64,000 nucleotides of DNA. Origin: Clostridia bacterium. Its GTDB lineage: Bacteria > Bacillota > Clostridia > Christensenellales > Aristaeellaceae. Positions 1 through 64,000 of the stretch are shown here, in pieces (position 1 is the stretch's first letter; each line of letters starts with the position of its first letter). The notes below the pieces were generated by a model, which saw nothing but the letters and a program-made list of their open reading frames with translations, searched no databases and had not been told where the DNA came from. The stretch is taken from assembly GCA_017527065.1 (NCBI GenBank), contig JAFXQO010000025.1:38001-102000 (forward strand), in the 5' to 3' direction. A program made the translations under genes and the position numbers.

Positions 1-993
1 CTCATCGCGGGCAAAATCGGCGACGGCTTCCTCACGAACCTGGACGAGCTGGCGAAGCTGAAGCCCTTCATCGACGATAAGCTTTGCGGAGAATTCCGCG
101 CGGTGAAGCGCCTGAAAAAGACGCAGCTGTGCGAAAAGATCGCCCGGCGCGAGGGCGTGACCCTCGATCCGGACATGATGTTCGACGTGCAGATCAAGCG
201 GCTGCACGAGTACAAGCGCCAGTTCATGAACGCCCTGTCGATACTGGCCATCTGGTACGGCCTCAAGGACGGCTCCATCAGGGACTTCACGCCCACGGCG
301 TACATCTTCGGCGCGAAGGCCGCGCCGGGCTACGACCGGGCCAAAGCCGTCATCCGGCTGATCAACATGATCGCCGACAAGGTGAACGGCGATCCCGAGA
401 CGAAGGATCGCCTGAAAGTCGTATTCGTGCAGAACTACAACTGCTCCTACGCGGAGGACATCATTCCCGCCGCCGACGTGAGCGAGCAGATCTCCCCCGC
501 GGGCACCGAGGCCAGCGGTACCGGCAACATGAAGCTAATGCTGAACGGCGCGGTCACGCTGGGCACCTTCGACGGCGCGAATGTGGAGATCGTTGAGGAG
601 GCCGGGCGCGAGAACAACTATATCTTCGGCGCCACGGTGGAGGAGCTGAACGCCCTCAAGCCGGTCTACAGGCCCCGCGACATCTACAAGAGCGACAAGC
701 TGATCGCGCGCGTACTGGACGCCCTGGTGGACGGCACCTTCCCGGACGAAGACGGCGGCCTGAAGGAACTCTACACCGCCATCCTGGACGGCGCCAGCTG
801 GCATCAGCCCGACCACTACTTCGTGCTGAAGGACTTCCGGCCCTACCTGGAGGCCAAGCTGGCCGCGAACCGCGACTACGCCGCCGACCCGCAGGGCTTC
901 GCGCGCAAGTGTCTGGTGAACGCCGCCTCCGCGGGCAAGTTCTCCTCCGACCGCACCGTCGCCCAGTACGCGAAGGAAATCTGGAACGTATAA
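1..993 (+). CDS. glgP: Glycogen/maltodextrin phosphorylase, C-terminal part
   Basis: This is the C-terminal 330 residues of a glycosyltransferase family 35 phosphorylase; the reading frame is already open at base 1, so the N-terminus lies outside the window. The enzyme releases glucose 1-phosphate from alpha-1,4-glucans in the cytoplasm. The pyridoxal-phosphate signature EASGTGNMK is present, and the lysine that would carry the cofactor is residue 178 of the fragment. The blocks DVQIKRLHEYKRQ and GTFDGANVEI are also characteristic of the family. It ends 19 bases before pepF and may be cotranscribed with it. Confidence 0.96.
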   Translation, partial: LIAGKIGDGFLTNLDELAKLKPFIDDKLCGEFRAVKRLKKTQLCEKIARREGVTLDPDMMFDVQIKRLHEYKRQFMNALSILAIWYGLKDGSIRDFTPTAYIFGAKAAPGYDRAKAVIRLINMIADKVNGDPETKDRLKVVFVQNYNCSYAEDIIPAADVSEQISPAGTEASGTGNMKLMLNGAVTLGTFDGANVEIVEEAGRENNYIFGATVEELNALKPVYRPRDIYKSDKLIARVLDALVDGTFPDEDGGLKELYTAILDGASWHQPDHYFVLKDFRPYLEAKLAANRDYAADPQGFARKCLVNAASAGKFSSDRTVAQYAKEIWNV

Positions 994-1012
994 TCAAAAG
1001 GAGAAAACGACC

Positions 1013-2809
1013 ATGAGCGACCGCACCCCCGAGCGCGGCGAGATCGCGCTGCGCGACAAATGGAAACTGGAAGACATTTACCCCTCGCAGGAGGCCTGGG
1101 AAGCGGATTACAAAAAGGCCGGCGAGCTGCTGGCGGCCTTCCCGGCCTATGAGGGCAGGCTCGGCAGCCTGGAAACCCTGCGCGAGGCCCTGCGCGCTGC
1201 GACGGAAATCGAGCGCCTGGGCGAGAGCCTTTACACCTACGCCCGCATGAAGCGCGACGAGGACAACCGCAAGGACGAATACCAGGCGCTTTCGGAGCGT
1301 GCCCAGTCGCTGCTGGTGCAGGCCGAGACGGCCGCGGCCTTTGTGCAGCCGGAGCTGCTGGCCCAGCCGACCGGATACATCGGGCAGGCCGCCGCCGCGC
1401 CGGGCTTTGAGGACTACCGCGTGCAGCTTAATGAGATCGAGCGCCAGCGCCCGCACACGCTGTCCGCCGCCGAGGAGCGCCTCGTCGCCATGACCGGCGA
1501 CATGGGCGCCGCGCCGGACACCATCTTCTCCATGCTCAGCGACGCGGACATGAAGTTTCCCCAGGTGCCGGGCGAGGACGGAAAGCCGGTGGAGCTGACC
1601 CACTCCAGCTACATCCCGCTCATGATGAGCCGCAACCGCGACGTGCGCCGGGCGGCCTTCGCGGGCATGTATGAGACGCACAAGGCGTTTTCCGCCACCA
1701 TCCCGGCCATCTACAGCGCGTCGGTCAAGGCGGACGTGTTCTACGCCCGGGCGGCGAAGCACGAGAGCGCGCTGGCGGCCCGCCTTTTCCCGGACGCCGT
1801 GCCGCAGGACGTGTATTCCGGCCTGATCGGGACGGTGCACCGCCACGTGGACAAGCTGGGCCGGTACATGACCCGCAAGGGCGAGCAGATCGGCGTGAGC
1901 GACATGGGCATGGAGGATGTCTACGTGCCCGCCGTGGAGGGCTTCGACATCAAGCTGCCCTTCGACGAGGCTTACGCGCTGATGGTGGACTGCCTGAAGC
2001 CGCTGGGAGCGGACTATCAGGCGACCCTCCGCAAGGCGCGGGAGGAGCGCTGGATCGACGTTTACGAAAACGCGGGCAAGTCCTCCGGCGCGTATTCCTG
2101 GGGCACCTACGATTCTCATCCCTTCGTGCTGATGAACTATCATCCCAGCCTCGATTCGCTGCTGACCATCGCCCACGAGATGGGCCACTCCATGCACACC
2201 TACTACTCGAACGCCGCCCAGCCCTACACCACCGCGGGCTATTCGCTTTTCGTGGCCGAGGTGGCCTCGACGACGAACGAGTGCCTGGTGCTGATGGAGC
2301 TCATGGAGCGCTATAAGGACGACAAAAAGGCCCAGGCGTACCTCATCGCGCAGCTTCTGGAGAACTTCCGCACCACGGTGTTCCGCCAGACGATGTTCGC
2401 CGAGTTCGAGCGCGACGCCCACGCCATGGCCGAGCGGGGCGAGCCGCTCACGGCGGAGTCGCTGAACGCGGTATACGCCGCCCTCAACGCCCGCTACTAT
2501 CCCACCCTGCGCCAGAACGAGCTGATCGCCTACGAGTGGATGCGCATCCCCCACTTCTACCGGGCCTTCTACGTCTACAAGTACGCCACCGGCTTCTCCG
2601 CCGCCATGGCGCTGGCCAGCGGCATTCGCCGCGAGGGCGCGCCGGCCGTGGAGCGCTACCGCAAGTTCCTATCGCTTGGCTGCAGCCTGCATCCGATCGA
2701 CCTGTTGAAGGTCGCGGGCGTGGACATGTCCGATCCCGCCTCCGTCGAAACCGCGCTGGGCGAGTTCGACAGACTGGTGGACAGGTATCTGGAACTGACG
2801 GAAGGATAA
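1013..2809 (+). CDS. pepF: Oligoendopeptidase F (M3B metallopeptidase)
   Basis: A 598-residue cytoplasmic zinc oligopeptidase of family M3B that cleaves short peptides; the length is normal for PepF. The zinc motif HEMGH is at residues 388-392, inside the PepF-type context TIAHEMGHSMHTYYS. The third zinc ligand is expected in the VAEVASTTNE block about 25 residues further on. The N-terminal DKWKLEDIYPS is typical of the family start. An AAAAGGAG ribosome site precedes the ATG. No secretion signal is seen. Confidence 0.97.
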   Translation: MSDRTPERGEIALRDKWKLEDIYPSQEAWEADYKKAGELLAAFPAYEGRLGSLETLREALRAATEIERLGESLYTYARMKRDEDNRKDEYQALSERAQSLLVQAETAAAFVQPELLAQPTGYIGQAAAAPGFEDYRVQLNEIERQRPHTLSAAEERLVAMTGDMGAAPDTIFSMLSDADMKFPQVPGEDGKPVELTHSSYIPLMMSRNRDVRRAAFAGMYETHKAFSATIPAIYSASVKADVFYARAAKHESALAARLFPDAVPQDVYSGLIGTVHRHVDKLGRYMTRKGEQIGVSDMGMEDVYVPAVEGFDIKLPFDEAYALMVDCLKPLGADYQATLRKAREERWIDVYENAGKSSGAYSWGTYDSHPFVLMNYHPSLDSLLTIAHEMGHSMHTYYSNAAQPYTTAGYSLFVAEVASTTNECLVLMELMERYKDDKKAQAYLIAQLLENFRTTVFRQTMFAEFERDAHAMAERGEPLTAESLNAVYAALNARYYPTLRQNELIAYEWMRIPHFYRAFYVYKYATGFSAAMALASGIRREGAPAVERYRKFLSLGCSLHPIDLLKVAGVDMSDPASVETALGEFDRLVDRYLELTEG

Positions 2810-2840
2810 AATGGGGAATTATAAGTTACTGAAATGAAAA

Positions 2841-2874
2841 AGCGCGCTTCCGCCCGCGAGGGAGGGAGCGCGCT
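2841..2874 (-). terminator. Intrinsic terminator of the small exported protein gene
   Basis: An inverted repeat with arms AGCGCGCT lies between two converging genes. Read on the minus strand it is followed by TTTTTCATTTC, so it would end the 2880-3257 gene. It may also slow transcripts leaving pepF. Confidence 0.75.
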
Positions 2875-2879
2875 ATGCG

Positions 2880-3257
2880 TCATGGGTTGCAGCGGCCGCA
2901 GGGCTTGTAGCCTTCGGCGAGGGCGTCCTCGCGCGGGCCGGTGAAGTCGCGGCGGTTCTTCTCCTTCATGTCCTGGACGGAGGAGCAGTCCGGCCGGTGG
3001 AAGCGATGGGTGCTTGTGTTCAGCACAAAAGTGACGGAGGCGGGCGTCGGTTCGGCCGCGGGTTCAACAGTCGGCTCAATCGTGGGCGCAATCGTCGGTT
3101 CTGCGGCGTGATGGACGACCTCCAGCGGCACGAGCCGCGCGGCGCGGCGCCGCCCGTCCGCGGCGATGAGCAGGCATACGGCCAGAACCACCGCCAGCGC
3201 GGCGGCGTATCGCCAGCCCGTCCGCGCGGGGCGCAGGGAATCGTTGCGTTTGGCCAT
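2880..3257 (-). CDS. Small membrane-anchored protein with C-terminal Cys-rich domain
   Basis: A 125-residue protein whose function is not known. After a short basic N-terminus there is one hydrophobic segment (about residues 15-34), so it is probably anchored outside the membrane. A Thr/Pro/Glu repeat linker follows, and then a conserved C-terminal module: LNTSTHRFHRPDCSSV, DFTG, GYKPCGRCNP. The module, with His, Cys and a final CxxC, is the small Ada-like metal-binding tail found at the end of many clostridial exported proteins and MBL nucleases. The frame is open to 3350, but this ATG has an AAAGGAG site, and the longer form would overlap the XRE gene. Confidence 0.8.
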   Translation of the reverse strand: MAKRNDSLRPARTGWRYAAALAVVLAVCLLIAADGRRRAARLVPLEVVHHAAEPTIAPTIEPTVEPAAEPTPASVTFVLNTSTHRFHRPDCSSVQDMKEKNRRDFTGPREDALAEGYKPCGRCNP

Positions 3258-3324
3258 TGTCCCGCGCTCCTTTGCAAAAGAGGAAATGCCGCATGAGAGA
3301 CAGATGAAGTTATTGAGTTTTCTT

Positions 3325-3654
3325 CTATTCCAGTGAATGCAAATACACATCCAGCAGGGAAAGCGCTGTTTGCCTCTCTTTTTCAGAGCAGGTGTTAAGG
3401 CGCTGGAGGAGTTCTTCTTGTTTCAGCATGAGGTTTGTACTGCTCTCCGTCAGGATTTCATCAGGCGTAATGCGCAGCGCTTTGCAGATACGCTGGAGCG
3501 TGTCGATGCGCATGTTTGCTGTGCCGCGTTCAATGTCGGCGTAAGTGCGGTCGGCTACGCCTGCCAGTTCCGCTACTTGCATCTGTGTAAGCCCGCGCTT
3601 CTTGCGGACGGCGAGAAGCCGGTCGCCAATTTCATGAAAACCTTGAATGAGCAT
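3325..3654 (-). CDS. XRE-family HTH transcriptional regulator
   Basis: A 109-residue protein with a Cro/C1-type helix-turn-helix at about residues 10-65 (the block GLTQMQVAELAGVADRTYAD). A short tail after it, rich in Leu and Glu, probably serves dimerisation. There is no sensor domain. A GGGGGAT motif lies upstream of the ATG. It is transcribed toward the small exported protein but is separated from it by a new start site, so a shared job is unproven. The target is unknown. Confidence 0.85.
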   Translation of the reverse strand: MLIQGFHEIGDRLLAVRKKRGLTQMQVAELAGVADRTYADIERGTANMRIDTLQRICKALRITPDEILTESSTNLMLKQEELLQRLNTCSEKERQTALSLLDVYLHSLE

Positions 3655-3902
3655 TTTACATCCCCCAATTTAGCTTATACAGGAATTTTAGTTCCTATTC
3701 TCCTCGACAAACAGGCGGTATAAGTACATAATTATAAGAAGCAAGGCTCCTATTTCATGGAGATTAGAGGAACAACAGTCTGTTTTCAGCATAGCTTTCA
3801 AGAGGTAAACGGGGGAGGAGTCATTCAAATGAAGCGAATCATTATCAGCATTCAAATGGTTATTACATTGGTGTCATCAACTTCCTATCAATATAATAGA
3901 AA
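3655..3902. other. AT-rich gap without a gene
   Basis: This stretch is visibly richer in A and T than its neighbours and holds no supportable gene. It contains the promoter region of the XRE gene at its left end. A reading frame starting near 3757 runs through two terminators into the beta-lactamase-like gene and is not believable. Confidence 0.6.
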
Positions 3903-3933
3903 GACTTCTGGCTTGAGTAAAAAGCCAGAAGTC
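3903..3933. terminator. Second hairpin downstream of the beta-lactamase-like gene
   Basis: A perfect 12-bp stem, GACTTCTGGCTT paired with AAGCCAGAAGTC, closes a 7-base loop. It lies just beyond the stronger terminator at 3960-3988 and looks like a backup terminator for minus-strand transcripts. Confidence 0.6.
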
Positions 3934-3952
3934 AATTATAACAGAAAAGGAG

Positions 3953-3988
3953 AAAAAAACCCGACATTTCCTGCTAAGGAATGTCGGG
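3953..3988 (-). terminator. Intrinsic terminator of the beta-lactamase-like gene
   Basis: Arms CCCGACATT and AATGTCGGG form a stem just past the stop codon. On the minus strand the stem is followed by seven T residues, a textbook rho-independent terminator. Confidence 0.9.
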
Positions 3989-3995
3989 ACGAGCG

Positions 3996-5036
3996 TCAGT
4001 ACATGATATTCACGCCAAACACGGTCTTGAACCCTTCGCGGCGCAGAGGGAAGAGGGCGCTGTTCTGGCGGGTGGGATGCACGCGGTTGGTGAGCAGCAC
4101 CACGTAGTCGCCGGATACCGTGTCGATCCACAGGCTGGTACCGGTGAAGCCGGTGTGGCCCACGATGTTGCCCTCCCGGCGCTCCCGGTAGGCGATCCAG
4201 CCCAGGCACCGGTTGTCGCCCAGGTGCGCCGTCTGGTTGGTAAACGCCTTGTCCAGCCAGTCCTTCTCGAAGAAGGGATGGCAGCGCGCCGGGATGACCG
4301 CCGCGCAGAAGCGGCCCAGATCCTCCGCGGTGGAGAACACGCCCGCGTGACCGGCCACGCCGCCCAGCATCCAGCTGGTCTCGTCGTGCACCGTGCCGCG
4401 CACGGGCGATTCGTCCCGGTCGGTGCGGAACTCGGTGGCGGCGCAGTAGACGGTCTTGGGCGGGTTGTAGCAGGTGTTCTTCATGCCCAACAGGTCGAAG
4501 ATCTCGCCCGCCGCCTGGTCCTGGGGCTTGCCATAGGCCTGCGCCACGATCTCCCCCAGGAAGATGAAGGACAGGTCGCTGTACCACACGCGCGTGTTGC
4601 GCGGTATGACCGGCTCCAGCATGAGCAGGCCGTCGATGCGCTCCTGCCGCGTGGGGCCGAAGCGGTCCGGCCAGCAGTCCGGGATGAGGCCGGCGGTGTG
4701 GGTCAGTAGGTTCCACAGCGTCACCTCTCTGAGCGCCGGGTGCATGGGCCGGTCCAGCATCTCGGGAAGCCGGGAGTGCAGCGTGTAGGTCCCGTCCTGC
4801 AGGAGCTTCATGATGGCGGGCCAGGTGCCGGTCATCTTCGAGAGCGAGGCCACGTCGAACAGCGTGTCCTTCGTCATCGGCTCCCGCGTGGGCAAAAGCT
4901 GCGCCCATCCGCAGGCCTCGTGCATGAGCGTCTCGCCGTTCCGCCCGGCCAGCAGCACCGCGCCGGGAATCTTTTCTTCGTCAACAGCCTGCCTGATCCG
5001 CGCCCAGAACAGATCAAGTCCCTTCATGTCCATCAT
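3996..5036 (-). CDS. Serine hydrolase, beta-lactamase-related (PF00144 type)
   Basis: A 346-residue protein of the class C beta-lactamase/DD-peptidase-like hydrolase family. The nucleophile motif SxxK is SLSK at residues 64-67. A YSD triad stands where YxN is expected, and HTG takes the place of the KTG box near residue 293. These are the usual family substitutions in esterase or peptidase members, so drug resistance should not be assumed. No signal peptide is visible, which argues for a cytoplasmic hydrolase. The substrate is unknown. A GAGGGGG motif precedes the start. Confidence 0.88.
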   Translation of the reverse strand: MMDMKGLDLFWARIRQAVDEEKIPGAVLLAGRNGETLMHEACGWAQLLPTREPMTKDTLFDVASLSKMTGTWPAIMKLLQDGTYTLHSRLPEMLDRPMHPALREVTLWNLLTHTAGLIPDCWPDRFGPTRQERIDGLLMLEPVIPRNTRVWYSDLSFIFLGEIVAQAYGKPQDQAAGEIFDLLGMKNTCYNPPKTVYCAATEFRTDRDESPVRGTVHDETSWMLGGVAGHAGVFSTAEDLGRFCAAVIPARCHPFFEKDWLDKAFTNQTAHLGDNRCLGWIAYRERREGNIVGHTGFTGTSLWIDTVSGDYVVLLTNRVHPTRQNSALFPLRREGFKTVFGVNIMY

Positions 5037-5062
5037 AACGATATGCCCCCTCTGTCAAATCG

Positions 5063-5695
5063 TTAGAAATCCGCAATGGCAGGGCGATGCCCTTCCCTGT
5101 CCGACGTCGAGCGGCCGTAATAGGGCGCGTCGCCGTAGAACCTGTCCTTCAGCGCGCAGCCGGAATAATACCGCCTGAAGTAGAAATAATCGTCGGCGTA
5201 GCGGTTGTAGGCGTAGTCGTATACGGTTCGCTTTTCAAACAGCCGGAATCCGGCCTTTTCCGCCGTCCTGCGGGAAGCGGGATTGTCCACGTCCATGACC
5301 GCGATCAGGTAATCGAAGCCATGCGTCCGGCAAATGGATTCCGCAAAAGCCGCGGCCGCTTCGGAGGCGTAGCCTTTCCCCGCGAATCGGCCGATCATCA
5401 TCCAGCCCAGCTCGTATTCGCGCAGCATGTTCTGTTTGGAGAACGTGAGACAGCCCATGATCCCGCCGGTTTCCCTGTTTTCGACGGCATAGCAGCGCCA
5501 TGCGTCGATGTCGCCGTCTTCCTCGATCCGCCTGAATGCACGGATGTATTCCGGCATGTCTTCGCGCCGCGCGCCCACGGCCAGAAAGTCGGGACAAAAC
5601 TCCAAAACAGCGGGATCGGTCTTGATGTGATATAGCGCTTCTTCATCCCCTTCGCGGAACGAGCGGACGGTCAGCCTTTCGGTTTCGATCAGCAT
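5063..5695 (-). CDS. GNAT-family N-acetyltransferase (RimJ/RimL-like)
   Basis: A 210-residue acetyltransferase. The opening LIETERLTVRSFREGDEEAL is typical of the RimJ/RimL-like subfamily that acetylates amino groups of proteins or small molecules. The acetyl-CoA loop is expected around GRFAGKGYASEAA (about residues 100-112), and NPASRRTAEKAGF is the conserved family C-terminal block. The start at 5695 was chosen for its GGAAGGGG ribosome site; the frame extends ten codons further upstream without one. The substrate cannot be told. Confidence 0.88.
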   Translation of the reverse strand: MLIETERLTVRSFREGDEEALYHIKTDPAVLEFCPDFLAVGARREDMPEYIRAFRRIEEDGDIDAWRCYAVENRETGGIMGCLTFSKQNMLREYELGWMMIGRFAGKGYASEAAAAFAESICRTHGFDYLIAVMDVDNPASRRTAEKAGFRLFEKRTVYDYAYNRYADDYFYFRRYYSGCALKDRFYGDAPYYGRSTSDREGHRPAIADF

Positions 5696-5794
5696 GTCTC
5701 TTTCCCCTTCCAAACAATACCGCAAGCCCTGGCGGCACGGCCGCGCTTGCAGAGCTTGCGGTATTGCGCCGGTTCATTGACTGACGGGCGCTCG

Positions 5795-6577
5795 TCAGAA
5801 CCTTCCGCCCAGCTTCTTCAGCGTGTTCAGGCTGTAGAGCATGCAGTCCAGAGACCCCTGATCCACGGCGTTGTCCTGCTCGATCATGGCGTACTTCACG
5901 CCGATGTCGTCGCAGGCCTTCATGATGGCGGTCCAGTTCATGTTGCCCTTGCCGATGGGGGCGATGACGTTGCGGTTCTCGGCGGTGCCGTTCATCTCCT
6001 TGAAGTGGACGACGTCCATGCGGCCGCGCACCTTCTCGATCCAATCCAGCGGGCTGGCACCGCCCATCTGCACCCAGAACACGTCCAGCTCGAACTGCAG
6101 CGAGGGGCTGGCGTTCTCAAACAGCAGCTCCAGGCCGGTCTTGCCGACCTTCTCGAAGCGCTGGAACTCGAAGGCGTGGTTGTGGTAGATGAAGTGCAGG
6201 CCGTTGTCCAGCAGCCTGTCCGCGATCTTGCTGGCCTTCCCGGCGAATGTGACGAAGCCCTCGGGGCTGGCGCGGTACTCGCCCGGCAGGCCGCCGATGC
6301 CCGGATATTCGCAGCCCAGCGTCTTGTGGAACGCGATGACCTTGTCCAGGTCCTCTTCCATCTCCTGGAAGGTGATGTGGGTGCAGGCGCAGGTCAGCCC
6401 GGCCTCGTCCAGCATGTCCTTCAGCTGCTCGGCGGGGATCGCCCGGTTCTGGCCGGAGAGCTGGCAGGTGTTGTAGCCCATGGCCTTGAGCGCCTTCATG
6501 GTCAGCAGCATTTCGCCCGCTTCCTGGCAGTGGTTCCTCACCGAATACATCTGCGCGCCGATCTGGAAATTCGTCAT
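5795..6577 (-). CDS. Sugar phosphate isomerase/epimerase (TIM barrel)
   Basis: A 260-residue protein of the xylose-isomerase-like TIM-barrel family. Typical blocks are IGAQMYSVR at the start, HNHAFEF (a metal-ligand region), ELDVFWVQMGG and VHFKEMNG. Members isomerise or epimerise sugars, inosose or keto-sugars with a divalent metal. The GGAGGGG site supports this start. It lies just downstream of a Gfo/Idh/MocA oxidoreductase on the same strand, a common pairing in inositol or uncommon sugar catabolism, so the two probably act on one substrate, which is not known. Confidence 0.9.
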   Translation of the reverse strand: MTNFQIGAQMYSVRNHCQEAGEMLLTMKALKAMGYNTCQLSGQNRAIPAEQLKDMLDEAGLTCACTHITFQEMEEDLDKVIAFHKTLGCEYPGIGGLPGEYRASPEGFVTFAGKASKIADRLLDNGLHFIYHNHAFEFQRFEKVGKTGLELLFENASPSLQFELDVFWVQMGGASPLDWIEKVRGRMDVVHFKEMNGTAENRNVIAPIGKGNMNWTAIMKACDDIGVKYAMIEQDNAVDQGSLDCMLYSLNTLKKLGGRF

Positions 6578-6613
6578 ATCAAACCCCTCCGTTCTCATTT
6601 CAGAGTAACTTCA

Positions 6614-6648
6614 ATTCCTAATTCCCAATTCCTAATTCCTAATTTCCA
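6614..6648. repeat. Tandem 7-bp repeat (ATTCCTA)n
   Basis: Five consecutive 7-base units (ATTCCTA, ATTCCCA, ATTCCTA, ATTCCTA, ATTTCCA) fill the short gap between the stop of the oxidoreductase gene and the start of the isomerase gene. It looks like a slippage-prone minisatellite. Confidence 0.85.
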
Positions 6649-7680
6649 TCAAGCCTTGTAGAGTTCGACCCACTTTCCTTCTTCGCTCGAGCGGATGATG
6701 CTGAGCACCAGGCTGAGGGCCGGGAAGGCGCTGCGGCCGTCGATCCAGAAGTGTTTGCCCTGGTCGAGGCAGCCGTAGTAGTCCTCCAGCTGGCTCACGT
6801 GGCCGTTGCCCCAAACCGTCTTGCCCACGATGGCCTTGTCGTCGCCGGAGTCGATGAGCTTGAGCTCGCCGTTTTCCACCAGGTAGAGCTTCGGCCCGAA
6901 CATCTTCAGGACGCCCTTCTCCAAGTGGATGTTCACCTCGATGGCGTCGTCGGCCACGTTGTTGTTGCTGGTGTGGATCAGGGCGCGCTGGCCGCCCGCG
7001 TAGAGCGCCACGGCCATGGCGTTGTCCTCGACCTCGATCTGGCCCTCGTTCAGCCCGGTGAACACCGAGCCGCGCACCTTTTCGATGGGGCCGCCCAGGA
7101 AGGACAAAAGATCCAGCGTGTGGATGGACTGGTTGATGAGGGAGCCCGCGCCTTCTGTGGCCTTCACGCCGCGCCAGCCGGATTCGGAATAGTACGCGCC
7201 CTCGCGCCGCCAGCATACGGAGGCCGCCGCGCCAAGGAACGCGCCCATCTCGCCGGACTCGATGATCTCTTTGGCGCGCTGGACGGAGGAATTGTAGCGG
7301 TTCTGGAAGATGACGCCCAGCATGGGCGCGCCTTCCTTCTCGGAGGCGGCGATCATGGCGCGCGCGTCCTCGATGGTGCTGGCCATGGGCTTCTCGGTGA
7401 TGACGTTGCGGCCCTGGTTCAGCGCCTCGATGGTCACGGGCGCGTGCAGGTAATGGGGCAGGCAGATGTGAACCACGTCGATGTCCTTCAGCGCGACCAC
7501 CTCGTGCCAGTCGGCGTAGCCCTTCGCGCCGGTCTTTTCCACGGCCATTTGAAGGCGTTCCTCGCGGATGTCGCACACGGCGGCGATCTCGACGTTTTTC
7601 ATGCCCTGCAGCGCGGCGATGTGCACCTTGCTGATGCCGCCGCAGCCGATGATGGCGGCGCGGAATTTCCTCTGTTCCAT
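6649..7680 (-). CDS. Gfo/Idh/MocA-family oxidoreductase
   Basis: A 343-residue NAD(P)-dependent dehydrogenase. The Rossmann motif AIIGCGGISKVH is at the N-terminus, and the EKPMA motif carries the conserved lysine near residue 97. The C-terminal half has the alpha/beta domain expected of the family. It probably oxidises a sugar, inositol or a derivative, working with the isomerase encoded downstream. The ATG at 7680 has a GGGAGG site; codons further upstream lack one. Confidence 0.92.
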   Translation of the reverse strand: MEQRKFRAAIIGCGGISKVHIAALQGMKNVEIAAVCDIREERLQMAVEKTGAKGYADWHEVVALKDIDVVHICLPHYLHAPVTIEALNQGRNVITEKPMASTIEDARAMIAASEKEGAPMLGVIFQNRYNSSVQRAKEIIESGEMGAFLGAAASVCWRREGAYYSESGWRGVKATEGAGSLINQSIHTLDLLSFLGGPIEKVRGSVFTGLNEGQIEVEDNAMAVALYAGGQRALIHTSNNNVADDAIEVNIHLEKGVLKMFGPKLYLVENGELKLIDSGDDKAIVGKTVWGNGHVSQLEDYYGCLDQGKHFWIDGRSAFPALSLVLSIIRSSEEGKWVELYKA

Positions 7681-7711
7681 GTTGCTTTCCCTCCCGTGCG
7701 TTGGTTGCTTA

Positions 7712-8437
7712 TTATTTTGTCGTTGTGAAAACATAGGTTCCGATGGATACGGCCACGGCCAGGTTCAGGGAGTCGATCTCCTTCGACTGGGGGATCAGCA
7801 CGCTTTGCCCCAGCTGCGCGAAGCGGGCGGGCAGGCCGGTCTGCTCGTTGCCGAACACCAGCGCGTAGAGCGGCGCGTGGCCGGCGGCGGCCTCGTTCAG
7901 CGGGACGGCCCCGTCCAGCATGAAGGGGTACAGCGCGTGATCGGGATAGAGGGCGCGGTAATCCTCGAAGGCGTCGAATGTGCGCACGTTCATGGCGTAG
8001 AACGCGCCCATCGAGGCGCGCAGCACGTGCGGGTCGAAGGCGTCCACGCAGGGCCTGACGATCGCCACGTCGCGGATGCCGAAGCCCAGGCAGGCGCGCA
8101 GCGCGGTGCCCAGGTTGCCGCCGTCCGAGATCTGGCAGAGCACGACGTGGGGGCGGCTGCCGTCCAGCTCGGCCTCGTATTTGTCGAACACCAGCGCGGC
8201 GAAGCAGTTGTCCTTCTGGGATTCGCGCCGCAGCACGCGGTCGGCGAACTCCTCGCGGATGCCCAGCGCGGCGCATTTCTCCCGCAGCAGCGACACGCCC
8301 TCGTTGCGCAGCCCCTCCGAATGGAGCAGCAGCCGCGAGACGGCCCGCGGGCGCGCTTCGAGCAGCTTCAGCGCGGGGAACACGCCCAGCGCGTAGCTGT
8401 AGGGGAGTTTGCGGCCGTACGGCTCGAGCCTGGGCAA
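7712..8437 (-). CDS. TrmH/SpoU-family RNA 2'-O-methyltransferase
   Basis: A 241-residue SPOUT-fold methyltransferase. The three family motifs are present: DGGNLGTALRAC (motif 1 with the conserved Asn and Arg), VFGNEQTGLP (motif 2) and IPQSKEIDSLNLAVAVSIGTY-type motif 3 near the C-terminus. Such enzymes methylate ribose 2'-OH groups in rRNA or tRNA using S-adenosylmethionine bound in a trefoil knot. Which RNA position is modified cannot be deduced. It stands alone in front of the Gfo/Idh gene. Confidence 0.92.
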   Translation of the reverse strand: MPRLEPYGRKLPYSYALGVFPALKLLEARPRAVSRLLLHSEGLRNEGVSLLREKCAALGIREEFADRVLRRESQKDNCFAALVFDKYEAELDGSRPHVVLCQISDGGNLGTALRACLGFGIRDVAIVRPCVDAFDPHVLRASMGAFYAMNVRTFDAFEDYRALYPDHALYPFMLDGAVPLNEAAAGHAPLYALVFGNEQTGLPARFAQLGQSVLIPQSKEIDSLNLAVAVSIGTYVFTTTK

Positions 8438-8538
8438 GGATCAGCACCCCGCTTCCCATATTCTTTCACTATACAGTATACACCCTTCGACCGGATTGCG
8501 CAATCACCGCGCCCAAATAAAACAATCGGGGCGGATCG

Positions 8539-9708
8539 TTATTCGCGCCCGTTGAGGGGCTTCATGCGGGCGTATTTCGGCACAAAGGCGATCAGCGCCA
8601 GGCCGGAGATGCCCGCCATCAGCGCGAAGCCCATGCGGATGCCGCCCATGGCGCTGGCGACCAGGCCGCCGGCCAGTATGCCGAAGGCGCGGGCGACGCC
8701 GAAGCCCACCACGGCGATGAGCATCTGACCGCTGGCCTTGAGCTCGTCCGGGATGGTGTCGTTGATGTACTTGGACATGGACACGGTCATCACGATGAAG
8801 CCCCAGCTGTGCAGCAGCTGGCTGGCCATGGCCACGTAGGCGCTGCCCGTGGAGGCCAGTATGATCCACCTGAGGGTAAGCGCGCAGGCGGAGATGGACA
8901 TGAGCTTGCCCACGCCCAGCTTTTTATAGAGTTTGTCCGCGTTCAGAAGGAAGGGCACCTCGCTCACGGCCGAGATGAAATAGCACAGGCCCAGGAGGCC
9001 GTTGGTGCCGCCCGGCAGCGAGGTGAAGTGGATGGAGAAAAAGCTGTAGAAATAGCCCATGGTGAGCTGCAGGAGCATCATCAGCGTGAACAGGGCCGGC
9101 ATGTGCTTCATCTTCAGTATGGCGGTCATGTTCATCCGGCGGCCGGTGGCGGCCTGGTGCCCGGCGGTGGCGGGCAGCACGCGGGTGATAAACAGCGCGC
9201 CGATCAGCAGCGCCGACGTGCCGTACAGGATGAAATTCATGCGCTCCGGCGCGAGGAACTGGCCCCACAAAAGGTTCATCACCGCGAAGGACAGGCAGCC
9301 CATCAGCCGGATGGGGCCGAAGGGCTGGTTGCCCGGCGTGAGGGCTTCCAGAATGATCGAATCGCCGATCGGCTGGATGGAGGTGTACGCCGCGGAAAAG
9401 AGCACGCTGACCGGCAAAAGCCACCAGAAGGAACCGGAGACGCGGTACAGCAGCGCGATCGCCGCGCTGGCGGCGATGAGCGCGCGCAGCACGCTGTTGC
9501 GGGTTTTGGAGCGGTCGGCCGCCGCGCCCCAGAAGGGCTGCGCGAAAATCGAGATGATGGGCGTCGCCGCCAGGATGACGCTCAGCTGCGCCGTCGACAT
9601 GCCAACCGCCTCGTAATACTTGGAGACATAGCCCTGGTAAATGGCGTTCGCCATGTAATAAAAGGACAGGAACAGGCCGTATTGCCAGGGATAATCGCGC
9701 CGCTTCAT
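8539..9708 (-). CDS. MFS transporter (MFS_1-like / LacY-like)
   Basis: A 389-residue membrane protein with about twelve hydrophobic segments. The first loop holds the MFS signature region GAAADRSKTRN between helices 2 and 3. The N-terminal half resembles the nucleoside/sugar symporter branch (MFS_1_like). The substrate is unknown and there is no linked enzyme to suggest one. It is divergent from the solute-binding protein gene at 9825, and the 116-bp gap must hold both promoters. Confidence 0.88.
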   Translation of the reverse strand: MKRRDYPWQYGLFLSFYYMANAIYQGYVSKYYEAVGMSTAQLSVILAATPIISIFAQPFWGAAADRSKTRNSVLRALIAASAAIALLYRVSGSFWWLLPVSVLFSAAYTSIQPIGDSIILEALTPGNQPFGPIRLMGCLSFAVMNLLWGQFLAPERMNFILYGTSALLIGALFITRVLPATAGHQAATGRRMNMTAILKMKHMPALFTLMMLLQLTMGYFYSFFSIHFTSLPGGTNGLLGLCYFISAVSEVPFLLNADKLYKKLGVGKLMSISACALTLRWIILASTGSAYVAMASQLLHSWGFIVMTVSMSKYINDTIPDELKASGQMLIAVVGFGVARAFGILAGGLVASAMGGIRMGFALMAGISGLALIAFVPKYARMKPLNGRE

Positions 9709-9824
9709 CGTTCAGCCTCCCAACGCCGCAGTCATTATCTGCATTTTACCAGAATATTGTTGAGTTTAGTCGCACGATTTGAGGTTTTATGAAATAGTTT
9801 TGCGTGTGAAGGGGTGTTGGCGGC

Positions 9825-10934
9825 GTGAAGAAGGCGAGAGGGGCGATCCTCTGGGCGGCGCTGCTGGCCGTGGCGGCGCTGTCCTGCCTCGCGCCGGAGC
9901 GGCAGGCGGGGCTCCAGCGCGAGGCGCTGCTGCGGAGCCGCTACGGCGGCTGGGCGGGGGTGCTCAGGCTGTGGGTGTTCGAGGGCTGGGAGAGCGGCGG
10001 CTCCTTCGCCTCCTGGCTGAACGCCGCCGCGGCCGCGTTCGAGAAGGCGCATGCCGGCGTCTACATCCAGCTGACCGAGGTGGGCGAGGACGCGATGCGG
10101 GCTTTCGCCGGCGGCGCGGCCAGTCCGCCGGACATGATCCTCTTCCCGCCGGGCCTCCTGGAGAATCCGTCCTCGCTCCTCGCCCTGCCGGGCGACTGGG
10201 CCCTGCGCCCGGGGCTGGAGAGCTGCGGCGTCGTGGGGGAGACCCGCTACGCGCTGCCCGTGGCGATGGGCGCTTACGGCATCGTCTTCAACCGCGCCGC
10301 GCTGGACGGCCTGCCCGCCGACTGGAGCGCCCTGCCCGACGCGCCGGACCTTGCAGGATGCGAGGCCTGGCTGGACTGGCCGGCCGACGGGGTGTACCTT
10401 CGCTGGTCCCGGGCCATGGACGATCTGCTCGCGCCGTCTTTCCGGGAAGACGCGGCCCCGCAGGCCCCGCGCGCCGGAGAGGGGCTCGACCTGGGCCTGC
10501 CCGCGGCGGCGCTGCCCGACCGCCTCCCGGCGGACTTCGGCCAAAGCGCGTCGGTGTACGATCGCTTTGTGAACGGCGGGATCGCGGCCATGCCGGCGAC
10601 CCAGCGGGAGATCAGGCGGCTGCAGCTTCTCTCGGAGAGCGGGCGCGGCCCGGACTGGGCCGTAGCCCCGCGCGCCAGCGGCTATACGGACCAGGTGGCG
10701 CTGCTGGCTGTGACGGACTGCGGCAAGAGCGAACAGGCGGCGCGGCAGGCGCTGTGTCTGGATTTCGCGGCGCGGCTGGTGAGCGGGGAGACACAGCGGA
10801 ACCTCCGGAAGGCGGGGGCTTTTCCGGTGATCGACCTGCCGCCGGTCTACGCCGGCAGCGAGGGCATGGCGCAGCTGGAGGCGGGCCTTGCGGCGGTGGA
10901 GATCAGCCCCGCAGCGGCGTTCGGAGGGCAATAA
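9825..10934 (+). CDS. Orphan extracellular solute-binding protein
   Basis: A 369-residue protein resembling ABC sugar-type solute-binding proteins: the block LRLWVFEGWESGGSF is followed by a helix ending FEKAHAGVYIQLTEV, and MILFP and AVAPRASGYTD occur later. A hydrophobic N-terminus (residues 7-20) ends in ALSC, a weak lipobox. It starts with GTG after AAGGGGTG. No permease or ATPase gene is adjacent, so the ligand and partner are unknown, and a sensing role is possible. Codon usage is very GC rich. Confidence 0.75.
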   Translation: MKKARGAILWAALLAVAALSCLAPERQAGLQREALLRSRYGGWAGVLRLWVFEGWESGGSFASWLNAAAAAFEKAHAGVYIQLTEVGEDAMRAFAGGAASPPDMILFPPGLLENPSSLLALPGDWALRPGLESCGVVGETRYALPVAMGAYGIVFNRAALDGLPADWSALPDAPDLAGCEAWLDWPADGVYLRWSRAMDDLLAPSFREDAAPQAPRAGEGLDLGLPAAALPDRLPADFGQSASVYDRFVNGGIAAMPATQREIRRLQLLSESGRGPDWAVAPRASGYTDQVALLAVTDCGKSEQAARQALCLDFAARLVSGETQRNLRKAGAFPVIDLPPVYAGSEGMAQLEAGLAAVEISPAAAFGGQ

Positions 10935-10959
10935 AAACCCGCGGACCTGGATCCGCGGG
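10933..10959. terminator. Convergent terminator
   Basis: A stem CCCGCGGA/TCCGCGGG lies between the solute-binding protein gene and the end of the amino acid ABC operon. On the minus strand it is followed by TTTTTA, whose complement overlaps the stop codon of the plus-strand gene. Confidence 0.8.
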
Positions 10960-10979
10960 GATGCGCGTGGGGCGGCCGG

Positions 10980-11722
<743 letters not shown>

Positions 11723-11726
<4 letters not shown>

Positions 11727-12397
11727 TTGACCGTTCCTCCATAGCTCGCCAGCTTCTTTTCCCCGCGCCGCTGCAGCCAGGTGAGCAGCGTGCAGAACGC
11801 CAGATAGATCAGCGCGACCTCGCTGTACAGGCCCAGCGACTCGTATACGCGCCCGTTGATGACCTGCGCCTGGCGGAACATCTCCATCACCGTGATGGTG
11901 GCCGCCATGCTGGTGCCCTTCAGCATGGAGATGAGCGAGTTTGACAGCGCCGGGAAGGCCGTGCGGAAGGCCTGCGGAAGCACCACGTGGATCATGATCT
12001 GCAGGTAGTTGAGCCGCACGCAGTAGCCGGCCTCCACCTGCCCCACGGACACGCTCTCCAGCGCGCCGCGCATGGTCTCGGCCATGTAGGCGCCCTCGTT
12101 GAAGCCGAACACCAGCACGGCGGAGGTGTAGGCGTTCAGCTTGATGCCGGCGCTGGGCAGGCCGTAGAACACCAGGTACAGCTGAACCAGCAGCGGCGTG
12201 CCGCGGATGATCCAGATGTAGAAGCGGCAGATCTGCCGGAGCACCTTCACGTCGGCGTATTGGATCAGCGCCACGATCACGGCGATGAACAGCGCCAGGA
12301 TGAAGGACACGGCCGTCAGTGGCAGCGTCACCTTAACGCCGTATTCCAGCAGCTTGGGGAAGGAGTCCGCCAGGATTTTCCATAAACGCTCATTCAT
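11723..12397 (-). CDS. Polar amino acid ABC transporter, permease
   Basis: A 224-residue HisM/GlnP-family membrane protein with about five transmembrane segments. The blocks IIRGTPLLVQLYLVFYGLP and FNEGAYMAETMRGALESV are the hallmarks of this permease family; the second is the EAA loop that docks the ATPase. It overlaps the genes on both sides by four bases. It forms the transport channel with the ATPase and the binding protein encoded at 13869-14675. Confidence 0.96.
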
Positions 12398-13800
12398 GCG
12401 GGATTGTCATCCTTTACACAGGTTTCTTCCATCAGCCGAAGCAGCACGCGCACGCCCTGCAGCCAGGCCCTGACTGAGATGCGCTCGTTGGTGCCGTGCA
12501 CGCCTTCGGCGGAGACGTCTTCCTCCTCCAGGAAGGGGCCGAAGCGCATCACGCAGCGGCTCAGCGGCTCATACTGCCGCGCGTCGGTGGCCCCGCGGTT
12601 CTGGGCGGGAATGAACACCAGCCGGTCGAAGTAATGCCTCAGCACGCGCGTGAGCGCCTTGAAGCCCCAGGCGTCGATGTCGGAGGGCGTGGAGGCGGCG
12701 ATCTGCTGAGCCCAGTCCAGCTCGACGCCCTCGCCGACCAGCGCCCGGCAGTGGGCCAGCACCGATTCGGGCGTGTCGCCGGGGATCAGGCGGAAGTTGA
12801 TGATGGCCTCCATGTCCTGGGGCATCACGTTGCCCGCCGGCGCGCCGCCGGAGATCATCGTGGGCGCGGCCGTGGTCTGGACCAGGTGGTAGAGGCTCTC
12901 GCGCCCCAGGAACCAGCCGAGGAGCTCGGCCTCGTGGGCGTCGGGGTCTTGCGCCCAGGTCTTCATGGGCTCCTCGGTCATCAGCGGGGCGAGGACGCGC
13001 AGGCTGCGGCGCACGGAATCGGACAGACGCGGCGCGGGCAGGTTGTGGACGATGGCGGAGATGGCGTCCGAGAGCCGGCCCAGGGAGGTGCCGCGGAAGG
13101 GATTCGAGCTGTGCCCGCCGGTGGATCTCACCCGCAGCCGCAGGTCGCCATAGCCCTTTTCATACAGGCCCACGGCGCAGGTCATCTCGCCCGGCGCGCC
13201 CCAGTCCGCCGCGTCCACCACGTCGCCCGCGCCCTCGTCCAGCACGAAGGCCAGGCGCACGCCCCGCTCTTTCAGCGCCTTCACGATGGCCATGGCCCCG
13301 GTGGAGCAGGTCTCCTCGTCCTCGCCGAAGGCCAGGTAAACCGTGCGCCGGAAGGAAGCGCCCCGGGCCAGCAGGTACTCCGCGCTCTCCAGTTCGCCCA
13401 CGAGCATCTGCTTGATGTCCATCGCGCCCCGGCCCCAGATATAGCCGCCGCTCACGTCGCCGGAGAAGGGGCCATGGAGCCAGTTGCCCTCCGTGCCCGG
13501 CACCACGGGCACTACGTCCTGGTGGGCCATGAACAGGGCCGGCTCCAGGGACGGGTCATCGCCGGGCAGCGTGATGAGCAGGCTGTGGCCGATGGTCTCC
13601 CACACGCCCCGCGCCGCCACATGCGGGTAGCTTTTGCGCAGGTACGCCTGCATGCGCTCGAAGGCGCCGTAATCGACGCGGCCGGTGTCAACGTAGCTGA
13701 CGGTGGGGAAGGTCAGCGCGCCGGAGAGCCGGGCGACGGCGGCTTCGGCGGGAAAATCCGGGTAATCGGTTTCATTCAGGAACAGATCAGCGTTTTTCAT
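12394..13800 (-). CDS. M20-family metallopeptidase (PM20D1-like)
   Basis: A 468-residue zinc amidohydrolase. The M20 signatures are visible: PALFMAHQDVVPVVPGT (first metal His and Asp), WGRGAMDIKQ (bridging Asp) and FGEDEETCS (catalytic Glu pair). The closest pattern is the carboxypeptidase S/PM20D1 group, which hydrolyses N-acyl or dipeptide bonds. It sits inside the amino acid ABC operon between binding protein and permease, suggesting that it releases the amino acid the transporter imports. The start at 13800 was chosen because the upstream ATG lies in a hairpin loop; its ribosome site is weak. Confidence 0.9.
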   Translation of the reverse strand: MKNADLFLNETDYPDFPAEAAVARLSGALTFPTVSYVDTGRVDYGAFERMQAYLRKSYPHVAARGVWETIGHSLLITLPGDDPSLEPALFMAHQDVVPVVPGTEGNWLHGPFSGDVSGGYIWGRGAMDIKQMLVGELESAEYLLARGASFRRTVYLAFGEDEETCSTGAMAIVKALKERGVRLAFVLDEGAGDVVDAADWGAPGEMTCAVGLYEKGYGDLRLRVRSTGGHSSNPFRGTSLGRLSDAISAIVHNLPAPRLSDSVRRSLRVLAPLMTEEPMKTWAQDPDAHEAELLGWFLGRESLYHLVQTTAAPTMISGGAPAGNVMPQDMEAIINFRLIPGDTPESVLAHCRALVGEGVELDWAQQIAASTPSDIDAWGFKALTRVLRHYFDRLVFIPAQNRGATDARQYEPLSRCVMRFGPFLEEEDVSAEGVHGTNERISVRAWLQGVRVLLRLMEETCVKDDNPA

Positions 13801-13815
13801 CGAAACACCATCAAA

Positions 13816-13845
13816 GCCACAGGGGCATATATACACCCCTGTGGC
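13816..13845 (-). promoter_or_regulatory. Intra-operon hairpin after the binding-protein gene
   Basis: A perfect 10-bp stem, GCCACAGGGG paired with CCCCTGTGGC, with a 10-base loop, sits between the solute-binding protein stop and the peptidase start. There is no run of T after it. Such elements usually protect or partly terminate the message so that the binding protein is made in excess over the permease and ATPase. Confidence 0.7.
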
Positions 13846-13868
13846 GTCGTTCGGTTGTTTGAAGCGTT

Positions 13869-14675
13869 TTATTCGGCGGCGGCTTCCAGCTCGTCGTCGG
13901 ACTTGGTCATGTCGAGGCCGAAGTACTTGACGGAAATTTCGGCGAGCGTGCCGTCCTCCCGGGCCTGCTGGAGGATGTCGTTGATGGCGGCGATGAGCGT
14001 GTCGGTGTCCTCAGCCTTGCGCACCGGATAGGCGACCGGATCGCCGGCCAGGATCTGGACGACCTTGATCTTGGCGTCCGGATGCTGGGTCAGGTAGTCT
14101 TCGACGGACACCTGCGCGTTGATCGTGGCGTCCACGCGGCCCTGCTCCAGGAGAGCCATGGTCTCGCCCAGGGTGGAGACGTAGGTCACGGTCGCGCCGT
14201 TCTCCTCGGCGATCTGCGCGTAGGTGGAGGAGGGGGAGTTGGCGGTGGTGCGGCCCTTCAGGTCTTCCACGGTCTTGATGTCCTCATTGTCCGAGGCGAC
14301 GACCAGCACCTTGTGGGTGTAGACATAGGGGGTGGAGAAGGAATACTTTTCCGCGCGGGTTTCGGTGTAGCCCACGCCGTTGCAGGCGATGTCGAAGCGG
14401 CCGGAATCGACGCCGGCGAGGATGGAATCCCAGTCGGTCTCCTGGAACTCGGGCTCGACGCCCAGGCCATGGGCGATCAGCGTGCCGATTTCGATGTCCA
14501 GGCCGACCAGCTTGTCGTCCTCATCGTGATAGGTCCAGGGCGACCAGTTGCCCTCCGTTGCGATGATGATGGTGCCGCGCGCCTGGATCTCGGCCAGGAG
14601 GTCTCCCTCGGCGAAGGCGGAGGACGCCAGCATCATGACGACGAGCAGGACGAGGATTGTTTTGACTGTTTTCAT
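13869..14675 (-). CDS. Polar amino acid ABC transporter, solute-binding protein
   Basis: A 268-residue periplasmic-binding-protein-like (SBP_bac_3) protein. It has a signal peptide with hydrophobic core ILVLLVVMMLASSAFA and probable cleavage after AFA. There is no lipobox cysteine, which is unusual for a Gram-positive binding protein. Typical blocks are IIIATEGNWSPWTY, GLDIEIG and FDIACNGVGYTETRAEKYSFS. It is the first gene of the four-gene amino acid operon, preceded by GGGAGG; the frame extends 30 codons further upstream without a ribosome site. Confidence 0.94.
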   Translation of the reverse strand: MKTVKTILVLLVVMMLASSAFAEGDLLAEIQARGTIIIATEGNWSPWTYHDEDDKLVGLDIEIGTLIAHGLGVEPEFQETDWDSILAGVDSGRFDIACNGVGYTETRAEKYSFSTPYVYTHKVLVVASDNEDIKTVEDLKGRTTANSPSSTYAQIAEENGATVTYVSTLGETMALLEQGRVDATINAQVSVEDYLTQHPDAKIKVVQILAGDPVAYPVRKAEDTDTLIAAINDILQQAREDGTLAEISVKYFGLDMTKSDDELEAAAE

Positions 14676-14862
14676 GGATCGAGCCTCCCTTTTTTGCCGG
14701 AATAGGGCGTTGATTTTTCGCGGTCTCAGGAACCGCTTTTCCGAAGGATGATACCAGCCTAACATATTCCATGAATAAAGTCAATGGTGTGAAACGGCTA
14801 TAAAATGTTAATCATGTATGGCAATTCCGCGCATTTTTTTGCGCATTTTTCACGCCTATAGA

Positions 14863-14891
14863 TTTACATCGGTTTGATTCATTGGTATAAT
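14863..14891 (+). promoter_or_regulatory. Sigma-A promoter of the nitroreductase gene
   Basis: TTTACA, 17 bases, TATAAT. It ends about 38 bases before the start codon of the nitroreductase gene. Confidence 0.85.
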
Positions 14892-14929
14892 CAATACCGG
14901 CATACAATCATAATGAGGAGGCGACATAA

Positions 14930-15523
14930 ATGGACGCAATGACAGCCGTTATGACCCGAAGGAGCACCCGCAGGATGAAGCCCAATCCCCTGCCGCGCCG
15001 CCTTGTGGAGCAGGTGATCGAGGCGGGGCGCGCGGCCCCGAGCGGCGGCAACAGCCAGACCACGCGCTTTATCGTGATCGAGCGGAAGGCGGCGCTTTCG
15101 GCGCTGGCCGTTCTGGTCGAGCGGGCCTTCGCCGCCATGGCGCTTGAACCGGGGCTGTACCGCTCGCTGCGGCATTCCATCGAGGCCTCGAAGAAGGGCG
15201 GCTACGTGTTCCACTACGGCGCGCCGGTGCTCATTGTGACGGCCAACAAGGCGGCTTACGGCAACGCCATGGCGGACAGCGCCTGCGCGCTGGAGAACAT
15301 GATGATCGCGGCCAACGCGCTGGACCTGGGCAGCTGCTGGATCAACCAGCTGCACTGGCTGACCGACGATCCGTCCGTGCGCGCGTACCTCGAGGGCCTC
15401 GGCCTTGAGAAGGACGAGACCGTGACCGGCGGGCTCATCCTCGGCTGGCCCGACACGGAGGATGGCCTGCCGCCCCGCGCGCCGCTGCCGCGCACCGGCA
15501 ATCCCGTGGTGTGGGTCGAGTGA
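14930..15523 (+). CDS. Nitroreductase-family flavoprotein
   Basis: A 197-residue FMN-dependent nitroreductase-like protein. The start TRRSTRRMKPNPLP and AGRAAPSGGNSQTTRF are the conserved FMN phosphate-binding segments, and GSCWINQLHW and GLILGWP lie in the C-terminal half. The middle carries a short insertion around residues 55-95 that is common in the clostridial subgroup. It is a cytoplasmic NAD(P)H oxidoreductase of unknown substrate. It has a strong GAGGAGG site and its own promoter. Confidence 0.92.
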   Translation: MDAMTAVMTRRSTRRMKPNPLPRRLVEQVIEAGRAAPSGGNSQTTRFIVIERKAALSALAVLVERAFAAMALEPGLYRSLRHSIEASKKGGYVFHYGAPVLIVTANKAAYGNAMADSACALENMMIAANALDLGSCWINQLHWLTDDPSVRAYLEGLGLEKDETVTGGLILGWPDTEDGLPPRAPLPRTGNPVVWVE

Positions 15524-15525
15524 GG

Positions 15526-16878
15526 TCAGCGCGTGAGCTTTCGGATCCAGCGGTAGCTGTTCACCTCGAACACCGCCACGATGCACTTGACCACCTGGTC
15601 GCTCTTGAGGAACAGGAACACCCAAACCGGGGCCAGACGCCACACATAGGCCGCCAGCAGCGAGAAGGTGATCACCATGCCCCATTGGAAGATGAGGTCG
15701 TTGTAGAACACGAAGTTGGTGTTGCCGCCGCCGCGCACGATGCCGGTGAGGCAGGGGGCCTGGTAGCAGGAGCCGATGGAAGTAAGCGAAAGCACGGTCA
15801 TGAACTGCCGCGCCAGACCCCGCGTTCCGGGCGCGACGTTGTAGAAGCTGACGATGGGCTCCTTCAGCAGGAAGATCAGCCCGCCGGTGATCAGGCCGAA
15901 GCCCAGGAACAGGCACTGCAGCGTGACCACATATTCGCGCAGGCGCGAGTGGTCGCCGCTGCCCACCACCTTGCCGATGAAAACCGACGAGGCGCTGCCC
16001 GAGCCGTAGCTCACCACCATGATCACCGAGAACAGCGACACGGCGATGCTGTTCGCCGCCACGGCCGCGCCGCCCAGGTGGCCCAGGATGCTGGTCTGTA
16101 TGAACTGGGCGATGCCCCAGGACAGGCCGGAGAGGATCACCGGCGTGGCCACGCGCACGTAGTCCTTCGTGAGCAGGCGGTCGCCCCGCAGCAGCTCGCC
16201 CGGCTTCATGCGCAGCTTTTTGTCGATCCTGAGGGCGTAGAAAAGCGTCACGCCCAATTCGCACCCGCGGGCGATCAGCGTGGCGAGGGCCGCGCCCTGC
16301 ACGCCCAGGCAGGGCAGGCCGAGCCGGCCGAAGATCAGCCCGTAATTCAGCGCGATGTTGACCACCAGCGCCATGACCGACACCGCCATGCCGATGCGCA
16401 CGTTCTCGACCGAGCGCATGGTGGCCAGCAGCACCGTCGTGGCCGCGTAGAACAGATACGACACGCACACGATGCGCATGTACTTTACGCCCTCGCTCAC
16501 GATGGGCTCCTCGCGGCTCAATAGCCGCAGGATCGGCGCGGGCAGGATCAGGCCGGCCAGCATGAACAGCGCCCCCACGGCCAGCGCCACCTTGAGGCCG
16601 ATGCCGTTGATGCGGGGGATGGGCGCGCGGTCGCGCTTGCCCCAGTACTGGGAGGCGAGCACCACCACGCCCTCGCCCACGCCGGAGACGATCATCTGCA
16701 GCAGGAACTGCACCTGGTTGGCCAGCGCCACGCCCGAGAGCGCCTCTTCGCTCCAGCGCCCCAGCATGATGTTGTCCGCCAGGTTGACGCTGTACACGAT
16801 CAGGTTTTGCAGCGCGATGAACACAAGCAGCGAGAAAAACTGCCTGTAGAACGACTTGTCCTTTGTGATGTGGGCCAT
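15526..16878 (-). CDS. MATE-family efflux protein
   Basis: A 450-residue multidrug and toxin extrusion-type antiporter with about twelve membrane segments. The N-terminal block LVFIALQNLIVYSVNLADNI, GRWSEEALSGVALANQV and the repeat at about residue 240 (GLSWGIAQFIQTSILGHLG) are family features. The cargo is unknown. It converges on the nitroreductase gene with only two bases between the stop codons, so termination must occur inside one gene or the other. Confidence 0.93.
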   Translation of the reverse strand: MAHITKDKSFYRQFFSLLVFIALQNLIVYSVNLADNIMLGRWSEEALSGVALANQVQFLLQMIVSGVGEGVVVLASQYWGKRDRAPIPRINGIGLKVALAVGALFMLAGLILPAPILRLLSREEPIVSEGVKYMRIVCVSYLFYAATTVLLATMRSVENVRIGMAVSVMALVVNIALNYGLIFGRLGLPCLGVQGAALATLIARGCELGVTLFYALRIDKKLRMKPGELLRGDRLLTKDYVRVATPVILSGLSWGIAQFIQTSILGHLGGAAVAANSIAVSLFSVIMVVSYGSGSASSVFIGKVVGSGDHSRLREYVVTLQCLFLGFGLITGGLIFLLKEPIVSFYNVAPGTRGLARQFMTVLSLTSIGSCYQAPCLTGIVRGGGNTNFVFYNDLIFQWGMVITFSLLAAYVWRLAPVWVFLFLKSDQVVKCIVAVFEVNSYRWIRKLTR

Positions 16879-16911
16879 GTCCTTTTCTCCGCTCTCTGGC
16901 CGGTTCGCCGC

Positions 16912-17910
16912 TCAGCAGATTTTGAGCAGCATGGTGTGCTGTTCGTCCATTTCGACCACCAGCAGACCCTCTTTTTCCAGCGCCTTCATGATGTCGCTGA
17001 ATTTCTTGAAGCCGATCTGCCGCTCCTCGAAGCTGGGGTAGTCGGCCTGGATCTCCGCCTTCAATATGGACGGATTGACGCGCTCGAAGCCGTTCTCCTT
17101 GAAGCGGTTCAGCGCCTCGCGGAAGGCGGGCAGCCAGTTGCTGCGGGTCAGCTGCGGCGCGCTGCTCTCGGCGGCCGCGTTCACGCCGATCATCAGCGAG
17201 GAGGACTCCGTCCAGGCCCGCAGCTCGCTGGTGTCCTTCACGATGAGCTGGATGAACCGCCCGAAGGTGGAACAGCCGTAGTTGCGCTCGTTGAAGTCCG
17301 GGTGCAGGCGCATCAGCGTGTCCTTGAGCGTGCTGGCGTACATCTGGTCCTCGTCCTGATCCTGCAGGATGGTGATCACCAGCTTGCGCATCTCGTCCAG
17401 CGACAGGTCCGCGCCGTGGTCGGCGTCCTGCTCCTGGGCGGGGCGGGCGGTCTTCTTCGGCTTGCTCGCCGTCGCCACCGATTCCAGGAAGATGAACTCG
17501 TTGCACGCCTTGATGAATATGCCGCTGGCCACTTCGCTGCGCGAGATGCCCAGCACGTGTTTGCCCATCGCCTTGAGCCGGCCCACCAGCGGCATGTAGT
17601 CGCTGTCGCCGGAGACGATGCAGAAGCTGTCGATCAGGGGATTGGTGTAGGCCACCTCCATGGCGTCGATGACCAGCTGGATGTCCAGGTTGTTCTTCTG
17701 GTTTTTTCCGTAGCGCAGCGACGGCACCACGGAGAACGTGTTCGACAGCAGGCATTCCTTGAGGTTCGAGTAGCGGTCGGTGTAGCCGTACACCTTGCCC
17801 AGCAGTATGTCGCCGCGAATCTTGACTTTTTCAATGATGTTGTTCAGCATCGATTCCTTCGCGCCTGCGTTTTCCAGGTCGACGAAGACCGCGAAATTTG
17901 TTGTTCCCAC
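16912..17910 (-). CDS. NYN-domain nuclease-like protein with two OST-HTH/LOTUS domains
   Basis: A 332-residue protein of the LabA/DUF88 group. Residues 1-140 form a NYN (PIN-like) domain: AVFVDLENAG, DIQLVIDAMEVAY and IVSGDSDYMPLVGRLKAMGK supply the acidic residues expected of a metal-dependent RNase. Two OST-HTH/LOTUS-like RNA-binding modules follow, near residues 175-250 and 265-330 (FNERNYGCSTFGRFIQL and FEERQIGFKKFSDIMKALEKEG). It starts with GTG after AAGGAG. The biological target is unknown; RNA binding or turnover is inferred from the domains. Confidence 0.9.
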   Translation of the reverse strand: MGTTNFAVFVDLENAGAKESMLNNIIEKVKIRGDILLGKVYGYTDRYSNLKECLLSNTFSVVPSLRYGKNQKNNLDIQLVIDAMEVAYTNPLIDSFCIVSGDSDYMPLVGRLKAMGKHVLGISRSEVASGIFIKACNEFIFLESVATASKPKKTARPAQEQDADHGADLSLDEMRKLVITILQDQDEDQMYASTLKDTLMRLHPDFNERNYGCSTFGRFIQLIVKDTSELRAWTESSSLMIGVNAAAESSAPQLTRSNWLPAFREALNRFKENGFERVNPSILKAEIQADYPSFEERQIGFKKFSDIMKALEKEGLLVVEMDEQHTMLLKIC

Positions 17911-17954
17911 AGATATTACTCCTTATTTGCGTCAAATGAATGGCATTTTCTTCT

Positions 17955-19346
17955 TTATGCCGCCTTCTTCTTTCCGCGCTTCCCGGCGTTCAGCCCGGCG
18001 GAACGTTCTTCCGGCGCCTTGTACCACCAGGACAGGAAGATCACGGAGGGAATCATGCCCAGTACCCAGCCGGAGGGCGCGGCGATCCATATGCCGATAT
18101 AACCCCAGAATATGGGCAGCAGCAGAGAAAGCCCGATTTTGCAGACCAGTTCCACGATGCTGGATAGAAGCGTGACCCTCACCGCGCCGATTCCGCGCAG
18201 GCAGGAATTCAGCGACCAGATGGACCCAAGGGCGATCAGCAGCGCCGCTTCGATCCGGATCATGGCCACAGCCCGTTCGAACACGGCTTCATTGCCCTCA
18301 TCCATAAAGACCAGGGCCAGGCGCGGGGCAAAGAGCTCAATGACCAAGGTCGACAGGAGGGCGAGCGAGCAGACGATCATCAGGCCCTTGCGCAGGCCTT
18401 CCTTGATGCGGTCATATCTCTTTGCGCCGAAGTTCTGCCCCGCGTACACGGAAAACGAGAAAGCCAGATTGGAAAACGAGACCGTTGCCAGCTGCTCCAC
18501 CTTGCTGCCGATCGTAAAGGCCGCCACGGTATCCGACCCGTAGGAATTGATGACGGCGGTGATGACGAACATGCCGACGCAGAGCGTGGCGCTCTGAAGG
18601 CACATGGGCACGCCGATCCGCACGTATTCGCGGATCATTTCCCTGTCAAAGCGCCAGGCGGCGGCGTCAGGGCGCAGCCGGGGGTATTTCTTCAGCATGT
18701 ATACGCCGCACAGCACCGCCGACACGCACTGGGAGAGGATCGTTGCCCAGGCGACGCCGGCGACGCCGCTGTTCAGCGCGAGCACGAAAAGGAGATCCAG
18801 GACAACGTTCAGGAGCGAGCAGATAACCAGGAAATACAGCGGCGTCCTTGAGTCGCCGATGGCCCTGAGGACGGCCGCCACCCCGTTATACGACATGAGG
18901 GCGATCGTCAGGCCGCCGACGATGCGTATATACTTTACGGAGTCATCGATGATGTTTTCCGGCGTGCCCAGAAGCCGCATAAACGGCCGGGCTCCGAAGA
19001 ACGCGATGAGCCCCAGCGTTATTCCGCCAAAGAGGACCAGATACAGCGCGTGAGAGATCGCTTTTTTCAAGCGGGCCTCCTGCCGGGCGCCTTCGGCCTG
19101 GGAGACGATGACGGACAGGGCGTTGGTCATGCCTCCGCCCATCTGCATGAAAAACATCATCGTCGAACTGGTCGCTCCGATGGCGGCCAGGGCCTCGATG
19201 CTCACATAGCGGCCCACGACGATCGTGTCCACCATATTGTACATGAGCTGGAAAAGGCCGCCGATGAACATGGGGATGGCAAAAACGATCAACAGTTTCG
19301 CGGGATCGCCCTGAGTCATATTGAGACTGGTACTTTTCTTCTGCAT
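17955..19346 (-). CDS. MATE-family efflux protein
   Basis: A 463-residue MATE antiporter, distinct from the one at 15526. It has the DinF/NorM-like opening GDPAKLLIVFAIPMFIGG, QLMYNMVDTIVVGRYV and a repeat-half motif IGVPMCLQSATLCVGMFVI. The C-terminus ends in a basic tail. The start at 19346 has GGAGG; the much longer open frame upstream is antisense to, and overlaps, topB and encodes an Arg-rich sequence with no family features. The substrate is unknown. Confidence 0.93.
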   Translation of the reverse strand: MQKKSTSLNMTQGDPAKLLIVFAIPMFIGGLFQLMYNMVDTIVVGRYVSIEALAAIGATSSTMMFFMQMGGGMTNALSVIVSQAEGARQEARLKKAISHALYLVLFGGITLGLIAFFGARPFMRLLGTPENIIDDSVKYIRIVGGLTIALMSYNGVAAVLRAIGDSRTPLYFLVICSLLNVVLDLLFVLALNSGVAGVAWATILSQCVSAVLCGVYMLKKYPRLRPDAAAWRFDREMIREYVRIGVPMCLQSATLCVGMFVITAVINSYGSDTVAAFTIGSKVEQLATVSFSNLAFSFSVYAGQNFGAKRYDRIKEGLRKGLMIVCSLALLSTLVIELFAPRLALVFMDEGNEAVFERAVAMIRIEAALLIALGSIWSLNSCLRGIGAVRVTLLSSIVELVCKIGLSLLLPIFWGYIGIWIAAPSGWVLGMIPSVIFLSWWYKAPEERSAGLNAGKRGKKKAA

Positions 19347-19389
19347 AGGCTTTGTTTCCTCCGCAACAGTGTCCGCACTTTGTTTTCTC

Positions 19390-21678
<2,289 letters not shown>

Positions 21679-21698
21679 ATCTTTTCTCCGGCATGTGG

Positions 21699-21736
21699 AA
21701 CCGGCGCATCAGGCGATGCCGTCCGATGCGCCGGTT
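21699..21736 (-). terminator. Hairpin between murA and topB
   Basis: A perfect 12-bp stem, AACCGGCGCATC with GATGCGCCGGTT, encloses a small inner GGC/GCC hairpin. It follows the murA stop codon and precedes topB. There is no clear T run, so it may act as a weak terminator or message-stabilising element. Confidence 0.55.
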
Positions 21737-21742
21737 TGTCGT

Positions 21743-23017
21743 TCAGTAATCGCTCTCCCGCGCGCTCCATTCCACCCGCGCGCCCAGTTTTGCGAGCTTC
21801 TTGTCGATGTTCTCGTAGCCGCGCCGGATGAAGTGCGCGTTGGAGATCTCCGTCGTGCCCTCGGCGATCAGCCCGGCCACCACCAGCGCCGCGCCGGCCC
21901 GCAGGTCGGTGGCCGCCACGGGCGCGCTGGTGAGCTTGTCGACGCCCTCCACGATGGCCACCCGATCCACCACGCGGATGTTCGCGCCCATGCGCCGCAG
22001 CTCGTCCACATAGCGGAAGCGCGCCTCGAAGATGTTCTCCGTGACGAAGCTGGTGCCGCCGGCGATGGAGAGCATGCTCACCATGGGCTGCTGCAGGTCG
22101 GTGGGGAAGCCGGGGTAGTACTGGGTCTTGACGTTGATGCCCCGCAGGTTCCCGCCGCCGCGCACGTGGATGCGGTCGTCCTCGTCGCGCACGTAGACGC
22201 CCATCTCCAGGAGCTTGGCCGACAGCGCCTCCATGTGGAAGGGGATGGTGTCGGTGAGCACCACGTCGCCGCCCGTCGCCGCCGCGGCGATCATCAGCGT
22301 GCCGGTCTCGATCTGGTCCGGAATGACGGCGTAGGTGGAGCCGTGCAGCTCCCGGCCGCCGCGTATGCGGATGGTGTCCGTGCCCGCGCCCTTGACCCAC
22401 GCGCCCATGCTGCCCAGGAAGTTGGCCAGGTCGACGATGTGCGGCTCCTTGGCCGCGTTGTGGATGGTGGTGCTGCCCTCGGCGTAAACGGCGGCCAGCA
22501 TGGTGTTGACCGTCGCGCCCACGCTGGGCATGTCCAGGTGCACGTCCGCGCCGACGAGGTGATCGCCCACGGCGTTGAACACGCCGCCCTGGGTGTTCAC
22601 GTCGGCGCCCAGCGTGGTCCAGCCCTTGATGGTCTGGTCGATGGGGCGCGCGCCGATGTCGCAGCCCCCGGGCATGGGCACGTGGGCTTTGCCGAAGCGC
22701 CCCATCAGCGCCGGCACGAGATAGTAGGACGCGCGCATCCGGCGGGCCAGCTCGTAGGGCGGGTCGTAGCGGTTGATTGTCGTCGGGTCGACGCGCATGG
22801 TGTCGCCGTCGAACTCCACGACCGCGCCCAGCCATGCGAGCATGTCCGCCAGCACGTGCACATCCGCCACGTCGGGCAGGTTTTCGATGGTGCAGGGCGA
22901 ATTCGCCAGCACCGTCGCCGGGATGATGGCGACGGCCGCGTTTTTGCCGCCGCTCACCTTGACCTCGCCGCGCAGCGGAACGCCGCCTTCTATTGTAAAG
23001 AATTCTTTCTTAGCCAT
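21743..23017 (-). CDS. murA: UDP-N-acetylglucosamine 1-carboxyvinyltransferase
   Basis: A 424-residue MurA, the enzyme of the first committed step of peptidoglycan synthesis: transfer of enolpyruvate from phosphoenolpyruvate to UDP-GlcNAc. The catalytic cysteine targeted by fosfomycin is C119 in PMPGGCDIGARP, and the conserved lysine is K25 in SGGKNAA. The length is normal. There may be a second MurA paralogue elsewhere, as is usual in Firmicutes. It runs divergently from the YgjP-type gene. Confidence 0.96.
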   Translation of the reverse strand: MAKKEFFTIEGGVPLRGEVKVSGGKNAAVAIIPATVLANSPCTIENLPDVADVHVLADMLAWLGAVVEFDGDTMRVDPTTINRYDPPYELARRMRASYYLVPALMGRFGKAHVPMPGGCDIGARPIDQTIKGWTTLGADVNTQGGVFNAVGDHLVGADVHLDMPSVGATVNTMLAAVYAEGSTTIHNAAKEPHIVDLANFLGSMGAWVKGAGTDTIRIRGGRELHGSTYAVIPDQIETGTLMIAAAATGGDVVLTDTIPFHMEALSAKLLEMGVYVRDEDDRIHVRGGGNLRGINVKTQYYPGFPTDLQQPMVSMLSIAGGTSFVTENIFEARFRYVDELRRMGANIRVVDRVAIVEGVDKLTSAPVAATDLRAGAALVVAGLIAEGTTEISNAHFIRRGYENIDKKLAKLGARVEWSARESDY

Positions 23018-23246
23018 TCTGTCTGCAAGCCGGATCCTCCGGCACTCCCGTCTGTTATCTCAGCGCCTGTCGGCCTTCCGACAGCATTCCCAAATCATTA
23101 TAAACGCTTGTCCGTGTTCTTTCAAGCGCTGTCCGGTTATTTTTCGCGGTCTGCCGGACCCCGTCAGGCAGGATTTGACCGGTCTTTGTCGAAATATGAG
23201 AAAGATGTTTTCCCGAAATCGACGCCGTAAAGGAGAAGGAACGCCC

Positions 23247-23951
23247 ATGCTGCGCACGGTGAAGGCCGGAAAGGAAACCATAGAATACGAGCTCATTCAG
23301 ACCGCGCGCGCCTCGCTCCAGCTGCGGGCGCTGCCGGACAGGCTGCGCCTGTTCGCGCCGAAGAACTACCCGCTTCGCCAGGCGGACCAGTTCGTGCGCG
23401 ACCGGGCCGACTGGATCCGCCAGGCGCGGGCGCAGCTGGACGCCTACCGTGACCGGGAGGCGGAGCGTTTCCCCATGACGGACGGCATGTCCGTGCCCCT
23501 GGAGGGCAGGCAGTGGACGCTGCGCCTTGAGACGGCCCCGCGGCGGAGCGCGCGATTCGAAGACGGCGTCATACTGCTGCGCGCGCCGGACATCTCGCCC
23601 GACGCCGTGCGCGGGCAGCTGCGCGACGCCCTCATCGAGCGCGCGCGGGCGCGCATCGAACAACGGCTGGCGCATTACATCCCGCTGATCGGCCGCCGGC
23701 CCGGCCGCGTGACCATCCGCGAGCAGCGCACCAAGTGGGGCAGCTGCTCCAGCAAGAACAACCTGAACTTCAACTGGAAGCTCATCATGGCCCCGCCCGA
23801 GGCGCTGGACTACGTGGTCGTCCACGAGCTGTGCCACCTGTATGAATTCAACCATTCGGCGAAGTTCTGGGAGCGCATGGCGCGTTACCAGCCGGATTAC
23901 GCCGTGTGGCGCGATTTCCTGCGCTCCGGCTGGGCCCACCCCTACAACTGA
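23247..23951 (+). CDS. YgjP/SprT-like M48-type metallopeptidase (DUF45)
   Basis: A 234-residue protein of the YgjP-like family. The zinc motif HELCH lies in VVHELCHLYEFNHSAKFW, and the family block WGSCSSKNNLNFNWKL precedes it. The N-terminal half is an all-beta segment typical of this group. It is likely a cytoplasmic zinc protease of uncertain role. The ATG at 23247 follows AAAGGAG; the open frame upstream is antisense to murA and is not part of the gene. Confidence 0.92.
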   Translation: MLRTVKAGKETIEYELIQTARASLQLRALPDRLRLFAPKNYPLRQADQFVRDRADWIRQARAQLDAYRDREAERFPMTDGMSVPLEGRQWTLRLETAPRRSARFEDGVILLRAPDISPDAVRGQLRDALIERARARIEQRLAHYIPLIGRRPGRVTIREQRTKWGSCSSKNNLNFNWKLIMAPPEALDYVVVHELCHLYEFNHSAKFWERMARYQPDYAVWRDFLRSGWAHPYN

Positions 23952-23984
23952 CGGTTTATATTATACGGAAAGGATGGAATCACT

Positions 23985-24629
23985 ATGCAGGCGGATTATG
24001 AACTGCTCTATCTGAAGGGAGAAAACGCCCTGCCCCTCTCCGGCGAATTCGACCCGGAGGCCCTGCCGGCGCCCTGGAAGGCCCTGAACGAGGCCAGGCT
24101 CGACCAGTGTCCCTGGGGCGGCGAGTACCGGCCCCTGTGCGGGGCGCGGGCGGGCTGGAACGAGAACGGCATCCACGTGCTCATGTACGCGAAGGAGCCG
24201 GAGATCCGGGCCGAAGTGACGGAGATCGGCGGCATGGTCTGCAACGACAGCTGCCTGGAGTTCTTCCTCGCGCCGGACGCGGCAAAGCCCCTCTACGTCA
24301 ACTGCGAGGTAAATCCCAACTGCGTGATGCACATTGGCCTGGGGGAGGGGCGGCATGGCCGCGCCGTCCTGAAGGAGATCCCGGCGGGCTTCAATCCCAC
24401 CCACTCCGAGCATAAAGGCGGCTGGTGGGCCGTGAGCTACACCATCCCCGCCGCGTTTCTGAAGGAACATTTCGGCGTGACGCCCGCCGCCGGGCAGATG
24501 ATGCGCGGCAATTTCTACAAGTGCGGCGACATGACCGGCCACGTCCACTACTGCATGTTCAAGCCCTACGACACGCCCAGGCCGGACTACCACCGGCCGG
24601 AGCAGTTCGCGTCGATGGTGTTGAAATAA
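23985..24629 (+). CDS. CBM9-like / DOMON-type carbohydrate-binding protein
   Basis: A 214-residue protein matching the carbohydrate-binding family 9-like fold: NENGIHVLMYAKEPEIRAEV, NDSCLEFFLAP, NCEVNPNCVMHIG and a C-terminal MRGNFYKCGD followed by HYCMFKPYD. It has no signal peptide, so it is probably cytoplasmic or a fold homologue without secretion. It converges on two glycoside hydrolase genes, which suggests a role in glycan handling. The ligand is unknown. Confidence 0.8.
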   Translation: MQADYELLYLKGENALPLSGEFDPEALPAPWKALNEARLDQCPWGGEYRPLCGARAGWNENGIHVLMYAKEPEIRAEVTEIGGMVCNDSCLEFFLAPDAAKPLYVNCEVNPNCVMHIGLGEGRHGRAVLKEIPAGFNPTHSEHKGGWWAVSYTIPAAFLKEHFGVTPAAGQMMRGNFYKCGDMTGHVHYCMFKPYDTPRPDYHRPEQFASMVLK

Positions 24630-24642
24630 GCTCATACAACGC

Positions 24643-24674
24643 CCAGCGCCCCGGCCGTTTGGCCGGGGCGCTGG
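24643..24674. terminator. Convergent hairpin terminator
   Basis: A perfect 14-bp GC-rich stem, CCAGCGCCCCGGCC with GGCCGGGGCGCTGG, and a GTTT loop, lies between the two converging genes. T runs are absent on both sides. Confidence 0.65.
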
Positions 24675-24688
24675 CGCGTCCATGGGCG

Positions 24689-26125
24689 TTATTCGATGGC
24701 CACCGTGCGGAGGAGGCGGCCCGATTCATCCGATATGGCGCGCACGCCGCAGGGCCCCGCGTACACCTGGCGGCCGTCCGCCCGGGCGACGGCCTTCTCC
24801 CCGTCGTTGTCGACGCGGTAGACGTGGCCGTTCCACTGAACCTCATACTGGCAGGGCAGTCCGCCGGCCATGCTGAAGCGCACCTCGCCCTCCCTGAGGC
24901 CCACGCCCCAGATGCGCTCGATGTAGCCCAGCGCCGAGAGCAGCGTGGGGCCGTAGGCGTCCTGGATGGGTTCGGAAGAGCCCGGCGCGATGGGACGGTG
25001 GGATTTCAGCCCCACCTTCGAGGGCGCGCCGGTAAACGGGTCGAACTGCTGGGAAAACACATATTCCCCGTCGATGATCGCCAGCATGAGCCGCCGGCCG
25101 AGCCGCGTGACGATGGGCTCGTAGCCGTAGTTCTCCAGCGCCGTCATGGCGCGCTGGTAGGTGAGGCCCTCGCACTGGCCGCTCCAGTTGTTTTCCGGCG
25201 CGTTGCGGAAGGCGGGATCGTTCGCCGCCACGCTGGGCAGGGGCATGGGCGTCCAGAATTCGGCGGGGTTGAGCAGGTGTTCCCGCACGAAGCGGTCCGC
25301 CATGTCCTGGGAAACGCTGCCCCAGTACATGCAGCGCAGCGTGTTGTGGCAGAGGACGTTCACCGTGTTCCCGTGTTTGTCGCGGTCGTAGAGCGCGCCC
25401 CGCGCCTCGTCCCAGAGGCGGCTTCGCAGCGTCGTGGCGACGCGGCCGGCCTTCTCCCGCCAGCGCTTTGCGTCGTCCTCCTGCCCGCGCAGGCGGCTGA
25501 TCTTCGCCAGCGTGCTACGGCATGCGAAGGAGAAGGAGGTCACGTCCATGGAGGCCATGGGCACCACCCGCAGATCCTCGGGCGGCGTTTCGCTGGGCCA
25601 GCGGCCCGGCGCGTCGCCGTAGCGCACGGCGTTGTCCTCGCCGGTGTCGAAGGCGCAGAAGGCCGAGAGCAGGCCGTCGCCGCTGATGTCGCGCCGCCGC
25701 CAGAGGTATTCGTCGAAGCGGCGCAGGGTATCGGCCAACATGTCGAGCCAGGCCCGGTCGCGGCCCAGCAGATAGTAAAGGTTCATCGCCGGGCCGGGGA
25801 AGCAGAAGCCCTGGAACTGGTTGAACTGCGGATCGATAGCGCCGCCCTCGCAGGCGATGGCCCCGGCCAGGCGGCCGTCTTCGCGCTGGTGGCGCATGAA
25901 GAGCAGGCTGTTGTTGACCGCGGCCTGCAGGTCGCGCAGGGCGTACATCTCGCCGCCCATGGGCTGGGTCTCCAGCCAGATCTTCTCGTAACCCCCGCCC
26001 TCGACCAGCACGCGGTCGCCGGCGAAGTCCTTCAGATTCAGGCGGCACTTGCGCTCCGCCTCGTCATAGACCTTCTGCAGCGCCGCCTCGGCGCAGGAGA
26101 AGGACACGCTCACGTTGGGCAGCAT
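24689..26125 (-). CDS. MGH1/GH63-like (alpha/alpha)6-barrel glycoside hydrolase
   Basis: A 478-residue protein resembling the MGH1-like glycoside hydrolase domain (mannosylglycerate hydrolase/GH63-type barrel). Indicative blocks are QFNQFQGFCFPGPAMNLYY, RLWDEARGALYDRD, NNWSGQCEGLTYQRAMTAL and the C-terminal IQDAYGPTLLSALGYIERIWG. There is no signal peptide, so the substrate is likely an imported oligosaccharide. It lies 24 bases downstream of the GH43 gene on the same strand and they probably form an operon. The exact glycosidic bond is unknown. Confidence 0.78.
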   Translation of the reverse strand: MLPNVSVSFSCAEAALQKVYDEAERKCRLNLKDFAGDRVLVEGGGYEKIWLETQPMGGEMYALRDLQAAVNNSLLFMRHQREDGRLAGAIACEGGAIDPQFNQFQGFCFPGPAMNLYYLLGRDRAWLDMLADTLRRFDEYLWRRRDISGDGLLSAFCAFDTGEDNAVRYGDAPGRWPSETPPEDLRVVPMASMDVTSFSFACRSTLAKISRLRGQEDDAKRWREKAGRVATTLRSRLWDEARGALYDRDKHGNTVNVLCHNTLRCMYWGSVSQDMADRFVREHLLNPAEFWTPMPLPSVAANDPAFRNAPENNWSGQCEGLTYQRAMTALENYGYEPIVTRLGRRLMLAIIDGEYVFSQQFDPFTGAPSKVGLKSHRPIAPGSSEPIQDAYGPTLLSALGYIERIWGVGLREGEVRFSMAGGLPCQYEVQWNGHVYRVDNDGEKAVARADGRQVYAGPCGVRAISDESGRLLRTVAIE

Positions 26126-26149
26126 GGAAAAGCCCTCCTTGTCATAAGC

Positions 26150-27013
26150 TCACGGCATGGCCAGGCGGCCGGCCTTTTCTTCGATCGGGTAGAAATGCGG
26201 CCGCTCCTTTAAGTGTTCGTTCGGGCTGTGCAGGGTGAGCCGCAGCTGGCCGTCGAGGCCGCGGAAGACCATGCCGTGGCCGCCGTCCTGCCGGAACAGG
26301 GGCTCGGCCTGCCGCCAGGGGCCGTCGATTTCGCCGCTTTCGGACACGGCCTGCCCCTCGGTGTAGCCGCTCTCGGAGAGGCTGGCCCACAGGAGCGCCA
26401 GCCCGCCGTCCGCCAGCCGCCAGAGGAAGGGCCCATCGGTGACGAAGCCCTCCATGCCGGAGGAATGCTTGATCGCCCGGCACCAGGCCGCCTGGGAGGC
26501 GTGGAACAGCGTCAGCGGCTCGCCCGCCGGCGCGCGCAGGTCGTCCGTCAGCGGCAGCGCGCAGATGGAGCCGTCGCCCGCCTGCACCCACTCATGGCAG
26601 AAGACCATGTACGGCCGGCCCTGTCTGTCGGCGTAGAACGTGCCGTCCAGACACTCCCACGCCGCGGGCGTCACCGGGCCGTCGGACCAGGGCGCGTAGG
26701 GCCCCATGGGCGTCTCGGCGCGCAGGATGGCCGTGCCGCGGCGGCGCGTCTCGCTCTTGAAGGAGGCGAACATGTAGAACGCGCCCCGCCAGGGATGCAC
26801 CTCGGGGGCCCAGTAATTGCGGTCGGCCCAGAAGGAGCCGTCGTTCTCAAAGCAAACGTGCGGGCCGTCCCATGTTTCCAGGTCGTCGCTCACATACACG
26901 TCGAAGCCGCTGGCCACGCCCCAGCAGGTCGCGCCGCGGGTGCCGTAGAGATAGTACTTTCCTCCGTGCACCAGCACGAAGGGATCGCGGATGTTGATGT
27001 CCTGGCTCTGCAT
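26150..27013 (-). CDS. Glycoside hydrolase family 43-like protein
   Basis: A 287-residue five-bladed beta-propeller hydrolase of the GH43 type (arabinosidase/xylosidase superfamily). The family aspartate is in NIRDPFVLVHGGKYYLYGT, the second acidic region is YWAPEVHPWRGAFYMFAS, and MEGFVTDGPFLW may supply the general acid. It is cytoplasmic, with no signal peptide. The start at 27013 follows GGAAAGGA; the longer frame upstream overlaps azlD. Substrate class is inferred only from the family. Confidence 0.87.
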   Translation of the reverse strand: MQSQDINIRDPFVLVHGGKYYLYGTRGATCWGVASGFDVYVSDDLETWDGPHVCFENDGSFWADRNYWAPEVHPWRGAFYMFASFKSETRRRGTAILRAETPMGPYAPWSDGPVTPAAWECLDGTFYADRQGRPYMVFCHEWVQAGDGSICALPLTDDLRAPAGEPLTLFHASQAAWCRAIKHSSGMEGFVTDGPFLWRLADGGLALLWASLSESGYTEGQAVSESGEIDGPWRQAEPLFRQDGGHGMVFRGLDGQLRLTLHSPNEHLKERPHFYPIEEKAGRLAMP

Positions 27014-27051
27014 GGCGTTTCTTCCTTTCCGGCGCGTCGACGCGCCGCCGT

Positions 27052-27369
27052 TCAGATCATGGACGCGATCACCTGGATCGCGAAGGCCGCGGCGCTGGCC
27101 GCGATGGCCACGGTGAGCAGCGATTTCTCCATCCAGGCCAGCCCCAGCGCCACGGCCAGCGCGGCGCAGGCGGAGGGCAGGCTGCCGGTGGCGTAGAGTA
27201 TGGCCGGAAAGGTCATGGCGCTCAGCACGGCGTAGGGCACATAATAGAGGAACGAGCGGATGAAGCGGCTGCTGATGCGCCGGCGGAAGGCCGCCAGGGG
27301 CAGCATGCGGATGAGGTAAGTGACCACCGCCATCGTCAGCACATAGGGGAGAAAATAGCTCCAGTTCAC
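27052..27369 (-). CDS. azlD: Branched-chain amino acid exporter subunit AzlD
   Basis: A 105-residue membrane protein with four hydrophobic segments, the small partner of the AzlCD exporter. The block LTMAVVTYLIRMLPLAAFRR is typical of AzlD. It begins with GTG, and the GTGA overlap with the azlC stop codon indicates translational coupling. The complex is known to export branched-chain amino acids or their analogues. Confidence 0.92.
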   Translation of the reverse strand: MNWSYFLPYVLTMAVVTYLIRMLPLAAFRRRISSRFIRSFLYYVPYAVLSAMTFPAILYATGSLPSACAALAVALGLAWMEKSLLTVAIAASAAAFAIQVIASMI

Positions 27370-28076
27370 GCGGCGTCCTCCTCTTCATCGCTCTCCGGGA
27401 TGGGGAACAGCCTCGCGCACAGCGCGGACACGGCGACCGCGCAGATGATGATCGCGAAGCCGCTGGAGATTCTGTTCAGGCCGGGCAGGTAATACATGGC
27501 GCAGCTCAGCGCCGCCGCCAGCACCACCGCCAGCCGCACGGCGCGGCTGTGCTTGGCGGGCGGCACCACGATGGCGATGAACATGGCGTAGATGGCCACG
27601 CCCAGCGCGTCGCGCAGTATGTCCGGCAGCAGCGTGCCCGCCGCCGCTCCAAGGCAGGTGCCCAGCGCCCAGCCGATGTACGGCGCGGCGATCAGCCCGT
27701 AGAGGTAGCGTCGGCCCACCGATCCCTTCTGCCCGGCGGCCACGGCGAACACCTCGTCGGTGTTGCAGAAGGCGAAAAGCATGCGGTGGGGGGTGGTCAT
27801 CGAGCCGTCCAGCTTCTGGGAGAGCGACAGCGACATGAGCGCGTAGCGCAGGTTGATGATGAACTGCGTCAGCGCCACCTCCAGCATCGGCGCGCCCGCG
27901 GCGATGAGGTTCAGCCCGGCCAGCTGCCCGGCGGAGGTGACGTTCGTCATGGAGATGAACACCGCCTGGGCGATGGTGAGCCCGGCGCGCGCGGCCATCA
28001 TGCCGAACGTGAAGGAGACGGACAGATACCCCAGCCCTATGGGAATGCCGTCTTTGAAGCCCTTTGTGAAAGTCAT
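27366..28076 (-). CDS. azlC: Branched-chain amino acid exporter subunit AzlC
   Basis: A 236-residue membrane protein, the large subunit of the AzlCD exporter. Family blocks are GFKDGIPIGLGYLSVSFTFG, INLRYALMSLSLSQ and FCNTDEVFAVAA. It is the first gene of the azlCD pair. No Lrp-like regulator is adjacent. Confidence 0.94.
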   Translation of the reverse strand: MTFTKGFKDGIPIGLGYLSVSFTFGMMAARAGLTIAQAVFISMTNVTSAGQLAGLNLIAAGAPMLEVALTQFIINLRYALMSLSLSQKLDGSMTTPHRMLFAFCNTDEVFAVAAGQKGSVGRRYLYGLIAAPYIGWALGTCLGAAAGTLLPDILRDALGVAIYAMFIAIVVPPAKHSRAVRLAVVLAAALSCAMYYLPGLNRISSGFAIIICAVAVSALCARLFPIPESDEEEDAA

Positions 28077-28146
28077 ATCGTCTCCCGACGCCCCCTCGCG
28101 CTTCCGGCCCTGGATTATCGGTTCAAGAGCCCGGTTTCCTCATTTC

Positions 28147-29049
28147 TCACTGTCCGCCCTGCCGCATGATCTCCAAAAGATCCCAGATGCGCTGCAGGTC
28201 GTCCGCCGTCTGGTAGTGCACGATGAGCCTGCCGTGGTTCTCGTCGCCGGAGAGCTCGGCCTTCGTGCCGAAAACGTCCCGCGCCATGCGCTCCAGCTGT
28301 CTGAATTCGGGGTCGCGCGGCGGCTCGGGTCTCCTGACGGGCGCGGCCTCCAGCTGTTTGCAGGCGCGCTCCAGCTGACGCACGGACCAGCCCTGGGCGG
28401 CCGCCGTCTGGGCCAGCCTGAGCTGCTTTCCGGCGGGGGCCGTGACCAGGGCGCGGGCGTGCCCGGCGGAGAGGGTCCCCTCGCGCAGCATATCGAGGAT
28501 GGGCTCGGGCAGTGTGAGCAGGCGCAAAAGGTTCGCCAGGGCGGGGCGGCTCTTGCCCAGCCGCTCGGCGGCGGCCTCCTGGGTGAGCCCGCACTGCTCC
28601 ATCAGGCCCCTGACGCCCATGGCTTCCTCAACGGGGTTCAGGTCGTCGCGCTGCAGGTTCTCGATCAGCGCGGCCTCGAGGCGTTTCACTTCGTCCCAGT
28701 CGCGCACGATGGCGGGGATCTCATCAAGGCCCGCCTGCCGCGCCGCGCGCCAGCGCCGTTCGCCCGCGATGATGGTGTAGCGCCGCCCGGACCTGTACAC
28801 CAGGATGGGCTGGATGACGCCCATCGAGCGGATGGACGCGGCCAGCTCGTTCATCGCCTCTTCATCGAAGCGCTTGCGGGGCTGGTCGCGGTTGGGGTCG
28901 ATGTCGCTCAGCCTGAGGGAGACGACGGCCTCGCCGCCTTCCGGCTGCGGATTTTCCGCCAGCGGATTCACCAGGGGATTGGCGTCCCCGCCCAGCCCGC
29001 CCAGCAGCGCGTCGAGGCCGCGGCCCAGGCCGCCCTTGCTCTTAGCCAT
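28147..29049 (-). CDS. parB: Chromosome-partitioning protein ParB/Spo0J
   Basis: A 300-residue ParB-family CTPase and DNA-binding protein. The start KSKGGLGRGLDALLGG is typical of chromosomal Spo0J. The CTP-binding motif is AGERRWRAA, with ENLQRDDLNPVEEA after it, and a KorB-type HTH follows around residues 150-180. The C-terminus is a short dimer domain. It works with ParA, encoded 18 bases upstream, to load SMC and separate origins. No convincing parS site was seen nearby. Confidence 0.96.
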   Translation of the reverse strand: MAKSKGGLGRGLDALLGGLGGDANPLVNPLAENPQPEGGEAVVSLRLSDIDPNRDQPRKRFDEEAMNELAASIRSMGVIQPILVYRSGRRYTIIAGERRWRAARQAGLDEIPAIVRDWDEVKRLEAALIENLQRDDLNPVEEAMGVRGLMEQCGLTQEAAAERLGKSRPALANLLRLLTLPEPILDMLREGTLSAGHARALVTAPAGKQLRLAQTAAAQGWSVRQLERACKQLEAAPVRRPEPPRDPEFRQLERMARDVFGTKAELSGDENHGRLIVHYQTADDLQRIWDLLEIMRQGGQ

Positions 29050-29067
29050 GTTTCTTCGCCTCCGTGG

Positions 29068-29832
29068 TTATTCTTCGTTCCATTCAATGAATTCCTCGGC
29101 CAGCCGGCGATAGGCCTCCGCGCCGGCGCTGCGGGGGTCGTATACGTTGATGGGCAGGCCGTGGCTGGGCGCCTCGCTCAGGCGCACGTTGCGGGGAATG
29201 ATGGAGCCGTACACGCGGTTTTTGAGGTACTTCTTGACCTCCTGCACCACCTGCAGGCCCAGGTTGGTGCGCCCGTCCAGCATGGTGAGCACGACGCCCT
29301 CGATCTCCAGCGCGGGATTCAGCCGCTTTTTGATCAGCTGCAGCGTGTTCATCAGCTGGCCAACGCCCTCCAGCGCGTAGTATTCGCACTGGATGGGAAT
29401 GAGCACGCTGTCCGCCGCGGTCATGGCGTTGAGCGTCAGAAGACTCAGCGAGGGCGGGCAGTCGATGAAGATATAGTCGTAGCGGTCGCGGATGGGGGCC
29501 AGGGCCTCCCGCAGCAGCGTCTCCCGCCCGGGCATGCTCACCAGCTCGATCTCCGCGCCGGCCAGCCCGATGGAGGAGGGGATGAGGCTCAGCGGCCCGA
29601 ATTTCGTGGGCAGCACGGCGTCCTTCGCGGCCGTCTCGCCGAGCAGCACCTCGTAGATGGAGGCGCGGCCCTCGCCGCTCACGCCGAGGCCGCTGGAGGC
29701 GTTGCCCTGGGGGTCGATGTCGACCAGCAGCACGTCTTTGCCCAGCGCCGCCACGCAGGCGGACAGGTTGATCGACGTGGTCGTCTTGCCCACGCCGCCC
29801 TTCTGGTTTGATACAGCGATTATCCGGCTCAT
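29068..29832 (-). CDS. parA: Chromosome-partitioning ATPase ParA/Soj
   Basis: A 254-residue Walker-type ATPase of the ParA/MinD family. The deviant Walker A is KGGVGKTT, close to the N-terminus, followed by LLVDIDPQGNASSGLGV and FIDCPPSLSLLTLNA. The lack of an N-terminal HTH is consistent with the chromosomal Soj type. The start at 29832 was chosen because GGGGGA lies at good distance; the longer frame adds 48 residues without family similarity. Confidence 0.95.
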   Translation of the reverse strand: MSRIIAVSNQKGGVGKTTTSINLSACVAALGKDVLLVDIDPQGNASSGLGVSGEGRASIYEVLLGETAAKDAVLPTKFGPLSLIPSSIGLAGAEIELVSMPGRETLLREALAPIRDRYDYIFIDCPPSLSLLTLNAMTAADSVLIPIQCEYYALEGVGQLMNTLQLIKKRLNPALEIEGVVLTMLDGRTNLGLQVVQEVKKYLKNRVYGSIIPRNVRLSEAPSHGLPINVYDPRSAGAEAYRRLAEEFIEWNEE

Positions 29833-30037
29833 GCCCATTCCCCCACGCCGGCCTGCGCCTGCCGGCTTTTGTCGTATGTGTTCTATTATTGTATCAACTT
29901 TCCGGCGGAATGGCAAATAAATCTTCGTTAATGATTGTAAGTTTGCGAGGGGGAACCTTTCCTCCTCAATTCGCAATGGTCGCCTGCCGCCTGCGGCGTC
30001 ATGCTCCCTTGCTCATTGGGCTCCTTCGCCACTTATT

Positions 30038-30315
30038 GCGCCACAGGCGCGTGGCTCAGTCGCCCCTCGCAGGCACCCCCTCGGCTTTTCCTGAAACCGC
30101 TGCGGCGGTTTCCGGGCGGAAAAGCCGCAAGGAAGCGGACACATCGGAAGGTGGCTTGGGCGAATCTACGATTCGCACAAGCCAGTCTGGCCAAAGGCCA
30201 GACCGCGGACGGCCAAATTGAAAATTTGGACGCCGCGCCGGCGTCCTCGCGCCGGCAAAGCCGGCACTGCGGATTGAAAGTCAGGGGCTGCGGCCCCTGA
30301 CAACCCCAAAGGTTG
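30038..30315. repeat. Block of consecutive palindromes
   Basis: At least seven perfect stem-loops follow one another in a 280-base non-coding block: 30038-30050, 30082-30127 (nested, outer arms CGGCTTTTCC/GGAAAAGCCG, inner GAAACCGC/GCGGTTTC), 30153-30183 (nested), 30185-30203 (GTCTGGCC/GGCCAGAC), 30213-30229, 30251-30265 (GCCGGC twice) and 30281-30300 (TCAGGGGC/GCCCCTGA). A weaker one closes the block at 30301-30315. This is the look of an intergenic repeat element such as a REP-like or clostridial palindromic cluster; whether it recurs in the genome cannot be seen here. Confidence 0.7.
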
Positions 30316-30403
30316 AGTAGAGGCAGGGTTCGCTGAGCCGCGCGCGGGGCGGGTTGCCGCGGCGTGTGCGTAAAAATTTTTTGAGAAAATTGCAAATTTG
30401 CTA

Positions 30404-30432
30404 TTTACAAATCGCGAAGAATGTGTTATGAT
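30404..30432 (+). promoter_or_regulatory. Promoter without an evident gene
   Basis: TTTACA, 17 bases, TATGAT, in a locally AT-rich stretch. It reads into a 400-nt region with no convincing protein product (see 30439-30840). Confidence 0.7.
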
Positions 30433-30438
30433 ATGACC

Positions 30439-30840
30439 AAGAAAAGGGAAATGACAGTGAAAGGGGTGGTACCCTTGGACAAGACAGAATCGAGGACCCA
30501 CCTGAAAGCGGACAGAGCCGGGAGAGAATGAGAAAAGAGCGACCGGTTTAGGCGGCGCATCGTGTGAAGAGACGAACGAAATTCCATGAATGCCATGGCC
30601 TGCCCGCGAATGAGCCTGGTGGCTTATAAGCCTTCGCAGAGGAGCGCGTCGGCATTCGCCCTCCCTTGCAGAAAATAGTACACCGGGAAAAGCATGGCGC
30701 CAGAGAAAGACGAGGGCGCGTCCGAGCGGAGAGAATACGGCTTGCATGCCGTGCCGGACAGCGGAAACCCAGGAAGCGGCGCATGCGGATAAGACAAGTG
30801 AATAGCAGATACACGCCCGGCAGCAAAGCGCTGCCGGGCG
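30439..30840 (+). ncRNA. Candidate transcript of unknown type
   Basis: The predicted RNA starts just after the promoter at 30404-30432 and ends at a strong GC hairpin (30814-30840, arms CGCCCGGCAG/CTGCCGGGCG), although only a weak T stretch follows. Internal structure includes AAGGG/CCCTT around GTGGTA at 30461-30475 and a perfect palindrome GGCTTATAAGCC at 30621-30632. Several tiny reading frames exist, the first at 30451 or 30457 to 30531 (24-26 codons) overlapping a second by ATGA, so a leader with small peptides is an alternative. I compared it by eye with RNase P RNA, tmRNA, SRP RNA and T-box signatures and found no match. Confidence 0.35.
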
Positions 30841-30889
30841 ATTTGCATGCGTCCCGGCCGGTTTCCGGCGCGAAAAGGTCCGGCCGCAT

Positions 30890-30918
30890 TTGACATCCCA
30901 CCCCCGCCATGCTATAAT
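30890..30918 (+). promoter_or_regulatory. Consensus sigma-A promoter of the MATE gene
   Basis: TTGACA, 17 bases, TATAAT, preceded by TGC (extended -10). This is a perfect match to consensus and the strongest promoter in the window. Confidence 0.92.
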
Positions 30919-30939
30919 ACACCCGTTGAAACATCCCCT

Positions 30940-30968
30940 CGCGCCCGCCGCCGTTCGGGCGCGTTTTT
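30940..30968 (+). terminator. Leader hairpin with T run upstream of a MATE gene
   Basis: Arms CGCGCCCG and CGGGCGCG with an 8-base loop are followed at once by TTTTT. It lies only about 15 bases after the predicted transcription start and 25 bases before the start codon, so most transcripts might stop here. Confidence 0.7.
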
Positions 30969-30992
30969 CAGATACGGAAGGAAATGAAGCCC

Positions 30993-32378
30993 ATGCAGCG
31001 CAAGGACAAGTCCCTCGCCGCCCTCATCGCGGCGCTGGCCTGGCCCACCATGGTCGAGCAGGCGCTCGGCGCGGTGGTGCAGTACGTCGATACCGCGATG
31101 GTCGGCCGGATCGGCGCGCACGCCTCCGCCTGCGTGGGACTCACCGCTTCCACCACCTGGCTGGTCAACTCGCCCCTGTGGGCGCTGGCCACCGGCGTTC
31201 TGGCCTGCACGGCGCGGGCCGTCGGCGCGCGGGACGACGACATGGCCCGCCGCACCGCCACCCAGGCCGTGCTGCTGGCCCTCGTCTCCGGCCTGGCCCT
31301 CGGCGCGGTCACGCTGGCCGTGAGCCCGTTCCTGCCCGCCTGGCTGGGCGCGGAGGAATCGCTCAGGCGCGACGGCGGGCTGTATTTCGCCATCGTGTGC
31401 GCGCCCATGCTGTTCCGCGCGGCGCAGGTCATCTTCTCCGCCGCCATCCGCGCCACCGGCGACACCCGCACCCCCATGTTCATCAACCTGGGCATGAACC
31501 TCATGAACATCGTCCTCAACGCCCTGTTCATCTTCGAAGCGCGGACGATCAGCGTCTTCGGCCTGAGCGTGGCGCTGCCCGGCCTGGGCTGGGGCGTCAT
31601 CGGCGCGGCGGTCGCCACGGCGATTTCCCATGTGTTCGGCGGCGCGGCCATGACCGCCGTGTTCTGGCGCAGCGGCCGCGTGTCCCCCCGCGGGCGGCGC
31701 ATCCGGCTCGACCGGGAGGCCATGCTGCCCTGTGTGAAGATCGGCGTTCCCGTGCTGGGCACCCGCGTGGCCACCACGCTGGGCCACGTGGTGTCCACCT
31801 CGCTCGTCACCTCCCTGGGCACCGTGGCCCTGGCCTCGCACACCATCGCCATCACCGCCGAGGAGGCCTTCTACATCCCCGGCTACGGCATGCAGGCCGC
31901 GGCTTCCACGCTGGCGGGGCAGTCGCTGGGCGAGGGCGACCTGAAAAAGCTCCGGCGCGTGTCGATGATGATCATGTTCGCCACGATGCTGATGATGACC
32001 GTCACCGGCGGGGTGCTGTTCGCCATTCCCGGCGCGATGATGGGCCTGTTCACCCGGGACGCCGCCGTCATCGCGGGCGGCATTCCGCTGCTGCGCATTG
32101 TGGCGGTGTCCGAGCCGGTCTACGGCATGGCCATCATACTGGAGGGCACGTTCAACGGCGTGGGCGACACGAAAGCCCCGTTTGTCATATCGCTCGCCTG
32201 CATGTGGGGCATCCGCATCCTGTTCACCTGCCTGTGCGTGAAGGTGTTCCATCTGGGCCTGGCTCCCGTGTGGCTGTGCATGGTGGCGGACAACGTGACC
32301 CGCGGCGCGCTGCTGGCGGTGCGTTACGCCCGGGGAAACTGGCTGAAGGCGCTGACGCCGGGCGCGGCGCGAAGCTGA
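30993..32378 (+). CDS. MATE-family efflux protein
   Basis: A 461-residue MATE antiporter with about twelve membrane segments. Signature blocks are LAWPTMVEQALGAVVQYVDT, GRIGAHASACVGLT, FSAAIRATGDTRTPM and FNGVGDTKAPF. The start at 30993 is preferred because GGAAGGAA lies at correct distance, whereas the ATG at 30984 abuts it. The cargo is unknown. Expression depends on a consensus promoter and a leader hairpin that could attenuate it. Confidence 0.92.
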   Translation: MQRKDKSLAALIAALAWPTMVEQALGAVVQYVDTAMVGRIGAHASACVGLTASTTWLVNSPLWALATGVLACTARAVGARDDDMARRTATQAVLLALVSGLALGAVTLAVSPFLPAWLGAEESLRRDGGLYFAIVCAPMLFRAAQVIFSAAIRATGDTRTPMFINLGMNLMNIVLNALFIFEARTISVFGLSVALPGLGWGVIGAAVATAISHVFGGAAMTAVFWRSGRVSPRGRRIRLDREAMLPCVKIGVPVLGTRVATTLGHVVSTSLVTSLGTVALASHTIAITAEEAFYIPGYGMQAAASTLAGQSLGEGDLKKLRRVSMMIMFATMLMMTVTGGVLFAIPGAMMGLFTRDAAVIAGGIPLLRIVAVSEPVYGMAIILEGTFNGVGDTKAPFVISLACMWGIRILFTCLCVKVFHLGLAPVWLCMVADNVTRGALLAVRYARGNWLKALTPGAARS

Positions 32379-32404
32379 ACACTTTGTTATTGGAGGAATG
32401 ACAT

Positions 32405-32671
32405 ATGCTCGTCAATGTGGACGCGGCCCGGCTCCGGGCCTTTCTGGAGGGCAGCGAGGACGCGGAGGCCCTCGGCGGCGGCGAATACACCGTCGACCTG
32501 TACGATGTGGACACGCCCGTCTCCATGGACATACTGCTTAGCAAAAAGGGCGTGGACGTTCTGGCCGCGCTGGAGCTCATCTACGACGAGGGCGAGGACG
32601 GCTGGTATCTGGGCGAGAAGATCAAGGACGCCGAGCGCCTGGCCGCGCTGCTGAACCAGGCGCTGGCCTGA
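32405..32671 (+). CDS. Small acidic protein of unknown function
   Basis: An 88-residue, strongly acidic soluble protein without membrane segments or known motifs. The second half, LLSKKGVDVLAALELIYDEGE, suggests an alpha/beta fold. It has a good GGAGG site and lies 14 bases before comEC. I do not recognise it; conservation next to comEC in related genomes would show whether it matters there. Confidence 0.75.
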   Translation: MLVNVDAARLRAFLEGSEDAEALGGGEYTVDLYDVDTPVSMDILLSKKGVDVLAALELIYDEGEDGWYLGEKIKDAERLAALLNQALA

Positions 32672-32684
32672 CCGCCCCGCGCCC

Positions 32685-35021
32685 ATGAAACGGCGATCGG
32701 ATTTGTCCGCGCGCCGGGGCGATCCCGCCGGCCGGTGGATGTCCGCCCGGCCGCTGGCGCTCCTTGCCGCCTGCTTTCTGGCGGGCGTCGTCGCCGGGCG
32801 GGCCGTGCCGGACGCGACGCCGGTATGGGGCGCGCTGGCGCTGGCGGCCGCTCTGACGCTGGCCCTTTTCAGGAAACGGACGCTCGCCTTCGCGCTGGCG
32901 GTCATGCTGGGCGCGCTGCACATGAGCCTGTTTCTGGTGAAGCCGGATGTCAGCAGGGCGGAAGGCGTCCGCCTCACGGGCTATGTGGACGCCGAGCCCC
33001 GCAAGACGGATAAGGCCCTTCGCCTGCGCCTGAGCCGCGCCGAAATCGACGGCGAGCCGCTGCCCTGCCGCGTGATGCTGTACCTCTACGACATGGAGGC
33101 CATCCCCGCCTGCGGCGACCGCGTGACCGCCACGGTCGACACCTGGACGCCCCGCGGCGCGGGCAATCCCGGCGGCTTCGACTACGCCGCCTGGCTGTGG
33201 CGGCAGCGGGTGGCGCTGTGCGCCTCGGCGGGAGCGGACAGCGTGCTTTCCGTGGACCCGCCCGATTCGTTTTCGCTCCCGCGCTGGACGCAGGTCCTGC
33301 GCGGACGCGTCGCCGCGGTGATTCGCGGCGCGTTCAGCGAGGCCGGCGCGGGCGTCGCGCTGGCGCTGGTGGCGGGCGACCGGTCGGAGATGAGCGAGGA
33401 GCTGCGCGACAATTACCGCGCCAGCGGCGTGGCGCACCTGCTGGCGCTGTCCGGGCTGCATGTGGGCGTGCTGATGGCGGCGCTGGAATGGGCGCTGCGC
33501 AGGCTGCGCCTGAGCCGGAAGGCGTCGTTCCTCGTCACGCTGCCGGTCATGGCGGTTTACGCGCTGCTGGTGGGGCTGCCTGCCTCCGTGCTGCGGGCCT
33601 GCCTGATGTACGCCGCCGCCCGATTGGCCCGGCTGGAGGGCCGCCCGCGGGACGGATTGAGCCTCATCGCCCTGTCCATGCTGCCGATGCTGCTGGCCGA
33701 TCCGCTCTGCATCGAGGACGCGGGTTTCATCCTCTCATACAGCGCGGCGGCGGGGCTGGCGCTGTTCGCCCGGCCCTGGCCGGAACGCGCGTCGATGCAC
33801 CGGTCTCTGCCTGCGCGCTGTGGGGCGAAGCTCCTCGCGGCGCTGCGGGTGAGCCTGGCGGCTCAGGCGGGCGCGCTGCCGGCCATGATTTGCCTGTACA
33901 ACCAGATTCCCCTGTGGTTCCTGCCCTTCAACCTGGCGCTCGGGCCGCTGGTGGCGCTGCTGTTTCCGCTGCTGCTGACGGCGGTGGCGCTGAGCGCGCT
34001 CTGTCCGGCGCTGGCGGCGCCCTTCGTCTGGGTGTCGGAGCGGCTGGTGGCGTTTTTAAGCGCCGCGACGGCCCTGGGCGCGCGGCTGCCGCTGGCCCTG
34101 GTCAACGCGTCGGACTGGCCCGCCTGGCTGATCGCGCTCTACGCCGCGGCGGCGCTGTGCGCCTCGCCCTATGTGCGATTCACGCGGGCCGGACGGCGGC
34201 GCGCCTGGGCGCGGGCGGCCATGCCGGCGCTCGTGGCGCTGGGGCTGCTGCTGCCGCGGCTTGGCGGGCAGAGCGGCCTGGAGATCACTTTTGTGGACGT
34301 GGGCCAGGGGGACGGCGCGGTGATTCGCGCGCAGGGACGGACCTACCTCGTCGACACCGGCGACGGCTCGGCCATGGCGGAATACCTGCTGAACCGAGGC
34401 CTGGAGCCGGAAGGCGTCTTCCTGTCCCACGGCCACAGCGACCACGTCGGCGGGCTTCTCGCCCTCGTGGACGACTTTCCGCCCTGCCCGATCTACGTCT
34501 CCGCCGCGTGGGACGGCGAACCGCCCGACGAGGCCGTAGCCCTGGCCTGGGAGAAGGCGACGGCGGCGGGCTGGCCCGTGGTGCGGCTGCGCGCGGGCGA
34601 CGAATTGCTTCTCTCGCCGGATGTGACCATGACGGTCTGGCATCCCGGCGGGCCGGAGGCCCATGGGCTCAACGAGACCTCGATGGTGTGCAGCGTATCT
34701 TACGGCGAATCGACGGCGCTGTTCACCGGCGATCTGCCCATGGCCCAGGAATTCATCCCGCTGCCGCGCTGCACGGTGCTCAAGGTGGCGCATCACGGCT
34801 CGAAGTACGCCACCGGCGCGCTGCTGCTCGACCAGGCGCGGCCCGACGCGGCGGTGATTTCGGTGGGACACAACAGCTTCGGACACCCCGCGCCGGAGGT
34901 CCTGGCGCGGCTGGAGGGCGCGGCGGTCTACCGCACGGACGAGCGCGGCGCGGTCACCGTCGTTCTGGGGAAAGACGGCTCGACGCGGGTGACGACCTGG
35001 CTTTCGGAGGGAGAACCATGA
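32685..35021 (+). CDS. comEC: DNA internalisation protein ComEC/Rec2
   Basis: A 778-residue membrane protein that forms the channel for DNA uptake in natural transformation. Residues 15-75 are hydrophobic, then an OB-like extracellular domain follows (YVDAEPRKTDKALRLRLS). The Competence domain contains ALSGLHVGVLMAALE and a string of membrane helices (about residues 215-520). A C-terminal metallo-beta-lactamase nuclease domain has LSHGHSDHVGG, FTGDLP and VAHHGSKYATG. All three domains are present and intact. No other com genes are visible, so competence is not proven. The start has no clear ribosome site. Confidence 0.94.
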   Translation: MKRRSDLSARRGDPAGRWMSARPLALLAACFLAGVVAGRAVPDATPVWGALALAAALTLALFRKRTLAFALAVMLGALHMSLFLVKPDVSRAEGVRLTGYVDAEPRKTDKALRLRLSRAEIDGEPLPCRVMLYLYDMEAIPACGDRVTATVDTWTPRGAGNPGGFDYAAWLWRQRVALCASAGADSVLSVDPPDSFSLPRWTQVLRGRVAAVIRGAFSEAGAGVALALVAGDRSEMSEELRDNYRASGVAHLLALSGLHVGVLMAALEWALRRLRLSRKASFLVTLPVMAVYALLVGLPASVLRACLMYAAARLARLEGRPRDGLSLIALSMLPMLLADPLCIEDAGFILSYSAAAGLALFARPWPERASMHRSLPARCGAKLLAALRVSLAAQAGALPAMICLYNQIPLWFLPFNLALGPLVALLFPLLLTAVALSALCPALAAPFVWVSERLVAFLSAATALGARLPLALVNASDWPAWLIALYAAAALCASPYVRFTRAGRRRAWARAAMPALVALGLLLPRLGGQSGLEITFVDVGQGDGAVIRAQGRTYLVDTGDGSAMAEYLLNRGLEPEGVFLSHGHSDHVGGLLALVDDFPPCPIYVSAAWDGEPPDEAVALAWEKATAAGWPVVRLRAGDELLLSPDVTMTVWHPGGPEAHGLNETSMVCSVSYGESTALFTGDLPMAQEFIPLPRCTVLKVAHHGSKYATGALLLDQARPDAAVISVGHNSFGHPAPEVLARLEGAAVYRTDERGAVTVVLGKDGSTRVTTWLSEGEP

Positions 35022-36019
35022 CCTACGAACAATTTTTCAGGACCGTGAAGGCGGGCGACATCCGGCCCGCGTATCTGTTCTACGGCCCGGAAACCTACGT
35101 GCTTGGCACCGCGCTGGACGCCCTCAGGCGGAAGCTCCTGCCCGAGGGCCTGGAGGCGCTGAACCAGAACGTCTTCGAAGGCACGGCGGATCCGCAGGCG
35201 GTGATCGACGCCGCGGAGACGCTGCCGCTCATGGCCGACAGGCGGCTGGTCGTGCTGCGCGACTGGACGGCGCTGGCGGGAAAAGGCGAAGCGGCGGGCG
35301 TCGATCTCTTCATCAAGTGGCTGGAGAACATCCCGGACGCCTGCTGCCTGGTGTTCACGCTTTCCGACGCGCCGGACACCCGCCGGAAGCTCACCCAGGC
35401 GCTGAAGGCGAAGGCCGAGTGGGTCGAGTTTCCGCTCCTGAGCGACGCCGACCTGTACAGGTGGTGCGCGCGCTACGCAAAGCCCCGCGCCATCGGGCCG
35501 GACGCGGTGGAGCAGCTGGCCTTCATGGCCGGACGCGCGCTGACGGGACTGGTTCAGGAGCTGGACAAGCTGGCCGCCTACGCGGGCGACCGGCAGGAGA
35601 TCACCCGCGAAGACGTGGAGGCCATCGTGACGCCCTCCACCGAGTGCACGGTATTCCAGATGATCGACTGCCTGATGCGCGGCGAGAACGGCAGGGCGCA
35701 GCTGCTGCTCAAGAACATGCTGGAAAACGGCGAGACGCGCGTCGGCACGCTGGCCATGCTCACGAGGCAGCTTCGCATGCTGACCCATATCCGCCTTTTG
35801 CGCGCCCAGGGCATGGCGCTGGGGGAGATCGAGCGCAAGCTTTCCCTGAACCACTACGCCGCCGGCCGCGCCGCCCAGCAGGCGGGCCGCTTCTCGCCCG
35901 AGGCGCTGGAGCGCGGCTATCGGGCCTGCGTGGAGACGGACTACGCCGTCAAATCCGGCCGGGTGCGCGACAGCGCCGGGCTGGACGCGCTGATGCTGAG
36001 GCTGGGGGAGATGAAATAA
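35018..36019 (+). CDS. holA: DNA polymerase III subunit delta
   Basis: A 333-residue delta subunit of the clamp loader, which opens the sliding clamp ring. The N-terminal block PAYLFYGPETYVLGTALDAL and the AAA+-like middle segment AFMAGRALTGLVQELDKLAAY are typical. The C-terminal helical collar includes LTRQLRMLTHIRLL. It overlaps the comEC stop codon by ATGA with GGAGGGAG upstream. The comEC-holA order is widespread in Firmicutes; rpsT, which often follows, is missing here. Confidence 0.94.
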   Translation: MTYEQFFRTVKAGDIRPAYLFYGPETYVLGTALDALRRKLLPEGLEALNQNVFEGTADPQAVIDAAETLPLMADRRLVVLRDWTALAGKGEAAGVDLFIKWLENIPDACCLVFTLSDAPDTRRKLTQALKAKAEWVEFPLLSDADLYRWCARYAKPRAIGPDAVEQLAFMAGRALTGLVQELDKLAAYAGDRQEITREDVEAIVTPSTECTVFQMIDCLMRGENGRAQLLLKNMLENGETRVGTLAMLTRQLRMLTHIRLLRAQGMALGEIERKLSLNHYAAGRAAQQAGRFSPEALERGYRACVETDYAVKSGRVRDSAGLDALMLRLGEMK

Positions 36020-36033
36020 ACGGACCCATACGT

Positions 36034-36070
36034 CAACCGCCCGCCCGGCGCATGGCCGGACGGGCGGTTG
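36034..36070. terminator. Hairpin between holA and the anti-sigma gene
   Basis: Arms CAACCGCCCG and CGGGCGGTTG with an inner CCGGC/GCCGG stem. It lies between two converging genes and probably ends transcription in both directions. Confidence 0.7.
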
Positions 36071-36080
36071 TCGATTTGGA

Positions 36081-37295
36081 TTATTCGGCGGCGTCTGTCA
36101 GTTCGAGGGTCGCTTTGCCGACGAGCTGTTCTTCGCCGTCTCCATAGCGCACGATCGTCAGCTCGATGGCCTCCGGCGCGCGGCGCAGGGGCGAGGCTTC
36201 GATGTGGCACGCCATATGCCAGCGGCCGTCCGCCGTCCGGACGGGATCGGCCATCGATGAATTGCACGCATAGCTTTCCGATTCATGCGGATTGTTCGCG
36301 AAGATATAGAGGCCGCTCTCCGTGCCGCCGGGCGCGGGCTGCTCAGGCGTGATGTACTCGGCGTCGATCGTGGCCGCCATGGGCGTGATCACGCAGCGGG
36401 TCACGCGCAGCTGATCGCCGTTCTCGAAGGTAAATTCCGCGGGCCCGGCCAGGGCCTTCACGGCGCCCAGCCGCACCGCGCCGATATCCACCGGGAGCGC
36501 GAGCCGGTCCACCCGCTCCAGTAATCCCGCGCGCACGAGGGATTCCTCCTGGGCTTCGTTCGGTTTCGCATCCCACCAGATGGGCGTGAGCGCGCCGTCG
36601 CCCTCCATGTTCAGCTTGCCCTCGGCGGTGATTTCCCTGAACCAGGCCTCGAACGCCGCGTCTGCCTCTTCCTCCGTCATGCCGGGCTTCGCGAAATCGT
36701 CGGCGTTTTTGTGCTCGATTTCACCCTTCACGCGGTACACGTCGAAGGAAAGCTCCGCCACGGCACAACCGTTTTCCGGCAGCATGCCGGTTTTCGCGCA
36801 GTCCGTCGGGCCGGTCAGCAAGCACTCGAGGTCGTTCATGCCCGATATGCCGTCAGTCCATTCCCCATCGAACAGCGGGCCCCGGCAAACCACGTAGAGC
36901 GGGTCGCCCTCGGTCAAAGGTTCGTAGCGCCAGGCGAGGGAATAGGTGCCGCCGTCCGGATCGTAAAGCGCCTCCGTGACGGTGCAGCGCAGGGCGCTGC
37001 CTTCGACGCTCCGGTTCAGGTATTGAATGGCCTCCGCCACCGCCCCGTCAGTCTCGATTTCGCCGGTTTCTTTGTTGTAAACCCCCAGCCAGGAGGCCAG
37101 AAGGCCGGTCTGGCTCATGGCCAGCGCCGCGCCTGCCAGCGTCAGCAGGGCCAGCGCCGCCGCGATCAGCGACAGGGACAGCTTCTTCTTCATAATTGGT
37201 TCGCTCCTCTCTTCCATGCGCAGCGAGCGCGCCACGCAGTCCTTCGCGCGCTGCGGCGTTTCGCCGAAGGCGTCTTTCAGGTCGTAGGGTGTCAT
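36081..37295 (-). CDS. Membrane-anchored anti-sigma-like protein
   Basis: A 404-residue protein with a short cytoplasmic N-terminus (residues 1-36), one membrane helix (about 38-60, LSLSLIAAALALLTLAGAALA) and a large outside domain. The architecture and the ATGA overlap with an upstream ECF sigma gene point to the cognate anti-sigma factor, of the DUF4179-like type common in gut Clostridia. The N-terminal YDLKDAFGETPQRAKDCVARSL would contact sigma. Its signal is unknown. Confidence 0.75.
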   Translation of the reverse strand: MTPYDLKDAFGETPQRAKDCVARSLRMEERSEPIMKKKLSLSLIAAALALLTLAGAALAMSQTGLLASWLGVYNKETGEIETDGAVAEAIQYLNRSVEGSALRCTVTEALYDPDGGTYSLAWRYEPLTEGDPLYVVCRGPLFDGEWTDGISGMNDLECLLTGPTDCAKTGMLPENGCAVAELSFDVYRVKGEIEHKNADDFAKPGMTEEEADAAFEAWFREITAEGKLNMEGDGALTPIWWDAKPNEAQEESLVRAGLLERVDRLALPVDIGAVRLGAVKALAGPAEFTFENGDQLRVTRCVITPMAATIDAEYITPEQPAPGGTESGLYIFANNPHESESYACNSSMADPVRTADGRWHMACHIEASPLRRAPEAIELTIVRYGDGEEQLVGKATLELTDAAE

Positions 37296-37771
37296 CGCTC
37301 CCGCGCCTCCTCTTCCAGTTGCAGTTTCAGCTTCTTCCGCGCGCGGGCCATGCGGCTCTTGACCGTGCCGGCAGGCGTTCTCAAAATGCGGGCGATTTCC
37401 TCCACCGAATAGCCCTCCACGTAGTGGAGCACCAGCGGCAGTCTCAGGTCCCGCTTCAACGAAAACAGCGCGCGGAACACGTCGGGGTTCGCGCCCGGGT
37501 CGGGCTGCGGTTCAGGCTCCGGCAGCTCGTCTGTCAGGCGCTCGCGCAGGGAGCGGCGCAGCATGACATAGCACTCGTTGATCAGGATGCGAATCACCCA
37601 GCCCTGCATGGCGCGGTCGTCCCGCAGGCTGTCGCGCTTTTTGAGCGCGCGAAAGACACATTCCTGCATGGCGTCCTCCCGGTCGCAGGGACGCGGCAGG
37701 ATGGTGGAGGCCACCCGGTACAGCGTGTCCTGCATGCCGATGATGCGGCGCTCGAATTCCTCTCTCGTCAT
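37292..37771 (-). CDS. ECF-type RNA polymerase sigma factor
   Basis: A 159-residue sigma-70-like factor with only regions 2 and 4. Region 2 is the block around DREDAMQECVFRALKKRDSL; region 4 is VLHYVEGYSVEEIARILRTPAGTVKSRMARARKKL, a clear -35-binding HTH. The start at 37771 has AAGGAG at 8 bases; the open frame continues far upstream but is only antisense to greA and lysS. It forms an operon with its anti-sigma gene. Target promoters are not known. Confidence 0.9.
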   Translation of the reverse strand: MTREEFERRIIGMQDTLYRVASTILPRPCDREDAMQECVFRALKKRDSLRDDRAMQGWVIRILINECYVMLRRSLRERLTDELPEPEPQPDPGANPDVFRALFSLKRDLRLPLVLHYVEGYSVEEIARILRTPAGTVKSRMARARKKLKLQLEEEARER

Positions 37772-37912
37772 GGCGCTTGCTCCTTGCGGCGTTTGTTCGA
37801 TCGATCGTACACTTTTAAGATGCGCGATGGCGGCGGCCGGTTCGCTTTTCGGGAAAAAACTTTTTAGCCGGGCCCGCCACGTTATCTTGCCGCGAAGATT
37901 TCCCGACGCCTG

Positions 37913-37941
37913 TTGACAGCGGCGGGGAAAGACGGTATACT
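37913..37941 (+). promoter_or_regulatory. Sigma-A promoter of greA-lysS
   Basis: TTGACA, 17 bases, TATACT, about 98 bases before the greA start codon. Confidence 0.88.
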
Positions 37942-37961
37942 TCTGTTCATTGGAAGTCGTC

Positions 37962-38000
37962 AGCACTGTGTTTGATGGGCACAGTGTTTGTTTTGTTGTA
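37962..38000 (+). terminator. Terminator-like hairpin in the greA leader
   Basis: Arms AGCACTGTG and CACAGTGTT enclose a 9-base loop and are followed by a T-rich run (TTTGTTTTGTTGTATTTT). The predicted start of transcription is only about 15 bases upstream, so a leader RNA of about 50 nt would result from termination. The pairing is moderate in strength, which suits partial attenuation. Confidence 0.6.
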
Positions 38001-38038
38001 TTTTGGGCTTCCCGAAAATCGGAGAGGAGACTTGTAAA

Positions 38039-38500
38039 ATGGCCGTATTGACGAAGGAAGGCCTGCAGAAGCTGCAGGAGGAACTGGACGACCTGATGGT
38101 CAATCAGCGCGCGGAGGTCGTGCGCGAGATCGAAGTCGCGAAGGGCTTCGGCGATCTGAGCGAGAACGCGGAGTACAGCGCCGCCCGCGAAAAGCAGAGC
38201 CGCATCGAGTGCCGCATCCTGGAGCTGCAGGAGATGATCGAGCACGCCGAGATCATCGAGGCCGGTGGCGAAGAAGGCGTGGCCAACGTGGGCAGCGTCG
38301 TGAAGGTGTTCGACCTGGAATACGAGGAGGAGGACGAATACCGGATCGTCGGCGCCACCGAGGCCGACCCCAGCAAGCTGTTTGTTTCCAGCGAATCGCC
38401 CATCGGCGCGGCGCTCATCGGCACCCGCGAGGGCGACGTGGTCGAGGTGGAGACCCCCGGCGGCATGGTCACGCTGCGCGTCATTTCCATCACGCATTGA
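38039..38500 (+). CDS. greA: Transcription elongation factor GreA
   Basis: A 153-residue GreA that rescues backtracked RNA polymerase by stimulating transcript cleavage. The N-terminal coiled coil includes the acidic tip GDLSENAEYSAAREKQ, whose Asp and Glu enter the secondary channel. The C-terminal FKBP-like domain ends in VEVETPGGMVTLRVISI. It precedes lysS by 21 bases, a common Firmicute operon. A leader hairpin suggests attenuation. Confidence 0.96.
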   Translation: MAVLTKEGLQKLQEELDDLMVNQRAEVVREIEVAKGFGDLSENAEYSAAREKQSRIECRILELQEMIEHAEIIEAGGEEGVANVGSVVKVFDLEYEEEDEYRIVGATEADPSKLFVSSESPIGAALIGTREGDVVEVETPGGMVTLRVISITH

Positions 38501-38521
38501 TACGAGAGGAGTTAGTATAAC

Positions 38522-40027
38522 ATGGCCGAGGAAACCACAAACGCAACGCCCCAGGAGGAGCAGAACCTGTCCGAGCAGACGCAGATCCGCATCGGCAAGC
38601 TGAACGCGCTGAGCGAGGCGGGCAATAATCCCTACCGTATCACCAAATACGACCGCACGCACCTCTCCTGCGAGATCGTCGAAAACTTCGACGCGCTGGA
38701 GGCCTCGGGCGAGACCGTGTCCATCGCCGGGCGCATGATGAGCCGCCGCGTGATGGGCAAGGCCAGCTTCGCGCACCTGCTGGACGGCGCGGGCCTCATG
38801 CAGATCTACGTGCGCCGCGACGACGTGGGCGAGGAGGCCTATAAGGCGTTCAAGGATTTCGACATCGGCGACATCCTGGGCGTGACGGGCAAGGCCTTCC
38901 GCACCAAGACGGGCGAGATCTCCGTCCACTGCGAGACGGTCACGCTGCTCACCAAGTCGCTGCACCCGCTGCCGGAAAAATTCCACGGCCTGCAGGACAC
39001 CGACACCCGCTACCGCCAGCGCTACCTTGACCTGATCGTGAACCCCAACGTGAGGGACACGTTCGTGAAGCGCAGCGCCATCCTGCGGGAACTGCGCGCC
39101 TTCCTGGACGGCCGCGGCTTCCTGGAGGTGGACACGCCCATCCTCACCCCCTTTGAGATCGGCGCGTCGGCCCGGCCCTTCTACACGCACCATAACACGC
39201 TGGACATGGACATGGTGCTGCGCATCGAGACCGAGCTCTATTTGAAGCGCCTGATCGTGGGCGGCATGGACCGGGTGTACGAGGTGGGCCGCATCTTCCG
39301 CAACGAGGGCATGGACACCAAGCACAACCCCGAATACACCTCCATCGAGCTCTACCAGGCCTACACCGACTTCCGCGGCATGATGGATCTGGTGGAGGAC
39401 ATGATGAAAACCGTGGCGCAGAAGGTGTGCGGCTCCCTGGTCGTGCCCTACCAGGGCCTGTCCATCGACCTGGGCCACTGGGAGAAGCTGACCATGGTTG
39501 AGGCGGTGAAGAAGTACTCGGGCGTGGACTTCGCCGACTGGAAGACCGACGAGGACGCCATCGCCTGCGCGAAGGCGCACAACGTGGACCTGCCCGACGT
39601 GCCCACCAAGGGCGCGATCCTGGCCGAATTCTTCGACGCCTTCGTGGAGGAGAAGTTGATCCAGCCTACCTTCATCTACGATTATCCCGTGGAGATCAGC
39701 CCCCTGGCCAAGCGCAAGCCGGACGACCCGGCCTTCACCGAGCGCTTCGAGTACTTCGTCAACGCCACCGAGCTTGGCAACGCCTTCTCGGAGCTGAACG
39801 ACCCCATCGACCAGCGCGGCCGCTTCGAGCGCCAGGTGGCCGAACGCAAGGCGCTGGATCCGAACAGCCGCGCCCAGGTGGACTACGACTTCATCAACGC
39901 GCTGGAGTACGGCATGCCGCCCACGGGCGGCCTGGGCTTCGGCGTGGACCGGCTGGTCATGCTGCTGACGGACAGCGCCTCCATCAGGGACGTGCTGCTG
40001 TTCCCCACGATGAAGCCCATCGACTGA
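38522..40027 (+). CDS. lysS: Lysyl-tRNA synthetase, class II
   Basis: A 501-residue class II enzyme that charges tRNA-Lys. The N-terminal OB-fold anticodon-binding domain spans about residues 60-165. Class II motif 2 is GRIFRNEGMDTKHNPEYT, and motif 3 is GLGFGVDRLVMLLTDSASIRD-type near the end. The stretch FEIGASARPFYTHHNTLDMD replaces the more usual TGGANARPF, a minor variation. Its last eight codons form part of the integration site repeated at 62593-62621. Confidence 0.97.
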   Translation: MAEETTNATPQEEQNLSEQTQIRIGKLNALSEAGNNPYRITKYDRTHLSCEIVENFDALEASGETVSIAGRMMSRRVMGKASFAHLLDGAGLMQIYVRRDDVGEEAYKAFKDFDIGDILGVTGKAFRTKTGEISVHCETVTLLTKSLHPLPEKFHGLQDTDTRYRQRYLDLIVNPNVRDTFVKRSAILRELRAFLDGRGFLEVDTPILTPFEIGASARPFYTHHNTLDMDMVLRIETELYLKRLIVGGMDRVYEVGRIFRNEGMDTKHNPEYTSIELYQAYTDFRGMMDLVEDMMKTVAQKVCGSLVVPYQGLSIDLGHWEKLTMVEAVKKYSGVDFADWKTDEDAIACAKAHNVDLPDVPTKGAILAEFFDAFVEEKLIQPTFIYDYPVEISPLAKRKPDDPAFTERFEYFVNATELGNAFSELNDPIDQRGRFERQVAERKALDPNSRAQVDYDFINALEYGMPPTGGLGFGVDRLVMLLTDSASIRDVLLFPTMKPID

Positions 40028-40030
40028 CGA
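40002..40030 (+). repeat. Left attachment site (attL) in the lysS 3' end
   Basis: These 29 bases cover the final codons and stop of lysS plus three bases. They recur at 62593-62621 in the same orientation with one change, CCC to CCA in a proline codon, which is synonymous in the lysS frame. This is what site-specific integration at a gene's 3' end leaves behind. Confidence 0.9.
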
Positions 40031-40093
40031 GAAACCGGAAATCCCTTGCGGCGTAAGGCTTTTCAATGCGTCAGGATGCTCAAAAAGCAAGCT

Positions 40094-40115
40094 GTTTAAG
40101 CCAAGCGTAAGCCAA
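40094..40115 (+). repeat. Left arm-type repeat inside the island
   Basis: A 22-base sequence with core TTTAAGCC...GTAAGCCAA matches 62464-62486 in direct orientation, with one inserted base as the only difference. It contains two AAGCCA units. Its place just inside the island end suits an integrase arm-binding site. Confidence 0.7.
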
Positions 40116-40165
40116 TCAATGACAGTTTGTCTGTTGGCAGATCGAGTGGGGAATGCATCGTTTTA

Positions 40166-40203
40166 AAAAGCGCCTCCTGCGTTGGAACGCGGGGGGCGCT
40201 TTT
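40166..40203. terminator. Strong bidirectional terminator at the island's left end
   Basis: Arms AAAAGCGCC and GGCGCTTTT flank an inner stem GCGTT/AACGC. It sits after lysS and before the stop of the first ABC transporter gene, with T and A runs on both sides. Confidence 0.85.
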
Positions 40204-40222
40204 GTATGCTTTCTTTTCGTAA

Positions 40223-41953
40223 TCAAATGCTCCATTCTGCACTGGAAGCCTGGAGCTGCGTCATGCGGCGGAATATGCCGCCGTTTTTCTTCATGAGTTC
40301 GGCGGGGCTTCCTGTTTCTGCGATCTTCCCGTCAGCCAGTACCACGATCTTGTCCGCGCCGCTGACTGTGCGCATCCGATGAGCGATCACGATCACGGTC
40401 TTGTTCCGGATCAGCCGGGAGAGCGCTTCCTGAATGGCGGTTTCGTTCTCAACGTCCAGGCTGGCGCTGGCTTCATCCAGCAGGATGATCGGCGCGTCCT
40501 TCAGGAAGGCCCGGGCGATGGAAATGCGCTGACGCTCGCCGCCGGACAGCTCGCTGCCGTTTTCGCCGATGACTGTCGCATATCCTTGGGGCAGCTTCAG
40601 CGCGAATTCATCGCAGTTGGCCAACCGGGCGGCCACCATGACTTCCTCGTCTGAGGCGTCCTTTTTCCCGACGCGGATATTTTCCAGGATGCTGTTGTTG
40701 AACAGCGTCACGTCCTGGAACACGATGGAGTAAACGCCCAGCAGGGTTTCGGGATCAATACGGGAAATGTCCTGCCCGCCTACCATAATCCGGCCTTTGG
40801 TAACATCCCAGAACCGCGCGGCCAGGCGCGAAACGGTGGTTTTTCCGCCGCCCGACGGGCTGACAAGCGCTGTGACCTCGCCCTGTTTCGCGGTAAAGGT
40901 CACATCCCTAAGAACGGTTTTGTCCTGATCGTAGGAAAATCCGACGTTTTCAAAGCGGATGTCATACCCCGCCGGATGGAAGTCGGTCGTTCCGGTCTGC
41001 GCCGGATGATCCGTGATTTCGTTCATCCGCTCCACGGGAACGGTCAACAGGTTCAGCATACCCAAATTGATGAGGTTGCCGCTCATAGGTTCATACAGCC
41101 GGGAAGCCACCAGCAGGAAGGAAAAGAATTCCATCACGTTCAGCTGGCCCTGCAGGAGCATGGCGCTGCCAGCCACAGCCACCGTGCCGATGCCGATTTT
41201 CAGGATCAGCTGAGCCGAAACGATGAAGGCCGCCTGACCCAGCTCCGCGCCGATGGCTTTCTTCTCCACGTCGTCGATTCTGCCGTCCAGCTCCGTAAGA
41301 TACGCGTCCTCCGCGTTGCAGCTTTTCAGGTCGCGGGAAGTCTCAATGAATTCCTGTACGGCGTCGTTCAGCCGCACCTTGGACTCGGACTGCCTTCGGA
41401 TGAAGTGCGCCTGCACCTTTCGGGAGGCCGCAACAATGAAGATGGCGATGGGGATCGGCCATACGGCGGCAAGGGCCATTTCCCATTTGTAGAAGAACAG
41501 GCCGACGCAGATCAGCACCGTGGAGATGAGGCTCCCGTAGAACTGTGGGATCTGGTGGGAGGAAGCGTGCTCCAGGGTTTCGGCGTCCGCCATGATGGTG
41601 CTGGTCAGATCCGCCAGGTCTTTTTTCCCGAAAAAGGACAGCGGCAGCTTCCGCAGCTTTTCCGCCAGGGAAATGCGGCGCTTGCCGGATTCGACGTAGG
41701 TGGCGAAGAATGTGGCATTGTATTGCCAGTAGTTAGGAAGGAAGATCAGGATCAGGCAGACCGCCGCAAAGAGCAGATAGTACGCCCATCGCCCGGCGGC
41801 TGTCCCGGCCAGATAATCCCCGGTGAACGCGAACAGCAGCCAGACAGGGGTCATCAGGGCAATATTTGAGAGCGTCACTGCCGCGATTGCTTTGAGCATA
41901 TCCGCGGCACCCTTTTCCGTCAGCGCAAACCGCTTCATCAGAACCCGCTTCAT
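40223..41953 (-). CDS. ABC transporter, fused permease/ATPase (YbtPQ-like half 2)
   Basis: A 576-residue half-transporter: six membrane helices (about residues 15-300), then an ATPase domain with Walker A SPSGGGKTT, signature LSGGERQRISIARAFL and Walker B IILLDEASASLD. It overlaps the end of its partner gene by four bases, so the two form a heterodimer. The type IV fold covers lipid/drug exporters and also siderophore importers of the YbtPQ/IrtAB group. Being on a metal-uptake island next to a methyltransferase gene favours siderophore or metallophore transport, but this is inference. Confidence 0.88.
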   Translation of the reverse strand: MKRVLMKRFALTEKGAADMLKAIAAVTLSNIALMTPVWLLFAFTGDYLAGTAAGRWAYYLLFAAVCLILIFLPNYWQYNATFFATYVESGKRRISLAEKLRKLPLSFFGKKDLADLTSTIMADAETLEHASSHQIPQFYGSLISTVLICVGLFFYKWEMALAAVWPIPIAIFIVAASRKVQAHFIRRQSESKVRLNDAVQEFIETSRDLKSCNAEDAYLTELDGRIDDVEKKAIGAELGQAAFIVSAQLILKIGIGTVAVAGSAMLLQGQLNVMEFFSFLLVASRLYEPMSGNLINLGMLNLLTVPVERMNEITDHPAQTGTTDFHPAGYDIRFENVGFSYDQDKTVLRDVTFTAKQGEVTALVSPSGGGKTTVSRLAARFWDVTKGRIMVGGQDISRIDPETLLGVYSIVFQDVTLFNNSILENIRVGKKDASDEEVMVAARLANCDEFALKLPQGYATVIGENGSELSGGERQRISIARAFLKDAPIILLDEASASLDVENETAIQEALSRLIRNKTVIVIAHRMRTVSGADKIVVLADGKIAETGSPAELMKKNGGIFRRMTQLQASSAEWSI

Positions 41954-43743
41954 GCCGTTTCACCTACTTTCCAGTTGACTGCCTTCTGGTATTCTGTCCA
42001 CATATCCGCATAGAGTCCGTCCCTCTTCAGCAGGTCTTCATGCTTACCCTGTTCTTCCACCTGACCGTCCTTAAGCACATAAATACGATCGGCATTGCGG
42101 ACGGTGGAGAGGCGGTGGGCGATCATGATGACCGTCCGCCCTCTGGCCATCTCCCGGAAAGCCAGCTGCACCTGCGCCTCGCATTCCGGATCGGCAAAGG
42201 CGCTGGCCTCATCCAGAATCACGATATCGGCATCCTTCAGCATGGCGCGGGCAATGGCGATGCGCTGTTGTTCGCCGCCGGAAAGATACGTTCCATGGCT
42301 GCCCAACACCGTGTTGATCCCTTCCGGCAGACGTGAAAGAATGTCCATGCACTGGGCGTTTTTCAGGGCTTCCATCATTTCGCTCTCGGTGGCGTCCGGC
42401 TTTGCGATGCGCAGATTGTCGGCGATGGAGCGTTTGAGCAGGCGGCTGTCCTGGAAAACGTAAGCCACATGCCGCATCAGCATATCCTTGGGAATCTGGC
42501 GCGCATCCACGCCGCCGATGAGCACCTGGCCTTCCTGCGGGTCGAAGAACCGGGAGATCAGACCGGCAACCGTGGTTTTTCCGCCGCCGGAGGGGCCGAC
42601 GATGGCGACGATCTCATTCCGTTCCGCTTTCAGGGAAAGATGGGATACAGCCGCCGGAGCGTCCGGCGCGTACCGATAGGTCACATCTTTCAGTTCTACG
42701 GTTGCGCCGTCCGGCTCCTGCCTGCGTTCCGCCTCCGGCAGAGGCTGAATGCTGAGGATCGTGTCCATCCGGGCCACCGCGTCCTTCACCTTCATGTCGT
42801 TCTCGCTCATGAACATCACTTTGCTCATGGTGGTTGCAATGGCGGGCGTGAAGATCACATAAAACAGGAAGTTCAGCAGAATGTCCATCTGGTAGTTCTC
42901 CCCGCGGATCAGGAACAGCGTGAGGCCGAGAATAACCACAAAGGCGCTGTTGATCAGCACGGTATACCCGATCATGGATTTGCGCATCATCCGGGTATAG
43001 TGCATGCAGAACTCGCAGTAATCGTCAATGGACGCCTTGAACCGGTGGAAGGAAAAGACAGTCTGCCCGAAGGTCTTGACCACGGGCACGCCGCGCACAT
43101 ACTCTACAGCCTCGTTGCTCATGCGTTCCAGGGCATTCTGATACAGCCGCATATCCTCCTGCATGGCCGGGCCCGCCATACGCATCATGACGGCAAAGCT
43201 GAGGATAATCGGGATCAGGCAGGCGACGCCATACCGCCAATCGTACACAAACAGCATGACCATCATACAGATTGGCATGGCAATCGCGCCGGCCATATCC
43301 GGCAGGTTGTGGGCCAGCAACGTTTCCGTGGAGCCGGTGACCTCCGTCACGATCCGGCGCACCTTGCCGGAGCCCATCTCATCGGCAAACCCGATGGGGA
43401 GGCGGGCGATGTGGCGCATCAGCACCTTTTTCATGTTGGCAGCCGTGCGGAAGGCGCTGCCGTGGGAGCAGACCAGCGCGCTCACATACACGAGCCAGGC
43501 CAGCACGGCGAACATTACGGCCATCCATCCGTTGCGAACGATCCCCGTAGCCTTTGAAAAGTCCGGCTGCACTTCCAGCACTTCCCGGAGGATTCGCCAC
43601 AGGCAGACGAAAGGCAGCAGCGCCAGCACGCTGCTCAGCGCGGACAGGATCAAGGACAGGTAGGTCAGCACCCGGAAGCGGCCCGCGTATTCCATCAGAC
43701 GGCCAAATGCCGACGGCGAATTCTTTTCCTTTTTTGCGGCCAT
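41950..43743 (-). CDS. ABC transporter, fused permease/ATPase (YbtPQ-like half 1)
   Basis: A 597-residue half-transporter with the same layout as its partner. Walker A is GPSGGGKTT, the signature is LSGGEQQRIAIARAML, and Walker B is IVILDEASAFADPE. The D-loop AFADPE departs from the usual SALD, which may mean the two ATP sites are not equivalent. It lies 17 bases after a methyltransferase gene. The direction of transport cannot be read from sequence. Confidence 0.88.
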   Translation of the reverse strand: MAAKKEKNSPSAFGRLMEYAGRFRVLTYLSLILSALSSVLALLPFVCLWRILREVLEVQPDFSKATGIVRNGWMAVMFAVLAWLVYVSALVCSHGSAFRTAANMKKVLMRHIARLPIGFADEMGSGKVRRIVTEVTGSTETLLAHNLPDMAGAIAMPICMMVMLFVYDWRYGVACLIPIILSFAVMMRMAGPAMQEDMRLYQNALERMSNEAVEYVRGVPVVKTFGQTVFSFHRFKASIDDYCEFCMHYTRMMRKSMIGYTVLINSAFVVILGLTLFLIRGENYQMDILLNFLFYVIFTPAIATTMSKVMFMSENDMKVKDAVARMDTILSIQPLPEAERRQEPDGATVELKDVTYRYAPDAPAAVSHLSLKAERNEIVAIVGPSGGGKTTVAGLISRFFDPQEGQVLIGGVDARQIPKDMLMRHVAYVFQDSRLLKRSIADNLRIAKPDATESEMMEALKNAQCMDILSRLPEGINTVLGSHGTYLSGGEQQRIAIARAMLKDADIVILDEASAFADPECEAQVQLAFREMARGRTVIMIAHRLSTVRNADRIYVLKDGQVEEQGKHEDLLKRDGLYADMWTEYQKAVNWKVGETA

Positions 43744-43760
43744 ATGACAGCCCCCTCACA

Positions 43761-44546
43761 TTACTTTTTCCCAACCAACAGCGCAGACCCAGACAGCCCC
43801 ATCCAGCCCGCTTCGCTTTTCTTCATGAACTTGCCGCTGGCAGTGTCGATCAGTTCCGCTTTCTGGTAGCCCATGGATTTCAGCTTCTTCACGAACTCCT
43901 GCATATCGCCGTATTTGGAGGAGGAGAAGATGTCGTGGATGGCGAAGATTCCACCTTTTTTGAGGGTGCGCAAGGTTTCCAGAAGATACTGCTGGCGGTC
44001 GCCGGGGATGTTGTGGTAGACGTAGTTGCTGGTCACGGCATCGAATGTCTCGTCGGGGAAATCCAGATGCGTCGCGTCGCCCTGCCCAAAGGTCGTATTT
44101 TGCACCTTCTCCGCCTGGGCGTTGCGTTCGCACAGAGCCTTGCTGAAGGAAGCGTATTCCTTGCCCCAGCGGTCGATCCCCACAATAGAGGCTTTGGGAT
44201 TCCGCTTCGCCACGGCAATGGCCAGCGCCCCGCTGCCGCAGCCCACGTCCAGGCATCTCCCGCCCTGCGGCAGCTTAATATACGCTGCGACACCCTCAAT
44301 GATCTGCCGGGACATCCGCCGCTTGCCGTTATAGCTGAAGGCGCGATACATGAGAGCAGACCAGATGGTCAGCCCGCATAAGACCGCCGCCAGGACGGCA
44401 AACAGGACGGTCAGCACCGTTTGCCAGGTGCCCGACACCCATCCTGTGCAGGCAAACAGCAGGCAGAGCAGCAGCGAAGCGGCAGACCCAGCCGCGAAGG
44501 AAAGGATCATACCCTTAGGCATCCAGTTTTTGTAGTCTGGTTTCAT
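43761..44546 (-). CDS. Membrane-anchored class I SAM-dependent methyltransferase
   Basis: A 261-residue protein with two N-terminal membrane helices (about residues 12-34 and 40-63) and a methyltransferase domain. Motif I is CLDVGCGSGALAIAV, and the acidic loop after strand 2 is VGIDRWG. Later blocks are DFPDETFDAVTSNYVYHNI and LKKGGIFAIHDIF. Its C-terminus, FMKKSEAGWMGLSGSALLV, is echoed by the last residues of the pseudogene at 59042-59369. It is the first gene of the three-gene set with the two ABC halves; the substrate is unknown. Confidence 0.88.
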   Translation of the reverse strand: MKPDYKNWMPKGMILSFAAGSAASLLLCLLFACTGWVSGTWQTVLTVLFAVLAAVLCGLTIWSALMYRAFSYNGKRRMSRQIIEGVAAYIKLPQGGRCLDVGCGSGALAIAVAKRNPKASIVGIDRWGKEYASFSKALCERNAQAEKVQNTTFGQGDATHLDFPDETFDAVTSNYVYHNIPGDRQQYLLETLRTLKKGGIFAIHDIFSSSKYGDMQEFVKKLKSMGYQKAELIDTASGKFMKKSEAGWMGLSGSALLVGKK

Positions 44547-44610
44547 CGGCTAATCCCCCTTGAAGACAGCGGCACGATGCAGACTGCACCGTGCCGCCCT
44601 CGTTCTGTGT

Positions 44611-46833
44611 TCAGGCTGCGTCGGCTTCCTCAGACTGGTCGCCGCTCTCATACATCGTAACTGTCGAGCCGATCTCGCTGGTCAGGGGTTCGCCGTCCAG
44701 CGTGATATCGGCTGTGCAGCTTTCGATCACGGAGTTCTCCGCGCGGCCCGCGACCGTGCCGGGCGTAACGGCGCCGATGATTTCGCCGGTCACAGCGCTA
44801 TTGGTGATTCGGAAGGCGGTTTCCTCGCCGTAGTAGTATAGGCCGATGCCCACCAGACCGCCGACGTGGGTCGCGCCGGGCACGTTCATCTTCACCGTCA
44901 CGGTGCAGCTGTCGATGATGCCGGGATACTCGGTGGTCATGACGCCTTCCGTTGCCAGGGCAATATCACCCACAGAATGCGTGCCGCTGTAGCCGCATAA
45001 CCCGCCGATGGCGTGGCCGCCCTTCTCAGAAACAATCTCCACCTCGGCGATGCAGTTGGTGACGCTGTCCATCATCTCCAGGCACCCCGCGATGCCGCCC
45101 AAGCCCACAGGTTCATTGCCCTCGGCGATGACCGTGCCCTTGGCCGTGCAGTTGTCGATGGTGCCGCCGAAGCTGCCGCCGATCACCAGGCCGCCGCATT
45201 CCGCCACGTCCTCCTGGATGATTCTTCCGCTGGAGAAGTCGTTGTCGCCCAGAACGTGTATGGTGGCGCTTTCCACGGCACAGTTCCATACGGTTCCGGT
45301 AGAACCGCCGCAGATGCCGCCGGTGGCGTTCACCGCCGCGATGTCGTTTGCTCCCGTCAGTGTGACATCGTGCACCGCGCCCATGTTGTAGCCCACCACG
45401 CCGCCAACGGCCATGGAGAAGGTGTCAGTGCAGCGAATCTGGACGTTTTCCACCGTCAGGTTTTTCACCTCGCCGCAGTTCATGCCGATCACGCCTACGC
45501 CGCAGATGGGATAATCTGAATTGAAGGTCACATTGGAAATGGTGTGTCCCTGGCCGTCGAAGCTCCCGAAAAACATACAGCTTGTATTGCTCATATCCTC
45601 AAGATCCATATGGCCGATGGGCTGCCATTCGATCCCCGTCAGGTCGATGTCCGCTGTAAGGACAAAGGTCTGGCCGGGATAACCCTGGGCGCTGCCGTCA
45701 TTGACAGCCTGGGCCAGCGCCAGCAGCTGCTCCGCCGTGGCAATTTCAATAACAGACGGGGCTTCCTGCCTGACCCAGCTGATGGTTCCGTCATCCGCCG
45801 TCAGCGTCAGTACGGTCTGACCCGCGTCGTTCACGGTCATGGAATAGGGCGCGGCCTCCGCCTCTCCTTCCAAGTTGCTGTAGGCCACATACAGGCCCAT
45901 GCCGTCGCCCTTTTCGCCGTTGTCCACGGCATAAGCCTCGAAGTCGGCGGTCTGCTCTCCGTTCATGAACGTGACGCCGTGGCCGGTTTCGTCGATGGTC
46001 ATGGTCAGTTCCACTCCGGCGTATGTCTCGCCGAAGGGCGTCATATCTGCCTGCCAGGTACCCATAAAGCCAAGGTCTCCAAGCTGATTCAGCGCGGCTT
46101 CTGCGTGAGCGGAATAGTCCATGTTTTCCAGGCAGAACAGGGCGATTACCCGGCGGATTGTATCCTCGTCGGCGTCCGCATCAATACCAGCCGCCAGCCA
46201 GTAGGCGTAGGGGCCCACCAGGTATCCCTGCAGCTCTTCCAGATCCCTGCCGTAACGGAATTCGATGTGGTAGGTTTCCGCCATGGTGTCCTCCCGCAGG
46301 AGGAAGTAGTTGAATTCGCCCGCCTCATCGGTGCTCCGGTAAACGTCCACCGGGAAGGCCATGGAGATTTCCATTCCCTGGTACAGCATGGTCTCGCCTT
46401 CGCCGATGCTGTGCTGCCCCAGGTATTCATAGGTGTGGGTTTCCTCTGTGCCATCGGTTTTCAGTACGGTGACAGTATCGCCCTCAAAGGTGAGGCTCTG
46501 CGCGTCATTGATGAAGTCGCAGTCGAAGGCGTATCCGCCGTCCGCAAAGGCGGCGACAGCCGCCTCGCCATAAAGCTCGGAAGTAATCGCTTCTTGCAGA
46601 CCGGCTGTCATCGCAGGCGCGGCATCCTCGCCGATAATCGCGGCGATATAGTCCTGCCACACGGGCGTCCATTGATCGCTGATGATGACATCAAAGAGAC
46701 TGACGTAGGTGGTGCCGCCTTCCCCGGCAACAGCGGGGAATACGCCGCCGAGGTCAGCGGGTTCAGCCGCCGCGTTGGCGGCAGCCATCACGCACAGCAT
46801 GACAGCCAGCAGAATTGAAACGTACCTCTTCAT
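44611..46833 (-). CDS. Exported ZinT-like/GLUG-repeat protein
   Basis: A 740-residue secreted protein with a signal peptide (ILLAVMLCVMAAANAAA). Residues of about 30-240 resemble the ZinT/YodA metal-recruiting domain, in particular HTYEYLGQHSI, FNYFLLREDTM and YHIEFRYG followed by an aromatic-rich end. A lipocalin-like segment (GTWQADMTPFGE...) follows. From about residue 390 there are GLUG-type beta-helix repeats such as GVIGMNCGEVKNLTVENV and VGGVVGYNMGAVHDVTL. A role in catching metal or in surface attachment is inferred. Its promoter carries the island operator twice. The start was chosen for GGGAGG spacing. Confidence 0.7.
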   Translation of the reverse strand: MKRYVSILLAVMLCVMAAANAAAEPADLGGVFPAVAGEGGTTYVSLFDVIISDQWTPVWQDYIAAIIGEDAAPAMTAGLQEAITSELYGEAAVAAFADGGYAFDCDFINDAQSLTFEGDTVTVLKTDGTEETHTYEYLGQHSIGEGETMLYQGMEISMAFPVDVYRSTDEAGEFNYFLLREDTMAETYHIEFRYGRDLEELQGYLVGPYAYWLAAGIDADADEDTIRRVIALFCLENMDYSAHAEAALNQLGDLGFMGTWQADMTPFGETYAGVELTMTIDETGHGVTFMNGEQTADFEAYAVDNGEKGDGMGLYVAYSNLEGEAEAAPYSMTVNDAGQTVLTLTADDGTISWVRQEAPSVIEIATAEQLLALAQAVNDGSAQGYPGQTFVLTADIDLTGIEWQPIGHMDLEDMSNTSCMFFGSFDGQGHTISNVTFNSDYPICGVGVIGMNCGEVKNLTVENVQIRCTDTFSMAVGGVVGYNMGAVHDVTLTGANDIAAVNATGGICGGSTGTVWNCAVESATIHVLGDNDFSSGRIIQEDVAECGGLVIGGSFGGTIDNCTAKGTVIAEGNEPVGLGGIAGCLEMMDSVTNCIAEVEIVSEKGGHAIGGLCGYSGTHSVGDIALATEGVMTTEYPGIIDSCTVTVKMNVPGATHVGGLVGIGLYYYGEETAFRITNSAVTGEIIGAVTPGTVAGRAENSVIESCTADITLDGEPLTSEIGSTVTMYESGDQSEEADAA

Positions 46834-46960
46834 CTTCATTGTCCTCCCTTTTTTCATGACCTTTCTTGTATGAAAACTGCCTTGGCTGAATTGTCAGCCT
46901 TGACAGGCTTCATCCTTCGTGGTTTCGCTGAACATCAAGTCCTTTGACATAAGAGTTCGT

Positions 46961-46978
46961 GGTTAGTCTATGCTAACC
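46961..46978. promoter_or_regulatory. Iron-box-like operator A
   Basis: GGTTAGTCTATGCTAACC, an 18-base palindrome of the GTTAG-N6-CTAAC type. It lies in the leader of the exported ZinT-like gene, about 60 bases after the promoter. Confidence 0.75.
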
Positions 46979-47016
46979 GCCAGCCTGAATTACAGCCGCC
47001 TCTGCGCATTTTTGGA

Positions 47017-47034
47017 GGTTAGAAGCGGCTAACA
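47017..47034. promoter_or_regulatory. Iron-box-like operator B at +1
   Basis: GGTTAG-AAGCGG-CTAACA. It begins six bases downstream of the -10 box of the promoter at 47040-47068, so a bound repressor would block initiation. Confidence 0.78.
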
Positions 47035-47039
47035 TCTGC

Positions 47040-47068
47040 AGTATAACAGGAACGATACAGCCTGTCAA
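47040..47068 (-). promoter_or_regulatory. Promoter of the exported ZinT-like gene
   Basis: On the minus strand: TTGACA, 17 bases, TATACT. The rest of the 360-base gap between 46834 and 47193 holds operators A and B and no gene. Confidence 0.85.
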
Positions 47069-47193
47069 GCCGTATGCCCTGTTAAGTTACAACGAACCTT
47101 CAGGAGAGCCCTGCGACAATGAATATTGCGCAAACTACCTTGTGTTTCCCGTAGAATCGGGAATCCGATGTCCTGGCCGGAACCGGAATCGAC

Positions 47194-47685
47194 CTATCCC
47201 AGCGGCCGAACCGCCGTGATCTCATAGTACATCGGGGTATAGCCCTGCGGCGCGCCTTCCAGCAGCTTTGCCAGCAGCGCCTCATCCTCAACGAGGCGCA
47301 GCTGCATGCGCGCGCCTGAGGTAGGATAGATCGCCCCTTCCGCCGGCAGCGCCGCGTACATGGCCGTCAGCTCGCTGCCGGATTCGACGTTGGCCGTGGT
47401 TTGATTGGCGGCCAGACCGAGCTGGAGGTAATACGCGTCCCCCTCCTTCACGCAGCCATAGATGAAAAAGGCGAGGTTCGGCGTCCCATCCGGGTTCACG
47501 GAAGCGATGGCGTAAAAACCTGAGTGCGAATTGATTGCGTCCATCAGATCGTCCCCGTTCAGCATGCCACTCCCGTAAAAGTCCGTTATGGAGGCGGATG
47601 TCATCGCGTCGACTTCGACGGACTCCGCCTCTGCTGGCAGCAGCAGGACGCAGAGCAGCAGCGCGATCACCGACAGTTTTTTCAT
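47194..47685 (-). CDS. Exported PNPOx-like flavin-binding protein
   Basis: A 163-residue protein with a signal peptide (VIALLLCVLLLPAEA). The mature part resembles the split beta-barrel of pyridoxamine 5'-phosphate oxidase-like proteins: SGFYAIASVNPDGTPNLAFF, YLQLGLAANQTTANVESG and YYEITAVRPLG. Such proteins bind FMN or heme-like cofactors. Export is unusual for the fold. It is the last gene of the ten-gene iron operon, three bases after an ABC ATPase gene, which suggests extracellular flavin-based iron reduction, an inference only. Confidence 0.72.
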   Translation of the reverse strand: MKKLSVIALLLCVLLLPAEAESVEVDAMTSASITDFYGSGMLNGDDLMDAINSHSGFYAIASVNPDGTPNLAFFIYGCVKEGDAYYLQLGLAANQTTANVESGSELTAMYAALPAEGAIYPTSGARMQLRLVEDEALLAKLLEGAPQGYTPMYYEITAVRPLG

Positions 47686-47688
47686 GGA

Positions 47689-48408
47689 TTAACACTCCTT
47701 TCCCAGCTCCGGCGCATCAAAGCGCCGGGCATTTTGTTCGTCCGAATACAGTCTGCCTCCGTCCATCCGGAAGCGCCGGTTTCCAAATCGCAGCGCTTCA
47801 TTGTCGTGTGTGACCAGAAGCACCGCCTTCCCATCCTCCTCCGCCGCCCTGCGAAGCAGCGTGAGCGCAGCGGCCGTGTTCTCATCGTCGAGATCGCCGG
47901 TTGGTTCGTCGGCCAGGATGACCTCCGCGCCTCCGGCCAAAGCGCGGGCGATCGCCATGCGGCGCAGTTCCCCGCCGGAGAGCTCCGCGGGCCGCGCATC
48001 TTTAAGATTCGCTATGCCCAGGGCTTCGAGCCAGCGCATGGCGGTCTGCTCGTCGCCCTTTTCCCCGTTCAACTGCGCGGGCAGAAGCACGTTTTCCAGC
48101 ACCGTCAGCGTATCGATGGCGCTGCGGGACTGGGGAATCACGCCGATCTTTTCGCGGCGCAGGCGGGACAAGGCCTTATCCGGGAGGACGTAGAGATCCG
48201 TGCCTCCCAACCAGACTTTGCCCTCGGTGGGCGTCAGCAGCCCGGCCAGCATGTGCAGAAGCGTCGTCTTGCCGGAGCCGGACCGGCCTGTGAGCAGCGT
48301 CACTTCACCAGGGCGCAGCTCCAGGCTGACATCGTGCACCGCAAAAAAATGGTTGGCCTTCCCGGTCTTGCGGAAATAGCGCATGGACAGGCTTTCGGCT
48401 TTCAGCAC
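47689..48408 (-). CDS. ABC transporter ATP-binding protein (LolD/MacB type)
   Basis: A 239-residue ATPase with Walker A LTGRSGSGKTT, signature LSGGELRRMAIARALA and Walker B VILADEPTGDLDDEN. It is of the LolD/FtsE-like class that pairs with FtsX-type permeases and usually drives mechanical work rather than direct import. It lies three bases from the permease gene upstream, its likely partner. This is the second ATPase of the operon. Confidence 0.9.
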   Translation of the reverse strand: MLKAESLSMRYFRKTGKANHFFAVHDVSLELRPGEVTLLTGRSGSGKTTLLHMLAGLLTPTEGKVWLGGTDLYVLPDKALSRLRREKIGVIPQSRSAIDTLTVLENVLLPAQLNGEKGDEQTAMRWLEALGIANLKDARPAELSGGELRRMAIARALAGGAEVILADEPTGDLDDENTAAALTLLRRAAEEDGKAVLLVTHDNEALRFGNRRFRMDGGRLYSDEQNARRFDAPELGKEC

Positions 48409-48411
48409 TTC

Positions 48412-49614
48412 TTACTCCCCCTCTCTCAGCGCGACGCCCGGGTCGACCCTGCTGAGCCGCGCCGCCGCCCAGGCGCCCGCGACGCCGCCAACCAACAGCG
48501 TCGCCAGCAGCGTGACGGAGGCCAGGCGCAGCACCGTGACGGCGGAGGGCGTCAGATAGGGCAGCCCAAGCCGCGTCTCGATGAGCGTCGTGAAGGGAAA
48601 CACGCCTGCGGCCGCGATCCCAACGCCGAGAAGCGCTCCCGCCAGGCTGCAAAGTCCTGTCTCCGCCAATATTTCCGCCCTGAGTCCGCGCCGGGATACG
48701 CCCAACAGGCGCAGCACGGCGAACTCCCGCCGCCGCTCGTGAATCATCATGGCAAAGGCGATCAGAAGAACGATCAATGCCAGCGCCCACACCGCGCCGA
48801 TCAATCCCGTCACAGCGCGGGAAATGCCGGCAAGGCTGTCGGAAACATCGGTGAACATGCTGCGGGCGCGCACAGCGGTGACCTTGCGCACGTGGCCGTT
48901 CAGCCAGGTATTGACGAGGCCCACATCCCAGCCGTCTTTGACCTTTACGTAGACAGCGGAAATCAGGTCGTCCGTATCGCTGCTGATCTGATGGGTGACG
49001 CCTTTGGCTTCCGCCGCGGCCAGCAGTTTTTTCATGGTGTCCAGGCTGCAATAGACCGCCGTATCCAGTCCTGTGCCGGTCTCGGCCAGCCTGGCCACCA
49101 CGTGCGTGTGCTGATCATAAATTTTGAGGGTCTCTCCCACGCCCGCCGTTACGTTACAGCCCACGACCACCTCCATGTCGCCGAGCTCATGAGAATAGCT
49201 CTCGTCAATCCAGGGCTTCACGATGAAATCCGTTTCCGGATCAATGCCGATGATCTGCACCTTGACGGCGCAGCAGTCCGCCTTCAGCGAGGCCAGGAAG
49301 GTCTGTGGCGCGGCGATCTCAACGCCCTGCGCGGCCCGAACCTGATCCAGCACGGAGGCATCCATGTAGAAAGCGCCCGTGGTGCCCTGCAACAATATGT
49401 TCTTGAAACTCACCTTGCTTTCGGCGGAAGACGGCAGGACGATGATATCCGCGCCGAGGCGCGCCTCGAGGCTGTCCAGTCCGCTGCGGAGCGAGCCGAT
49501 GACCAGGGAGCCGCCGAACACGGCCGCGGCCAGCAGAGCCGTCAGCAGCAGGAGGGCGGCGGTTCGCCCGGGCTTGCGGAGCAGGTTTTTGAACGGAAGA
49601 CGACTGGCTCCCAT
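48412..49614 (-). CDS. FtsX-like ABC permease (third of the operon)
   Basis: A 400-residue MacB/FtsX-type permease with one N-terminal helix, a large extracellular domain (about residues 40-260) and three C-terminal helices. ALIVLLIAFAMMIHERRREFAVLRLLGVSRR is the coupling region, given here only as a family pattern of ERRREFAVLRLLG. Partner of the ATPase encoded next. It shows only weak resemblance to the two other permeases of the operon. The extracellular partner is probably P19 or FTR1 by analogy with known FTR1-P19 systems. Confidence 0.87.
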   Translation of the reverse strand: MGASRLPFKNLLRKPGRTAALLLLTALLAAAVFGGSLVIGSLRSGLDSLEARLGADIIVLPSSAESKVSFKNILLQGTTGAFYMDASVLDQVRAAQGVEIAAPQTFLASLKADCCAVKVQIIGIDPETDFIVKPWIDESYSHELGDMEVVVGCNVTAGVGETLKIYDQHTHVVARLAETGTGLDTAVYCSLDTMKKLLAAAEAKGVTHQISSDTDDLISAVYVKVKDGWDVGLVNTWLNGHVRKVTAVRARSMFTDVSDSLAGISRAVTGLIGAVWALALIVLLIAFAMMIHERRREFAVLRLLGVSRRGLRAEILAETGLCSLAGALLGVGIAAAGVFPFTTLIETRLGLPYLTPSAVTVLRLASVTLLATLLVGGVAGAWAAARLSRVDPGVALREGE

Positions 49615-49617
49615 AGG

Positions 49618-50010
49618 CTATCGCGCCTCCCTGCGGGTCAGCAGCCAGCCCGTAAGCGCCACCACAAGCATCGCGGCGAAGAGGATGATCATCGCGGGCC
49701 GCATCAGCATTCGGCAGCGCATGGTCGGGGCTTTGCACAGGGCGATGAGTCCGCCGGGCGTGCAGATGCCCAGAATGGACGACGGGATCATCGCCAGGTA
49801 CAGGCCTGCGCGTTCCTTTTTCAGCGCCAGCGCGGCGGCGGCCAGCACGGCCAGCAGGCAGCCTTCGCCCAGCAGCGCCTGGCCCGCCCAGTGGCATGCG
49901 CCGAGGCTTCCGTCCTCATGCGCGCAGGGGGCCAGGAAAGTCTGGCTGCCGGCGATCACGACCAGCGAAAGCGCCAGCATCGCGCAGGCGGGGATGATGG
50001 ATTTCTTCAT
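49618..50010 (-). CDS. DUF4418-like small membrane protein
   Basis: A 130-residue membrane protein with four hydrophobic segments. Conserved-looking cysteines are in FLAPCAHEDGSLGACHWAGQA and GICTPGGLIALCKAPTMRCR, a pattern matching the DUF4418 family that commonly sits among MacB-like ABC genes. The Cys and His pairs face outside by the positive-inside rule and might bind metal or pass electrons, but the function is unknown. The start at 50010 has GGGAGG; a longer frame overlaps the upstream gene. Confidence 0.75.
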   Translation of the reverse strand: MKKSIIPACAMLALSLVVIAGSQTFLAPCAHEDGSLGACHWAGQALLGEGCLLAVLAAAALALKKERAGLYLAMIPSSILGICTPGGLIALCKAPTMRCRMLMRPAMIILFAAMLVVALTGWLLTRREAR

Positions 50011-50027
50011 GAGGCACCTCCCGACGG

Positions 50028-50702
50028 TCATTTGCCGAAGTTTTCATTGACGACTTCCCGCGCCACCCGGCCGTGCTCCAGCACGATGGTGCGCTGGGCG
50101 GCCTCGGCCACTTCCGGGTCGTGGGTGACCACGATGAGCGTGGTCCCCTCCCTGTGGAGCTGGGCGAACAGGTCCAGCACGATGTTTTCGTTGGCCTCGT
50201 CCAGATTGCCGGTGGGCTCGTCGGCCAGGATCAGCTCGGGATGGTTGATGAGCGCCCGCGCCACGCACACCCGTTGCTGCTCGCCGCCGGAGAGCTGACT
50301 GGGCAGGTGCCGGGCCCGGTCCCGAAGGCCCACACGGCCCAGCGCCTCCAGCGCCTCCTTTTCGTCCGGCAGGGAGTGGTAATACTGGCTGACCATCACG
50401 TTCTCCACGGCGGTCAAGTAGTTCACCATATGGAATTGCTGGAAGATCAGGCCGATCTTGTCGCGTCGGATGTCGGTCAGCTTCTTGCTGCTCTCTTTGG
50501 AGAGATCCACGCCGTCCAGCAGCACTTCGCCCTTTGTGGGTTTATCCATGCAGCCGATGATATTCATCATGGTGCTCTTGCCGCTGCCGGAGGGACCCAT
50601 GATGGCCACCCATTCGCCCTGATCCACATGCAGGCTCACGTTGTCCAGCGCTTTCAGTTCGCCATATATCTTCGAGATGTTTTTCAGTTCAAGCAGGCTC
50701 AT
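50028..50702 (-). CDS. ABC transporter ATP-binding protein (LolD/MacB type)
   Basis: A 224-residue ATPase: Walker A MGPSGSGKST, signature LSGGEQQRVCVARALI, Walker B LILADEPTGNLDEAN and switch VVTHDPEVA. It is the canonical MacB-like partner of the FtsX-type permeases encoded just upstream. The ATG at 50702 has AAAGGAG at correct distance and lies just after the permease stop, so the genes are coupled. Confidence 0.93.
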   Translation of the reverse strand: MSLLELKNISKIYGELKALDNVSLHVDQGEWVAIMGPSGSGKSTMMNIIGCMDKPTKGEVLLDGVDLSKESSKKLTDIRRDKIGLIFQQFHMVNYLTAVENVMVSQYYHSLPDEKEALEALGRVGLRDRARHLPSQLSGGEQQRVCVARALINHPELILADEPTGNLDEANENIVLDLFAQLHREGTTLIVVTHDPEVAEAAQRTIVLEHGRVAREVVNENFGK

Positions 50703-50704
50703 GC

Positions 50705-52162
50705 TCATTCTCCTTTCAGTACCAGCGCGGGGTCGATGGCCACTGCGCGCCGGATGGGCAGCAGGCAGGACAGGGCCGCGATGGCCATGGAAACGACGAC
50801 GGCCGCGGGCAGCAGCAGCGGCTGGAAGGTGATGGAGGAGCCGAACACGTTCACACTCACCACCTGGGCGAACACGAAGCCCAGAATGCCGCCCATTACG
50901 CCGCCCAGCAGGCCCAGGAACAGGCCCTCGCCCAGGAACTCCGCCCGGATGGAGCCATCCGACGCGCCCAGCGCCTTGCGCAGGCCGATTTCCCGCCGCC
51001 GTTCGGAGACCACCGCCATCATGGTGGTGGACACGCAGATCATGGTCAGCAGCAGCACCACCAGCGTCACCAGGAACACCAGCGCCGTCAGCTTTTCCAG
51101 CACAGCCGCTTCGGAGCGGGCCACGCGCTTGACCAGCCGGGCCTGAACGCCCTCGCTGCCTTCGGAAATGGCGTTCACGTAGCCTTCCAGCTGGTCCGCG
51201 GAGGCGGACACGCTCAGTTCCGCCACGTCCAGTTGATTCGAGCCGGTCATGGCCTCCATATCCTCCAGCGAGAGGAACAGGTAGCCTTCCTCCTCGCCGC
51301 CGGTGGTCAGGATGCCGGTCACGGAGAAAATCACCGTGCGGGGCTGGGTGGGCGCGGAGGTCTTCCGGGCGCCGTTTACGGCTTTGACCACGGCCTCGGA
51401 GGTGATCGTCGCGCCGGAAACGGCGTCGATGTCCTCCTCCGAAACGGGCGGGGTCATTCCAATAAACTGACTGAGAAACGCCTCGTCCTTCGGGACCTGG
51501 CCGCCGAACTCAGGCGTCTGCGTGGAGGCGTCCACGCTCAGCGAGGCGATCGCCCCGCTTTCATCCACCTCAACGGTCACATACACCGCGCCGCCGCCGA
51601 AGCCCTCGGCGCTGCCGCTCAGCGTATCGACCGGCGCGTCCTCTCCATCGGACGACGCGCCCTCCTGCGAGGCCGCGGGCTGCCAGGTCAGCTCCATTGT
51701 GGAGCCCAGCTTCACGCCGATGGTGTCGGCGATTTCCTTGCCCACCAGGATTTCGCGGGTGTTCTCGGGGTAGCGGCCCTCCACGCTGAAATAGGGGCTG
51801 GTCTTCGCGATCTGCGAAAAGTCCGTGCCCGCTGCGGTGAAGGACTGCTGGCGGCTGGTCATATCCAGGCGCACGTAGCGATAGGGGGCCGCGCCCACCA
51901 GCGCGTCGCCGGGGATGACCTGCAGCGCGTCCTGCAGGTTCGCATCGTTCAGCTCGCCGCCCTCTTTGGGCAGGATGAGCATGTTCGCGCCGTAGGAGCG
52001 GAACTGCGCGCCCATCTGCCGGGGCACGTCCACGTAGATGGTCACAAGGCCTGCCAGGATGGTGGCTCCGATGCCGATGGACAGAAGCGCGATGAGCATG
52101 CGGGAGCGCCGCCTCAGCAGCGATGCCGTGATCATGCGCAGAGACATTCTTCTCTTCGTCAT
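50705..52162 (-). CDS. FtsX-like ABC permease with inserted FMN-binding domain
   Basis: A 485-residue permease with the FtsX/MacB plan: helix 1 (about residues 22-43), a large outer domain and three C-terminal helices with VVSERRREIGLRKALGAS. Inside the outer domain, residues about 190-265 form an FMN-binding domain: VYVTVEVDESGAIASLSVDA, a linker, then DAVSGATITSEAVVKAVNG. The motif SGAT (residues 249-252) is the known flavinylation site, with FMN linked to the threonine by ApbE; here that is Thr252. A redox-active flavin on an ABC permease in an iron operon suggests extracellular electron delivery to ferric iron. No apbE is in the window. Confidence 0.85.
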   Translation of the reverse strand: MTKRRMSLRMITASLLRRRSRMLIALLSIGIGATILAGLVTIYVDVPRQMGAQFRSYGANMLILPKEGGELNDANLQDALQVIPGDALVGAAPYRYVRLDMTSRQQSFTAAGTDFSQIAKTSPYFSVEGRYPENTREILVGKEIADTIGVKLGSTMELTWQPAASQEGASSDGEDAPVDTLSGSAEGFGGGAVYVTVEVDESGAIASLSVDASTQTPEFGGQVPKDEAFLSQFIGMTPPVSEEDIDAVSGATITSEAVVKAVNGARKTSAPTQPRTVIFSVTGILTTGGEEEGYLFLSLEDMEAMTGSNQLDVAELSVSASADQLEGYVNAISEGSEGVQARLVKRVARSEAAVLEKLTALVFLVTLVVLLLTMICVSTTMMAVVSERRREIGLRKALGASDGSIRAEFLGEGLFLGLLGGVMGGILGFVFAQVVSVNVFGSSITFQPLLLPAAVVVSMAIAALSCLLPIRRAVAIDPALVLKGE

Positions 52163-52176
52163 GCCGCTTACCTCCC

Positions 52177-53472
52177 TCAGTGCCCGCCGTGGAGCACTTC
52201 CGCGGGCCGCAGGCGCAGCACCATGCGGATGGCGGGCAGGCTGCCCGCGATGGTGACCAGGGCGATGAGCCCCGCCACAATGGGAATCACCCGCGGATTC
52301 ATGTCGATGGCCGATGAAAACACGCTGCGCCCGATGAGCTGGGCGAAGCCGAAGCCCAGGAAATACCCGCCCGCGAAGCCGACGAGGGCGGTGATGAGGA
52401 TCTCCGTCATCACCACGCCGGTGATGGAATGATCCCGCGCGCCGATGGCCTTCAGGAGGCCGATCTCCTGGCTGCGCTCCATCACGGAGGCGGTGACGAG
52501 GTTCGATATGCCCAGGGCCGAGCCGATGAGGCTCAGCGCGGTGATGAGGATCATAAGGAGTTTGGTCTTGTCGAGGATGGTGCCCTCGCTTTCAGCTACC
52601 TTGCGCACGGCGCTGGCCACCGAACCGGTGACGACCTCCTGAATCTGATAGCAGATGGCGCTCACATAGGCCGTGCAGTACCAGGTCTCGTAATCGCGGC
52701 TGCTCAGCGCCGCGGGATTGCGGGCCGCCCGGCGGGCCAGCTCGTTGTCTGGGGTGGTGAGGGCGGACACCTCGATGGAGGCCACCTTGTTCTCCCGATC
52801 CGTCAGCGCCTGGACGAGATCGAGGGTAGCGAAGATCTGCTCGTCCTCGTCGCCGCCCGCGTCGTAGACGCCCGCGACGGTCACGTCCTTCTCGCCGGAC
52901 GAGGCGGCGATATGCACGGTGTCGCCCGCGTGCCAGTCCATTTTCTGGGCCAGCAGCGCGCCGACCATGATTTCGGAGGCGGCGTTTTCATCCTTCTCGT
53001 CCAGCCAGCGCCCTTCGGTCACGTCCCACCAGGAACGCATGCCCACCACGCCCGCGTCCAGGCTCTCGCCGGTGGGCAGATCCAGGTGGTGATTGAACCA
53101 GGTACCCGTCATTTTGACCTGGCTTCCGTCCGGCAGCGCTGCCTGGGTGTCCAGGAAGGGCGTGAAGTCCACGATGTTGAAGGCCCAGAAGATGGTTTTG
53201 ATCTTGCCCAGCTCGTCCTCGCGCAGGTAGGCGGCGTTCAGCTCCGCGCCTTCGCCCACGTCGTATATGTCGGACAGCAGCGAGGAATCCTTGGGCTTCA
53301 CCACGATGTTGGCCCCGTAGTTTTTCAGTTCCTTGTTGACCTTTTCCTCCACGCCAAGCACCACGTTGAGCATGCCGGTGGCCAGCGACGCGCCCAGGGC
53401 GATGGTCAGCGCGATCAGCAGCATTTTGCCCTTCTGGTGGAAGAGCACGCCGCGAATCATACGAAACAGCAT
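52177..53472 (-). CDS. FtsX-like ABC permease (first of the operon)
   Basis: A 431-residue MacB-type permease. One N-terminal helix, KMLLIALTIALGASLATGML, is followed by an extracellular domain (about residues 45-270) and three C-terminal helices containing SVMERSQEIGLLKAIGARD. It lacks the FMN-binding insertion of its neighbour. Similar permease pairs occur beside FTR1-P19 in Campylobacter and Bifidobacterium. Spacing to the neighbours is 12-14 bases. Confidence 0.88.
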   Translation of the reverse strand: MLFRMIRGVLFHQKGKMLLIALTIALGASLATGMLNVVLGVEEKVNKELKNYGANIVVKPKDSSLLSDIYDVGEGAELNAAYLREDELGKIKTIFWAFNIVDFTPFLDTQAALPDGSQVKMTGTWFNHHLDLPTGESLDAGVVGMRSWWDVTEGRWLDEKDENAASEIMVGALLAQKMDWHAGDTVHIAASSGEKDVTVAGVYDAGGDEDEQIFATLDLVQALTDRENKVASIEVSALTTPDNELARRAARNPAALSSRDYETWYCTAYVSAICYQIQEVVTGSVASAVRKVAESEGTILDKTKLLMILITALSLIGSALGISNLVTASVMERSQEIGLLKAIGARDHSITGVVMTEILITALVGFAGGYFLGFGFAQLIGRSVFSSAIDMNPRVIPIVAGLIALVTIAGSLPAIRMVLRLRPAEVLHGGH

Positions 53473-53484
53473 GTGCCGCCCTCC

Positions 53485-54780
53485 TTATCTGAATTCTTTT
53501 TCACCGGCGAGGATGTCTTCCAGCCGGAAGACCAGATTGCCGTCCTTCACCTCGTAGGCCAGCGGAATGGGGTTGCAGCCGCCCTTGAAGCCGATGGTGT
53601 TGATGTTCATCACCACGTCGCACCGCTTGCAGATGATCTGCCCGTTGCGCTCGAAGTAGCCGGCGTTGCCGCACACCTCGCAGGCGTCCAGGCCCACGCC
53701 GAAGCTGGCGGAATTCGGCTTTTTCACCACGATCCAGCGCACGTCGATGTTCTTTTCGGTCTTGTATTCAAAGCGGTGCAGGTGTCCGTCGCTCACGTTT
53801 TCCATGGACACCAGGATCACCCCGGCCTCTTTATCCACCGTGTAGGCCTCGGGGGCGGAGAGCTCCACCTGCTTCGTGTCGTTGGCCTTCACGACCGTCA
53901 TGATGACCGCGCACAGGACGAGGCACGCCAGCACGCCCGCGGCCATGCGCCGCCAGTGCCGGTTGCGGGCCTTCAGCTTGCGCAGCTGGGCGGGGTTGTC
54001 GTAGGGCTCTTTGATGACCGTGCCCTGGCGGAACAGGACGGCGGCCAGCAGCGCCGCGAGGACTGCCATGATCCAGATGAACAGCATGGAATGATTGGCG
54101 GTGAACATCATGATGTCGCCGATCCAGCCGTAGGCCTCGTCGGTGTATTTCACGGGCCATTTCAGCCACTTGGCCCGGTTCACCCAGGGCACGAAGAAGC
54201 GGCCGAAGCAGTACACGGCGAAGGACAGAAGGCCCGCGTTCAGCAGGAAGGGCGCGAGGCCGAAGGGCTTTATATCAGACGCGCAGCCGGCAAGCAGGCG
54301 CGAATAAATCAGCAGCAGGACGAGCGCCCCCAGCCATCCGGCCAGGCGCACCAGGTAATAGGAGGAAAGGTACCCCTGCCCCATGGTGTTGAAGCTGAAG
54401 GGATACAACAGCACGCCGGGCAGCGCGTAGAAGATCAGCGTGGCCGACATCAGCGAACCCGCGGCGCACAGCAGCGCGCCGCCCGCGTTCAGGCGCGCGT
54501 TCTTCTTCCGCCCAAAGAGGAGACAAAACAGCAGGATCAGGACGGTCAGCGCCAGGATGACGGCGTAGATATAGTGGTTCCAATGGCTGGAAATGATGAG
54601 CTTTGTGTTGAATTTGACAACGGCCAGCGCCACGGCGGCCAGAACGCCGGCGCCCAGGGCGATCCCGTGGATCAGCCGCCCCCTGCGGCCGAACAGCCGG
54701 GACAGCATGGCGTGCATGAGCGTGGTCAGGGTGACGGTCAGGAACAGATCCTGCGTCACCATCCAGAGATACTTAAACAC
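53485..54780 (-). CDS. DUF2318 membrane protein with Cys cluster
   Basis: A 431-residue protein. The first 290 residues hold about seven or eight membrane helices. The C-terminal outer domain is DUF2318, with cysteines at C367, C370, C384, C387 and C402 (CEVC, CKRC and KGGCNP). This arrangement suggests an iron-sulfur or heme-type metal site. DUF2318 proteins are regular neighbours of FTR1-P19 systems and are thought to take part in iron redox handling; the exact role is unproven. Confidence 0.88.
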   Translation of the reverse strand: MFKYLWMVTQDLFLTVTLTTLMHAMLSRLFGRRGRLIHGIALGAGVLAAVALAVVKFNTKLIISSHWNHYIYAVILALTVLILLFCLLFGRKKNARLNAGGALLCAAGSLMSATLIFYALPGVLLYPFSFNTMGQGYLSSYYLVRLAGWLGALVLLLIYSRLLAGCASDIKPFGLAPFLLNAGLLSFAVYCFGRFFVPWVNRAKWLKWPVKYTDEAYGWIGDIMMFTANHSMLFIWIMAVLAALLAAVLFRQGTVIKEPYDNPAQLRKLKARNRHWRRMAAGVLACLVLCAVIMTVVKANDTKQVELSAPEAYTVDKEAGVILVSMENVSDGHLHRFEYKTEKNIDVRWIVVKKPNSASFGVGLDACEVCGNAGYFERNGQIICKRCDVVMNINTIGFKGGCNPIPLAYEVKDGNLVFRLEDILAGEKEFR

Positions 54781-54890
54781 GATAAACCCTCCGACAATCA
54801 GAGTGTGTCAACGCGCGTCAAGCCGGCGCGCCGTCCCCCGCGGATGACGCACCGGCATGAAAGAGACTTGATATCAGTCGGTCTTGCGGA

Positions 54891-55442
54891 TTACCATTCC
54901 TTGACGAACTTCCAGCCCGTCCAGGTGGCGGTCAGCGGCTCGGTCCAGAAGCCTTCCTTGGCTTCGACGCCGGTCTCGGCGTCCACGTGGAGCAGATAGC
55001 CGTTCTCAGCGGGGCTCTTGATGTACAGGGTGATGGTGTACTCGCCCTCGGGCAGCGGGATGTTGTTGCCGTAGTGGGGGCCGTCGGAAGCCGCCATGGG
55101 CATCATGGAGCCGGAATACACTTCCTTGCCCTCCAGATCCTTGATGACGAAGTCGATGCTCAGGTAGGGCACCCAGCCGTCCACCGGGAAGCCGTAGGGG
55201 TTCTCGTTGGCGGTCAGATCCACTTCGATGTGCAGGTCGCTGCCCTCTTTGGGCGTGGCATTCTCGGCGGGGGCCATGTCAACGGGCTGGAAATACACCA
55301 TGGACATGGTCATGAAGCCGACCTCCTGTTCGCCCTCGACGCCCAGTTCGTACTCGTCGAAACCGGCTTCTTCCGCCAGACCAAAGGCGGAAACGCTCAT
55401 GATCGTCAGGGCAGCCAGCAGCAGGGCAAGAAACTTCTTCAT
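54891..55442 (-). CDS. P19-family periplasmic-type iron/copper-binding protein
   Basis: A 183-residue exported protein with a signal peptide (FLALLLAALTIMSVSAFGLA). It matches the P19/Tp34 family: H71-x-E73 in LHIEVDL, M116, H123 in GPHYGNN and H152. The spacing M116-H123 equals that of the copper ligands M88-H95 in Campylobacter P19. There is no lipobox cysteine, so how it stays near the cell surface is unclear. It would hand iron to FTR1, whose gene lies 84 bases upstream. Confidence 0.92.
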   Translation of the reverse strand: MKKFLALLLAALTIMSVSAFGLAEEAGFDEYELGVEGEQEVGFMTMSMVYFQPVDMAPAENATPKEGSDLHIEVDLTANENPYGFPVDGWVPYLSIDFVIKDLEGKEVYSGSMMPMAASDGPHYGNNIPLPEGEYTITLYIKSPAENGYLLHVDAETGVEAKEGFWTEPLTATWTGWKFVKEW

Positions 55443-55526
55443 TGTGAAATCCTCCTTGAATAATAAAGATGATTGATTGTATATCCGGCGCGGACTGCGC
55501 GGGGCAGGTCGCGGGGGTATCGGGGG

Positions 55527-57284
55527 TTATTTGCTGAACTGCGCCTTCAGCGCGTCCAGCTTGCCGCGATAGTGGGCGATCAGGAAGGTAACCAGCAGAA
55601 TGATCGAGAGGATCAGCTGCGGGACCAGCGTCTCCAGCCAGGGATACACGCCGAAGATCTGGATCACGTCGTTTTCCGGGATGCCGGGCACGCGCAGCGT
55701 CAGGTCGAACACATTGCCCTCGGCCAGCTCCTTGATGCCGCTGCCCAGGAAGGACACGCACATTACGGCCATCAGGATGGAGGTGGCGGTAAAGAACACC
55801 TTGATGGGCAGTTTGATGGACAGCTTCGTGATGGCCAGATACACGAACACCAGCAGCACGCAGCCCGTCGCGAATCCCGCCCACACCATGCCGGGGTTGC
55901 CCTCCGAGAGCATGGGCTGATAGAACAGCACCACCTCCGCGCCTTCCCGGAACACGGAGAGGAACGCGGTGAAGGCCAGGGCGAAGGCGCTGCCCTGCGC
56001 CACGGAGGACTGCACCCTGCCGTCTATATAGCGGCTCCAGGATGCGGCCTCCGCCTTGGAAATCATCCAGTTGCTCACGTAGAACAGCACGCACACGGCA
56101 ATCAGCGCCGTGATGCCCTCGATGACCTCCTGCGCCAGACCCGCGCCCACGAACGCCCGCTTGGCCCAGGCCAGAACGGCGGCGGCGACGAAGCTGGCGA
56201 TTACGCCGGCAATCGCGCCGAGGTACACGCTTTTCAGGTTCCGGCCGTTGCCGCTCTTCATGAGATAGGCGATGATGGCGGCGATGACCAGGATGGCCTC
56301 CAGGCCCTCGCGCACGATGATGCCAAACGCGCCCAGGAAGGTGAGCAGCCTCGGGTCGCTCTGCCTGACTTCGGTCTCTTCCGCTTCCGCGGCGGCCTTT
56401 TCGGCGGCTTCCGCAGCGGCGGCCGCCTTGGCTTCCTCGTTCTTCTCGTCGATGGCCCTGGCGTATTTCAGGATCGCGTTCTTGGCCGCGTCGGTGGAGG
56501 TGCGGAATTTGTTTTTCTGATACTTTTCCTCCCCGGAGGAGACCAGAGAACGCAGGGTGGTGAAGTGTTTCTCCATGGCCTGCCGGTCTTTCAGGGAGAG
56601 GTCGGTATAGATGGCGTGGTCCAGGCCGGATTCCTCGTAAACCGAGTAATAGGCGGTGTTCAGGTTATCCGCCGCCGCCTCGAAGTCCTTGTCCAGATAC
56701 CCCATGTAGGCGGTGTCCAGCAGCTCCTTCACCAGCGTCGCGGCCTCATACCAGTTTTCATATTTCGCGGCCGCGTTGGGATCGGCGCTGAAATCGGCGT
56801 AGGGATCGGAGGAAACCAGCTCGCCCCGCAGGTAGTATTTGGTCTCGCTCTGCACGCCGCCCTGCATGGCGGCCAGCTTGTTGCCGTCCTCGCGGATCAT
56901 GGCCTTGAGCTTTTGAAGGGCGCTGCGCACGGCGATTTTTGTATCCAGCGTTTCGTTTTCCTTTTTCACCGCCGCCTTGCAAGCCGAGAACTGCATCTCC
57001 ACGGCGTTCTTCCGGTTGCCGGAAACGTAGCTCATGGTCTGCCGCTCGAAGCCGGTGGTCTCGTACACCCGGAAATAGGCGTTGCTCACGTTGCTGTAGG
57101 CGGCGTCCGGGTCGCCGTCCAGGTAGGCCTCGAAGGCCGCGTCCAGGAACTTGTCGATTTCGTCCGCGGCGTCCGCCCAGCGGGTGGAGGCCGCTTCCTC
57201 GGCCAGGCCGTTGAGCGGCAGCGCCAGAACGATCCATATCATCATGCCGCACAGCAGACGGCAGGCGAGCCTTCCTCTTTTCAT
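55527..57284 (-). CDS. FTR1-family high-affinity iron permease
   Basis: A 585-residue iron permease. A signal-like start is followed by a 300-residue extracellular helical region made of two similar halves (FEAYLDGDPDAAYSNVSNAY and YMGYLDKDFEAAADNLNTAY), which looks like an internal duplication, and an Ala/Glu-rich coiled segment (about 285-310). The membrane domain has the two iron motifs REGLE at 325-329 and REGAE at 446-450. The second departs from REGLE by one residue. First gene of the ten-gene operon; operator C lies between its promoter and start. Confidence 0.95.
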   Translation of the reverse strand: MKRGRLACRLLCGMMIWIVLALPLNGLAEEAASTRWADAADEIDKFLDAAFEAYLDGDPDAAYSNVSNAYFRVYETTGFERQTMSYVSGNRKNAVEMQFSACKAAVKKENETLDTKIAVRSALQKLKAMIREDGNKLAAMQGGVQSETKYYLRGELVSSDPYADFSADPNAAAKYENWYEAATLVKELLDTAYMGYLDKDFEAAADNLNTAYYSVYEESGLDHAIYTDLSLKDRQAMEKHFTTLRSLVSSGEEKYQKNKFRTSTDAAKNAILKYARAIDEKNEEAKAAAAAEAAEKAAAEAEETEVRQSDPRLLTFLGAFGIIVREGLEAILVIAAIIAYLMKSGNGRNLKSVYLGAIAGVIASFVAAAVLAWAKRAFVGAGLAQEVIEGITALIAVCVLFYVSNWMISKAEAASWSRYIDGRVQSSVAQGSAFALAFTAFLSVFREGAEVVLFYQPMLSEGNPGMVWAGFATGCVLLVFVYLAITKLSIKLPIKVFFTATSILMAVMCVSFLGSGIKELAEGNVFDLTLRVPGIPENDVIQIFGVYPWLETLVPQLILSIILLVTFLIAHYRGKLDALKAQFSK

Positions 57285-57342
57285 GACAGGTCTTCCTTTC
57301 CCCGCATCCTCCCGGCAAAGGCGGAAGGCCGCGGCGCATATT

Positions 57343-57373
57343 GTTAGTAATCCCTAACCCGCTTGATATGATA
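57343..57373 (-). promoter_or_regulatory. FTR1 promoter -10 with iron-box-like operator C
   Basis: On the minus strand an extended -10 (TGC-TATCAT, 57368-57373) is followed nine bases later by the palindrome GTTAG-GGATTA-CTAAC (57343-57358). No good -35 box is visible. Confidence 0.7.
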
Positions 57374-57469
57374 GCACATCGGCAGCCCGCCCCGCTATCC
57401 TGATATTGACCAGTTCGTCATATCTAATTGTCTGAAATTGACTTTTTACAAAAACGGGTAGAAAAATGA

Positions 57470-57485
57470 GTTAGATTATGCTAAT
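57470..57485. promoter_or_regulatory. Iron-box-like operator D
   Basis: GTTAG-ATTATG-CTAAT, upstream of the araC-type/DtxR-like regulator pair. Confidence 0.7.
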
Positions 57486-57493
57486 ATGCATAT

Positions 57494-57511
57494 GGTTAGA
57501 TATGTCTAATC
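57494..57511. promoter_or_regulatory. Iron-box-like operator E
   Basis: GGTTAG-ATATGT-CTAATC, eight bases after operator D and about 36 bases before the regulator start codon. The pair suggests autoregulation. A further degenerate copy may lie near 57412-57426. The gap 57285-57547 holds no gene. Confidence 0.7.
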
Positions 57512-57547
57512 TTCTGACGGAACGCAAATCGGGAAGGGGGCCTTGAT

Positions 57548-57943
57548 TTGAAGGGCAAATCAGGAAGGGCTTCGCCGTCCGAACGGGAAACCGGCGGCGA
57601 GACGCTGGCGCGGGCCGCCATGGCCTACATCGAGGCGCACAGCGCCGAGAAGTTTTCGCTCCAGACGATGGCCGGCGCGCTGTTCGTGAACGGGAGCTAT
57701 CTGCTGCGCGCCTTCAAACGGCACACCGGATGCACGCTTCTCGCCTATCATCACCGCGTTCGCTGCGCGAAGGCCAAGGAACTTCTGGCCGGCTCGGATC
57801 GGAGCATATCGGAGATCGGCGAGATAACCGGCTTCGTTTCATCCTCCCATTTCGCGCATATTTTCAATAAGATGGAAGGATGCACGCCCACCGAATACCG
57901 CATGAGAAGCAGGCGTTCAGCCGTGAGAAAGGAGTCCCTATGA
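57548..57943 (+). CDS. AraC-type HTH protein without sensor domain
   Basis: A 131-residue protein consisting of little more than the AraC DNA-binding domain with its two HTH motifs: FSLQTMAGALFVNGSYLLRA and ISEIGEITGFVSSSHFAHIF, ending in GCTPTEYRMRSR. It begins with TTG after AAGGGGG. Without a ligand domain it may act with the DtxR-like protein encoded next, with which it shares an ATGA overlap. It probably controls the island's metal genes. Confidence 0.88.
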   Translation: MKGKSGRASPSERETGGETLARAAMAYIEAHSAEKFSLQTMAGALFVNGSYLLRAFKRHTGCTLLAYHHRVRCAKAKELLAGSDRSISEIGEITGFVSSSHFAHIFNKMEGCTPTEYRMRSRRSAVRKESL

Positions 57944-58299
57944 GTCAGTCACTGGATCGGTATTTATATACGATAAGGACGCTGCACGATCAGTATGTGT
58001 GCGTCCGTTCGGTGGATGTGGCGCACTATCTGGGCATTTCCAAAGCCTCCGTCAGCGCCGCCGTCAAAAAACTGGTTGAAGGCGGCATGCTGATCATGGA
58101 AGCGGACGGAAACCTGGTTCTGACACAAACGGGCGTTCAATACATGCTGGGCTATCGGGAGCGCTGCGATTTCTTTCATCGCCTGCTGCTAGCGGCCGGT
58201 CTGGAGCCAGACAACGCGGAAAGAGAAGCTTTTTCCCTGGCGCAGGCTGTACAGCCCGACACGTTTGCTGCATTGAAAAAGTATCTTGCTGATGTTTAG
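57940..58299 (+). CDS. Short DtxR/MntR-like regulator with altered metal ligands
   Basis: A 119-residue winged-helix protein aligning over its whole length with MntR: VRSVDVAHYLGISKASVSAAVKKL is the HTH and GNLVLTQTGVQYML the wing. By eye alignment to B. subtilis MntR, ligands D8, E11, H77, E102 and H103 become R7, Y10, a cysteine, Ser and Leu, and only E99 is kept. The protein may sense another metal or none. It is the best candidate to bind the TTAG-N6-CTAA operators. It is coupled to the AraC-type gene (ATGA) and has AAAGGAG. Confidence 0.82.
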   Translation: MSQSLDRYLYTIRTLHDQYVCVRSVDVAHYLGISKASVSAAVKKLVEGGMLIMEADGNLVLTQTGVQYMLGYRERCDFFHRLLLAAGLEPDNAEREAFSLAQAVQPDTFAALKKYLADV

Positions 58300-58347
58300 A
58301 CTTCGGATTTGGCTTTGAAAGAACCGGTAAGCATCGCGCGCAGTCCA

Positions 58348-59028
58348 TCATTTCACACACCGGAAAATCCCTTCCGCCCGGACAGTGTGCACCTCCACTT
58401 CCCGGTAAAAGCCTTTCAACCTGCTTTCCAGGCTCTCCTTTGTTTCAAACGGAGCAGTAAAGAAGCCCTTTGGCACATACATCTTCTTCACAAAGAAATC
58501 CGTTCGGGCAAATTCTCCCGCGATATAGAAGCAGCCGCAGAAGACGCCGCCGGGCTTCAGCACGCGGTATGTCTCCCGATATGCCGCCTCCTTGTCGGGG
58601 AAGGCGTGAAAGCCGTTCAGGGACAGCACGATGTCAAAGCTGCCGTCTTTATAGGGAAGCGCGCCCACATCGCCCTGTTGGAAGCGGACGTTTCCGACAG
58701 CCATGGCCGCTGCCCGTTTTTCGGCACGCGCCATCATATCCACGGAATAGTCCAGGCAGGTGATGTCCGCCTCCGGGAGGCTTTTATACAGCGGCATGGT
58801 CAGCACGCCTGTGCCCACCGGCACTTCCAGCAGCTTTCCCGCGAAATCTCCGGGGATCGGGGCCAGCGCGTCATTCAGCCATTGCGCCGCCTTTTCCGCG
58901 TCCAAACCCCAGACCAGGCTGTCCAACAGCTTCCCCAGTAAGGTCGAACGGGTGACAATGCCATCGTACATGGTGCCGAGATGGCCCAGTTGTTTATAGG
59001 ATGCCCTGATTTCATCGTGCCGTGACAT
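58348..59028 (-). CDS. Class I SAM-dependent methyltransferase
   Basis: A 226-residue cytoplasmic methyltransferase. Motif I is LLEVPVGTGVLTMPL, in which the usual glycines are partly replaced. Post-I is ITCLDYSVDMM, and FDIVLSLNGFHAFPDKEAAY and LKPGGVFCGCF follow. It is of the UbiE/Methyltransf_11 type. The substrate is unknown. It is last in a set that runs from the ZIP transporter gene through a second methyltransferase and a broken gene. Confidence 0.87.
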   Translation of the reverse strand: MSRHDEIRASYKQLGHLGTMYDGIVTRSTLLGKLLDSLVWGLDAEKAAQWLNDALAPIPGDFAGKLLEVPVGTGVLTMPLYKSLPEADITCLDYSVDMMARAEKRAAAMAVGNVRFQQGDVGALPYKDGSFDIVLSLNGFHAFPDKEAAYRETYRVLKPGGVFCGCFYIAGEFARTDFFVKKMYVPKGFFTAPFETKESLESRLKGFYREVEVHTVRAEGIFRCVK

Positions 59029-59041
59029 GCTTATTTCCTCC

Positions 59042-59369
59042 CTACAGCGTCGATCCGCCCAGACTCAGCCAGGCGGCTTCTTTTTTGTTCATGAAGGTTC
59101 CGTCTGTCGTGCCGATCAGGCGGAATTCCGCATGATATTGAACGCATCTGGTTCGCTTTTTCCATGCTGCTGCAAAACTTCGTACAGCGCGATGGTGGTC
59201 AGAATTAGCGCCAGGTGCTTGTAGTTTCCTTGATCGCAATACTGTTTTTCTTCTTCGATCAGCACCCGCATCCGGCATAGACATCCTGTTGAATATCCTT
59301 GGAAAGCGTAGGGAACAGCACTTTATAGCGGCTGATTGCCACCAGTTTTTCGGGCGTATACTGCTTCAT
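59042..59369 (-). pseudogene. Frameshifted small gene (ATC-hydrolase-like) with methyltransferase-like tail
   Basis: The frame opens at 59369 with an ATGA overlap with the upstream methyltransferase (QYTPEKLVAISRYKVLFPTL...). It breaks near 59272, where one base appears lost, continues as MRVLIEEEKQYCDQGNYKHL and LALILTTIALYEVLQQHG, and stops at about 59130. A third frame then gives RLIGTTDGTFMNKKEAAWLS to a stop at 59042, which resembles the C-terminus of the methyltransferase at 43761. The central part resembles the L-2-amino-thiazoline-4-carboxylic acid hydrolase-like family by memory; this is uncertain. At least two frameshifts make it nonfunctional unless there are sequencing errors. Confidence 0.65.
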
Positions 59370-59977
59370 TCTCCGTCATCCCTTTCGCACTCCGCGTACA
59401 TCATGGCGATGCGTGCAGCCATTTCCTTGCTGAAGGTCACGCGCCAGCCGTAGTTCCCCAGGAAACTCAGGTATTGCTGTGCCGTCCATTGATGCTCAAA
59501 GCGGATGCCCACGATGCGCAGGATGCCTGACCAGATGCGGCTTCCCAGCGTCCCCTTATGCTCCACAAAGTTGGGGGCGATGAGCAGCCCACCGGGCCGC
59601 AACACTCGTTTGATTTCATTCAGCACTTTCCCGGGATCGGGAACGATGTGCAAAGCATTTGCGATGATCACCGCGTCGAAAGAACCGTCAGCATAGGGCA
59701 GGTTCATGGCGTCTGCCACCTCGAAAGTAAGGTTGGGGATAGGTTCACCCTTCTTCGCCTGTGCGATCATGCCGTCGGAATAATCGGTCGCGATCATCCG
59801 TTTTGCCGCCGGAGCCACGTGTTTGGCAAGCAATCCGGGGCCTGTGGCGATCTCCAGCACTTCCATGCCCCGTATCTTTTCCGGGATGCGCTGATACATG
59901 AAATCGTAAATATGCTGATCGGCCTTCATGGCCTGCTTGTAGATCGGCGCGTATAAATCCCATATCTGTTTCGTCAA
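59366..59977 (-). CDS. Class I SAM-dependent methyltransferase
   Basis: A 203-residue UbiE/Methyltransf_11-type protein. Motif I is VLEIATGPGLLAKHV, then MIATDYSDGMIAQAKKG, FDAVIIANALHIVPDPGKVL and LRPGGLLIAPNF. It begins with TTG after GGAGGGG. It probably modifies a small molecule, conceivably a metallophore or an arsenic- or metal-related substrate, but nothing fixes this. Confidence 0.88.
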   Translation of the reverse strand: MTKQIWDLYAPIYKQAMKADQHIYDFMYQRIPEKIRGMEVLEIATGPGLLAKHVAPAAKRMIATDYSDGMIAQAKKGEPIPNLTFEVADAMNLPYADGSFDAVIIANALHIVPDPGKVLNEIKRVLRPGGLLIAPNFVEHKGTLGSRIWSGILRIVGIRFEHQWTAQQYLSFLGNYGWRVTFSKEMAARIAMMYAECERDDGE

Positions 59978-59999
59978 GCAATACCCCTCCGTTTTCAGA

Positions 60000-60782
60000 T
60001 CATCCCAACGCCACGTCCAGCGCCATCATCAGCGTAAAGCCCGCTGCAAACATCAAGACGCCGATATTGGAGTGTTCGCCCTCGCTCATTTCCGGGATCA
60101 GTTCTTCCACCACCACATACATCATGGCCCCCGCCGCAAAGCTCAGCAGATACGGCATCGCGGGCACGATCAGGGAGGATAAAAGGATGGTCAGCACCGC
60201 CGCAATGGGCTCCACCGCGCCGGACAGCACCCCGTCCCGGAACGCCCTGCCCTTGCGCTTTCCCTCCGCGTGCAGCGGCATGGAAATGATGGCCCCTTCC
60301 GGGAAGTTTTGGATGGCGATGCCCAGGGAAAGGGCCAGCGCACCGCCTGCGGTGATCTCCGCAGACCCGGACAGAAAACCGGCATACACCACACCCACCG
60401 CCATGCCTTCCGGGATGTTGTGAAGCGTAACGGCCAAAACCATCATGGTGGTTCGGGCCAGCCTGCTTTTCGGGCCTTCCGCTTGATTCGCGTTCATGTG
60501 CAGATGCGGGATGACGGAATCCAGCAGCAGGAGAAACAGGATGCCGCACCAGAACCCAATCACAGCGGGCAGAAAGGAAAGCTTGCCCATGGGCTCCGCC
60601 TGCTGCATGGCGGGGATAAGCAGGCTCCATATGGAAGCCGCCACCATCACGCCGCTGGCAAAGCCGGTCAAAGCCCGCTGAACGCCCCGGGAGAGCGACT
60701 TTTTCATGAAGAATACGCAGGCAGCCCCAGCGGACGTGCCGATAAATGGGATCAGAAGACCGATTCCTGTGTCCATGTTCAT
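60000..60782 (-). CDS. ZIP-family metal transporter
   Basis: A 260-residue membrane protein with about eight helices, of the ZupT/GufA-like ZIP branch that imports divalent metals. The metal site motifs are LHNIPEGMAVG in helix 4 and QNFPEGAIIS in helix 5. A cytoplasmic loop between helices 3 and 4 has HLHMNANQ, a possible metal-binding stretch. GAGGTG precedes the ATG. Its place on the island supports a general metal-supply role (zinc, iron or manganese). Confidence 0.93.
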   Translation of the reverse strand: MNMDTGIGLLIPFIGTSAGAACVFFMKKSLSRGVQRALTGFASGVMVAASIWSLLIPAMQQAEPMGKLSFLPAVIGFWCGILFLLLLDSVIPHLHMNANQAEGPKSRLARTTMMVLAVTLHNIPEGMAVGVVYAGFLSGSAEITAGGALALSLGIAIQNFPEGAIISMPLHAEGKRKGRAFRDGVLSGAVEPIAAVLTILLSSLIVPAMPYLLSFAAGAMMYVVVEELIPEMSEGEHSNIGVLMFAAGFTLMMALDVALG

Positions 60783-60799
60783 TGCGCGTCACCTCGTTT

Positions 60800-61663
60800 T
60801 CAGCGGTTTTTCTTTTCCAGCCGGACGGTTCTGGCCTTTTCTTCCGTGTCCTCGTCCTCGACATAGCCGTCATACGGCGCGTCCGGATCGGAATAATGCT
60901 TCGTGAAGGGCTTGCAGATTTCTTCCCGGTGGGCAAAGGCAAAATCCAGATCGTCCGTCCAGCCGGTATGCCCGGTAATGACAGCAATCCGACGATTCCG
61001 GGCGCGGATGTTTTCTTCCAGTTTCTGAAGGGACTGAACAGCCAGCCTGTTATCCTCCGCCAGGGTGCTGATGAAACTGTACCCGCCGTCTGCGCCGAAC
61101 CAGATGGTGTCGCCGGTAAAAAGGTAGGTATCGTCGATCAGATACACCATGTGTCCCCAGGTATGGCCCGGCACATGCAGGCATTCAATTTTGATGTCCC
61201 CGATATGGAAAACCTCGCCATCCTTCAGCAGCCTCTTTTTGTTGTCCATCTTTACCATGGGCAGTTTATACAGTCCATGAAAGACCTTCCGACGCTTTTC
61301 CCCGGTCAGGTAGCGGTTTTCGATCTCGCCGATATAGACCGTTGCGTTCTTGAACAGCAATTCGCTGTCCGTTTCCAGCGCGCCCACGTGATCGGTGTCC
61401 TGATGGGTGATGAGGATGTCCCGGATTGAGGTTGGATCGATGTCCAGCCAGCTCATCTTCTCCCGGAGACGCTCATAGTTGTATCCCGCGTCGATCATAA
61501 CGGTCGTACCGTTTTTGGTATAGAAGAAGATATTAGCCACCCATTCCCGCACGCAGGCAACGTGATCGTCGATCCAGCCCGTATTCAGGGGCTTGAAGAT
61601 CGCACGCCCCCGAAACAAGGCACTCATGGATTTCTTCTGGTGTTCGGAATCCTTTCTTGCCAT
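60800..61663 (-). CDS. MBL-fold metallohydrolase
   Basis: A 287-residue metallo-beta-lactamase-fold hydrolase. The metal motif HxDxDH is THQDTDHVG, and HVPGHTWGHMVY and FTGDTIWFG supply the further ligands. It has no signal peptide. Similar proteins include glyoxalase II- and quorum-lactonase-like enzymes; the substrate is unknown. It starts after GGAAGGAGG and is preceded by operator F, so it probably leads the operon that includes the ZIP gene, 17 bases on. Confidence 0.9.
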   Translation of the reverse strand: MARKDSEHQKKSMSALFRGRAIFKPLNTGWIDDHVACVREWVANIFFYTKNGTTVMIDAGYNYERLREKMSWLDIDPTSIRDILITHQDTDHVGALETDSELLFKNATVYIGEIENRYLTGEKRRKVFHGLYKLPMVKMDNKKRLLKDGEVFHIGDIKIECLHVPGHTWGHMVYLIDDTYLFTGDTIWFGADGGYSFISTLAEDNRLAVQSLQKLEENIRARNRRIAVITGHTGWTDDLDFAFAHREEICKPFTKHYSDPDAPYDGYVEDEDTEEKARTVRLEKKNR

Positions 61664-61759
61664 GGTTCAGTCCTCCTTCCAATCTGCAATGCTGATTTCC
61701 GCTTTTCGGGACATGACCAGCAAACATGCACATTCGTGTTTTGTTCCCTTTTTATGGTT

Positions 61760-61775
61760 GTTAGTCTGTGCTAAC
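61760..61775. promoter_or_regulatory. Iron-box-like operator F
   Basis: GTTAG-TCTGTG-CTAAC, upstream of the MBL-ZIP-methyltransferase set. On the minus strand it lies between a TTGAGT and a CATAAA that could be a weak -35/-10 pair. Confidence 0.72.
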
Positions 61776-61797
61776 TCAAATCTAAAAAAATAACTGC

Positions 61798-61998
61798 TTA
61801 TATGGAGCATTCGGTTCTTTCGAGCTTTTTTACGCCCGGTTTCTGCTTCTTCGGCTTCACCGCATTTTCCGGAACAGCCCGAGAACGACCAAACCGTTCA
61901 CATCCTGGAACTCGCCCTTCAAGAATATATTGATTGACCCAGCGGACGGAAATGCCCCATCTATTGGCTGTTTCCTGTATCGACAGATAGCCTTTCAA
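61798..61998 (-). CDS. Small HTH (excisionase-like) DNA-binding protein
   Basis: A 66-residue basic protein with a MerR/excisionase-type winged helix: YLSIQETANRWGISVRWVNQ, then GRVPGCERFGRSRAVP, the wing and the usual element. Proteins of this size beside an integrase are often recombination directionality factors, but a host-type small regulator is also possible. Its promoter carries operator G at +1, tying it to the metal regulon. Confidence 0.75.
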   Translation of the reverse strand: MKGYLSIQETANRWGISVRWVNQYILEGRVPGCERFGRSRAVPENAVKPKKQKPGVKKLERTECSI

Positions 61999-62056
61999 AT
62001 AAACACTTCCCGTTACTCTTCCGCATCAGGAAACAAGGTGTTGGAGGCGTCATGGA

Positions 62057-62107
62057 GATTAGTCGCCTCTAACACCTCTATTATATTCTTTAATCGGCAG
62101 ATATCAA
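62057..62107 (-). promoter_or_regulatory. Promoter with iron-box-like operator G
   Basis: On the minus strand TTGATA (62102-62107), 16 bases, TATAAT (62080-62085), then after six bases the palindrome GTTAG-AGGCGA-CTAATC (62057-62074). The layout copies that at operator B. The operator also lies in one arm of an imperfect hairpin (62038-62074). Confidence 0.78.
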
Positions 62108-62226
62108 GGGGGGAATGAAAATTTTACTGTTATGCCATCCGCTCTGGAACATTCAGTTCAAAGTGTTTTCTTCTCTGTTGACACCCTTTCGTTGACATCC
62201 TCATCGGCTGCAATACTCCAATAACA

Positions 62227-62460
62227 GTGACTTTTCATTGGCATTTATTCCCACAGCGGCAATTCTTTCATTTGGCATGGCTCGGGCTCCTTCTGTTGGA
62301 AGGTTATTACATTTTTATACTTATAGGGCATTCCGATATTGCCACAACACTGAACATCTACGCGGACATGACAAAGGAGCTCAAGAAAAAGGAATTCACG
62401 GGACTCGATACCTACTTCAAAAAAAGGACAATGAGCAACATCGCGGAAACGGGGCATTGA
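62227..62460 (+). pseudogene. Remnant of a tyrosine recombinase (integrase) C-terminus
   Basis: Only the last 45 or so residues resemble an integrase: IGHSDIATTLNIYADMTKEL followed by KKKEFTGLDTYFKK. This includes the second conserved His and the catalytic Tyr of the family. The catalytic Arg and the first His-x-x-Arg box are absent, and the sequence before IGHSD has no similarity in any frame I read. It lies 133 bases from the right attachment site, where an intact int gene would be expected, so the enzyme has decayed. Confidence 0.82.
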
Positions 62461-62463
62461 GCC

Positions 62464-62486
62464 GTTTAAGCCAGAGCGTAAGCCAA
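62464..62486 (+). repeat. Right arm-type repeat inside the island
   Basis: Direct copy of 40094-40115 with one extra base. Two GGCTTATG units follow at 62505-62523, the reverse complement of the same core with a variant base, as in integrase arm sites. Confidence 0.68.
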
Positions 62487-62592
62487 CAAGAACATTTTGG
62501 GTAACGGCTTATGGAGGCTTATGAATTGAGTATCCCTTCATTTGAAAGAGAGCGTGCCGTTATAAAGACTTATGGCGGGAGCACGTCTGAAA

Positions 62593-62621
62593 TCCCCACG
62601 ATGAAGCCAATCGACTGACGA
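62593..62621 (+). repeat. Right attachment site (attR), copy of the lysS end
   Basis: 28 of 29 bases match 40002-40030, including the lysS stop codon. Translated in that frame it still reads PTMKPID and stop. Native sequence follows. The 62461-62769 gap also holds the next promoter and no gene. Confidence 0.9.
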
Positions 62622-62690
62622 AAAGCCCAAACCCCGGCTCCGCATGGATTTCCTCGTTTTGTCAAAACTCTGTGGCAGGCGAGAAAACTA

Positions 62691-62720
62691 TTGCAAACAG
62701 ACCGCCCGGCATGGTATACT
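62691..62720 (+). promoter_or_regulatory. Promoter of the IscU-like gene
   Basis: TTGCAA, 18 bases, TATACT, about 50 bases before the start codon. Confidence 0.65.
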
Positions 62721-62769
62721 AGGATCGTAGCCCAACAAGATTCTATCTGAACAGGAGGAATAGTGTCAC

Positions 62770-63471
62770 ATGCAATACACGAAGGAAGTTGAAGACATGG
62801 TTTGTGTCGCGAAAGGCCCGAACCATGGCCCCGCTCCGATTCCTGAAGAAGGAAAATGGATTCAGGCCAAGGAGATCAAGGACATCTCCGGCTACACCCA
62901 CGGCATCGGCTGGTGCGCGCCTCAGCAGGGCGCCTGCAAGCTGAGCCTGAACGTGAAGAACGGCGTGATCGAAGAGGCGCTGGTGGAGACCATCGGCTGC
63001 TCCGGCATGACCCACTCCGCCGCCATGGCCAGCGAAATCCTCCCCGGCAAGACCATCCTGGAAGCCCTGAACACCGACCTGGTCTGCGACGCCATCAACA
63101 CCGCCATGCGCGAGCTGTTCCTGCAGATCGCCTACGGCCGCACCCAGTCCGCCTTCTCGGACGACGGCCTGCGCATCGGCGCCGGCATGGAAGACCTGGG
63201 CAAGGGCCTGCGCTCCATGGTGGGCACCATGTACGGCACCAAGGCGAAGGGCACCCGCTACCTGGAGATGACCGAGGGATACGTGGTCAAGATGGCCCTC
63301 GATAAGGACGACCAGGTCTGCGGCTATCAGTTCCTGAGCCTGGGCAAGATGATGGACGCCATCAAGAAGGGCATGTCCCCCAACGAAGCGTATGAAAAGA
63401 ACCTGGGCACCTACGGCCGGTTCAAGGCGGAAGACGGCGCGGTCAAGTGGATCGACCCGCGCAAAGAGTAA
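62770..63471 (+). CDS. IscU/NifU-like iron-sulfur scaffold-type protein
   Basis: A 233-residue protein resembling the IscU-like scaffold fold: VKNGVIEEALVETIGCSGM with C77, then THSAAMASEILPGKTILEAL, a diverged form of the IscU region around its active Cys. Other cysteines are C12, C49, C56 and C106. Proteins of this type precede GGGtGRT genes in many Clostridia and are usually labelled iron-sulfur cluster assembly scaffolds; direct proof is lacking. Strong AGGAGG site. It is outside the island. Confidence 0.8.
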   Translation: MQYTKEVEDMVCVAKGPNHGPAPIPEEGKWIQAKEIKDISGYTHGIGWCAPQQGACKLSLNVKNGVIEEALVETIGCSGMTHSAAMASEILPGKTILEALNTDLVCDAINTAMRELFLQIAYGRTQSAFSDDGLRIGAGMEDLGKGLRSMVGTMYGTKAKGTRYLEMTEGYVVKMALDKDDQVCGYQFLSLGKMMDAIKKGMSPNEAYEKNLGTYGRFKAEDGAVKWIDPRKE

Positions 63472-63485
63472 GGGAGGTGCGACGA

Positions 63486-64000
63486 ATGGCTCTGTTTGAA
63501 AACTACGAAGGCCGCATGCCTCAGCTGCAGCCCGTTCTGGATAAGTACGGATTCAAGAACTTTGAGGAAGTCAAGGCGTTTACCAACGGCAAGGGCGTGG
63601 ACGCTTACAGCATCGTGGAGAGCACCCAGCCCATCTGCTTTGAAAACGTGAAGTGGGCCTATGAACTGGGCGCCGCCATCGCCATGAAGGAAAACGCCAA
63701 GACCGCCGCCGAAGCCGCCAGGTGGATCGGCGTCGGCCTGCAGGCGTTCTGCATCCCCGGCTCCGTCGCCGACCAGCGCCAGGTGGGCATCGGCCACGGC
63801 AACCTGGGCGCCATGCTGCTGGACGAGGAAACCGAATGCTTCGCTTTCCTGGCCGGCCATGAATCCTTCGCCGCCGCCGAGGGCGCCATCAAGATCGCCC
63901 TGAACGCCAACAAGGTGCGCAAGAAGCCCCTGCGCGTCATCCTGAACGGCCTGGGCAAGGACGCCGCCATGATCATCAGCCGCATCAACGGCTTCACCTA
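63486..64000 (+). CDS. GGGtGRT protein, N-terminal part
   Basis: The first 171 residues of a protein cut by the window end. The blocks QPICFENVKWAYELGAAIA, FCIPGSVADQRQVGIGHGN and LAGHESFAAAEGAIKIALN are those of the GGGtGRT family, which is named for a motif further downstream. The function is unknown. It follows the scaffold-like gene by 14 bases with GGGAGGTG as ribosome site. Confidence 0.88.
   Translation, partial: MALFENYEGRMPQLQPVLDKYGFKNFEEVKAFTNGKGVDAYSIVESTQPICFENVKWAYELGAAIAMKENAKTAAEAARWIGVGLQAFCIPGSVADQRQVGIGHGNLGAMLLDEETECFAFLAGHESFAAAEGAIKIALNANKVRKKPLRVILNGLGKDAAMIISRINGFT

Follow-up and report, generated by a model that had tools for sequence, protein, structure and literature searches.

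Metal-uptake genes between two lysS ends: a probable decayed integrative element in a Clostridia draft genome

Genes and repeats between two lysS ends

The window analysed here, the whole stretch of 64,000 nucleotides, comes from a draft genome of 85 contigs and 3,071,170 bases (3.07 Mb). In it lysS, which encodes lysyl-tRNA synthetase (LysRS), is followed by a segment with predicted metal-uptake genes, and at the far end of this segment the last codons of lysS occur a second time (Table 1). The two ends form a direct repeat of 29 bases with 1 mismatch, TCCCCACGATGAAGCC[C/A]ATCGACTGACGA. Since the mismatch falls on the third base of a proline codon it is synonymous in lysS, and the sequence bears out an earlier note on this DNA, which had described a 29-base repeat with a single synonymous CCC/CCA change. 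We found 2 copies only in the window (28-base pattern, up to 3 mismatches), the number expected by chance being 0.00 over 100 shuffles of the window, and the same 2 copies only in the draft genome (26-base pattern, up to 2 mismatches); a reversed-pattern control gave 0 copies in all 3,071,170 bases. These counts agree with the view, already taken in that note, that the repeat is not due to chance, and they speak against a common dispersed sequence, which the note had named as a refutation.

Table 1. Features of the lysS locus; positions are those of the window.
Feature	Position	Strand	Basis
lysS, lysyl-tRNA synthetase, 501 aa, C-terminus FPTMKPID	38522..40027	+	Pfam tRNA-synt_2 and anticodon OB fold
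attL, lysS-end repeat	40002..40030	+	Repeat search, window and genome
Left arm-type repeat, TTTAAGCCAAGCGTAAGCCAA	40095..40115	+	By reading, inside left end
Terminator-like hairpin, between lysS and convergent ABC gene	40166..40203	.	Inverted repeat and fold
Two exporter-fold ABC subunits, 576 and 597 aa	40223..43743	-	Pfam ABC_membrane and ABC_tran
SAM-dependent methyltransferase	43761..44546	-	Pfam
GLUG-motif exported protein, 748 aa	44611..46857	-	Pfam
163-aa protein	47194..47685	-	No family found in domain, NCBIfam or further search
Second ABC ATPase, FtsX permease, DUF4418 membrane protein	47689..50031	-	Pfam
ABC ATPase and two MacB/FtsX-type permeases	50028..53472	-	Pfam FtsX, MacB_PCD
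FtrD-like Fe-S membrane protein, P19 (54891-55442), FTR1 permease (55527-57284)	53485..57284	-	PF10080, PF10634, PF03239
AraC-type regulator and MntR-like repressor, divergent from FTR1 operon	57548..58299	+	Pfam; NCBIfam scores below cut-offs
Two SAM-dependent methyltransferases	58348..59977	-	Pfam
ZIP metal transporter	60000..60782	-	Pfam; 99% aa identical to one in G201 (other genus)
Metallo-beta-lactamase-fold hydrolase	60800..61663	-	Pfam
Tyrosine integrase C-terminal relic, 44 codons and stop, begins GHSDIATTLNIYADMT	62326..62460	+	Similarity to intact Tn916-type relatives
Right arm-type repeat, TTTAAGCCAGAGCGTAAGCCAA	62465..62486	+	By reading, inside right end
35-codon frame from element DNA into displaced lysS tail	62511..62618	+	Reading of frame
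attR, displaced lysS end	62593..62621	+	Repeat search, window and genome
Protein gene of right flank, outside element, weak NifU/IscU similarity (below cut-offs)	62770..63471	+	Family search

The Pfam scan found no C-terminal tRNA_bind domain in the LysRS of the window. In frame with the displaced lysS tails, an ATG, GTG or TTG is present at 14 of 14 att sites (ATG in 11), in some cases within lysS itself, a count from which we draw no conclusion. The hairpin region, 40155-40215, has a predicted fold of -32.3 kcal/mol (z -6.1) on the plus strand and of -23.2 kcal/mol (z -4.4) on the minus strand. No tRNA genes were found in the window, and no RNA families in 39900-63000.

FTR1, P19, the FtrD-like protein and permease/ATPase genes lie in one operon, as in a P19-FTR1 system. 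P19 matches solved P19, FtrA and Tp34-type chains, and one FtsX-type permease of the operon (50705-52162) has an FMN-binding domain inserted (PF04205, residues 190-265). For the ABC pair, no NCBIfam model reached its cut-off among the 25 matches listed. A relaxase, a coupling protein or type IV secretion genes, by which an ICE would be recognized, were not found among the 20 cargo proteins scanned. We infer that the cargo consists of a P19-FTR1 iron-uptake operon together with the ZIP transporter, the ABC pair and the methyltransferases, the transport functions being predicted from the protein families.

An integrase relic and arm-type repeats

The right end of the segment holds an integrase relic, as the earlier note had proposed. 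Its 44 codons, which end with a stop codon at 62458-62460, match the intact Tn916-type integrases of two related elements, one with 55% identity across 31 aa (E 7.6e-7), the other with 52% across 33 aa (E 7.0e-7). Three intact related integrases were scanned and all have both PF02920, the Tn916-type DNA-binding domain, and PF00589, the domains of Tn916-type integrases; these relatives are linked to lysS codons. With 6 integrase queries we detected no further convincing integrase parts in the window, and no similar integrase was found elsewhere in the same draft genome (relic tail, E 1e-4; profile, E 1e-60). The complete integrase of a self-mobile integrative element is thus represented in the window by its tail only, and the integrase of the lysS-directed lineage at this end is present as the 44-codon relic only.

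Arm-type repeats inside both ends, likewise claimed before, were seen by reading. Words of TTTAAGCCA also stand beside the related sequence of G124 (L131), the best match of our relic and likewise decayed to a relic (62%, one stop). An 8-mer occurring at least 3 times after lysS was present at 2 of 75 loci versus 4 of 72 control windows, and one occurring at least 2 times at 55 of 75 versus 43 of 72; since these counts hardly differ from the controls, the arm repeats rest on reading and not on statistics. On the minus strand at 61798-61998, a 66-aa ORF reads like a helix-turn-helix or excisionase-type protein, and may be an element gene.

Related integrases often lie next to lysS ends

The relic peptide, searched against 300 genomes, gave 9 matches other than itself. 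A displaced lysS end was present within the 1.5 kb fetched downstream of 7 of these 9, and was not found in the 3.1 kb fetched for the two others (L134, L138). We then considered 20 of 54 tyrosine recombinase places as a check set (rows 1-19 minus the already known G008:C73, plus two from the same genome as the window), 2 of which have the lysS-end motif within 700 bp. One of them, L254 from G004, a genome of the same genus as the window, is the sole high scorer of the set with the lysS-integrase profile (483.9 bits), and its motif lies 226 bp downstream. The motif match at the other, L251, we judged to be due to chance.

The lysS-integrase profile, built from six integrases, was run against 297 genomes and gave 15 matches in 11 of them. 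Seven scored at least 528 bits, two of these being members of the profile. Of the five new high-scoring matches, four have a lysS end no more than 1.5 kb away; that of the fifth, at 1.8 kb, was found only once further sequence was fetched. Among the eight low-scoring matches (237-288 bits), L269 ends at a contig edge 5 bases downstream; a lysS end was found at 0 of the remaining 7, followed over 1.5 kb, three of which have equal or nearly equal scores, two identical.

Phage and plasmid collections also contain such integrases: a lysS end lies at 5 of the 7 matches fetched, which were the best six of 1931 phage records and the best of 506 plasmids with a match, and is lacking at the other two (L233, L236). 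A scan of IMG/VR with an intact integrase found no relative. In a tree of 45 integrases, the 19 linked to lysS require 5 changes versus a mean of 14.6 with shuffled labels (0 of 500 shuffles as low), a result inflated by near copies and by the choice of rows by hand. For this tree L251 was set to chance and L270 set to lysS by hand, and L252 (too short), L138, L259, L263, L269, L271, L273 and the relics were left out.

An intact integrase beside attR reads towards attR from a distance of 150-331 bp, or of 1.8 kb in one G419 element; in the record L237, the integrase faces lysS itself. Integration into the 3' end of lysS is well supported by these sequence comparisons, mainly by those of the relatives.

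Other lysS elements in related genomes

The lysS-end motif was scanned in 300 genomes of the family, including the genome of the window, and candidates were taken from the matches listed and then fetched. Pairs of lysS ends on the same strand were found, among the matches listed, in G210 (16 kb), G274 (5.9 kb), G141 (34 kb) and G042 (505 bp). Small lysS remnants with integrase relics are present in G124 (1.3 kb) and G295 (1.8 kb), and a pair 5.3 kb apart was found in G034, a member of another family. Further pairs were found in G546 (11.4 kb) and G351 (54.6 kb), and G419 has two elements in tandem, of 49.3 and 63.6 kb. The order lysS, element, integrase, attR is the same in the single-contig genomes G351 and G419. 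The G351 element encodes a relaxase, a coupling protein and a TraG-type ATPase, and the 34-kb element of G141 (L089/L090, G141:C108) carries abortive-infection, arabinose isomerase-like and GH127 genes. The motif match of G128 adjoins a high-scoring integrase. Motif matches in G102, G017, G282:C63, G290 and others were judged to be chance coding matches.

At 80 named lysS loci, a motif match lies downstream in 8 of 80 versus 0 of 80 on the other strand; three of these were judged real by eye (L146, L150, L173). The relatives nearest by lysS among named genomes are uncultured Clostridia drafts, some of them labelled as from the rumen. In G004, one contig has arms of the TACACCA type after lysS, and on another contig these words recur between an integrase and a lysS end; with TACACCA-type arms at both its sites, G004 seems to carry a different lysS element. 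No second copy of the lysS end was found in the approximately 20 kb read in G001. Judged by sequence, the segment of the window appears to resemble other mobile elements that insert at the lysS end in related bacteria.

A longer displaced lysS piece, starting close to the GMPPTGG codons, is seen in L105, L136 and L137 (G131, G146 and G141). These longer pieces may reflect a second recombination point farther upstream in lysS.

The cargo is a mosaic

The origin of the cargo was followed as the best nucleotide identity per 600-bp bin to 14 genomes. From 40.0 to 44.8 kb the identity is 89-92%, all to the genera g46/g60, whose lysS products are only 63-65% identical to that of the window in protein (G201 gave no lysS match). 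The region of the GLUG protein (44.8-46.6 kb) is 80-82% identical to g46, and from 47.8 to 49.6 kb the best identity to any of the 14 genomes is only 73-77%. The stretch from 50.2 to 58.0 kb is 86.5-95% identical to G001 (mostly 90-95%, with one bin at 86.5%), and lysS itself is 90.1% identical to that of G001 in nucleotides; being about as close to the same-genus G001 as lysS is, the FTR1 block need not be foreign. Farther on, 58.6-59.2 kb is 80% identical to G211 and 59.2-61.6 kb is 86-95% identical to g46. At the protein level, identity to G001 is 62-65% for the genes at 47689-50031 and 91-97% for the run of genes that starts with FTR1 and ends with the first ATPase, a step which probably marks a recombination break near 49.7-50.0 kb, inside one operon. 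Identity between the MntR-like protein and its G001 counterpart is only 56%.

The identities thus differ block by block, which makes the island a mosaic whose components circulate within the family. Of what the earlier note had said about the cargo, the iron and metal content stands, and the idea of a single imported block does not. FTR1 is present in 9 of 40 genomes, including that of the window, and is off the lysS contig wherever both were found. Other genomes of the family also have much of the gene set in clusters, on non-lysS contigs or far from lysS, so that its placement at lysS is particular to the genome of the window among those examined. In G178, a single contig, much of the set is clustered, and the one lysS-end motif of this genome among the matches listed is about 0.44 Mb away. 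A search for the ancestral place of the FTR1 operon with the G001 flank gave scattered matches only in the genome of the window.

Interpretation of the segment

We consider it very probable that what lies between the two lysS ends is a lysS-directed integrative element, now decayed, with a mosaic metal-uptake cluster. In the mechanism we propose, a Tn916-type tyrosine integrase, after binding to core and arm sites, would have inserted the element by recombination into the final codons of lysS (PTMKPID). Thanks to the 3' end carried in by the element, which would also have supplied a terminator, lysS would have remained intact; the displaced native tail would have stayed at attR, and the integrase gene would later have been lost save for its last 44 codons. 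Since the integrase is reduced to these codons, the segment is presumably unable to excise itself. As to the cargo, P19 would bind iron outside the membrane and FTR1 would import it, with FtrD and the FMN-bearing permease handling electrons; the ZIP transporter and the ABC pair may move other metal species, under putative AraC and MntR-like control.

In 3'-end integration, the far copy is usually the displaced native gene end and the near copy is the imported one. By this logic, we infer that attR is the displaced native lysS end and attL the imported copy. The earlier note was right to regard the second copy as a genuine lysS end, but it had this copy brought from another strain, and the usual logic reverses the roles; no empty relative was found that would decide the assignment.

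Neither placing lysS and the gene of the right flank in relatives nor comparing same-genus flanks revealed an empty lysS site, contig breaks being a possible reason. In relatives with both genes, lysS and the right-flank gene are on separate contigs, except in G029, where 112 kb lie between them; the native flanks of G001, G004 and the window do not align even within the genus. Nor did we see a relative with this metal cargo at lysS; with no empty site and no such relative, one-step insertion is without support from relatives. The right flanks of G351 and G419 were also considered as an empty-site test, and were set aside because the matches of their shared gene, which from its sequence we take to be a dihydrouridine synthase gene, lie elsewhere relative to lysS. 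GC content along the window, a check named in the earlier note, is weak evidence by itself: 2-kb windows inside the segment have lower values (about 0.49-0.66) than those of the left flank (about 0.58-0.72), with overlap between the two ranges.

The strongest alternative is that a small lysS remnant came first and that the metal cluster moved in later by homologous or other recombination. The existence of small two-ended remnants (505 bp in G042; 1.3 kb in G124 and 1.8 kb in G295, both with relics) would fit such a history, as would the mosaic cargo, with breaks near 44.8, 47, 49.7 and 58 kb, and the fact that other genomes have a large part of these genes clustered at places apart from lysS. 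However, at least one other lysS element, that of G141, has accessory cargo between its ends, and the identity breaks, the sole search made for a recombination scar, revealed none. We regard this history as a real possibility that falls somewhat short of probable. It is rather unlikely that the segment was a member of a former tandem array, from which a deletion between members removed the integrase and the backbone: G419 does have two elements in a row, and arm-like repeats of a further element can be read after attR in G034 and G141, but the draft genome of the window contains no third lysS end. An assembly artefact, with unrelated contigs joined at the 29-base repeat, might be suspected in a draft of 85 contigs where the neighbour of lysS is not conserved in relatives, but is most improbable, given that the repeat copies differ at one base and that integrase tail, arms and attR are laid out as in the single-contig G351 and G419.

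Relation to known systems

LysS is already known as a target of ICEs in Streptococcus, where the part of the source available to us describes three ICE/dICEs in the lysS 3' end with repeats of 13 or 17 bp (PMC4701971). These share with the window a tyrosine integrase, the lysS 3' end as target and direct repeats at or near the gene end, and the window differs, as far as that part of the source goes, in its Clostridia-type genome, its 29-bp repeat, its decayed state and its iron cargo. AcrIIA22 islands were considered as a known match and rejected, being sited at purF-radC and not at lysS in the part of the report available (PMC8545432). Among open-licence papers, searched by title and start of abstract, we found none on lysS-integrating elements in Clostridia.

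P19-FTR1 clusters are described, in the available parts of the sources, for C. jejuni (1649-1655; PMC6083913) and as flavin-associated clusters of Gram-positives (PMC8238504), where an FMN-binding gene is reported (PMC8238504, PMC6083913). Compared with these parts, the window shares FTR1, P19, the FtrD-like protein, two permeases with an ATPase and, as in Gram-positives, an FMN-binding domain. It differs from them in that the FMN-binding domain is within a permease, in an extra FtsX/ATPase/DUF4418 module, and in its ZIP, ABC and methyltransferase neighbours.

The integrases described here would make up a recognizable class in Clostridia, tied to the end of one essential gene, whose contents range from a 55-kb element with conjugation genes, through iron, sugar and phage-defence cargo, to bare remnants. 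For island finding in draft genomes, this suggests the simple rule of inspecting the DNA after lysS. The window may show a route by which a metal-uptake cluster became fixed beside lysS.

LysRS architecture at the integration site

In G351, lysS (L277:2889-4817) encodes 642 aa, and its C-terminal tRNA_bind domain lies inside the 54.6-kb att-bounded element; the displaced tail at attR (MKPKDTL) is without this domain. In G419 (L288:1353-3326, L281:12017-12532), tRNA_bind is found at lysS and again at the middle att, and the far att lacks it. The sequences of these two genomes suggest gain of the domain by integration. There may be an even chance that the PTMKP codons of lysS serve more generally as a domain-exchange site, at which the C-terminal piece brought by an integrating element adds or removes the tRNA-binding domain of LysRS. 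If true, mobile elements would remodel a tRNA synthetase in a single step.

In G008, lysS ends short (MKPLA) and a tRNA_bind frame is present at the integrase-side att (L091:4512-5075); G221 also has such a frame at the integrase-side att (L132:1856-2224). By eye, MT839044 (L235) reads like these two. The integrase-side frames in all three could be either the cut-off host domain or the left end of a further element. The length of LysRS differs widely at this site: among 80 named lysS genes (L140-L219), 22 extend more than 40 codons past the point at which lysS of the window ends.
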